Positions 1-32,781 of a stretch of DNA of 32,781 nucleotides are shown here, one piece after another; positions within the stretch are counted from its first letter, which is position 1, and every line of letters starts with the position of its first letter. Source of the DNA: Bacteroidota bacterium (GTDB lineage Bacteria > Bacteroidota > Ignavibacteria > Kapaibacteriales > NICIL-2); assembly GCA_019695345.1 (NCBI GenBank), contig JAIBAE010000050.1, positions 1 to 32,781 of the forward strand, given 5' to 3'. The position numbers were made by a program, and so were the translations under genes. The notes under the pieces are model-generated. The model did no database searches. It was not told the DNA's origin and saw nothing but the letters and a program-made list of their open reading frames with translations.

Positions 1-383
1 TAAATCCGGGTAATGCAAGTGGCGGAAGTTACACCTGTGTAATAAAGAACGGTTGCGGTAGTGTAGAAACATCACCGGCAGTCATCAATGTAACAAGTGT
101 AAACGAAGAAGCAATTGCAGCGGGATATCAGTTAAGCAATGCACAGCCAACACCAACAGTGGATATGGCGAAGGTAAGCTTCACTATGCCAAATGATGGT
201 ATGGCACGCATAGTATTAAGCGATGCACGTGGCAATGAAGTAGCAGTATTGTTTGATGGAGTAGCAAGTGTAGGTACACACACAATAAGTGTAAATGCAC
301 TTGGTTTAGCAAACGGCGTATACAACTACACATTAACAAGCGGACGTTACTCGATAACGAACAAACTTGTGATTGTGAAGTAG
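1..383 (+). CDS. C-terminal end of a secreted protein with Ig-like and T9SS sorting domains (5' truncated)
   Basis: The reading frame is open from base 3 to the TAG at 381-383, so the gene begins outside the window. The first roughly 35 visible residues (containing SGGSYTCVIKNGCGS and SPAVINVTSV) look like the last strands of an Ig-like domain. The final roughly 80 residues have the pattern of a Por-type T9SS sorting domain: an N-terminal strand, a VLSDARGNEV segment, then GLANGVYNYTL and a closing KLVIVK strand. Such domains direct cargo across the outer membrane and are removed at the surface. A strong terminator follows 37 bases after the stop. The identity of the upstream portion cannot be seen. 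The internal ATG at 159 is not the real start, because homologous sequence continues upstream of it. Confidence 0.85.
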   Translation, partial: NPGNASGGSYTCVIKNGCGSVETSPAVINVTSVNEEAIAAGYQLSNAQPTPTVDMAKVSFTMPNDGMARIVLSDARGNEVAVLFDGVASVGTHTISVNALGLANGVYNYTLTSGRYSITNKLVIVK

Positions 384-420
384 TACACAAACACAGCAGA
401 GAAATTCTGCAAGAACACGA

Positions 421-455
421 AGAGACCGGAGTATACCACTTCGGTCTCTTTTTTT
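421..455 (+). terminator. Rho-independent terminator
   Basis: The arms agagaccg (421-428) and cggtctct (442-449) form a perfect 8-bp stem with a 13-nt loop, followed directly by a seven-T run (449-455). It ends the transcript of the truncated T9SS gene. Confidence 0.9.
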
Positions 456-554
456 ATGCACGATAATAATTGAAGTTTACATGCGTTTAGTATATTGTTG
501 GAAAGTAATTGATAATCAATACAAACAAACAAGTATAAAATCAGATTCAATTCT

Positions 555-1127
555 ATGAAGTACACCATTCAATATATTCTTATAATCGTTTTGTTGCCAT
601 TTACGTTGTATAGCCAGCCGGTTGTGCAAGCAGGCAAAGTTATACAATGTACTGCACCAATCTTTTCCTGGTTTATGCCGCACAATCAAGTGTTACAGGA
701 ATTACAACAAGATAAGCGCATAGTAAACATAAAACAACACCACGATTCCGAGGCATCGGTGGTGGCGTTGCAAAACGATAAACGTTTGGCTGGAGCGTTA
801 ACAATAAATACCGCACGCGATATAATAATGTGTAGCGATACTTCCGGACAAGAATATCAGTTTTTTTCGCTTGGGAAAAACGCGATGTTGATTGGCGTGG
901 TTGTAATTCAGAAGTTTCAAACGGAGGCGGAATGTTTACAACAGATGGAACAACTTACTAAGCAGATTAAAAAAATATACAAGAAAAAATCAGATACAAT
1001 ATTTGAGAACTCTGTTGCGTACGAGATGCGCTGTACTAAGGAAAAGGCAATCCAAAAAATTACACTTGTTAAAACACCCGATAACAAAATTCAGGTTCGG
1101 TATTTTATAATTCCTGCGGAGAAGTAA
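555..1127 (+). CDS. Small exported protein of unknown function
   Basis: This 190-residue protein opens with a hydrophobic signal peptide, with likely cleavage after LYSQ near residue 21, so it is periplasmic or secreted. The mature part is hydrophilic and lysine/glutamine-rich around residues 120-150 (EAECLQQMEQLTKQIKKIYK), which could form a helix. I recognise no domain and see no T9SS sorting domain or lipobox. The gene has its own intergenic space upstream behind the terminator at 421-455, so it is probably transcribed separately. A family A repeat begins 4 nt after its stop. It has no Shine-Dalgarno sequence. Its reality rests on the signal peptide, the plausible composition and the absence of a better frame. 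Confidence 0.75.
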   Translation: MKYTIQYILIIVLLPFTLYSQPVVQAGKVIQCTAPIFSWFMPHNQVLQELQQDKRIVNIKQHHDSEASVVALQNDKRLAGALTINTARDIIMCSDTSGQEYQFFSLGKNAMLIGVVVIQKFQTEAECLQQMEQLTKQIKKIYKKKSDTIFENSVAYEMRCTKEKAIQKITLVKTPDNKIQVRYFIIPAEK

Positions 1128-1130
1128 TTT

Positions 1131-1204
1131 GTCTTTCCGCCTTTGCCGAAGCAAAAAGTACTGCGCGGTAACCCAGTCCGCTCCGCTCCTTCTGCGGCGC
1201 AATT
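1131..1204 (+). repeat. Dispersed intergenic repeat family A, copy A1
   Basis: The core blocks are tgccgaagcaa, gcgcggtaaccca, tccgctcc and ttctgcggcgcaatt. They match six other copies in the window in the same order. The element begins 4 nt after the stop of the small exported protein, in the same orientation. Confidence 0.75.
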
Positions 1205-1247
1205 GAAGAACGTTCTTCACGGTGACACGATGTTAATACAGAGGTCT

Positions 1248-1310
1248 GTTCTTTCCGGCAGATTGTTGTTGTGTTGAAGTAGTAGGTGTGGTGCCGTTTG
1301 CGATAGCAAA
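1248..1310 (-). repeat. Dispersed intergenic repeat family B, copy B1
   Basis: On the minus strand it starts tttgctatcgc, runs through acggcacc and ends with tgccggaaagaac. These are the same two ends as at 12453-12534 and 10043-10107. It stops 2 nt before the 3' end of the neighbouring minus-strand lipoprotein gene. Confidence 0.7.
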
Positions 1311-1312
1311 TG

Positions 1313-2080
1313 TTAATTAGTAGCACCAAGCACACACCGTTTACGAACGGATGAGCCTTCGCCAAGACGTGCTTCTATTACATAATCGCCATCCGGAAGT
1401 AGCTTGCCTTTATCGTTAAATCCATCCCACGTTATTTCGTATCTACCGGGTTGTAATGATTTTGTGAGAATTGTTCGCACAACCATTGCATTTGTTGAAT
1501 ACACTACAACCGTTACTGTTGTTACTTCGGGGAGTGTAAACTGAACTCTGGGTGTTACATCTTCTGCCAAACCAAGTACCGAGGCAATTTGCCCTAATGT
1601 TACCGACATTCCTGCAATCTGTGCCGGTTTAAATAACGGTGCCGCCATTGAGTTTTGAATTGCAAGCTGGTGCTGAACATTTTCGCGTGGGTCGGGGGTG
1701 TAAGCTTGTTCGGGTACTTGCATGTTACGCATTGCAATTTGCCACGGGGTTTCTTGTTGCGCCCGCCGAACCATTTCGATGTTAGTAAGTGTACGTTTGG
1801 CATCGAGTGTAAAGCGAACTCCATTTGGAATTCTTAACCGCATTGCACGGAAGTAATTTGTGTCTTGCAATGGATGATACGCATTACTTGGAGAACCTCC
1901 GGGCAGTGAATCTTCGATTATCTTTACCGGCTTTAGAGATGTATCGGCTTTTACAGCGTCTTCAGGTTTAAGTACTTTGGGATGTTGCGGAATAGGCGGG
2001 TCGTCGCTTGTTTGGCTTAACACTGAACATGCGCTAACAAGTAAGATTACGGTACAACAAACAACGAAACGATTCGGCAT
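1313..2080 (-). CDS. Lipoprotein with C-terminal FlgD-like Ig domain
   Basis: This 255-residue protein has a short hydrophobic leader and a lipobox-like VSAC with Cys18, so it is probably a lipidated envelope protein. The middle (residues 30-180) is proline-rich and I do not recognise it. The last roughly 70 residues (185-255) resemble the FlgD Ig-like fold: a VTVVVYSTN strand, then ITWDGFNDKGKLLPDGDYVI, the signature 'WDG.(D/N)..G...P.G.Y' seen in FlgD_ig and in the C-termini of many secreted FCB proteins. It ends in KRCVLGATN, so it is not a classical T9SS type A tail. The gene is convergent with the small exported protein, and the gap between them is filled by repeats. Its partner and exact role are unknown. 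Confidence 0.8.
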   Translation of the reverse strand: MPNRFVVCCTVILLVSACSVLSQTSDDPPIPQHPKVLKPEDAVKADTSLKPVKIIEDSLPGGSPSNAYHPLQDTNYFRAMRLRIPNGVRFTLDAKRTLTNIEMVRRAQQETPWQIAMRNMQVPEQAYTPDPRENVQHQLAIQNSMAAPLFKPAQIAGMSVTLGQIASVLGLAEDVTPRVQFTLPEVTTVTVVVYSTNAMVVRTILTKSLQPGRYEITWDGFNDKGKLLPDGDYVIEARLGEGSSVRKRCVLGATN

Positions 2081-2153
2081 ATCAATTCATATTAAACGTA
2101 AAAGAGTAATCGTGTTGTGATTAACGCTACAGTTTGATTACACTTTAAAAATA

Positions 2154-2187
2154 CAAAGCCGCAGGTTATTAACTACCGGCGGCTTTG
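2154..2187 (-). terminator. Terminator hairpin of the S1-protein gene
   Basis: The arms caaagccgc (2154-2162) and gcggctttg (2179-2187) form a 9-bp stem, extended inward by ggt/acc. On the minus strand the stem is followed by tatttttaaag, a U-rich tail. It lies about 40 nt beyond the stop of the S1-domain gene. Confidence 0.8.
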
Positions 2188-2228
2188 CAAGACGATTAAG
2201 AAAACACAATGTTTCCTGTTCCTATTAG

Positions 2229-3917
2229 TTATTCTTTGTTAAATAAAGAATTTTTCTCGGAATCGGAGAGTAAGTCCATTATGGAGAAATTACTATCCGG
2301 TGGTGCTTCTGCTTCTTTTGGAACGCGTTCGCCGCGCTCTCTGCGCTCGCCACGGTCGCGGCGTTCTCCACGCTCACCGCGTTCGCCACGGTCGCGAGGT
2401 GCGCCAAACATTGCATCTTCCGGATTGGATTTAGGAGCAAGAATTAATGTGTGTTCTGCCGGATTTAAATCGGCAATTATAACCGAAACCATATCGCCTT
2501 GGTTATAAGGAATACGTTTTGCGCCTTTCATTACATCACGCATTTTGGAGCGTGGCATAAAGCCGTCAATCTCGCCACCAATGGTTATAACTGCACCTTG
2601 TGCAATAACTTGGCTAACCAAACCGGTAGTTTCAGCACCAACAGGGAATTTCTCTGCAATGCTGTTCCATGGGTTTTCTAACAAACGGCGGGTTGATAAA
2701 CCAACCTGACGTTTTTCGGCTGATGCGTTGGTAATTACCACATCAACTTCTTGGTTAACCTGAACATGTTCACTTGGATGGTTAACGCGTTTGGTCCAGC
2801 TCATTTCGCTAACGCGAAGCAAACCGTCAATTCCGGGTTTCAATTCAACGTATGCACCAAAATCGGTAATACGGCGAACAATACCTTTATGTGAGGAACC
2901 AACAGGATAATCTGCTTCGATAGATGACCACGGTGATGGCTCTAACTCGCGCATGCTTAATGCGATTTTATCTTTTGCCGGGTCAATTTCAATAATCTTA
3001 GCTTTAACGGTATCACCTTTTTTGAATAACGTGTTCGGGTCTTCGACACGGTTGTGCGAAATACGCGAAATGTGAATCAACCCGTCGAAACCGCCAATAT
3101 CTACAAACACACCAAAAGGCATAACCGAAGAAACTGTACCTTCTACAGTATCACCAACCTTAACGGTTTGTAAGAACTGGTTTTTGAGAATTGACTTACG
3201 GGAAGCGATGATGGAAATCTTTCCTGTATCATCCTTTTGGATTTCAAATACGTTTACATGAATATTCTGACCAACAACAGCTTGTAGCTCATCATCGGTT
3301 GGAGTTTTCTTAATAAAGAACTGCGAAGCCGGTAAGAACAACTTCACATTATCAAATACAACACGTAAACCACCGCGTACGCGTTCCGATACATGTACCT
3401 CAATAGCTTCGCTGTTATCTTTAGCCGCTTGCAAACGAGCAAGAATTTCATCGGTAATAACAACCGGAGCCGGTTTAGGTGCTTCGGCAACAGGTTCTGC
3501 TGCTGGTGCTGCATCGGCAGCTGGGGCTTCTTTAGTATCGGGTGCTGTGGTTGCTGCTACGGCATCTGCAAACGATGCATCAGACATAGGTAGTGCAACT
3601 TCGCCTGCTGCTTGTTCGGTTGCCTGAACAGCATTGGCAGGAACTGCCGGAGCCGCATCGGCTACAGGTTCTGCCGCAGGTGCAGGTTCTGGTGATACAA
3701 CTTGTTCTACTGCAGCCGCCGGTGCGTCGCTTGTGTGGTCGGTTGTCGCCATCGAGCTATCAGCAACGGGCGCAGCGTTTTCCTGAACTGCAGGTGCAGT
3801 CTCTTCTGCCGGGGCGCCAGTATCGCCATCGGGTTCGGAATAAAAGAAATCGCGCTCGTTCATAGAGGGGTTCTCCAATAAAGATGATAAATGAATGTTG
3901 TCGTCTGTTTTACCCAC
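2229..3917 (-). CDS. S1 RNA-binding domain protein (30S ribosomal protein S1-like)
   Basis: This 562-residue protein carries four S1-type OB folds at roughly residues 169-243, 252-325, 336-412 and 424-497. Domains 2 and 3 are the most canonical (VMPFGVFVDIGGFDGLIHIS; TDFGAYVELKPGIDGLLRVS). Ribosomal protein S1 binds mRNA and helps load it on the 30S subunit. The bacterial protein often has six S1 domains, so this is a shorter form. The N-terminal ~150 residues are an acidic Ala/Pro/Glu-rich low-complexity region. The C-terminus has an Arg/Gly/Glu repeat (about 508-531). The start is ambiguous: the longest frame begins at a GTG (3917) with no Shine-Dalgarno, while an ATG at 3863 (Met19) has GGAG 9 nt upstream and may be the true start. 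A terminator follows. It could be a paralog rather than the only S1. Confidence 0.88.
   Translation of the reverse strand: MGKTDDNIHLSSLLENPSMNERDFFYSEPDGDTGAPAEETAPAVQENAAPVADSSMATTDHTSDAPAAAVEQVVSPEPAPAAEPVADAAPAVPANAVQATEQAAGEVALPMSDASFADAVAATTAPDTKEAPAADAAPAAEPVAEAPKPAPVVITDEILARLQAAKDNSEAIEVHVSERVRGGLRVVFDNVKLFLPASQFFIKKTPTDDELQAVVGQNIHVNVFEIQKDDTGKISIIASRKSILKNQFLQTVKVGDTVEGTVSSVMPFGVFVDIGGFDGLIHISRISHNRVEDPNTLFKKGDTVKAKIIEIDPAKDKIALSMRELEPSPWSSIEADYPVGSSHKGIVRRITDFGAYVELKPGIDGLLRVSEMSWTKRVNHPSEHVQVNQEVDVVITNASAEKRQVGLSTRRLLENPWNSIAEKFPVGAETTGLVSQVIAQGAVITIGGEIDGFMPRSKMRDVMKGAKRIPYNQGDMVSVIIADLNPAEHTLILAPKSNPEDAMFGAPRDRGERGERGERRDRGERRERGERVPKEAEAPPDSNFSIMDLLSDSEKNSLFNKE
2325..2396 (-). 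repeat. Short degenerate tandem repeat inside the S1-protein gene
   Basis: Variants of a 9-12 bp unit (cgctcgccacgg, cgttctccacgc, cgttcgccacgg) recur about six to eight times and encode the RGERGERRDRGE tail. Slippage at such a repeat could change the tail length between strains. Confidence 0.7.
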
Positions 3918-4000
3918 ATGGTAAAACGGGTTACGAATATAAGGGTAGAGTTTTAAACCACAACCCTTTTAAACGAAAGAAAATACAAGAACTTAAATTT

Positions 4001-4075
4001 GGTGTCCCGCCCTCTGCCGAAGCCACCCGCAAGCGCGGCAACCCGGTCCGAACCAACCCCTTCAGCGGCGCAATT
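4001..4075 (+). repeat. Dispersed intergenic repeat family A, copy A2
   Basis: It contains ctctgccgaagcc, gcgcggcaacccggtccgaa and ttcagcggcgcaatt in family order. Its orientation is opposite to both flanking minus-strand genes. It lies upstream of the S1-protein gene and 35 nt past the stop of the metallo-hydrolase-like gene. Confidence 0.75.
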
Positions 4076-4110
4076 GTTTCAATTACGAAACTGTAACAAC
4101 GTAGCTCATT

Positions 4111-5331
4111 TTACTTTTTGAGGGAATTCCATTGCTGTTGGAAATTCTCTAAGTCCTTTTTCCATATATTTTCACCGCCCGAGGCATCTTTGTTCAGTTT
4201 GAAGCATTGTTTTTCGTAATACTTTGCCAGTTGGAATTTACCCATTACATAATATGCCTCGCCGTAGGTATCCCAAGAGTTAGCATCGGTTGGGTTGAGC
4301 AAGGTTTGCAAACGTGCAACCAATAAAGCACGTTGTAGTTTCTTCTCAGCAAATAGTTTGTACACCGCCATGTTAACATAGTAAAACGAAATCTTATTCA
4401 AAAGAATATAGTTGACGGCACTATCCATGTTTGTTTCCAAAAACGGTTCGCTCCAGTTTGTAATAGTGCCAATGATTGAACTGGTTAATGTTCCGTTGTT
4501 AAGAAGTGATGTTAGTGTATCGGCTGGAACTCTGCCTGTTGCATCAACTTCGTAAGGGAATGAAGTAAATCCTAATAAGTACTTTGGTGAGATGTTGTGC
4601 TTGTGAAGAAAAGTGGAAACATCTTCAACCCTACCGCTTACTAATTCTTTACCGCACACCTCGATACCTGATAAACGCTGATACATACACGAGCTGTAAA
4701 AAGAATTGTACCGTGGTAAGTTAAAGAACAGATAATCTTCTGTTGGTACGTTGGGATAATCTTTTTTAGTGAAACGATAGCATACTATGGAGTTACTTTT
4801 ATCGTGAATGGGCAAACTATCTTCTACAAAACAGATGTTGTTCTGGTATAGGGCGTAGGTGGTTGAATCTAACATTTCCCGAATTCTTTTGAAGTTGCTT
4901 CGCGTAGTAATGAGAGTTGTTCCGTTACTGATAAACGGTTGTAGCGATGCAACACTGTGTGGATGCCAGTGACTACTGAAGATATACTTAATTGGTTTTG
5001 TTGGGAAGTAGGTTTGGAGTGCATTGCGAATTGCTTCACCTTCCGTTGTGTAATCTTTTAACACCGTTGCGCCGCCGCCGGTGTACACAATAGGTAATTC
5101 TATTATTCCAATAGATGAATCAAACTCAATGATGGTACTTTTGGTAGTTAGCTTTTTGATTGAGGTTGAATCGTATGTTAAAAAGTAGAGACCTTTCTCG
5201 ATAGGTTGTAATCCTGTTATGGAAATCTGCGAGTAACAAAATGTTGTTGGAAAGAAGCCGACAAGCAAGAACAGTACAGACAATGTAAATCCTCTCTGCC
5301 TTAAAATGGCAGAGTACAATACTCTATTCAT
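4111..5331 (-). CDS. Exported metallo-beta-lactamase-fold-like protein with a C-terminal TPR
   Basis: This 406-residue protein has a signal peptide ending near residues 33-35 (FCYSQ). Residues 40-140 follow the start of the MBL fold: the GLYFLTYDS strand, the GIIELP strand, then KYIFSSHWHPHSVASLQPF. The metal-binding motif HxHxDH appears here as HWHPHS (121-126): the first two histidines are present, but the Asp-His pair is replaced by His-Ser, so the usual dinuclear zinc site is probably altered. Residues ~348-381 form a tetratricopeptide-like unit (NSWDTYGEAYYVMGKFQLA). The layout resembles the MBL/TPR proteins of Bacteroidota that are often labelled beta-lactamase-like. Catalytic activity is doubtful. 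The start has AAAGGA 7 nt upstream of the ATG. It lies downstream of the GH3 gene on the same strand, with about 280 nt and a repeat between them. Confidence 0.78.
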   Translation of the reverse strand: MNRVLYSAILRQRGFTLSVLFLLVGFFPTTFCYSQISITGLQPIEKGLYFLTYDSTSIKKLTTKSTIIEFDSSIGIIELPIVYTGGGATVLKDYTTEGEAIRNALQTYFPTKPIKYIFSSHWHPHSVASLQPFISNGTTLITTRSNFKRIREMLDSTTYALYQNNICFVEDSLPIHDKSNSIVCYRFTKKDYPNVPTEDYLFFNLPRYNSFYSSCMYQRLSGIEVCGKELVSGRVEDVSTFLHKHNISPKYLLGFTSFPYEVDATGRVPADTLTSLLNNGTLTSSIIGTITNWSEPFLETNMDSAVNYILLNKISFYYVNMAVYKLFAEKKLQRALLVARLQTLLNPTDANSWDTYGEAYYVMGKFQLAKYYEKQCFKLNKDASGGENIWKKDLENFQQQWNSLKK

Positions 5332-5525
5332 TTGGTAATCCTTTTAGGTTATGTTGAACAAATCCCCTTGTACACTTCCGGGTGCCTGCTACATTACCGC
5401 ATGCTTAGTAATACGTGTATTGATTATCCCCGCGATACTCAAATACTAAAGGCGTTAGTGTTTGGTTGAGCGTAGAGTTAGAAAAAGTACTGTTGGTTTA
5501 CACAGCTACTTAAGATTTAACATAT

Positions 5526-5603
5526 CACTTGCGCCGCACACGGGTGGGGTTCGCACCGGGTTGGCGCGCTTGAGGTTTGCTTCGGCTGAAGAGGGAAGCA
5601 CAA
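5526..5603 (-). repeat. Dispersed intergenic repeat family A, copy A3
   Basis: The minus strand reads ttcagccgaagcaa, gcgcgccaacccggtgcgaa and tgcggcgcaagtg. It begins 4 nt past the stop of the GH3 gene, in the same orientation as that gene. Confidence 0.75.
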
Positions 5604-5607
5604 AATG

Positions 5608-7164
5608 CTATTTTATGGTAAGTGATTTACCAGTCATAGTTAAACATGCCGCTCCTCTGCTTGGCTTGGAGTCGGAATAGCTGAGAATATGTACATGGGC
5701 AGGAAATGTTTCCGCCAGATACGGATTGCCAAAAAGAACGGCAATAGTTGGCTTGCTGCCTGCAATGCGTTGCGCGGCTTCTACCAGTTTGGAATCAATT
5801 TGTACGGTTCCTGCATAACTGCGCGGACGTGCAAACACGGCAAATACAAAACACTCGGCATCCTGCGTACCGCGAATGTATTCTTCAACGTCATCGTTAG
5901 TGATGGAAGAGTTCATGTAAGCTAGGTCGGTGTTTTTCTCGTACACTTGCGCAAGGTAATGGAAGAACTCGCTTGCGGGGTCAATCGTGTCGTCGGAAAG
6001 AAGTGCAAACACCGCAACATGATTGTATTGCTCTAACGGCAGGATAGATTCATCGCCTTCTATGCGCGTAGCTTGGATAGCAGCTTTAAGCGCAAGCATT
6101 CCGTGTTCTTCCAGCGAGATAACTTCTTGTTTATGTTGCTTACGCTCCAGTAAACCGCACCAATGTTTTGCTGTTGCAATGCGGGCTACACTTTCCTGAA
6201 TACGTTGGGCAGATAATACACCGTTTTGTACAGCTGCAATAAGTGCCTGCGCGGCTTCCATTGGGTTTTCGGGGATGAGAGCAATATCGCATCCTGCCTG
6301 AATTGCCTGTACTGTTGCTTCGGCAGAAGAGTATTGTTTTGTAATAGCGTGCATATCAAGTGCATCGGTTACAATCAAACCGTTAAAGCGCATTTTGTTG
6401 CGTAATAAATCCGAGATAAGGATTGGAGAAAGTGATGCCGGAGTGTTGGAGGAATCGAACGATGGGACTGCAAGATGTGCAACCATTACCGATGCAACTT
6501 CTCCGCGAATAGCAGAAAGAAAAGGTACTAACTCCTGCGATGCAAGTTGTTCGCGCGAGTGATGAAGCACCGGCATGGAGATGTGGGAATCGGTTGCAGT
6601 ATCGCCATGACCCGGAAAGTGTTTGGCGCATGCAAGAATGTGTTCTTCCTGCGTGCCTTGAATATATGCTAACGAGTGTGGAATAACATCGCCAATTACT
6701 TCGCCAAAGGCGCGGGTGTTAATAATTGGATTTTGTTTGTTGGAGTTTATATCACACACAGGAGCAAAGTTCCAATGGATGCCAATGCCCTTGGCTTCTT
6801 TAGCAATGGCTTGTGCTACACGTTTTGTTAACGCGGTATCGCCTTGTTTGCCAAGTGCCATTGCATGGGGGAAATCTGTTCCGCCTTCTAATCGCATTGG
6901 CAAGCCGTGTTCGTAATCGGCACTAAAGAGAAGTGGAATATCCGCTTGTGCTTGCAACTCGGCAAGTATCTGTGCAGTTTCTTCCATCCCTCCCTGAAAC
7001 ACACAAAAGCCGCCAACACCCATTTCTATCAGGTCGCTGCATTGCTTACGGTACTCCTCGTTTGCTTTGTACTCGTTTGGTACTAACGATGGCATTAGTA
7101 ACTGCAGGACAATCTTTTCCGGTGGTATATCTTGAAAATGTTGGTGTTGCATTCTGTGCTCCAT
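5608..7164 (-). CDS. Glycoside hydrolase family 3, beta-N-acetylhexosaminidase (NagZ-like)
   Basis: This 518-residue protein is predicted to cleave beta-linked N-acetylglucosamine, for example from muropeptides during peptidoglycan recycling. The N-terminal TIM barrel (about residues 15-335) contains the NagZ-subfamily loop KHFPGHGDTATDSH (181-194), whose Asp-His pair acts as the acid/base, and VTDALDMHAI (265-274) with the nucleophile Asp267. A C-terminal alpha/beta domain (about 350-518) makes it longer than E. coli NagZ (~340 residues). It resembles the two-domain GH3 enzymes of Bacteroidota and Firmicutes. No signal peptide is evident, so it is probably cytoplasmic. The C-terminus (YSDSKPSRGAACLTMTGKS) looks slightly short for the family, and repeat A3 follows 4 nt after the stop. 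The start may be Met1 or Met5. The terminator at 7166-7202 lies immediately upstream. Confidence 0.9.
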   Translation of the reverse strand: MEHRMQHQHFQDIPPEKIVLQLLMPSLVPNEYKANEEYRKQCSDLIEMGVGGFCVFQGGMEETAQILAELQAQADIPLLFSADYEHGLPMRLEGGTDFPHAMALGKQGDTALTKRVAQAIAKEAKGIGIHWNFAPVCDINSNKQNPIINTRAFGEVIGDVIPHSLAYIQGTQEEHILACAKHFPGHGDTATDSHISMPVLHHSREQLASQELVPFLSAIRGEVASVMVAHLAVPSFDSSNTPASLSPILISDLLRNKMRFNGLIVTDALDMHAITKQYSSAEATVQAIQAGCDIALIPENPMEAAQALIAAVQNGVLSAQRIQESVARIATAKHWCGLLERKQHKQEVISLEEHGMLALKAAIQATRIEGDESILPLEQYNHVAVFALLSDDTIDPASEFFHYLAQVYEKNTDLAYMNSSITNDDVEEYIRGTQDAECFVFAVFARPRSYAGTVQIDSKLVEAAQRIAGSKPTIAVLFGNPYLAETFPAHVHILSYSDSKPSRGAACLTMTGKSLTIK

Positions 7165-7165
7165 A

Positions 7166-7202
7166 AAACAAAAAACCTCAAACGCAAAGTGCGAATGAGG
7201 TT
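7166..7202 (-). terminator. Rho-independent terminator of the PKD/T9SS gene
   Basis: On the minus strand, aacctca...cgca and tgcg...tgaggtt arms (7174-7202) close a 3-nt loop and are followed by ttttttgtttt. It separates the PKD gene from the GH3 gene, whose start is only a few bases downstream. The GH3 message therefore needs readthrough or a promoter overlapping this structure. Confidence 0.88.
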
Positions 7203-7238
7203 CAAAGATAACGAAGCTGTTTGGTTAAAACGTTAACA

Positions 7239-8264
7239 CTACTCTTTAATCAGTTTGTACACTTGGGTTCTATTGGGTTCGAGAATTTGTACCATGTACA
7301 CGCCTGAAGACAGCATACTTACATCAAGAACATTACGGTTTGTTAGCATATTTGCTTGTGCCGAAAGAACTTCCACACCTAAAGCATCGGTAATTCTGAT
7401 AGTTGCATCTTGCTGAAGGTTTGCGCTGTACACGGTAAGTTGATGTTGAACTGGGTTAGGATATATCATCCATCCCTCGGGTTGCTCCCATACTACAGAA
7501 CTTGGGTCCAGGTTTAACGAGTCCGAGAAAATACGACAACCTTGATTATCTAACACCCGAACCTTGTAAAAACCTTTTTCAGTTTGTTTCATGGTGTATG
7601 TTAGTTGTGTAGCACCCGCAATTGCAACACCATTTAAGTACCATTGGTACGATACACCTGCCGATGACGTTAACACAGAACCATTACGAATAAACGTTGG
7701 TTTAACAGATGGTTTTACGGTGATAATAAAATCACGACTCGATTCACAGCCAACACTATCTGTTACGGTTAAGCGCCACGTTGCAGTTTCTTCTGCGGCA
7801 ATGCGTGGACTTGGGTCGGACGATGCAAAAGGAATGGTGCCCATTGATTCCCAAAAATATTTATACGGCTTAACCCCACCCTGAATATTAGCGGTTAACT
7901 GAATGGAATCTTCCAAACACACGGTTTGGTTACCAACGGCAAATACAACCGGTGTAGTTACACGAATGTAATTCCTTTTAATGAGGGCATTGCTATCAGT
8001 AAGATTAAAAACCATCAGCCTAACAGAATAATACCCCGGTGTGGTAAATATATGGCTTGGGAATGGGTCGTTAGACTCTGCAATGCCATCGTTATTGAAA
8101 TCCCATTGCCATAAAAAAACATCATCGCTACTTGCGTCGGAAAAGCTTACTTCAAGCGGGGCGCAACCTACAACAGGGTCGGCGGTGAAATTAGCTTTAG
8201 GTGCTTGTGCAAAAGCAACAACAGAAAACACAATCATACCAAACAATGAGTACAATATCTTCAT
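7239..8264 (-). CDS. Secreted PKD-domain protein with T9SS sorting domain
   Basis: This 341-residue protein has a signal peptide ending VAFAQ (residue 20). A PKD domain follows at about 22-104, with the hallmark WQWDFNNDG and the closing SHIFTTPGYYSVRL. A second PKD/Ig-like module lies at 105-184 (WRLTVTDSVGC). An Ig-like module at 188-252 contains YQWYLNGVAIAGAT. A T9SS type A sorting domain occupies 262-341, starting MIYPNPVQHQLTVYS and ending YKLIKE. It is therefore a small cell-surface or released protein built only of adhesive beta-sandwich modules, with no catalytic domain seen. AAGGAG lies 6-7 nt before the ATG. The gene is divergent from the channel operon across a 354-nt space. Confidence 0.9.
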   Translation of the reverse strand: MKILYSLFGMIVFSVVAFAQAPKANFTADPVVGCAPLEVSFSDASSDDVFLWQWDFNNDGIAESNDPFPSHIFTTPGYYSVRLMVFNLTDSNALIKRNYIRVTTPVVFAVGNQTVCLEDSIQLTANIQGGVKPYKYFWESMGTIPFASSDPSPRIAAEETATWRLTVTDSVGCESSRDFIITVKPSVKPTFIRNGSVLTSSAGVSYQWYLNGVAIAGATQLTYTMKQTEKGFYKVRVLDNQGCRIFSDSLNLDPSSVVWEQPEGWMIYPNPVQHQLTVYSANLQQDATIRITDALGVEVLSAQANMLTNRNVLDVSMLSSGVYMVQILEPNRTQVYKLIKE

Positions 8265-8618
8265 AAAATCTCCTTAATAGACAATGGCAATATCAATCTG
8301 TACGGAAAACCGTATTACGTAGTGGTAATGTACCTTCAACGTTCTTTAGGTTACAAACAATTACAAGATTCTATCAAAAATACTGATTGTTTGCTAACGC
8401 AGTCCGCACCTACCGTAAATTTAGGGAGTGCAACCCTGCTTAGCGGGAAGAATCCCTCTGCACAAACATCACGGTAACCGTTTTAGTGTAATGTGAGGGA
8501 CTGTGCTGCAATAAGGAGATGTGGTGTTCATATAGTGGTGCGGTGCAGTCCGGCGATAGCAAAGTTTGAAATTCGGTTGTATTTTGCAGTAAATATATTA
8601 CTATACACAGGTGGGGCT
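8265..8618. other. 354-nt divergent intergenic region with repeat-like ends
   Basis: The region lies between two divergent genes and must hold both promoters, which I cannot place. It has a small hairpin tacgg-aaaa-ccgta at 8301-8314. At 8390-8410 there is a family B-like end (tttgctaacgc, ccgcacc), and at 8535-8563 a second family B end in inverse orientation (ggtgcgg, gtccggcgatagcaaa). Together they give a roughly 174-bp element with imperfect terminal inverted repeats. Inside it, gtgca (8428-8432) and tgcac (8459-8463) bracket another possible hairpin. No gene is visible. Confidence 0.55.
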
Positions 8619-9500
8619 ATGAGTCAGGTGGCAACAACATCAAAGGTTGTGGAATTTGTACAAAGTACATTGTTCCATAGAGTGTCGTTATTCCTGATAA
8701 TAGTTGCGTGTGTGATTATTGGTGTTGAAACCAACCGTGAATTTTATGCAGAACACTTTTGGTGGATGCATTTGTTGGATAGAATTATTATATCGCTGTT
8801 TGCCGTAGAGTTGTTGGTGCGGTATAGCGCAAGTATTAAGCTGAACGCTGCACGTGGTGTAAAAAAGTACCTCGTGTTTTTTACCGATACGTGGCATGTA
8901 ATAGATGTGATAGTGGTGATTGTGTGTTTGTTGCCAACACACACAGAATATTTTGCCGTGTTACGTACGTTGCGGATTCTGCGGGTGTTTTTGTTGGTTG
9001 ATGAATTACCGCGCTTAAAGCTGTTAGTAAACGCACTGATAAAAAGTATTCCATCGATGGGGTATGTAATGTTGTTACTGATGCTGCACTTTTTTGCCTA
9101 TGCGGTAATTGCAACCGATTTGTTTGGAGCCACGAACCAAGAAGATTTTGGAAGTTTAGGGGCATCGTTGTTTACGTTGTTTAGGGTTGTAACCGGAGAT
9201 GGATGGGGCGATATATTACGGTGTGTTGTTGAACACTCGCCGTATCTTAACCAAACTGTGGTGATATTGTATTTTATATCGTTTATTGTGATTGGTGCAA
9301 TGATATTTCTGAATTTGTTTATTGGCGTTATTACAAACGAGATAGCAGAATTGAAAGCAGATGATGAACGACAAAAACGTCTGAAAAAACAGTTAGAAAA
9401 TCATGCGTCAGTTGATACACTTATTTCTACATTAGAAGACCAGATGAATCAAATATCTGCCACACTAACACAACTAAAAGCTGTACGCGGAGAGAAGTAA
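8619..9500 (+). CDS. Single-domain voltage-gated cation channel (NaChBac/CavMr-like)
   Basis: This 293-residue protein has the six-helix plan of prokaryotic voltage-gated Na+/Ca2+ channels, which work as homotetramers in the inner membrane. S1 is about 22-37, S2 47-68 and S3 90-106. S4 is about 113-135 with Arg116, Arg119 and Arg122 spaced by three. S5 is about 144-168 (IPSMGYVMLLLMLHFFAYAV), the pore filter TGDGWGD is 192-198 and S6 is 212-242. A polar heptad-like helix at 243-288 fits the C-terminal coiled coil that assembles BacNav tetramers. The filter differs from the TLESW of NaChBac and has acidic residues at positions 3 and 7, as in Ca2+-selective members. The frame is open upstream to a GTG at 8493, but the ATG at 8619 follows aggtgggg and starts the family-like sequence. 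The DUF2007-like gene follows after 24 nt. Confidence 0.92.
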   Translation: MSQVATTSKVVEFVQSTLFHRVSLFLIIVACVIIGVETNREFYAEHFWWMHLLDRIIISLFAVELLVRYSASIKLNAARGVKKYLVFFTDTWHVIDVIVVIVCLLPTHTEYFAVLRTLRILRVFLLVDELPRLKLLVNALIKSIPSMGYVMLLLMLHFFAYAVIATDLFGATNQEDFGSLGASLFTLFRVVTGDGWGDILRCVVEHSPYLNQTVVILYFISFIVIGAMIFLNLFIGVITNEIAELKADDERQKRLKKQLENHASVDTLISTLEDQMNQISATLTQLKAVRGEK

Positions 9501-9524
9501 TTATCTAACTTAACAGGAGAATGT

Positions 9525-10040
9525 ATGGATTTGAAAACCATAGCTACGTTTAATAGTTCTGCCGAAGCGCATGTAGCGCAGGATTATTTGAAGGTGCATA
9601 ATATTACATCGTACATTGCCGATGAGAATACAACAAACCTAACTATTAATCTATCTGGGGCTTCGGGATATAGCGATGTCAAAATTCGTGTTAAAGAACA
9701 TGATGCGGAAAAAGCAGCACAGTTGATTCAACAGCTTCGCAATGGTAACAGCAACAACCAATTAAAAGCAGAGCGTAAAGTAGTTACGATTCCCAAAGAG
9801 GAAGAGGTGAAGAATTGTCCGGCGTGTAATTCAGACTCCATAGAGAAAACGGGTTATAACTTGTATGTGGTTATAGTAGCCGTTGTATTTGTAAATATGT
9901 TATACTTCTTTTCTAACTATGCGATTGTCGTTGCTGCTGTTGGTTTGATTTCTGTTACATTAATTATATACATACTTCGTATGGAACGTTACACATGTTA
10001 CTCATGTCATCACCTTTGGCGTGTTAAAAGGGAAGGGTAG
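9525..10040 (+). CDS. DUF2007-like protein with split zinc-ribbon and two membrane helices
   Basis: This 171-residue protein begins with a DUF2007-type 'putative signal transducing' domain (about residues 3-72): KTIATFNSSAEAHVAQDYL, a middle strand, then VKIRVKEHDAEKAAQLI. Two cysteine pairs follow, CPAC (98-101) and CYSC (158-161), separated by two predicted transmembrane helices (about 112-129 and 132-151). The pairs would lie on the same side of the membrane and could together bind one zinc. Aggaga precedes the ATG. Its position 24 nt after the channel gene suggests co-transcription, but no functional link is proven. The DUF2007 family has no established biochemical role. A family B repeat starts 2 nt after the stop. 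Confidence 0.82.
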   Translation: MDLKTIATFNSSAEAHVAQDYLKVHNITSYIADENTTNLTINLSGASGYSDVKIRVKEHDAEKAAQLIQQLRNGNSNNQLKAERKVVTIPKEEEVKNCPACNSDSIEKTGYNLYVVIVAVVFVNMLYFFSNYAIVVAAVGLISVTLIIYILRMERYTCYSCHHLWRVKREG

Positions 10041-10042
10041 TG

Positions 10043-10107
10043 ATTCTTTCCGACAAGGCAACGGTGTTTGATGTATATGGTTTGGTGCCGTCGGGCGATA
10101 GCAGAAA
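10043..10107 (-). repeat. Dispersed intergenic repeat family B, copy B3
   Basis: The minus strand reads tttctgctatcgcccgacgg, caccaaac and finally gtcggaaagaat. It fills almost the whole 70-nt gap between two convergent stop codons, 2 nt from one and 3 nt from the other. Confidence 0.72.
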
Positions 10108-10110
10108 CAA

Positions 10111-12387
10111 TTACGCTACATCAAAAAAGTTTTGATCGCTTTTATATTGCCGCAGAAATTCTGTGCGGGTTGCTGTGTGTTCGGGTTTGCGTAAATGGGG
10201 GTCGGACGCAACTATACCAAACGCTGCTTTCTTTGCTTGTTCTATGGCAAGTTCATCGTTAACTAAATCGGCAAAGGTAAAATCGGGAACACCCGATTGC
10301 CGCGTACCCATTACATCGCCCGGACCGCGCAGGCGTAAATCAACTTCTGCAATTTTAAATCCGTCGGTAGTTTCTTCCATTGTTCGTAAACGGATAATAG
10401 CACTAAGCTTTTCTTGTTGCTCGGCTTCTTTCTTTTTCATGTGGAAGGCAAAGTGGTCTTTGGTGGCAAGCAGACAGTAACTTTGCTCCGAGCCACGACC
10501 AACACGTCCGCGAAGTTGGTGTAGTTGGGCTAAGCCAAACCGCTCGGCATTCTGTATAAGCATAACACTTGCGTTTGGAACATCAATACCAACTTCCACA
10601 ACGGTAGTAGCAACAAGAATCTGATACTCTTTGTTTAAGAATGCTTTCATGGCATCTTCTTTTTCGTACCATAACATTTGCCCGTGTAACAGCCCAAGTT
10701 TAAATTCGGGAAATACCTCGTGTTGTAGTTCTTCTAAAGCAAGAGTTGCGGCTTTAAGTTCCAGCTTTTCCGATTCCTCTACCAACGGATACACAATGTA
10801 CGCTTGCCTGCCTTTTTGAATCTCACTGCGGATAAAATCGTACTGCTTTTGCAAACCGCTTTCAAACACAACTTTTGTAATAATTGGTTTGCGGTTTTTA
10901 GGAAGCTCGTTGATAACGGAAACATCTAAATCGCCATACAGCGTCATGGATAATGTTCGCGGAATTGGCGTTGCACTCATTACCAAAACATGGGGCGCTA
11001 GCGGTGTTTGGCTCTCGTGCGAACGAACTCCCAACTCGCGGAGTTTAGCACGTTGCATAACACCAAAGCGGTGTTGCTCATCAATTACAATCAATCCTAC
11101 TTTGTTGTATTGTAACCATAAATTCTCAACATCTTTTTTAGAGCTGCCACCAAACAACGCGTGCGTTCCAATTATTATCTGCGCACGCCCGGAACCAATT
11201 TCGTCAAGTACTGCATTACGTGCGCGTTTCTTTTGTCCGCCCACAACCTGCACAACATTCACATCCATATCGCCAAGAAGTTTCTTGATGTTTTGGTAAT
11301 GTTGTTCGGCGAGAATTTCGGTAGGAGCTAATAGCAACGATTGAAATCCGTTATCAGCCGACATCAACATAGTTAGTAATGCCACAATTGTTTTACCCGA
11401 ACCAACATCACCTTGTAACAAACGATTCATGGGTTTGTCGGTTTTCATATCGGCAACTATTTCGTTAATCACTCGCTTTTGTGCTTGCGTAAGTTCAAAA
11501 GGTAAAGCGTCCAGCAGCTTACGCGCAGTAGGCGATGGCGGAGGAATAACCGGTGCTTTATCACGAACCTTAACTCCTTGCTGGCGCAAGGCAAGCAACA
11601 GTTCAAAAAAGAATAACTCTTCAAACTTCATGCGGTTTTTAGCACTGCGTAAATGTTCGGCAGACTCCGGAAAGTGCAGTGCTTCTATTGCCTCAGAACG
11701 ATTTGGGAAGTTGTATTCATGGAGCACGCTTGCTGGCAATACTTCGTTGATGTTTGGTTTCTCTTGGTCAATCACTAACTCAACCAAATTTCTGAAACCG
11801 CGCATACCAATGTTTGCGTTTTTCATTGGTTGCGTTAGCGTGTACTTTGGGATAATCTTTCCTGCTTTATACAACTCCTCATCTTCGGGGTCAATGCGTT
11901 CAATATCGGGGTGTGTAAACGTAACTTTCCCAAACTTATCCAAATCGGGCTTACCACTTACGGCAAACACTTCCTCTTGTTTTACAACTCTTCGGAAGTA
12001 CTCAATAAAATTAAAGAAGATAACATTGGCATCCGCGCCACTGCCATCGCTAAACGTAGCAATCAGCATCTTGCGCCCTTTGCCAAACTGATGTTCACGG
12101 ATTTTAGTAAACGCACCCACAATTGTAATCTCGCTTCGTAACGCCTCAATTGTTTCGCGCGATTCTTTATCAAACACATCGGGGTTTAGCATACGACGGT
12201 GCAGTGTGCGGATATTCCCAATAGAAGACCTATCAATATACGAGCGCGGAATGTACATCAGTAAATCGCGCGGGGTAAGGATTCCTGCTTGTGCAAGTGC
12301 TTCTGCGCGCTTGGGACCTACACCTTTAACAAACTGTAAAGGCGAAACATGTGTTTTAGGTATTTCTTGTTGTGGCGCGTCGCTCAT
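10111..12387 (-). CDS. recG: ATP-dependent DNA helicase RecG
   Basis: RecG remodels stalled replication forks and Holliday junctions. The 758-residue protein has the N-terminal wedge/OB region (about 15-165, starting LQFVKGVGPKRAEAL). The superfamily 2 helicase core follows, with Walker A GDVGSGKT (326-333), the motif Ia-like LLLAPTEILAEQH, the DEQH box (436-439), motif III SATPIPRTLS (471-480), TTVVEVGIDVPNA and motif VI QLHQLRGRVGRG (621-632). The C-terminal RecG region (VDLRLRGPGDVMGTRQSG) is intact. It is somewhat longer than E. coli RecG (693 residues), partly through an insertion near residues 63-85 of the OB region. It is convergent with the DUF2007-like gene. A long antisense frame inside it is a shadow. 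Confidence 0.98.
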   Translation of the reverse strand: MSDAPQQEIPKTHVSPLQFVKGVGPKRAEALAQAGILTPRDLLMYIPRSYIDRSSIGNIRTLHRRMLNPDVFDKESRETIEALRSEITIVGAFTKIREHQFGKGRKMLIATFSDGSGADANVIFFNFIEYFRRVVKQEEVFAVSGKPDLDKFGKVTFTHPDIERIDPEDEELYKAGKIIPKYTLTQPMKNANIGMRGFRNLVELVIDQEKPNINEVLPASVLHEYNFPNRSEAIEALHFPESAEHLRSAKNRMKFEELFFFELLLALRQQGVKVRDKAPVIPPPSPTARKLLDALPFELTQAQKRVINEIVADMKTDKPMNRLLQGDVGSGKTIVALLTMLMSADNGFQSLLLAPTEILAEQHYQNIKKLLGDMDVNVVQVVGGQKKRARNAVLDEIGSGRAQIIIGTHALFGGSSKKDVENLWLQYNKVGLIVIDEQHRFGVMQRAKLRELGVRSHESQTPLAPHVLVMSATPIPRTLSMTLYGDLDVSVINELPKNRKPIITKVVFESGLQKQYDFIRSEIQKGRQAYIVYPLVEESEKLELKAATLALEELQHEVFPEFKLGLLHGQMLWYEKEDAMKAFLNKEYQILVATTVVEVGIDVPNASVMLIQNAERFGLAQLHQLRGRVGRGSEQSYCLLATKDHFAFHMKKKEAEQQEKLSAIIRLRTMEETTDGFKIAEVDLRLRGPGDVMGTRQSGVPDFTFADLVNDELAIEQAKKAAFGIVASDPHLRKPEHTATRTEFLRQYKSDQNFFDVA

Positions 12388-12452
12388 GGGGTATGCGGTA
12401 GTGCGTAATTGTTTGTGGCGGCGAATATAACATAATCGCGTGGTATGTATTC

Positions 12453-12534
12453 TTTGCTATCGCCGGACGGCACCAAACGTTAATGCACGGGCAGAAAATT
12501 TTCTGCCCAACCACCTCACTATGCCGGAAAGAAC
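12453..12534 (+). repeat. Dispersed intergenic repeat family B, copy B4 (with palindrome)
   Basis: It begins tttgctatcgccggacggca followed by ccaaacgtt and ends tgccggaaagaac. The middle holds the perfect palindrome gggcagaaaattttctgccc at 12489-12508, which recurs exactly at 28888-28907 inside another family B copy. Confidence 0.8.
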
Positions 12535-12583
12535 GTCATATCAATTACGAATGACGGATTACACATTCTCTTGTTAATGTAGA

Positions 12584-12601
12584 GACACGATGCCTCGTGT
12601 C
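12584..12601. repeat. Hairpin with 7-bp stem
   Basis: The arms gacacga (12584-12590) and tcgtgtc (12595-12601) form a perfect stem around tgcc. The flanking tgtaga and ttgcac give it the look of a dispersed short repeat. There is no T-run, so it is not an obvious terminator. Confidence 0.6.
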
Positions 12602-12706
12602 TTGCACTGTAAAAAAGAATTTCCCACAGAGTACCACAGAGTTGTTCGCAGAGTTCACTCAAAACCACCTACTTTAGCCGTTGTACTACGCTTAAACGCT
12701 TCTGTA

Positions 12707-13651
12707 CTATTTATCAATATCAATCGACAATACGTTAGTCGAAACGATTCGCCTTGGCTTCTTAATGTCTTTTGCTCCATTGGGAATTTCAGATTCAGCC
12801 CAAACTTTGATTTTCTTGTGATAAATGTCAGAGTAAGTGTATTTATTGTTTTGTTTTGTCATGACTTGCCCTAATGAATCTCTAATTATCATATTCTCTG
12901 TCTCTATTTGTTTAGCGTATTGCTTCTGTGTTAATGAGAGGTCTTCAAGTTTAACAATGTCTGTACCATCATCAAAAATATAGTGGAACTTTAATCTCCT
13001 TTCTAAATTTTCATTTTGGAGATTAGTTTGATATTCTACAATATATTTAATTATACTAAATTCTCTTGTACCTTTTCCATAAATAGATCTTCTACGTGTA
13101 TACCCGGAGGTATCATTCCAGGTAGTATCTTTAATCCAAACACTTACTGTATCTATAGTTTTTACAATTTCATATGCCACATTCGGGTTCAATAACCAAT
13201 ATGTCGAATCTGGAGCATTAGTTGAACTAAATGCTATTTTATTATCCCTCGAGTTGTTCTGTGCTTTGTACTCATCAATTCTAAATCGTCCTGTTCCAAT
13301 AAACTGTATGTTATCCGCAGTCAATGTATCATCTTTTGTATTCTGCCAAACATATTCTTTCTTGAAAAACCTAATTCCATAAACTCCGGCACCAACATTC
13401 TTAAACGTAAATAAACCGGTAGCATCAGTTGCCACCGTTTGTTGGATATTGTTTTCAACTAATAATTGTGCTGTAACTCCTGATTGGTTTGTTTCTTTGT
13501 TTCCATAACAATCATATAATTGAACATACCCATAAATTTCACCGGTGCCGTTACTTTGGGTAGATGAATTGTTTGTGGCATTATCGCCACATGAGGTAAA
13601 CAACCCTATACATGCAACTGTGCATAGTATATACAAGAGAAAGTGTTTCAT
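12707..13651 (-). CDS. Lipoprotein with N-terminal carboxypeptidase-regulatory-like (beta-sandwich) domain
   Basis: This 314-residue protein has a hydrophobic leader and a lipobox FTSC with Cys21, followed by a Ser/Asn/Thr-rich linker (22-36). Residues ~37-105 resemble the carboxypeptidase-D regulatory/CNA-B type fold: GEIYGYVQLYDCYG, then VATDATGLFTFKNVGAGVYG, which is the usual 'G...T...G.F.F..v..G.Y' pattern. The rest (110-314) is polar and not recognised, with a TYWLLNPN stretch and several WIKDTTWN-type segments. It is probably an outer-membrane-anchored structural or binding protein. GGAG precedes the ATG. Its DNA looks more AT-rich than recG beside it. Direct repeat C1 lies between it and the WD40 gene. 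Confidence 0.82.
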   Translation of the reverse strand: MKHFLLYILCTVACIGLFTSCGDNATNNSSTQSNGTGEIYGYVQLYDCYGNKETNQSGVTAQLLVENNIQQTVATDATGLFTFKNVGAGVYGIRFFKKEYVWQNTKDDTLTADNIQFIGTGRFRIDEYKAQNNSRDNKIAFSSTNAPDSTYWLLNPNVAYEIVKTIDTVSVWIKDTTWNDTSGYTRRRSIYGKGTREFSIIKYIVEYQTNLQNENLERRLKFHYIFDDGTDIVKLEDLSLTQKQYAKQIETENMIIRDSLGQVMTKQNNKYTYSDIYHKKIKVWAESEIPNGAKDIKKPRRIVSTNVLSIDIDK

Positions 13652-13714
13652 TTGTACTCCGTTAAATGACTATTGGGTTGAATATAGGAATTTCATTTTC
13701 AATACGAGGTGTAA

Positions 13715-13739
13715 GGACGTAATTTTTTGTATTACGTCT
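13715..13739. repeat. Intergenic hairpin upstream of the lipoprotein gene
   Basis: The arms gacgtaat (13716-13723) and attacgtc (13731-13738) form a perfect 8-bp stem with a 7-nt T-rich loop. It abuts repeat C1. No U-tract follows on either strand. Confidence 0.6.
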
Positions 13740-13771
13740 CATCCACGATACCCACTTTGATTAAATAGCTG

Positions 13772-13841
13772 TTCTCATCCGCCTGCGGTGGTGCGGTGTT
13801 GTTAAACGCCCGGTGCGGCAATGCGTAAGCAAAGAAGTGAA
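13772..13841 (+). repeat. Direct repeat C1 (family B/C subfamily)
   Basis: This 70-bp block matches 16358-16427 at 67 of 70 positions. Weaker similarity extends about 30 bp upstream in both copies, from atccacgat. Its right end (cggtgcggcaatgcgtaagc, aaa) aligns with the family B end, so C is a subfamily of B. Confidence 0.88.
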
Positions 13842-13915
13842 TTTTTTGACCACTCAGTACTGATGTACATTGTATTGGTTTAACTGAATGAGTAACTAGA
13901 GAGTTCTACAATCAA

Positions 13916-16195
13916 CTATCTATTCAGCACAAATACAGTAGATGCTGTTTTGTTGTTTGTTGCATTGCGAATTGTTAGAGTATATGTTCCATTTGCTAAT
14001 GAATCATCCAATGGTAGCGTTAGTGTGTTTGTACCAGATTGAACACTACATAGTTTATGTTGAATAATCTTGCCATCTATCATACTTATCTCCATAATAA
14101 CATTTCCGGATACTTGCGTAGTTCCGTTAACAGTAACAATGCCAGTGCTTGGGTTTGGATGAAGCGTTGTAATAGTTATATCTGTATTTGTTTGTGGTGA
14201 TTGATCTGTATCACTTTTTATATCGGTACTTCCATCTATATACTTACTCACATCCCAAACTTTGGCGGTGCCATCTGCACCTGCGGTAACAATTCGGTCT
14301 CCTTTATGGTTAAAGTTTGCCATATTTATGGCACCATGATGTCCGTTAATAGTAGCTAATAGTTCGCCGCTCTGTGTGTTCCAAATTTTGGCGGTGCTAT
14401 CGTAACTTGCAGTTACCAATAATGTACCGGATGAGTTAAAGTTTGCACTGTGTATGAATCCTGAATGTTTATTTAATGTAAAAAGTAGAGTTCCTTTTTG
14501 ATCATCCCATATTTTAACGGTGTTATCTCTGCTTGTGGTGGCAATCAGATTACCAGCCGTGCTACAAGTAACGTTGGTTAACTCGTCCTTATGTCCACGT
14601 AATGTATAAAGTAGAGTACCTTTTTTTGTATCCCATATTTTGGCTGTACTATCTCTGCTAGCAGATACGATGTGGCTTTCTGTACTATTATAACAGGCCT
14701 TTAACACATCCGAAGTATGACCTCGTAAAGTAAATATTGAATCCCGTGTCTCTGCATTCCAAATTCGGACAGTGCTATCGGCGCTTGCAGTCAGAATGCG
14801 AGTAGTTGCGTTATTAAAATATGCAGAGTAGATTCCCTGAGTATGCCCCAATATAGTTCTCAGAAGATGACCTGTGTTTGCTTGCCAAATATTAACAGCA
14901 CCATCCCAACCAGCTGTTAATACTTGATCTCCTGCTTGGCTAAAGTTAGCAGACGAGACGTATGATGAATGACCTTCTAAGTTAGCAATATGAGTATCTG
15001 AATTTATATTCCACAACTCGGCAAAATTATTCTTTCGGGTTGTTACCATGTATGTTCCTGTGCTGTTAAAATGTGCAGTATTGATTACACCGATATTACC
15101 TTTGAATTGCCTAATGTATCTCCCGGTAGCAGCATCCCAAAGAAGCGTACTTGCATCACTACCGGTAACTATTCGGTCATCTGCGTTGTTGTATTCTGCA
15201 GTGGTTACTATCCCTGTGTGGCCTGCAAATGTTGCAGTATTTGTACCCGAGTTGATATCCCAAATCTTTACAGTACCATCGGAACCGGTTGTGATGATAT
15301 TATTATCTGTGTTGTAAAAAAATCCGGATACAACAACACCTTTATGTCCGTAAAAAGAGTTTATAAGTTTTCCCGAACTTACGTCCCAAACCTTAGCGGT
15401 TTCATCAAAGCTGGTTGTAAGTGCAAAATTTCCTGAATTACTAAAGCGACCTGAGTTTATATAGCCAACATGGTGCCCTGCAAGTGTACTCACAAGAGCT
15501 CCTGTATTTGCATCCCAAATCTTGGCTGTGTAGTCTTGACTAGTGGTTATTATATGCTTGTCATCTTTGGAATAAGAAGCTGAAGTGACTATTGCTGTGT
15601 GCCCTGCTAAAGTTGTAATGATGCTACTAGTATTAACATCCCAAATACTAGCGGTATTATCGCTGCTACATGTTATTATTCTATCGCCGGAGTTGTTAAA
15701 AACAGCAAAATATACTTCCTTGGGAGTAGTGATAGTTTTGACTAGCTTGCTGTTTGTGGTGTTCCATATCTGAACGGCTTTATCCGAACAAGCTATTACA
15801 ATATACTCGCCGGTTTGACTGAAACGTGTAGAATACACATACTCCGATTTTGTTGTTAATGTTGATATTACCCTGCCTGTTTTTGCATCCCATAAATTTA
15901 CAATGTTCTTTTGACTGCATGTAACAACCCGCTCGCCTGAAGAACTTATATCTGCAGTTGTAATATTATTGGTGGGAACCTGATGAGTTGCAATCAAATT
16001 TTGTGAACTTGCATCCCAGGTTGTAAACCCATATTGGTTATACGTGAGTATTGTACTGCTATTGGCACTTAAGGAAGAACCTAAACCGATGTACGGCGTC
16101 GTCCAGATAGGATTTTGTAAAGTATCAACTTGTGTGCGGGCATAGGTAATTGTAATACAGAAGCCCAAAGCGAGGGTAAGGAATAATCGTTTCAT
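13916..16195 (-). CDS. Large exported WD40-repeat protein with T9SS sorting domain
   Basis: This 759-residue protein has a signal peptide (residues 1-19, ending TYA). About fifteen consecutive WD40 units follow (roughly residues 30-655), each with the pattern 'F...G..i.T.S.D.TakIWd...g..l.tl.GH'. Clear examples are DNTASIWDVNTSSIITTLAG and DSTAKIWDTKKGTLLYTLRG. Fourteen units would make two seven-bladed propellers, with one extra unit. Residues ~680-759 form a T9SS type A sorting domain (LHPNPSTGIVTVNG to ASTVFVLNR), so the propellers are displayed on or released from the cell surface. WD40 propellers are protein-binding platforms and no enzyme domain is seen. Exported WD40 proteins with this tail are less usual than cytoplasmic ones. 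The gene is bracketed by the direct repeats C1 and C2. Confidence 0.92.
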   Translation of the reverse strand: MKRLFLTLALGFCITITYARTQVDTLQNPIWTTPYIGLGSSLSANSSTILTYNQYGFTTWDASSQNLIATHQVPTNNITTADISSSGERVVTCSQKNIVNLWDAKTGRVISTLTTKSEYVYSTRFSQTGEYIVIACSDKAVQIWNTTNSKLVKTITTPKEVYFAVFNNSGDRIITCSSDNTASIWDVNTSSIITTLAGHTAIVTSASYSKDDKHIITTSQDYTAKIWDANTGALVSTLAGHHVGYINSGRFSNSGNFALTTSFDETAKVWDVSSGKLINSFYGHKGVVVSGFFYNTDNNIITTGSDGTVKIWDINSGTNTATFAGHTGIVTTAEYNNADDRIVTGSDASTLLWDAATGRYIRQFKGNIGVINTAHFNSTGTYMVTTRKNNFAELWNINSDTHIANLEGHSSYVSSANFSQAGDQVLTAGWDGAVNIWQANTGHLLRTILGHTQGIYSAYFNNATTRILTASADSTVRIWNAETRDSIFTLRGHTSDVLKACYNSTESHIVSASRDSTAKIWDTKKGTLLYTLRGHKDELTNVTCSTAGNLIATTSRDNTVKIWDDQKGTLLFTLNKHSGFIHSANFNSSGTLLVTASYDSTAKIWNTQSGELLATINGHHGAINMANFNHKGDRIVTAGADGTAKVWDVSKYIDGSTDIKSDTDQSPQTNTDITITTLHPNPSTGIVTVNGTTQVSGNVIMEISMIDGKIIQHKLCSVQSGTNTLTLPLDDSLANGTYTLTIRNATNNKTASTVFVLNR

Positions 16196-16357
16196 GGCGG
16201 TTATTATATTTAGGGTGAAACATTTATATTATCCAACTAAAAGTTATATACTTTTCAGAACTCCATGAACGGGGAACGAACTGTTATTTGACACATGCAA
16301 AAATACAGTCTTTTATTATATGATGTATCCACGATTAACGTAGTTTGGTATTAACCA

Positions 16358-16427
16358 TTCTCATGCGCCTGCGGTGGTGCTGTGTTGTTAAACGCCCGGT
16401 GCGGCAATGCGTAAGCAAACAAGTGAA
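16358..16427 (+). repeat. Direct repeat C2 (family B/C subfamily)
   Basis: This is the partner of C1 in the same orientation, on the other side of the WD40 gene. Only three bases differ over 70 bp. It sits in the divergent space between the WD40 gene and rsmI. Confidence 0.88.
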
Positions 16428-16471
16428 GTAACTATTGTACTTTTGCATATTGTTTATTGATTGTACTTGCA

Positions 16472-17173
16472 ATGTCTGCAACAGCCGAACCCGAAAGTAA
16501 CGTATTGTATCTTGTACCCACGCCAATAGGCAACCGCGAGGATATTACCTTGCGTGCCTTGCGTATCCTAACCGAAGCCGATATTATTGCCTGCGAAGAT
16601 ACGCGTACAACGGGTAGTTTGCTTGCGTTATACGGTATAACCGGAAAGCGTTTGGTTAGCTGCCACGAACACAACGAACAGCAACGCGTTCATGAACTTG
16701 TAGAAGATATATTACAGGGGAAATCGGTGGCGTATTGCAGCGATGCAGGAATGCCCGCCATAAGCGACCCCGGCTACCGAATTGTAGCCCACGCCATTGA
16801 ACGCGGTGTAACTATTGTCCCGTTACCGGGAGCCAGTGCCGGATTAACCGCCCTTATGGCAAGCGGACTCCCAACGGATGAGTTTGTGTTTGCCGGATTC
16901 CCTCCGCATAAAAAGGGAAGGAAAACATATCTGGAGCGCATTGCCCAATACGAATGCACGGTTATTATGTACGAATCGCCGTATCGTATAACAAAGCTCT
17001 TAGAAGAAGTAGAAGAAGTTTGTGGTGGCGAACGGCAAATTGTAGTTGCACGCGAGCTTACCAAAATGTTTGAGGAGTTTGTACGGGGCACTATTACCGA
17101 GGTAAAGCAGAATTTTTTACAGCGGCAGGCAATTAAAGGGGAGTTCGTAGTTATCTTGCAAGGAAAAAACTGA
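16472..17173 (+). CDS. rsmI: 16S rRNA (cytidine(1402)-2'-O)-methyltransferase RsmI
   Basis: RsmI uses S-adenosylmethionine to 2'-O-methylate C1402 in the decoding centre of 16S rRNA. The 233-residue protein has the tetrapyrrole-methylase-type fold with the family signatures VPTPIGNREDITLRAL (15-30), IIACEDTRTTGSLL, YCSDAGMPAISDPGYRIV, PLPGASAGLTAL and FAGFPPHKKGR. It is shorter than E. coli RsmI (286 residues) and lacks the C-terminal helix-turn-helix extension, as in many FCB homologs. The frame can be read from a TTG at 16457, but the ATG at 16472 gives the standard N-terminus. tmk follows after 12 nt, so the two are very probably co-transcribed. Confidence 0.96.
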   Translation: MSATAEPESNVLYLVPTPIGNREDITLRALRILTEADIIACEDTRTTGSLLALYGITGKRLVSCHEHNEQQRVHELVEDILQGKSVAYCSDAGMPAISDPGYRIVAHAIERGVTIVPLPGASAGLTALMASGLPTDEFVFAGFPPHKKGRKTYLERIAQYECTVIMYESPYRITKLLEEVEEVCGGERQIVVARELTKMFEEFVRGTITEVKQNFLQRQAIKGEFVVILQGKN

Positions 17174-17185
17174 GTACACATTTCC

Positions 17186-17803
17186 ATGTTCATTTCGTTT
17201 GAAGGCATTGACGGTTGCGGCAAATCTACACAGGTTCAGTTGCTTGAGGGGGTTCTACGTACAAAAGGGTATAACGTGCTTGTTCTGCGCGAGCCCGGCG
17301 CAACACCACTCTCCGAAGCAGTACGGCAGGTGCTGTTAAACTCTACGTTTGATATTGAGGCAACTGCAGAGTTGCTTTTGTTCTGTGCTTCGCGCAGGCA
17401 GTTGGTAGAGCATGTTATTAAACCTGAAATAGCGCAATCAACTATTGTAATTTGCGACCGCTATGCCGATTCTTCCACAGCATACCAGGGGTACGGAAGG
17501 GGAATTCCGATTGAGACCGTTCACTCTGCAAATGCTATTGCCACAGGGGGGCTAATGCCCGATATTACGTTTTATCTCGGTATAAGTGTTTCGGAATCGT
17601 TGGCGCGTGCCGGAAGCCGAAGCGAAAGTGCGTTAGACCGCATGGAACGTGCCGGAACTGAGTTCTTTGAGCGGGTGCGAACGGGCTATCAAAATATTTC
17701 TGAAACAGAGTCGCGGTTTTGTGTTATTGACGGCACTCAAACTGTTCAGGAAATTCACATGCAGATTATTTCTGCGGTGGATGCTCTGCAACGTACCTTG
17801 TAA
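17186..17803 (+). CDS. tmk: Thymidylate kinase
   Basis: Tmk phosphorylates dTMP to dTDP with ATP, an essential step in dTTP synthesis. The 205-residue length is typical. The P-loop is FEGIDGCGKST (about 4-14). The dTMP-binding DRY motif is in CDRYADSSTAYQGYGRG, and the arginine-bearing LID region is in AGSRSESALDRMERAG. The phosphate-site REPGATPLSEAVR segment is present. The first ATG gives the expected start right before the P-loop strand. The gene lies 12 nt behind rsmI. Repeat A4 begins 13 nt after the stop. Confidence 0.97.
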   Translation: MFISFEGIDGCGKSTQVQLLEGVLRTKGYNVLVLREPGATPLSEAVRQVLLNSTFDIEATAELLLFCASRRQLVEHVIKPEIAQSTIVICDRYADSSTAYQGYGRGIPIETVHSANAIATGGLMPDITFYLGISVSESLARAGSRSESALDRMERAGTEFFERVRTGYQNISETESRFCVIDGTQTVQEIHMQIISAVDALQRTL

Positions 17804-17815
17804 GATGACAATTAT

Positions 17816-17945
17816 AGTTTCCCTTCTGCAACGCAGCAACCCATTTAGCGCGCAAACCCGGTGCGAACCCGGCATTTCTGCGGCGCTGTAACGGTTGGCT
17901 CCGCCCGGGTGACGGCGCAGAAGAGTTGCCTCGGCAATGGCGGGA
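17816..17945 (+). repeat. Dispersed intergenic repeat family A, copy A4, plus a partial inverse copy
   Basis: The first part (17816-17891) carries ttctgcaacgcagcaaccc, agcgcgcaaacccggtgcga and ttctgcggcgc in family order and in the same orientation as tmk. The second part (about 17892-17945) reads on the minus strand as ccattgccgaggcaa, cttctgcgccg and cacccgggcgg. This looks like a degenerate inverted copy, making the whole a possible long hairpin. Confidence 0.65.
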
Positions 17946-18047
17946 ACCAACAATACAATCTATATGTTGAGTAACAAAGCAATGTGGAAACATACATTGT
18001 AGCAAATAGCAAGAAAATAAATGTATCAAAATTATTATAGTAGTTCT

Positions 18048-20525
18048 ATGAAGCAACTTCGCACATATATACTGAGTGTAATAACACTTACTATTGTTGG
18101 TAGCATTGCAGGATATGCGCAAACGCGTGTGTTCTCGGCTCAGCAATTTTTACGTCCATCAACTAATAAACAATCGGTTCAACTTGCATCGTCGGTTAAT
18201 GCAAAGGCAATTCAGTACGATGCAGAATCAGCCCGCCAGATGTTGATGAATAACTCGGCATCGGTTATTAAAGTTACCGATTTTCCAATAAGCACTACCG
18301 AAACACAAACAGTTGATTTTATGCCTATGAATCCTGTTATGGATGGCGCAACCCACGTGTATAAATCAACACCAAACGGTGAAGTTGAGATTCCAATTCC
18401 GGCAATGATTGCCTACAAAGGAAGAATTAAAGGGGAGGATAATTCGCGCGTTATTATGGTGTACGCAGGCAATGAAATGTATTGCTCTGTTCAACGCCAG
18501 AATGGTGTTATGTCGCAAATTACACCCGAAGTAAATTCTAAAACGGGAAATCATTTGCTTTCTGCTGTTACCAATACCGGATTTGATTTTACCTGTTACG
18601 CTGATAGAATAGATGATTACCACCATACTATGAATGCAAATGCAGCTTTATACAGTAAAGGTAGTAATAAACTGATGGGTACAAACCTGTTAGAAATTGA
18701 AGTAGCATTAGATATTGACCATTTGTTCTATGCAAAATTTGGGAACAACCAAGATAAACTGATGAAATATGTGTTCTCGATTTTTGCAATGGTAAGCATG
18801 AAGTACGAAGACGAAGCAAATGTTACCTTTAAGATTGGAACCGTAATAATACGCCCCGATGCAGCCAGCGACCCATATACCCAAAATATAAAAGGCGATA
18901 TTAGCGCATTGTTAGGTGAGTTTCAATCGCAATGGCGCAGTAAACATACTAATGTAAGCCGCGATATAGCACACATGTTAACAGCCCCGGGCTCAACAAG
19001 TGTTGGTGGTATTGCTTTCTTGGATGTCTTGTGTAATAAAAACAGAGGTTACGGAGTAAGTGGCGTACAAGGCGTGTATAAACTTCCTTCGGTGGGTTAT
19101 ACATGGGATGCTATGGTTGTTACGCACGAAATTGGACATAACTTTTCGGCACCACACACACACGCTTGCGTGTGGAATCCACCAATTGATTCATGTGTAA
19201 CTACTGCTACTATTGGTGATGCTTGTACATCGGGTGAACCCAAACTTAACCCCGGCAGTATTATGAGTTATTGTCACTTAATACAGCCGGCTTCGCGTTA
19301 TACATTTTTACCACAAGTTGCGGCAGTAATACGTACTGGTGCAGAAAGAGCAACAAGTTGTATATCGGCTCCAGCAAGTGCAGTTGTGCGTGTTGTGTAT
19401 CCCATTGGCGGACAAGATCAGGTTTTCCGTAGTGATACAACAATTACCGTAAAATGGAATTCAGCAAAAGTAAATACAGTTAATGTGGAGTACTCGTTGG
19501 ATAGTGGTGCAACATGGGTGACAATTGCCAATGGTTTGGCTGCTACACAAAAAAGTGTGCAATGGGCATTACCTGATGTATCAAGCAAAGTAGCACGAGT
19601 ACGCGTATATGATGTAAGTAATCAATTAATCGGCGATACAACCTATACATCATTCTCTATTGGAACAGCTTCTATTCAGGTTACGTATCCTGCAGGGGGC
19701 GAACGTATGGGGCAAGGTATATCTCAAAACCTAACCTGGAATACTACATTGGTAAAATCGGTAAATGTTCAGTTTTCTGCAACGGGTGTTGCACCGTGGA
19801 CTACACTTGCAAGTTCTTCAACAGGTAATGCACTAACATGGACTGTTCCAATGGTATCAACTAACACCGCTAAAATTCGTGTTGTAGATGCTTCCAACAG
19901 CGAGTTACTTTCCGAAAGTAATGAGTTTGCTATTGGTGTTGCTACATTAGAGTTACTTAGTCCATTAGGTGGTAACACCTATTGTGTAGGTGATACGGTT
20001 AATGTTGATTGGAAAAGCGATTTTATTGATAACGTGAAAATTGACTTCTCTACAAATAATGGTCAGACTTTTAGTATTTCCGGTAGAATTGCAAGTTCAA
20101 CTCCGGCACGAACACAAACATTACGCTGGATTGTACCTAACCGCCCAACTACCGAAGGTAAAGTACGAATTAGTAACCTTGCTAACACTGATATGCTGGA
20201 TATATCCGATGCCGCGTTTATAGTAAAAGTATGCGAAACAACAGATGTTTCCGAAAACACTTTGCCGGAATTTAGTGCTGCGTTATTCCCAAATCCGGCA
20301 ACTAATAAAGTATGTATGCGGGTTTCCGGTGCTGCCTCAACACGTTTTGCGGACTGTTATTTGGTGAATTTGCGTGGGGAAAAAATAATGTTAGGAACAG
20401 CATTAATTCAGAACGGAAATTCACTTTTAGAATTTGATGTGCGCGTTGTTCCACAAGGGACGTATATTTTTGCAGTGGAATCTCAGGGCAAAGTATTGCA
20501 CTTGCCGTTTTCCATTAGCAGATAA
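18048..20525 (+). CDS. Secreted M12B-like zinc metalloprotease with T9SS sorting domain
   Basis: This 825-residue protein has a signal peptide ending GYAQ (about residue 25), a propeptide-like region (30-210), and a reprolysin-type metalloprotease domain (about 215-425). The domain holds the zinc motif HEIGHNFSAPH (360-370), i.e. HExxHxxxxxH, and the Met-turn SIMSYCH (404-410). Paired cysteines (C374, C383, C393) fit the ADAM-like fold. Three similar Ig-like repeats follow, each starting VxYPxGG or LSPLGG and containing WNS/WNT...V.V..S.....W..l. These are at roughly 430-515, 520-600 and 605-690. A T9SS type A domain closes the protein from ALFPNPATNK. The frame also allows Met at 18021, but the ATG at 18048 gives the cleaner signal peptide. 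It is predicted to be an extracellular protease. Substrates are unknown. Confidence 0.93.
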   Translation: MKQLRTYILSVITLTIVGSIAGYAQTRVFSAQQFLRPSTNKQSVQLASSVNAKAIQYDAESARQMLMNNSASVIKVTDFPISTTETQTVDFMPMNPVMDGATHVYKSTPNGEVEIPIPAMIAYKGRIKGEDNSRVIMVYAGNEMYCSVQRQNGVMSQITPEVNSKTGNHLLSAVTNTGFDFTCYADRIDDYHHTMNANAALYSKGSNKLMGTNLLEIEVALDIDHLFYAKFGNNQDKLMKYVFSIFAMVSMKYEDEANVTFKIGTVIIRPDAASDPYTQNIKGDISALLGEFQSQWRSKHTNVSRDIAHMLTAPGSTSVGGIAFLDVLCNKNRGYGVSGVQGVYKLPSVGYTWDAMVVTHEIGHNFSAPHTHACVWNPPIDSCVTTATIGDACTSGEPKLNPGSIMSYCHLIQPASRYTFLPQVAAVIRTGAERATSCISAPASAVVRVVYPIGGQDQVFRSDTTITVKWNSAKVNTVNVEYSLDSGATWVTIANGLAATQKSVQWALPDVSSKVARVRVYDVSNQLIGDTTYTSFSIGTASIQVTYPAGGERMGQGISQNLTWNTTLVKSVNVQFSATGVAPWTTLASSSTGNALTWTVPMVSTNTAKIRVVDASNSELLSESNEFAIGVATLELLSPLGGNTYCVGDTVNVDWKSDFIDNVKIDFSTNNGQTFSISGRIASSTPARTQTLRWIVPNRPTTEGKVRISNLANTDMLDISDAAFIVKVCETTDVSENTLPEFSAALFPNPATNKVCMRVSGAASTRFADCYLVNLRGEKIMLGTALIQNGNSLLEFDVRVVPQGTYIFAVESQGKVLHLPFSISR

Positions 20526-20548
20526 TAATCATCAATCAGTATTTATCA

Positions 20549-21454
20549 ATGTCACTTTTTAATACTCTCGTTGTTAAGTCATTACCCCTTGTACCAAAAA
20601 GTATAGTAAAATCAGTTGCCAGCCGCTATATAGCAGGCGCACATCTTTCCGATGCAGTTGCAACAGTACAACGCTTAGATAAACTCGGAGCACGTTCCAC
20701 AGTGGACGTGCTCGGTGAGTTTGTTAGCTCGCGCGAACGTGCTGTACACGAATGTGCCGCATCATCATCGGTGATTGATGCAATTCAGACACATAATCTT
20801 CCCGCATACCTTTCGGTAAAACTTACTTCGCTTGGGTTGGATATAGATGATTCTTTTTGTTATGCCAACATTCGCGGTTTGGTAGAGAAAGCTCACAACA
20901 TTGGCTCGTTTGTTCGGTTGGATATGGAGAATTCCCCGTACACAACGCGTACCTTAGATATTTACCGTAAAATTCGTGCAGAAGGATTTACCAACATTGG
21001 TGTTGTAATTCAGGCCTACATGCACCGCAGCGAGCAAGACATTCGCGAACTTGCTACACTAAACGCAGACGTCCGCTTATGCAAAGGTATTTATATAGAA
21101 GATTCTTCCATTGCCTTCCGGGAGCGCACCGAAATTCAGAACAACTACAAAAAATTATTACGGTTGTTAGTAGAACACAACATGAATGTTCACATTGCCA
21201 CACACGACGACGTGTTGATAGACGATGCCCGTGATTTCATTGCAAAGAACAACATCGCCAAAGATACATACGAGTTCCAGATGTTACTTGGTGTACGCGA
21301 GGAAAAACGTGACGCCATTATTAAAGAAGGTCACGGAATGCGCATCTACGTTCCATTTGGCGAAGACTGGTACGGATATTCAACCCGCCGCTTAAAAGAG
21401 AATCCGCAAGTTGCCGGCTACGTTATGAAAGCAATGTTTACCGGAGGAAAATAA
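20549..21454 (+). CDS. Proline dehydrogenase
   Basis: This FAD enzyme oxidises proline to 1-pyrroline-5-carboxylate and passes electrons to the quinone pool. At 301 residues it is the short monofunctional type, without the P5C dehydrogenase or DNA-binding parts of PutA. Family motifs include YLSVKLTSLGLDID, VRLDMENSPYT, VVIQAYMHRSEQD, VRLCKGIYIE, IATHDD, EFQMLLGVREE and the C-terminal RIYVPFGEDWYGYSTRRLKE, whose arginine pair binds the substrate carboxylate. It starts 23 nt after the protease gene on the same strand, but the two have no obvious functional tie. No P5C dehydrogenase gene is in the window. Repeat A5 begins 7 nt after its stop. Confidence 0.95.
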   Translation: MSLFNTLVVKSLPLVPKSIVKSVASRYIAGAHLSDAVATVQRLDKLGARSTVDVLGEFVSSRERAVHECAASSSVIDAIQTHNLPAYLSVKLTSLGLDIDDSFCYANIRGLVEKAHNIGSFVRLDMENSPYTTRTLDIYRKIRAEGFTNIGVVIQAYMHRSEQDIRELATLNADVRLCKGIYIEDSSIAFRERTEIQNNYKKLLRLLVEHNMNVHIATHDDVLIDDARDFIAKNNIAKDTYEFQMLLGVREEKRDAIIKEGHGMRIYVPFGEDWYGYSTRRLKENPQVAGYVMKAMFTGGK

Positions 21455-21460
21455 TTGGCT

Positions 21461-21530
21461 TCGGTTCTGCGCCGTAGCAACCCATCCAGCGCGCCGACCC
21501 AGCGCGAACCGATTGTTGCGCATCGCGCAG
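21461..21530 (+). repeat. Dispersed intergenic repeat family A, copy A5
   Basis: It contains ttctgcgccgtagcaaccc, agcgcgccgacccagcgcga and tgcgcatcgcgcag. It starts 7 nt after the proline dehydrogenase stop, in the same orientation. Confidence 0.72.
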
Positions 21531-21632
21531 GATTGCATAATTATTTGTATTGAATTATTTAGAATTCCTGTGTGTTATTTGCGCGGCTCAGATCTAAATT
21601 AAAGCTAAGTACTCAGTTACCCTCATACGTTT

Positions 21633-22565
21633 ATGCGTAACATCTTTCCCTTCGGCGTGGTATTTAAGTACACACTGATTATTGTTGTGCTGTTAGGTAG
21701 TTCTTCCGTTGTTTATTCTCAGGTTTATCGCTCTGTACCCGTAACTGCAAAGTTGGCTGTGGAGAATGCAAAAAAGTATTTAGAGTTTAAAGGGTACTTT
21801 GATGCACGATTAATATATGTAGTACCGGGTGAATGGGAAATTGATAACCGTGATACTGTCGTTGTAAAACATAAGCCAGATTCTTTAAACCCCAATTATT
21901 ATGAGTGGACAGGCCAGTATTGGTGGTGGAATCTATACTTTATTACCGATAGCATCAGTAGTGATAAAATGCTTTGGCTTGCAACAGGGTTAGATTCTTT
22001 GGTAGGGTGGGACTATGATTTAAGAGTAGAGGAAAGGAATCCAGACATCCCTACTGTTAATGATATAGGTATAGTAGATTCTATGTGGATTGATAGTGAT
22101 AGTATAGCCAAATTACCACGTTTGTTAGATAAAGGAAATTGGAGATGGGTGTTCATGGAGTTTCGACCTATTCTAGAGATAGGTAGTTATTTTGAAAAAG
22201 ATAGTGCTAAAAACATACCCTGCGCATACTGGAAGCTTGTTTCTACAGCTAATAAAATTTTATTTCTCGGTACAGGGAAATTTATTCACCATAGTGTTAT
22301 ATGTATTATGTCCGTCCACGATTCACCAGAACTTGCGACTAACATTATACAACCTCATCCTGTCCGGCAGATGTTTAGTATAAAGGAAGAAGAGACTATT
22401 GAATCAGTTCAACTATACTCACTTCTTGGCGAGGTGCAACAACGTTGGGATACTGTATTACCGCATCAGGTACTTTCGGTTGCAGGTGTTCCGCATGGGT
22501 TGTACATGCTACGGTATTTGATTAATGGAAGAACGTATACATTCCCAATACAAATAACACAGTAG
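21633..22565 (+). CDS. Secreted protein of unknown family with T9SS tail, tandem paralog 1
   Basis: This 310-residue protein has a signal peptide ending VYSQ (about residue 30). Residues ~31-170 form a conserved domain shared with the next gene: VYRSVPVTAKLAVENAKKYL, EFKGYFDARL and the tryptophan-rich EWTGQYWWWNLYFITDS. I do not recognise the domain. Residues ~175-225 diverge strongly between the two paralogs. The last roughly 75 residues, from IQPHPVRQMFSI to PIQITQ, match the T9SS type A pattern, so the protein should reach the cell surface. The paralog starts 37 nt downstream. Base composition looks more AT-rich than the housekeeping genes beside it. The function is unknown. Confidence 0.85.
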   Translation: MRNIFPFGVVFKYTLIIVVLLGSSSVVYSQVYRSVPVTAKLAVENAKKYLEFKGYFDARLIYVVPGEWEIDNRDTVVVKHKPDSLNPNYYEWTGQYWWWNLYFITDSISSDKMLWLATGLDSLVGWDYDLRVEERNPDIPTVNDIGIVDSMWIDSDSIAKLPRLLDKGNWRWVFMEFRPILEIGSYFEKDSAKNIPCAYWKLVSTANKILFLGTGKFIHHSVICIMSVHDSPELATNIIQPHPVRQMFSIKEEETIESVQLYSLLGEVQQRWDTVLPHQVLSVAGVPHGLYMLRYLINGRTYTFPIQITQ

Positions 22566-22602
22566 CTGAAAATTGATTGTTCCTTAATGTTTAAGGTTTG
22601 TA

Positions 22603-23517
22603 ATGTTTTTAAGAATTACATATGTGCTGTTAATTCTGTTATGTGGAACATTGAGCACATTTGCTCAAGTATATCGCACCGTACCTGTAACTGCAAAGTG
22701 GGCTGTCGAGAATGCAAAAAAGTATTTAGAGTTTAAAGGGTATTATGATGCTCGGTTAGTATTTGTATCGACAGGTGAAACGATAAACAGTATTGATACT
22801 ATTATAGTTAAACATCAAGCAGATTCTATATATAATAACTATTACGAGTGGACAGGCCAATATTGGTGGTGGAATTTATACTTTATTACCGATAGTGTTA
22901 GAAACTCGGAGATGATATGGGTTGAAGCAGCATTAGATTCTTTAGCAGGTTGGGAATGTAGTTTAAAGGTTGTCCCAAGAAGAACTGAGATACCAATATT
23001 GAATGAGACCGGTATTGTAGATTCAATGTGGATTAATAGTGATAGTGTTACAAAACAACCAAGGATACTAAAGCCAAATTGTTGGTGGTGCTTGTTTGGT
23101 GTAGGTAAAACTGAAATGTTCCCAATCTTGCAACAACATACATATTCTGATAGTAGTAAGGTAAAGTCAATTGGTAGTAAATGGATACTTACAACAATCT
23201 TAGGGTTGCAGTTAGAGTTTAATGCAGAAACTGGGGAATATATAAGTACAGGTGTCATGTCGTTTAAAGGAGATTCACCAGAACTTGCTATCAATCTCAT
23301 TCAACCTCATCCTGTCCGGCAGACGTTTACTATAAAGGAAGATGAGACTATTGAATCAGTACTGCTATACTCACTTCTTGGCGAGGTGCAGCAACGTTGG
23401 GATACCGTATCACCTCATCAGGTACTTTCTGTTGCAGGTGTTCCGCATGGGTTGTACATGCTACGGTATTTGGTTGGTGGTAGGGCATTTTCAGTTCCAT
23501 TGGTAGTAGCTCCGTAA
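22603..23517 (+). CDS. Secreted protein of unknown family with T9SS tail, tandem paralog 2
   Basis: This 304-residue paralog of the preceding gene has a signal peptide ending TFAQ (about residue 22). It has the same N-terminal domain (VYRTVPVTAKWAVENAKKYL; EWTGQYWWWNLYFITDS) and a nearly identical sorting domain. Its 3' 201 bp (23272-23472) align without gaps to 22320-22520 at about 90% by eye. The central stretch (about 170-225, with PNCWWCLFGVG) is quite different from paralog 1 and includes two cysteines of its own. The tandem arrangement and conserved ends point to a recent duplication or to continuing gene conversion. The function is unknown. Confidence 0.85.
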   Translation: MFLRITYVLLILLCGTLSTFAQVYRTVPVTAKWAVENAKKYLEFKGYYDARLVFVSTGETINSIDTIIVKHQADSIYNNYYEWTGQYWWWNLYFITDSVRNSEMIWVEAALDSLAGWECSLKVVPRRTEIPILNETGIVDSMWINSDSVTKQPRILKPNCWWCLFGVGKTEMFPILQQHTYSDSSKVKSIGSKWILTTILGLQLEFNAETGEYISTGVMSFKGDSPELAINLIQPHPVRQTFTIKEDETIESVLLYSLLGEVQQRWDTVSPHQVLSVAGVPHGLYMLRYLVGGRAFSVPLVVAP

Positions 23518-23561
23518 AGTAAAACACATATCTCGTTTCGTAAATTCGTAATTTGCCATAC

Positions 23562-23638
23562 AATCTGCGCCGCACATCGGCTAGTTCGCGCCGGGTCTGC
23601 GCGCTGTTTGGATTGCTTCGGCAGATGAGGGAATCACG
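23562..23638 (-). repeat. Dispersed intergenic repeat family A, copy A6
   Basis: The minus strand reads catctgccgaagcaa, agcgcgcagacccggcgcga and tgcggcgcagatt. It lies between two plus-strand genes and is opposite in orientation to both. Confidence 0.75.
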
Positions 23639-23654
23639 AAAATTGTAGTTCACC

Positions 23655-23692
23655 AACGTCCTTCCTGTTACAACGAAGGACGTTCTTATTTT
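23655..23692 (+). terminator. Probable terminator hairpin
   Basis: The arms aacgtccttc (23655-23664) and gaaggacgtt (23675-23684) form a perfect 10-bp stem with a 10-nt loop, followed by cttatttt. It lies just before the ATG at 23700 and would separate the T9SS paralogs from the methyltransferase gene. The T-tract is interrupted, so an attenuator-like or purely structural role is possible. Confidence 0.6.
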
Positions 23693-23699
23693 ACTATGT

Positions 23700-24881
23700 A
23701 TGCTTATACTACCAAAACAAAAGATATTTGAAACGTTGCGTTCTGCGCAGTTTATTGCCACGTTTACCGGACGTAGCAGGCGGGATAGAGAAGTCTCGAA
23801 ACCCGTTACTAAGATGATTCTGAAAACCGTAGAGTTAAACGAACGTCCGCACGTGCAGCTAAATTCTTATACCGATACACAACACTTTACCACGAACAAG
23901 GAACTTACTCCAATTGCGTTAAACGAAATGCTTGATGCAATTATGGCGGAGAACTTTATGCAGGTGCATATCCAAACGCCGGAGCAAGATGTGTACTTTA
24001 GGGTGTTGAGCAAAGGAGTGAAACAATCATCTACCACGCCTTCTAAAAAAAATTGGGAAGCCGTTACTAAACACAACAACGAGAAACAGTATCTTATTAA
24101 CCCCGATAACGCGCGCATTCTGTTGTGGCAACTTGGCATTTGTAACGAGAAAGGTGTGTTGGTTCACGCCATGAGCGCAAAGTATAAACAAATAAATCAT
24201 TTCCTTTCCATTGCAACCAAGCTGAATGTATTTAAACAGGATTCCATTAGCATTGTAGATTGCGGTTGCGGAAAAGCGTATTTAAGTTTGGCGTTGTATC
24301 ATTACTTAACGGTGATTGCCAAAAAGAATGTTCACCTTGTTGGCATAGATACAAACAACGATGTAATTACCTTTTGTAATTCGTTGGCAAACAAGTTGGG
24401 GTATACGCAAGCACGTTTTGAATGTACTGCAATTGATGCCTACAACCACGCAGATTCCATTGATGTGTTGATTGCCTTGCACGCGTGCGATACCGCTACC
24501 GATGATGCCTTACACTTGGGCATGAACCTTCATGCAAAAGCAATTCTTGCTGCGCCCTGTTGCCACCATTACGTTAACGAGAAACTTCGCTCGGCACAGG
24601 CTCCGCCGCTAATTGCACCGTTACTTCGCGATGGTATTGCACGCGAGCGGTTTGCCGATTTACTCACCGATACCATGCGCAGAGATATATTACGCGCTTA
24701 TGGGTACTCGGCAGAGTTGATTGAGTTTGTATCGCCCGAGCATACAATGAAAAATATTATGATTCGTGCTGAGAAAAACGAAACGTATCACGAACCAAAC
24801 GCGGAACTCTTGCAGTTGGTTCGCATGGAGCGCGAGCAATGGAAAGCCGCACCAAAACTTGCCGAGGCAGTTGGGGTGTAA
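23700..24881 (+). CDS. SAM-dependent methyltransferase (Methyltransf_32-like)
   Basis: In this 393-residue protein the Rossmann-type methyltransferase domain lies at about 160-340. Motif I is IVDCGCGKAYLSLAL (185-199). LVGIDTNND follows as the acidic ribose-binding loop. VLIALHACDTATDDAL (257-271) and APCCHH (285-290) are the hallmarks of the PF13679 group (relatives of METTL25 and GSTCD). The N-terminal ~150 residues (with NERPHVQLNSYTDTQHFTTN) are conserved in character but not assigned. The substrate is unknown; an RNA or protein target is inference only. No signal peptide is present, so it is cytoplasmic. The hairpin at 23655-23684 precedes it, and repeat A7 begins 22 nt after the stop. 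Confidence 0.88.
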   Translation: MLILPKQKIFETLRSAQFIATFTGRSRRDREVSKPVTKMILKTVELNERPHVQLNSYTDTQHFTTNKELTPIALNEMLDAIMAENFMQVHIQTPEQDVYFRVLSKGVKQSSTTPSKKNWEAVTKHNNEKQYLINPDNARILLWQLGICNEKGVLVHAMSAKYKQINHFLSIATKLNVFKQDSISIVDCGCGKAYLSLALYHYLTVIAKKNVHLVGIDTNNDVITFCNSLANKLGYTQARFECTAIDAYNHADSIDVLIALHACDTATDDALHLGMNLHAKAILAAPCCHHYVNEKLRSAQAPPLIAPLLRDGIARERFADLLTDTMRRDILRAYGYSAELIEFVSPEHTMKNIMIRAEKNETYHEPNAELLQLVRMEREQWKAAPKLAEAVGV

Positions 24882-24902
24882 TGGGATTAGTTAGGTATGA
24901 AT

Positions 24903-24975
24903 TCGCTTCTGCGCCGAAGCAACCAATCCTGCTCGCAGACCCGGCGCGAGCCAAGCGGTACAGCTTCGCAGAAGT
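24903..24975 (+). repeat. Dispersed intergenic repeat family A, copy A7
   Basis: It contains cttctgcgccgaagcaacc, gctcgcagacccggcgcgag and a right end cttcgcagaag. In this copy the ends cttctgcg (24906-24913) and cgcagaag (24967-24974) are perfect inverted repeats. It has the same orientation as the methyltransferase gene. Confidence 0.75.
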
Positions 24976-25003
24976 GATGATAATGTTGAAGTAGTACTAT
25001 AAA

Positions 25004-25067
25004 TATTCCCCCAGTCCTAACGGACATCCCCCTTTAATAAAGGGGGAAAGCGAAGCAAGGGGGAATA
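25004..25067. repeat. Nested inverted-repeat element (64 bp, MITE/REP-like)
   Basis: The outer arms tattccccc (25004-25012) and gggggaata (25059-25067) are perfect 9-bp inverted repeats. Within them tcccccttt (25027-25035) and aaaggggga (25039-25047) form a second perfect 9-bp stem around 3 nt. It sits directly before the rfbB start. Confidence 0.85.
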
Positions 25068-25105
25068 CAACAATGATGTTTAACAATACTTATTTATTGC
25101 CAACA

Positions 25106-26116
25106 ATGCACTCAACAATTTTAGTAACCGGAGGTGCCGGTTTTATTGGTTCTAACTTGATAAAGTATATTCTTGAACATTCCAACACGCATATTGTTAA
25201 CCTTGATGCGTTAACGTATGCCGGTAACCTGCAAAACCTAACCGATGTTGAATTGGATTCGCGGTACACGTTTGTACATGGTTCTATTCAGAATGCTGAG
25301 ATTGTTCGGTATGTATTGCGCAGATATAATATCTCCGGTATTATTAATTGCGCCGCCGAAAGTCATGTCGACCGTTCAATACAATCGGCACAACCTTTTG
25401 TGGATACCAATATTAACGGTACACTTGTATTATTAGAAGCCGCTAAAGAATATGGTATCCGTCGCTTCCTGCAAATGTCAACCGATGAAGTATATGGCTC
25501 TTTAGGAGCAGAAGGTTTCTTTACCGAAGAAACACCGCTACAACCAAACTCACCGTATTCCGCAAGTAAAGCAGCGTCTGATTGTTTAGTACGGTCGTTT
25601 GTACACACGCATAATCTGGATGCAGTAATTACCCGTTGCTCCAACAATTACGGACCATATCAATTCCCCGAGAAGTTAATTCCACTTATGATTTCCAACG
25701 CTGTGAATGATATATCATTACCGGTGTATGGCGATGGTATGAATGTACGTGATTGGATTTACGTTACCGACCATTGTTCTGGTGTGTGGCAGGCATACCA
25801 ACATGGAAAGGCAGGAGAGGTATATAACTTTGGTGGAAAAAGTGAGAAGTACAATATTGATGTAGTAAAGATGATTTTACAAGGAGTTGGAAAAGATGAA
25901 TCTCTCATTACCTATGTAAAAGATAGACCCGGTCACGATAAGCGGTATGCAATTGATTGTACAAAAGCCGAACGCGAATTACAATGGCAACCTACGGTAA
26001 CATTTGAAGAAGGTCTGGCAAAAACCATTGCGTGGTATCAGGATAATAATGCTTGGGTTGAGAATGTACGGAGTGGCGCGTATTTAGCATATTATGCAAA
26101 ACAGTATCAGCAGTAA
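25106..26116 (+). CDS. rfbB: dTDP-glucose 4,6-dehydratase
   Basis: RfbB (RmlB) converts dTDP-glucose to dTDP-4-keto-6-deoxyglucose, the second step of dTDP-rhamnose and related deoxysugar synthesis for surface polysaccharides. The 336-residue extended SDR enzyme has the NAD-binding TGGAGFIGSN (8-17), NLDALTYAGN, AAESHVDRSI, the active-site STDEVYG (125-131) and the catalytic Tyr151-x-x-x-Lys155 in SPYSASKAASD. CSNNYGPYQFPEKLIPL, YGDGMNVRDWIYV and DRPGHDKRYAID are all typical of the family. The frame is open to an ATG at 25073, but the ATG at 25106 gives the normal N-terminus. No rfbA, rfbC or rfbD lies in the window. Three secreted paralogs follow, the first after 28 nt. Confidence 0.96.
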   Translation: MHSTILVTGGAGFIGSNLIKYILEHSNTHIVNLDALTYAGNLQNLTDVELDSRYTFVHGSIQNAEIVRYVLRRYNISGIINCAAESHVDRSIQSAQPFVDTNINGTLVLLEAAKEYGIRRFLQMSTDEVYGSLGAEGFFTEETPLQPNSPYSASKAASDCLVRSFVHTHNLDAVITRCSNNYGPYQFPEKLIPLMISNAVNDISLPVYGDGMNVRDWIYVTDHCSGVWQAYQHGKAGEVYNFGGKSEKYNIDVVKMILQGVGKDESLITYVKDRPGHDKRYAIDCTKAERELQWQPTVTFEEGLAKTIAWYQDNNAWVENVRSGAYLAYYAKQYQQ

Positions 26117-26144
26117 CCAAAGTTATTTTACCATAGGAGTATGT

Positions 26145-27002
26145 ATGAAACCCTTGTTAGTACTAATCTTTGCGTTTTTTTCGGTTTACTCGTATTCGCA
26201 AGAATACGAATGGGGATATAGGTTTACGGTAGGAGATACGTTTCGATATAGAACTAAGAAAGTAGTAACTCAGTTAAAAGATGAACGGAGTTATGATGAT
26301 ACACTCATCATAAAAGTTATAAATGTTGATGCTGAAGGTAATATCACGTTGTTGTTTGCAGAGCAAAAACAAAAAGATACTACCGATTGGCAAGTTGTAG
26401 GGGGAACTGAAGCACAGCCCGGACGCTATAGTTTTAAATACGGTACATTGTTATCTGGTTCGGAAGCTACTATAACAATGACTCGCTATGGTAAATTTTT
26501 ACGTGGCGAGTTTACAACATTAGATATTGAACACCGCAAGGCAAGAGAAAGTCAGTTAAAGGATACATCGGAGAGTTATCGTCAAAGTTTTATTAAGAAT
26601 GAACAAGGAAGTCTGAGGTATGTTCTAAATTATTACTTCCCAAGATTGTCTGAACAAAGTTCTATATTATTGCACCAGACATGGAATGATAGCACAGTTA
26701 GCAACAACAATTCACTAACATTGAAAGATGGTAAAAAAATCCTGAATAAGCAAACAACGAAAAAGCGTTTAGATTTTGTTTTATATGATGTTACTAATGT
26801 GCAAGGTATACCGTGTTTCAGAATAGGAGTGAAAGAAGATTGGAAACAATCCGGCAAAATAGGTTTTGAAATGAAAAGCGATGAAGTTTTCTATTTGCGT
26901 GTCAGCGACTGTGCATTGGTTACTGCTACATTAAATAGCGTACAACAATTAGATGGTGAGTGGTTTTGCAATACTGAGATAACCCATAAATTACTTCCCT
27001 AA
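26145..27002 (+). CDS. Exported protein of unknown family, triplet paralog 1
   Basis: This 285-residue protein has a signal peptide ending YSYSQ (residue 19). The mature protein begins EYEWGYRFTVGDTFRYRTKK, nearly the same opening as the next two genes. A second shared block is SGSEATITMTRYGKFLRGEF. A third is the NYYFPRLSEQ segment followed by W.DS. The fold looks beta-rich. There is no lipobox and no T9SS tail, so it is probably periplasmic or outer-membrane associated. The ATG at 26145 has taggag upstream; the open frame to 26094 is not needed. It lies 28 nt after rfbB, so co-transcription is possible. I do not recognise the family. Confidence 0.85.
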   Translation: MKPLLVLIFAFFSVYSYSQEYEWGYRFTVGDTFRYRTKKVVTQLKDERSYDDTLIIKVINVDAEGNITLLFAEQKQKDTTDWQVVGGTEAQPGRYSFKYGTLLSGSEATITMTRYGKFLRGEFTTLDIEHRKARESQLKDTSESYRQSFIKNEQGSLRYVLNYYFPRLSEQSSILLHQTWNDSTVSNNNSLTLKDGKKILNKQTTKKRLDFVLYDVTNVQGIPCFRIGVKEDWKQSGKIGFEMKSDEVFYLRVSDCALVTATLNSVQQLDGEWFCNTEITHKLLP

Positions 27003-27020
27003 GCATCTATAGGAGTTCCC

Positions 27021-27905
27021 ATGAAATATGTACTTTTGATGTTAGTTTTTTTTCTTGCCAATATCACTAATGCGTTTACCCAAGAATATGAATGGGGATA
27101 TAGGTTTACTGTGGGGCAAAAATTTACTTATAAAGTTGAATTTGATATTCAGGCATTAAGTAATATTTCTGGAAGCCATAACAATTCCGAACTAATTAGT
27201 TTCCGAGTTATACAAGTTGATAAGGATGGAAGTATAACGTTTCAGATATGGGAACAGAAAAGTAGTAATATAGACTCGATGGTAGTAATTGGTAGCGAGG
27301 CAACAGGTGCACAAGTAATGTCTCGAACCACCACTCATTTAGATGGCTCAGAAGCAACTATAACAATGACCCGATACGGAGAGTTTGTACATGGCACATA
27401 TCATAAACCATCTGCATCGTTACTTGAAATGCGCAAAATGAGATTAGCCGATACATCTGAATTTGGAAAGACATCGGCCAAAAAACATTCAGAAGAAAAC
27501 CAATTAAAAAGTACACTTGAATTTTATTTCCCAAAACTGAAAAGCACTGAAAAAATTTCACAAGAAGATCAATGGAAGGATTCTGTTGGGCAAGAAAAGA
27601 AATCCTACACTTTACAAGATGGTAATTTAGTTGCAAACGGAACAAAAAGTAATCATTATGACGTAAAAGAGTACAGGTACATCAAGGATACTTTAATAGA
27701 TGGGATAGATTGTATGAAAGTATTATTAGTGCAGAATGTGCGCCAAGCGATGGGGAAAGACAGAACTTTTTCAGCACAAATAGATGGCTATCTTTATTTT
27801 AGAAAGAGCAATGGGATGTTGTTACTTAAAGAAGTAAATGGTTCATACTTTAATAATGGTGAAATGATTAATGTACTTCGTAATTATCAAAAGCTTGAAA
27901 AGTAG
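27021..27905 (+). CDS. Exported protein of unknown family, triplet paralog 2
   Basis: This 294-residue protein has a signal peptide ending AFTQ (about residue 21). It shares the opening EYEWGYRFTVGQKFTYKVE, the block DGSEATITMTRYGEFVHGTY and EFYFPKLKSTE with its neighbours. The C-terminal part (about 200-294) with IDGIDCMKVLL and YLYFRKSNGMLLLKE parallels paralog 3 (VDGETCLVV; ILIRKSDGMIVKKE). This indicates one domain across the whole length. It starts 18 nt after paralog 1, with aggag before the ATG, so the two are almost surely in one operon. The function is unknown. Confidence 0.85.
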   Translation: MKYVLLMLVFFLANITNAFTQEYEWGYRFTVGQKFTYKVEFDIQALSNISGSHNNSELISFRVIQVDKDGSITFQIWEQKSSNIDSMVVIGSEATGAQVMSRTTTHLDGSEATITMTRYGEFVHGTYHKPSASLLEMRKMRLADTSEFGKTSAKKHSEENQLKSTLEFYFPKLKSTEKISQEDQWKDSVGQEKKSYTLQDGNLVANGTKSNHYDVKEYRYIKDTLIDGIDCMKVLLVQNVRQAMGKDRTFSAQIDGYLYFRKSNGMLLLKEVNGSYFNNGEMINVLRNYQKLEK

Positions 27906-27954
27906 TTACTTATTAGTTATGTGCAAATTGACTATTGGGTGAAATGTGATTAAG

Positions 27955-28773
27955 ATGAACAACTATATAATCATAATATTGCTTAGTTATATTTCGGTAT
28001 TTGCCCAAGAGTACGAATGGGGGTATAGGTTTAAGGTGGGGCAAGTGATGAGGTTCAAAGTTGATAACAGTGTATATATGCCCGGAACTCCGGTGTTTGT
28101 TGAACAAGGTTTGTTAGAGTTATCAGTTTTAAATGTTGCTAAGAATGGTGATATTACATTTTTATTAAAAGAAGGTAATCAGACTAATCCAATTGAACCA
28201 ATGACAATTGGAAGTGAACATGGTAAATCGGTTTCTATCCGCCATACAACTGTGTTGGATAGTTCTGAAGCTACAATAACCATGACACGTTTCGGTGAAT
28301 TTGTTACTGGCGTATTTTCCAAACCCTCAAAACAATTAGAACAAGAACGTGCTTTACGTGCAAATGCTAACACTGCCGAAGGTAAGAAATTTGCCCGTGA
28401 GTATTCTGACCTACCTATGATTAATTATGCATTGCGATATTATTTCCCACTATTAAAAAAAATGAATACCATTTTGGTAAACGAACACTGGACAGACTCA
28501 ACTGAAAAGGCAAAACAGTTAGAGTTTCAGACTATCAACTATGTTTTGAAGGGTGATACTGTAGTAGATGGCGAAACATGTTTAGTTGTAACACAACATT
28601 ATAAATTTCAACAACCAATTAGTAAAGATGAAATGTTAATAATAGAAGGGGACGGTGAGATACTAATAAGGAAATCGGATGGGATGATTGTGAAAAAGGA
28701 ATTGGATTGTGATTCGAGAAGAAACGGCGTGTTCGAGAGCAAACTGAATATGTATCAAAAACTTCTTAAGTAA
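27955..28773 (+). CDS. Exported protein of unknown family, triplet paralog 3
   Basis: This 272-residue protein has a signal peptide ending VFAQ (residue 18). The same opening EYEWGYRFKVGQVMRFKVD is followed by SSEATITMTRFGEFVTGVF and RYYFPLLKKMN. It is the shortest of the three. The frame reaches a GTG at 27946, but the ATG at 27955 gives a normal signal peptide. It lies 49 nt after paralog 2. It could act with the nucleotide-sugar enzymes on either side in envelope building, but only position suggests this. The function is unknown. Confidence 0.84.
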   Translation: MNNYIIIILLSYISVFAQEYEWGYRFKVGQVMRFKVDNSVYMPGTPVFVEQGLLELSVLNVAKNGDITFLLKEGNQTNPIEPMTIGSEHGKSVSIRHTTVLDSSEATITMTRFGEFVTGVFSKPSKQLEQERALRANANTAEGKKFAREYSDLPMINYALRYYFPLLKKMNTILVNEHWTDSTEKAKQLEFQTINYVLKGDTVVDGETCLVVTQHYKFQQPISKDEMLIIEGDGEILIRKSDGMIVKKELDCDSRRNGVFESKLNMYQKLLK

Positions 28774-28860
28774 TCAGTTCTTGGCATAATGCTTGTACTT
28801 TAAATTATGTCAGCCCGAAGTGTATCTACTTATCACGATGAATGGTAATAGTACGTTGAG

Positions 28861-28944
28861 GTTCTGTCCCGCAAATTGAGGTGGAAGGGGCAGAAAATTT
28901 TCTGCCCTTACAAACAACGTTTGGTGCGGCAGGGCGATAGCAGA
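28861..28944 (-). repeat. Dispersed intergenic repeat family B, copy B5 (with palindrome)
   Basis: The minus strand begins tctgctatcgccctgccgca followed by ccaaacgtt and ends gcgggacagaac. The perfect palindrome gggcagaaaattttctgccc lies at 28888-28907, at the same relative place as in copy B4 about 16 kb away. Confidence 0.8.
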
Positions 28945-28988
28945 TATATTTGAAATTATTACAACCTTACTTTATTACGGAGGATACT

Positions 28989-30356
28989 ATGGCTTCAGGG
29001 AAGAAGCAGCAAGATGGCACAGCTAACAATTTGATGCAGAAGATTGCATCGCGCGATTTTACTGTTGGTGTTGTTGGTTTAGGGTATGTGGGTTTGCCAC
29101 TTGCGGTTGAATTTGCCAGAAAAGGTATTAAAACTATTGGATTTGATGTTGATGCAAGTAAAGTAAAACTTCTGCAAAAAGGGAAGAATTACATTCAGGA
29201 TATTAAGGACGAGCACGTTTATGAGATTTGGAAGAACAAGACGTTTTCGGCTACTACCGATTACAGTGTAAGTTCTCAGTGTGATGTTATTTACATCTGC
29301 GTACCAACACCGTTTACCGATAACAAAGACCCGGATATTTCGTACATCGTGGATTCTACAAAAGGTGTGGCAGCGGCTATGCGGAAAGGTCAGTTGATTA
29401 TATTAAAATCAACCACATTTCCGGGCACAACACGTAAGTACGTAAAACCAATTACCGATGCAACAAAACTTGTTTGTGGTAAAGATTACTTCCTGGCGTT
29501 CTCGCCGGAGCGTATTGACCCGGGTAATAAACACTGGCACACTGGTAATACACCCATAGTAGTCGGCGGGATTACTCCTGATTGTACTAAACTTGGTGTT
29601 GCGGCCAACGAAGTAATTATTGACAAGGTTATTCCTGTTTCCACACCGGAAGTTGCCGAGATGGAGAAGTTGTTAGAGAATATCTTCCGTTCGGTAAATA
29701 TTGCGTTGGTAAATGAACTTGCGCAGTTGTGCGATAGAATTGGTGTGAACATTTGGGAAGTAGTGGAATCTGCCGCTACAAAACCGTTTGGGTTTATGCC
29801 ATTTTTCCCGGGACCGGGTATTGGTGGCCATTGTATTTTAATTGACCCGTATTATTTATCGTGGATGGCCCGTGAGTTTGATTTTGTTACCAACTTTATT
29901 GAACTGGCGGCAGAGGTAAATGAATCGATGCCATTTTACGTTCGCGGTATGATTGAGCGGGAGATTGCTAAACAACCAGTTACATTGCAAAAAGCAAAAG
30001 TATTAATGCTTGGTATGGCCTTTAAAAAAGATGTGGATGACTTACGCCATTCGCCGGCGCTTAAAGTTGCAGAATTACTTGATTTGGATGGCATTACTAA
30101 CATTAGCTATTACGACCCGTATATACCGGAAGTTGAGTTGCATCATGGTAAAAAGAATAAACGTGTGTTAAAGTCGGTGAAGAAACTTGACGCCACTACT
30201 TTAAAAAAGTACGATGTTGTTTGTATAACAACAGACCACAGTTCGTTTGACTACAATATGATTGCAGTTAATAGTAAAATAGTAGTAGATACCAGAAATG
30301 CTTGTAAAAATGTCAAGAATAAAAAGAAAGTTGTATTGTTGGGCGATGGAAAGTAA
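28989..30356 (+). CDS. UDP-sugar 6-dehydrogenase (UDP-GlcNAc/UDP-ManNAc dehydrogenase type, WbpA-like)
   Basis: The enzyme oxidises C6 of a UDP-hexose(amine) to a uronate with NAD+, feeding capsule or O-antigen synthesis. The 455-residue protein has the Rossmann motif VGVVGLGYVGLPLAV (26-40), CVPTPFTDNKDPD, STTFPGTTRK and FSPERIDPGN. ENIFRSVNIALVNELAQLCD is the central helix. The catalytic Cys282 lies in GPGIGGHCILIDPYYL, where most family members have HCIP, so one position is unusual. A C-terminal Rossmann domain (AKVLMLGMAFKKDVDDLRHS) follows. The sequence is closer to the WbpA/WecC branch than to UDP-glucose dehydrogenase. The exact substrate cannot be decided from sequence alone. Acggagga precedes the ATG. 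Repeat B5 lies 44 nt upstream. Confidence 0.93.
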   Translation: MASGKKQQDGTANNLMQKIASRDFTVGVVGLGYVGLPLAVEFARKGIKTIGFDVDASKVKLLQKGKNYIQDIKDEHVYEIWKNKTFSATTDYSVSSQCDVIYICVPTPFTDNKDPDISYIVDSTKGVAAAMRKGQLIILKSTTFPGTTRKYVKPITDATKLVCGKDYFLAFSPERIDPGNKHWHTGNTPIVVGGITPDCTKLGVAANEVIIDKVIPVSTPEVAEMEKLLENIFRSVNIALVNELAQLCDRIGVNIWEVVESAATKPFGFMPFFPGPGIGGHCILIDPYYLSWMAREFDFVTNFIELAAEVNESMPFYVRGMIEREIAKQPVTLQKAKVLMLGMAFKKDVDDLRHSPALKVAELLDLDGITNISYYDPYIPEVELHHGKKNKRVLKSVKKLDATTLKKYDVVCITTDHSSFDYNMIAVNSKIVVDTRNACKNVKNKKKVVLLGDGK

Positions 30357-30457
30357 AAAATTAGTAGTAAATTGTGTGATATAAATGCATATATAAGTAT
30401 AACATACAGGTTACGCTGAATTAAAATAGCGTCCCCTTGAAATAATAATGGTGACAT

Positions 30458-31639
30458 ATGCTAAATGATGGTACGGTAGAACTAGGGATAATTAAGAGAT
30501 TAATTGAGAACGCACAGGAAGAGCGACATACAAATTCTGAGGTAGCAATGCAATCGGCACGCGACGCAATGTTGCGTGCCCGATTGGGGAAGTATCGTGA
30601 ACAAGAATTAGAATCTACAAATCTTGTAGGCTTTTTATTAAATGGTATTGGTAAACATGGTGATGCAATTAACACAATCGAAGAATGTGTATTACGCTAT
30701 AATATCTACCAACTAACCGGCAATGAAATTATCCATTTTACTGACTTAGCCTCAGAATTAGCATTTGGCTATTTTAGGATTGCTCAATATAACGAGGCCT
30801 TAAAAACATTACAGCATGTTTTAGATGTTGTGAATATGTATAAGCTTTCAGAACAGTATAAGGTACCTTGCCTTATGAGAATGGGAGTTGCAAATACATA
30901 TATCGACAATTATGATCTTGCACGCGAGTACTTTACTGAAGCTCTGAAAGTTTGTGAGCAGAATCAGTGGATAGAGCAAATCAATACAATTTATGTTAAC
31001 CTTGGCGAAAATTATTTCCGTACAGGAAATTATCCTGAAGCCATTAACTTATATACTCAAGCCGCGGAGTACTTTAAAAGTACCGACAACCCAAAGTTAT
31101 GTGTAGCACTATCAAGTCTGGCAGCAATTAAACTTGAGCTTCTTCAGTATAAAGAAGCCGAAGAACTTTGTTTATTAGCCGAACAAACAGCAAATAAGTA
31201 TTCAGATATTCATTGTTTAATGAGGGTCTATAAAAACCTTGCTGAACTGTATTTAGGAACCAAACGATTTGAAGAGTCAATTGTAACTGCAAAAAAAGCA
31301 CTAACTCTAGCAAACGAAACCAATAATAAGTTTGAACAGGTATTAATTCAAAGAACCCTTGGCAGAGCATGTTTCGAAATGAAAGATTTTCAGCATGCCC
31401 ACCATCATTTTTCAGCAGCTTTAGAATTAGCCGAGAGAATTCAATCAAAGAATCAAAGTGCTATTTTATATAGTGATCTTGCACTATGCTATGCAAACCT
31501 TAATAAAATGCCCAAGGCAAAACTACATGCTCAAATAGCATTAGATGAAGCAAAATCCATAAACGCACCACAGTTAATAGATTATGCAGTACATACATTG
31601 GATTTGTTGAACTCACTAAATTATCCTTCTGCTAACTAA
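30458..31639 (+). CDS. Cytoplasmic TPR-repeat protein
   Basis: This 393-residue protein consists almost wholly of tetratricopeptide-like helical pairs from about residue 40 to 385. Clear units are ASELAFGYFRIAQYNEALKT, MGVANTYIDNYDLAREYFTE, VNLGENYFRTGNYPEAINLY, KNLAELYLGTKRFEESIVTA and RTLGRACFEMKDFQHAHHHF. There is no signal peptide, membrane helix or fused output domain (cyclase, kinase or HTH), although TPR arrays of this layout often occur next to such domains in FCB bacteria. It is therefore a likely protein-protein scaffold, with partner unknown. It has its own 101-nt upstream gap after the dehydrogenase gene, with no clear terminator between. Repeat B6 begins about 3 nt after the stop. 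Confidence 0.88.
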   Translation: MLNDGTVELGIIKRLIENAQEERHTNSEVAMQSARDAMLRARLGKYREQELESTNLVGFLLNGIGKHGDAINTIEECVLRYNIYQLTGNEIIHFTDLASELAFGYFRIAQYNEALKTLQHVLDVVNMYKLSEQYKVPCLMRMGVANTYIDNYDLAREYFTEALKVCEQNQWIEQINTIYVNLGENYFRTGNYPEAINLYTQAAEYFKSTDNPKLCVALSSLAAIKLELLQYKEAEELCLLAEQTANKYSDIHCLMRVYKNLAELYLGTKRFEESIVTAKKALTLANETNNKFEQVLIQRTLGRACFEMKDFQHAHHHFSAALELAERIQSKNQSAILYSDLALCYANLNKMPKAKLHAQIALDEAKSINAPQLIDYAVHTLDLLNSLNYPSAN

Positions 31640-31642
31640 TTT

Positions 31643-31704
31643 TTTGCTATCGCAGGACGGCGCCTAACGTCCTGCTAAAAACTAACAACTCCTGCCGGAA
31701 GTAT
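31643..31704 (+). repeat. Dispersed intergenic repeat family B, copy B6
   Basis: It begins ttttgctatcgcaggacggc followed by gcctaacgt and ends cctgccggaagtat. It has the same orientation as the TPR gene and starts 3 nt after its stop. Confidence 0.72.
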
Positions 31705-31816
31705 CCTTAGTCTGATGAAAAAATAAGAACATGATAAATATCATAGTTTCAGTTTATTGTTACTACGATATTGCCTCCAAAGATGAAACGATTGTTTTAC
31801 TTTGCGGAGGATATAT

Positions 31817-32572
31817 ATGAAAAAGTTAAATGCAAAAATGATATTCCTTGTTCTTGGAGTTATATTTATCATAACTTCTTGTAAAGATGATGTATTAGGC
31901 CCGAATGATATCGGTGGCAATACTAACTTAGAGCTAACGCAGGTGGGTGGTAAGTTTGAAACATTTCTCAGTTCAGAGCCTTATGACCCATTGTTAAGCA
32001 ACATTAATGATAGTGTTGTTATAACAAAAAACAACAATGGGATAGTTACATTTCATGCTCAGATGAAATTCGATTCTACATTTGTTCGCAAACTTGATAC
32101 AACGTTGGGGCTTAGTGCGTTACCCTATAATACCAAAGTAGATATGGCATATACGTACTTACGTAAGTTTGGAGCTACATTAGATACCTCGAATAAAAAA
32201 GACATGAAATTGGTTGTTGATATAAAAACTAAGATTACATCGGATGGAATACAGGAGTTTATCAATAGCAAAGGCGATGAAAGCAAACCTTATACAATAG
32301 TAAAGTATGCTGCTAACGTAGGTGATAAATACGAATTTACTAATACCGATGGTGTAAAAATTACCCGTGAAGTAAAGTACAAATCAACTACCGATGATTA
32401 TGGAATTGGATTCTTGTATATCAAGGTACTCAAAGTAGAAGAAACATCGGATGACCCTTTGGTTGAAAAAATGACGTATGTGGCAAACCACAAATTTGGT
32501 TTGGTTGGGGTGATAGTTCAAACTAAGAATGGGAAAACCTTTAAACTTGGTGTGTTCCCACCAAACATGTAA
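31817..32572 (+). CDS. Lipoprotein of unknown function
   Basis: This 251-residue protein has a hydrophobic leader and a lipobox-like ITSC with Cys22, followed by acidic KDD. A lipidated protein at the periplasmic or outer face is expected. The mature part alternates short strands (NNGIVTFHAQMKFDSTFVRK; VVDIKTKITSDGIQEF; YKSTTDDYGIGFLYIKVLKV) and suggests a beta-rich fold, but I recognise no family. It ends GKTFKLGVFPPNM without a sorting domain. Gcggagga precedes the ATG; the in-frame TTG at 31802 is rejected as a start. A hairpin and a family B-like end follow the stop. Confidence 0.82.
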   Translation: MKKLNAKMIFLVLGVIFIITSCKDDVLGPNDIGGNTNLELTQVGGKFETFLSSEPYDPLLSNINDSVVITKNNNGIVTFHAQMKFDSTFVRKLDTTLGLSALPYNTKVDMAYTYLRKFGATLDTSNKKDMKLVVDIKTKITSDGIQEFINSKGDESKPYTIVKYAANVGDKYEFTNTDGVKITREVKYKSTTDDYGIGFLYIKVLKVEETSDDPLVEKMTYVANHKFGLVGVIVQTKNGKTFKLGVFPPNM

Positions 32573-32605
32573 GCAGATAGGAATTACGATGTAGGGTAAG
32601 GTAAA

Positions 32606-32655
32606 ACACTGCACATTCTCATCCGCAAAAAAGAGGGTGTGCAGTGTGTTGTTTG
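32606..32655 (+). terminator. Probable terminator hairpin after the lipoprotein gene
   Basis: The arms acactgcaca (32606-32615) and tgtgcagtgt (32638-32647) are perfect, and a further five pairs extend the stem inward. Gttgtttgttt follows, which is only moderately T-rich. The hairpin overlaps a family B/C-like end. Confidence 0.65.
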
Positions 32656-32672
32656 TTTGGTGCGGTCTATTA
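32616..32672 (-). repeat. Possible family B/C copy, divergent (B9)
   Basis: The plus strand shows ttctcatccgc at the left, as in C1 and C2, and ttggtgcggtctattaggtt at the right, matching the order of family B/C in its inverse sense. The gatagcaaa end is degenerate, so this is a weak call. Confidence 0.45.
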
Positions 32673-32781
32673 GGTTGCGTTAAAAAAGAAATTACCTTTG
32701 AAATCAAAATAGACACACAGCAACCGCCTGTCCTGCATTCCCTAAGGTGCGGTAAAGGTTCACAACACCTAACGCCTGATT

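Follow-up and report, generated by a model that had tools for sequence, protein, structure and literature searches.

Repeat Elements in the Window

The window (the entire stretch of DNA analyzed here, 32,781 nt in length) corresponds to contig C70 of a 4.56-Mb genome in 163 contigs, designated G000. Among genes that include those for a thymidylate kinase, a proline dehydrogenase, and a methyltransferase, it carries a series of short, structured repeats belonging to two families, termed A (∼72 nt) and B. The individual elements are as follows:

1130–1204 (+), A element (A1), doublet partner of the B element at 1249–1310, between convergent stop codons
1249–1310 (+), B element, whose outward-facing 3′ end lies 2 nt from the stop codon of the gene at 1313 (−)
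4001–4075 (+), A element (A2), flanked by two minus-strand genes
5526–5603 (−), A element (A3), sense, behind the stop codon of the GH3 gene at 5608–7164 (−)
8502–8563 (+), B element, in a divergent gap
10044–10105 (+), B element, between convergent stop codons at 10040 and 10111
12453–12514 (−), B element, upstream of the recG-like gene at 10111–12387 (−)
13772–13841 (+), B-like copy, judged by eye and outside of the B list at E < 0.01
16358–16427 (+), B-like copy, likewise judged by eye and outside of the B list at E < 0.01
17815–17887 (+), A element (A4), sense, behind the thymidylate kinase gene and forming the left half of a tight doublet
17879–17950 (−), A element (A8), right half of the tight doublet with A4, the 3′ ends of the two overlapping by 9 nt
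21461–21530 (+), A element (A5), sense, behind the proline dehydrogenase gene
23562–23638 (−), A element (A6), flanked by two plus-strand genes
24898–24975 (+), A element (A7), sense, behind the methyltransferase gene
28883–28944 (+), B element, upstream of a UDP-glucose dehydrogenase-like gene
31643–31704 (−), B element, with its outer end 3 nt past the stop codon at 31639

The initial annotation had reported seven A copies, and their places, strands, and common sequence blocks are all upheld by the present analysis; an eighth copy (A8), placed tail to tail with A4, had been missed. The orientations described for the window are likewise correct, with five A copies following a stop codon in sense and two (A2 and A6) opposite to both neighboring genes. 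The doublet formed by A1 and the B element at 1249–1310 is flanked by two convergent stop codons, with 2 nt to spare on each side, and takes up the rest of the gap. The terminal inverted repeat that had been described is perfect in A7, but it is not typical of the family, and the conserved part of A is instead a short central hairpin. No Rfam family was matched at the gathering score anywhere in the window (a sub-threshold match occurs at 23648–23699, outside of the A copies).

Copy Number and Distribution Among Genomes

Copies were identified by profile searches in two samples of G000: sample 1, comprised of the window and 40 other stretches (812,448 b), and a hold-out of 36 further stretches (717,387 b; those without withheld bases among 40 chosen), which together represent 1.53 Mb. 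The stretches were picked from contigs, many with known matches, so the draw is not random. Genes were predicted with a purpose-built, simple hexamer caller (626 genes in sample 1 and 542 in the hold-out), for which start codons are approximate; T9SS sorting domains (Por_Secre_tail) were detected among the proteins and suggest Bacteroidota. The thresholds applied were E < 1e-5 for A and E < 0.01 for B, which retained 130 of 136 and 220 of 233 rows, respectively, in sample 1. Across both samples, 204 copies of A and 377 copies of B were found, and the reversed hold-out sequence gave 0 profile matches.

The core pattern of A (at most three mismatches) occurs at 261 places in the 4.56-Mb genome, compared with 0 for the backwards pattern, which is well beyond chance, and the A covariance model matched 150 of the 150 candidates that were scored, out of 1349 candidates. 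By simple proportion, the total for A in the genome would be between ∼470 (extrapolated from the hold-out) and 730 (from sample 1). Further copies outside of the window, a search for which the initial annotation had named as a check, are thus present in the hundreds.

Outside of G000, matches are few. Among 123 genomes of the order, the A model has matches in G000 and G002 only (three in the latter, one of them weak), and a sample of 395 genomes from the phylum contains, besides G000, one weak A match (G380, E = 5e-5); searches of more than 40 genomes were run with stricter filters. The B pattern is found at 482 places in G000, whereas none of the 121 other genomes searched in the order contains it. 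One match to the A core pattern, with a mismatch, was observed in G014. The phage and plasmid collections hold no match to the tight A-A doublet, and the viral contigs hold no match to A. A single match to the B pattern among the viral contigs is situated in GC-rich sequence and, on inspection by eye, was put down to chance, and a wider contig scan gave at least seven matches, those listed being in organisms named for other phyla, which were also taken as chance. Literature searches on related descriptions, and on REP and termination, found nothing for the A/B family.

Structure and Covariation of the A Hairpin

Four pairs make up the stem of the A hairpin, a single base bulges out at column 44, and the loop is six bases long, with the consensus ACCCGG. 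In an alignment of 103 of the 105 full-length A copies, the best covarying pairs are columns 45–52, 43–53, and 42–54, and C41–G55 is a further pair of the stem. Changes on both sides of these three pairs occur in 30, 43, and 32 of the 103 sequences, respectively, with 0 one-sided changes; compensatory change, which the initial annotation had also named as a check, is therefore found in the A hairpin. The covariation score is 0.296, versus 0.099 when shuffled, and slid versions do not exceed 0.073. Of five covariation measures taken over the whole A structure, two (the count of pairs with double changes and that of further pair types) are not above the shuffles (111 and 108 of 500). RNAalifold, applied to the 103 copies, gave only three pairs (−2.5 kcal/mol), so that the evidence for the fourth pair and for the bulge comes from the covariation counts. 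Two flanking mini-hairpins (columns 17–28 and 70–76) show little covariation and are not claimed, and an attC-like site and a tRNA-like fold were set aside on inspection by eye.

Pairing within the stem is nearly invariant: in 180 A copies (the count omits 24 of the 204, which are partial), 716 of 720 stem pair cells are Watson-Crick, and all 296 stem cells in the hold-out pair, two of them as T-G, both in the outermost pair. Five stem types were seen, and the three variable pairs contain no G-U among the 103 aligned copies. An absence of G-U is unusual under selection on RNA, and here it suggests either recognition on DNA or strict subfamilies.

Family B and Outward Polarity

Family B was exposed by masking A. 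It has a near-fixed length of ∼64 nt, with a 5′ part (TTCTTTCCCGCA), a variable middle, and then GGTGCGGTCNNGCGATAGCAAAA. One pair covaries in B, occurring as C-G in 220, G-C in 107, and T-A in 17 of the 377 copies (92% paired). Additionally, 61 of 220 B copies have a motif near CACGATAACCGTT at ∼35 nt upstream, versus 6 in the downstream control.

Both families have an outer end, which faces the gene and points out of the spacer: the 5′ end in A and the 3′ end in B. When neighboring elements share a gap, they face outward in 116 of 117 pairs across both samples (B-B, 45; A-A, 38; mixed, 33), and the sole exception is one pair of B elements, both on the minus strand (352 nt). In sample 1, every gap with two elements (71 of 71) has A (+) or B (−) on the left and A (−) or B (+) on the right, and this polarity rule, drawn from sample 1, holds for 45 of 45 neighbor pairs in the hold-out. 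Tail-to-tail arrangement is found in 25 of 25 A-A neighbors less than 1000 nt apart. Mixed A/B pairs are rarer than under random pairing (33 versus ∼58 expected). Four A-A doublets, including A4/A8 in the window (17819–17946), overlap by 9 nt; in the others, the two copies are separated by between 7 nt and several hundred nt of sequence that contains other short repeats. The further repeats held in doublet interiors are of types such as TTTGCG and TTCTGAGC. Many A and B copies are single and do not form part of a doublet.

Placement Relative to Genes

Elements of both families are intergenic, with a midpoint inside a called gene in just 5 of 581 cases. The median distance from the outer end to a stop codon is 11 nt for A and 5 nt for B, and to a start codon 110 and 78 nt, whereas the inner end lies at a median of 142 nt (A) and 113 nt (B) from a stop (outer versus inner distances to stop: Mann-Whitney p = 3e-23 for A and 3e-38 for B). 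Within 20 nt of a stop are 72 of 113 outer ends of A and 148 of 202 of B, compared with 9 of 95 and 22 of 189 inner ends. Among gaps of at least 60 nt, A or B is present in 113 of 136 convergent, 83 of 160 divergent, and 245 of 490 co-directional gaps.

The initial annotation had proposed sense orientation after stop codons as the habit of A, but this does not extend to a genome-wide rule. In co-directional gaps, 64 A copies are sense (outer end to the stop) and 46 are antisense (outer end to the start; p = 0.10), the corresponding counts for B are 106 and 93 (p = 0.40), and a further 37 A copies are located in divergent gaps, which are without any 3′ end. Given that the orientation bias in co-directional gaps is not significant, the sense rule is replaced by the polarity rule, and a sense-only 3′-UTR element is rejected on the 64 versus 46 split. 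The abundance of elements in divergent gaps also means that a 3′-end function alone does not provide a full explanation; protecting or trimming mRNA 3′ ends is a possible, candidate role for A. An intrinsic terminator is ruled out for A, as there is no excess of T runs (at least four T within 15 nt 3′ of the element in 6 of 130 copies, versus a background of 10.1%).

This arrangement could reflect a functional RNA boundary element that would act in sense on any transcript leaving a transcription unit, both at the 3′ ends of mRNAs and on antisense RNA running divergently from promoters, as a factor-dependent terminator, a pause site, or an exonuclease block, and to which mobility would be irrelevant. 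Such a role is consistent with outer ends directed at the genes on either side in 116 of 117 pairs, with the occupancy of convergent gaps (113 of 136 at ≥60 nt), with median outer-end distances of 11 (A) and 5 (B) nt to stops and of 110 and 78 nt to starts, and with the constraint on the A stem. However, co-directional sense placement is favored by only 64:46 (A) and 106:93 (B), no T run follows A, G-U is absent from the three variable pairs in 103 copies, and the window has no Rfam family match, and we consider an RNA boundary element to be possible, if unlikely.

Origin, Age, and Constraint

In a relative from the same family that is without the repeats (G001; 57% GC, with 92% of the sample coding), the median convergent gap is 16 nt. 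In G000, 13 nt of the convergent gap are left at the median once the doublet is subtracted, and the similarity of this remainder to the gaps of G001 fits insertion into compact gaps. Presence and absence are also observed among paralogs: the 3′ end of one gene family has 14 matches, nine of which share a conserved trailer after the stop codon, and among these nine trailer-bearing copies A is present in five (at 3–38 nt), B in one, and neither in three. In G002, which represents another genus, A lies ∼4 nt past the same trailer.

For 71 doublets, the mean longest shared word is 3.87, versus 3.95 when shuffled, and on this shuffled-level value a repeat or MITE with target-site duplication is rejected. 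A search for a cognate RAYT transposase, which covered PF01797, returned four matches at three places, two of the proteins being intact; none of these places is adjoined by A, and two of them show other repeats. One B copy lies ∼130 nt from the C123 gene, and the tandem duplication at L082 ends at an A copy, without a clean empty site. The A copies are ∼67% alike on average (84–85% for nearest neighbors), and the copies are regarded as old because a single pair among 180 exceeds 95% similarity, its members being 2.3 kb apart in one stretch. Similarity does not differ between singlets (0.662, n = 52) and doublets (0.668, n = 51; p = 0.29). The non-autonomous mobile element put forward in the initial annotation is thus plausible as an origin, but with no target-site duplication, no A-flanked PF01797 transposase, and no clear recent copies (the one near-identical pair in 180), mobility is something that we infer.

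The stem has been retained while the remainder of A has drifted. Nearest-neighbor copies have 26% differences at 20 columns chosen for being variable, versus 1.7% at the eight stem columns, and when columns of equal information are compared, they differ by 19% outside of the stem versus 2.2% at the six variable stem columns. Similarly, in each of the 15 comparisons among the six A copies that share the trailer (including the one from another genus), the eight stem positions are identical and 10–25 of the 59 others differ, and the two A copies at L083 have the same stem letters. We read this pattern as selection in place, for which selection at the time of propagation and gene conversion are alternatives.

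A neutral family of non-autonomous transposons (MITE or REPIN) would have no present function, and would keep its stem since copies must fold in order to transpose. Outward-facing doublets, a lineage-specific expansion (B in 0 of 121 other genomes; A, among 123, only in G002 besides G000), and presence/absence among paralogs would all be expected of such a family, but the copies are old and yet have unbroken stems (of 720 cells, 4 are not Watson-Crick), same-position trailer copies kept the stem while drifting elsewhere, and there is no target duplication; a purely neutral family therefore appears distinctly unlikely.

Proposed Role at Spacer Borders

On balance, we lean toward a once-mobile, REP-like border element that is now held in place by selection on its hairpin. 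The two REP-like structured families (A, ∼72 nt; B, ∼64 nt) would delimit the intergenic spacers of this lineage. A doublet, whether A-A, B-B, or A-B, would bracket a spacer with its two outer ends, and many copies stand alone. In a past burst, they may have spread through the spacers as hairpin-ended, non-autonomous mobile DNA, in the manner of REPs and REPINs, with insertion tolerated where it was harmless, i.e., directly behind stop codons and upstream of promoters, and there has probably been little or no movement in recent times. The bulged hairpin, with its four Watson-Crick pairs and ACCCGG loop, may be recognized at the edges of transcription units, as DNA or RNA, by a predicted protein. 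Its most likely job would be that of REP and BIME sequences: limiting read-through, stabilizing 3′ ends, or binding DNA proteins, any of which would amount to a putative effect on expression.

A more far-reaching reading, which we regard as rather improbable, is a genome-wide border system in which interchangeable A and B ends of fixed outward polarity would stop or insulate the outflow from a transcription unit in either direction by way of the bulged, wobble-free hairpin, the elements bracketing most convergent spacers and about half of the other spacers; if true, transcription units would here have a class of boundary distinct from intrinsic terminators and from those of the classic REP type. 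BIMEs are bound by gyrase or IHF, and a comparable DNA-level border, with ends that would be bound by a putative nucleoid or topology protein isolating neighboring transcription units, fits the lack of G-U in the variable pairs (as for DNA recognition) and the occurrence of elements in divergent as well as convergent gaps, but it relies on a predicted protein, and a hairpin with a bulge and loop suggests a single strand, not a duplex, making this very unlikely.

Comparison With Known Repeat Systems

REP-like repeats have mostly been described in Proteobacteria, and are tied to the GTAG tag and the RAYT transposase. The REP-like character suggested in the initial annotation for what we favor as a once-mobile border element stands as regards habit (high copy number, intergenic location, inverted doublets, and stop hugging) and hairpin covariation, but not as regards several defining features of REPs and REPINs (the outer-end tag, the unit length, a flanking transposase, and the extra decay of singlets); families A and B act like REP/BIME in habit, yet are outside of the described families. 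Of the 204 A copies, 12 have GTAG and 7 have CGTC at the outer end, and of the 377 B copies, 48 and 2 do, respectively (background 8.0% for GTAG and 2.1% for CGTC), so a classic tagged REP, with GTAG/CGTC at the outer ends, is rejected.

In Di Nocera et al. 2013 (PMC3733652), REPs are described as inverted dimers, with a RAYT association for the GTAG types, and convergent REPs lie mostly less than 20 bp from both 3′ ends. Families A and B resemble the GTAG/CGTC REPs presented there in their high copy number, intergenic location, inverted dimers of variable spacing (both homo- and heterodimers), proximity to the 3′ ends of convergent ORFs, and species-specific families, but they are larger (64–75 nt, versus palindromic REP units of 20–40 bp; PMC3733652). 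They differ further in that their polarity is that of the outer end alone, and in that they are also common in divergent gaps.

For REPINs and their RAYTs, Bertels and Rainey 2011 (PMC3116915) report inverted doublets over-represented within 400–500 bp and frequent singlets, as for A and B, and the theory given there holds that singlets are more decayed than doublets, which is not the case for A. In E. coli, according to PMC8266576, TnpA_REP requires GTAG. Other differences from REPIN/RAYT systems are that the three PF01797 places are without adjoining A, two of them having other repeats, and that mixed A/B doublets join two dissimilar types of end.

The spacers of enterobacterial BIMEs are mosaics in which palindromic units of opposite orientation enclose other short repeats. 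The A/B doublets also hold other short repeats between opposed units, but their sequence and size are different, the REP tag is absent, and their interiors have the TTTGCG and TTCTGAGC types.

REPs located nearer than 16 nt to a stop codon damp translation, as reported in PMC12306157. Many outer ends of A and B fall in this range (within 15 nt of the stop), a likeness of distance, and the antisense, start-side placements of A/B are without a counterpart there. Translation damping is nevertheless a testable idea for the stop-hugging copies of A and B.

Set beside these systems, A and B form an untagged, two-family system present in 113 of the 136 convergent spacers (≥60 nt) of a single lineage, with a hairpin that is intact amid drift. 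They are a clean case for the question of whether such repeats are junk that folds in order to move or parts that are kept for a job at gene borders, and the two answers differ in their predictions for sister strains.

Gene duplications and additional repeats at gene borders

Within the stretch L082 (L numbers denote stretches outside the window), a tandem duplication at 11473-16220 (95.6% over 607 bp) cuts one gene copy short, the break coinciding with an A element's 5' end to the base, and the stop codon of this truncated copy appears to be supplied by the element itself. Elements A5 (+) and A6 (-) flank a pair of adjoining paralogous genes of unknown family (window 21633-23517), whose proteins are 56% identical. 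Elsewhere in the window (2325-2405), coding 9-bp tandem repeats lie close to the C-terminus of an S1-domain protein.

A common 3' trailer (CGGACGGCAACGGGTGACCGAG...), noncoding and conserved, follows the TGA stop codon of TPR/cyclase-like genes at these loci:

L059: 13298-13416; 15401-15511; 19232-19342
L060: 1502-1569
L062: 9627-9743
L074: 17465-17584
L091: 4020-4134
L093: 1581-1720
L190: 3499-3623; 5759-5874

An A or B element stands behind the trailer at some copies and is absent at others, and the trailer may be an element in its own right.

Some B copies carry the palindrome GGGCAGAAAATTTTCTGCCC within their 5' part, as if it had been inserted there or substituted for that part:

window 12484-12508
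window 28888-28912
L088, near 3860

Other short repeats, of the TTTGCGTTCTTTGCG, GTCATTCTGAGCAACGCGAAGAATC, GGGCGAATN..ATTCGCCC and AATTACGAATGACG types, occur inside doublets (two elements bracketing one spacer) in L060, L068, L080, L082, L083 and L090.

Repeats other than A also border a transposase gene of the PF01797 family (L072:5707-6760), with the GCTCCGATGGAGCTT type on one side and the AGCTACGGAGTAGCGGC type on the other; these are apparently the gene's own REPs. Close to a second PF01797-like gene are palindromes of the GTCAGGTGTTACACCTGAC type (L073:18260-18920).
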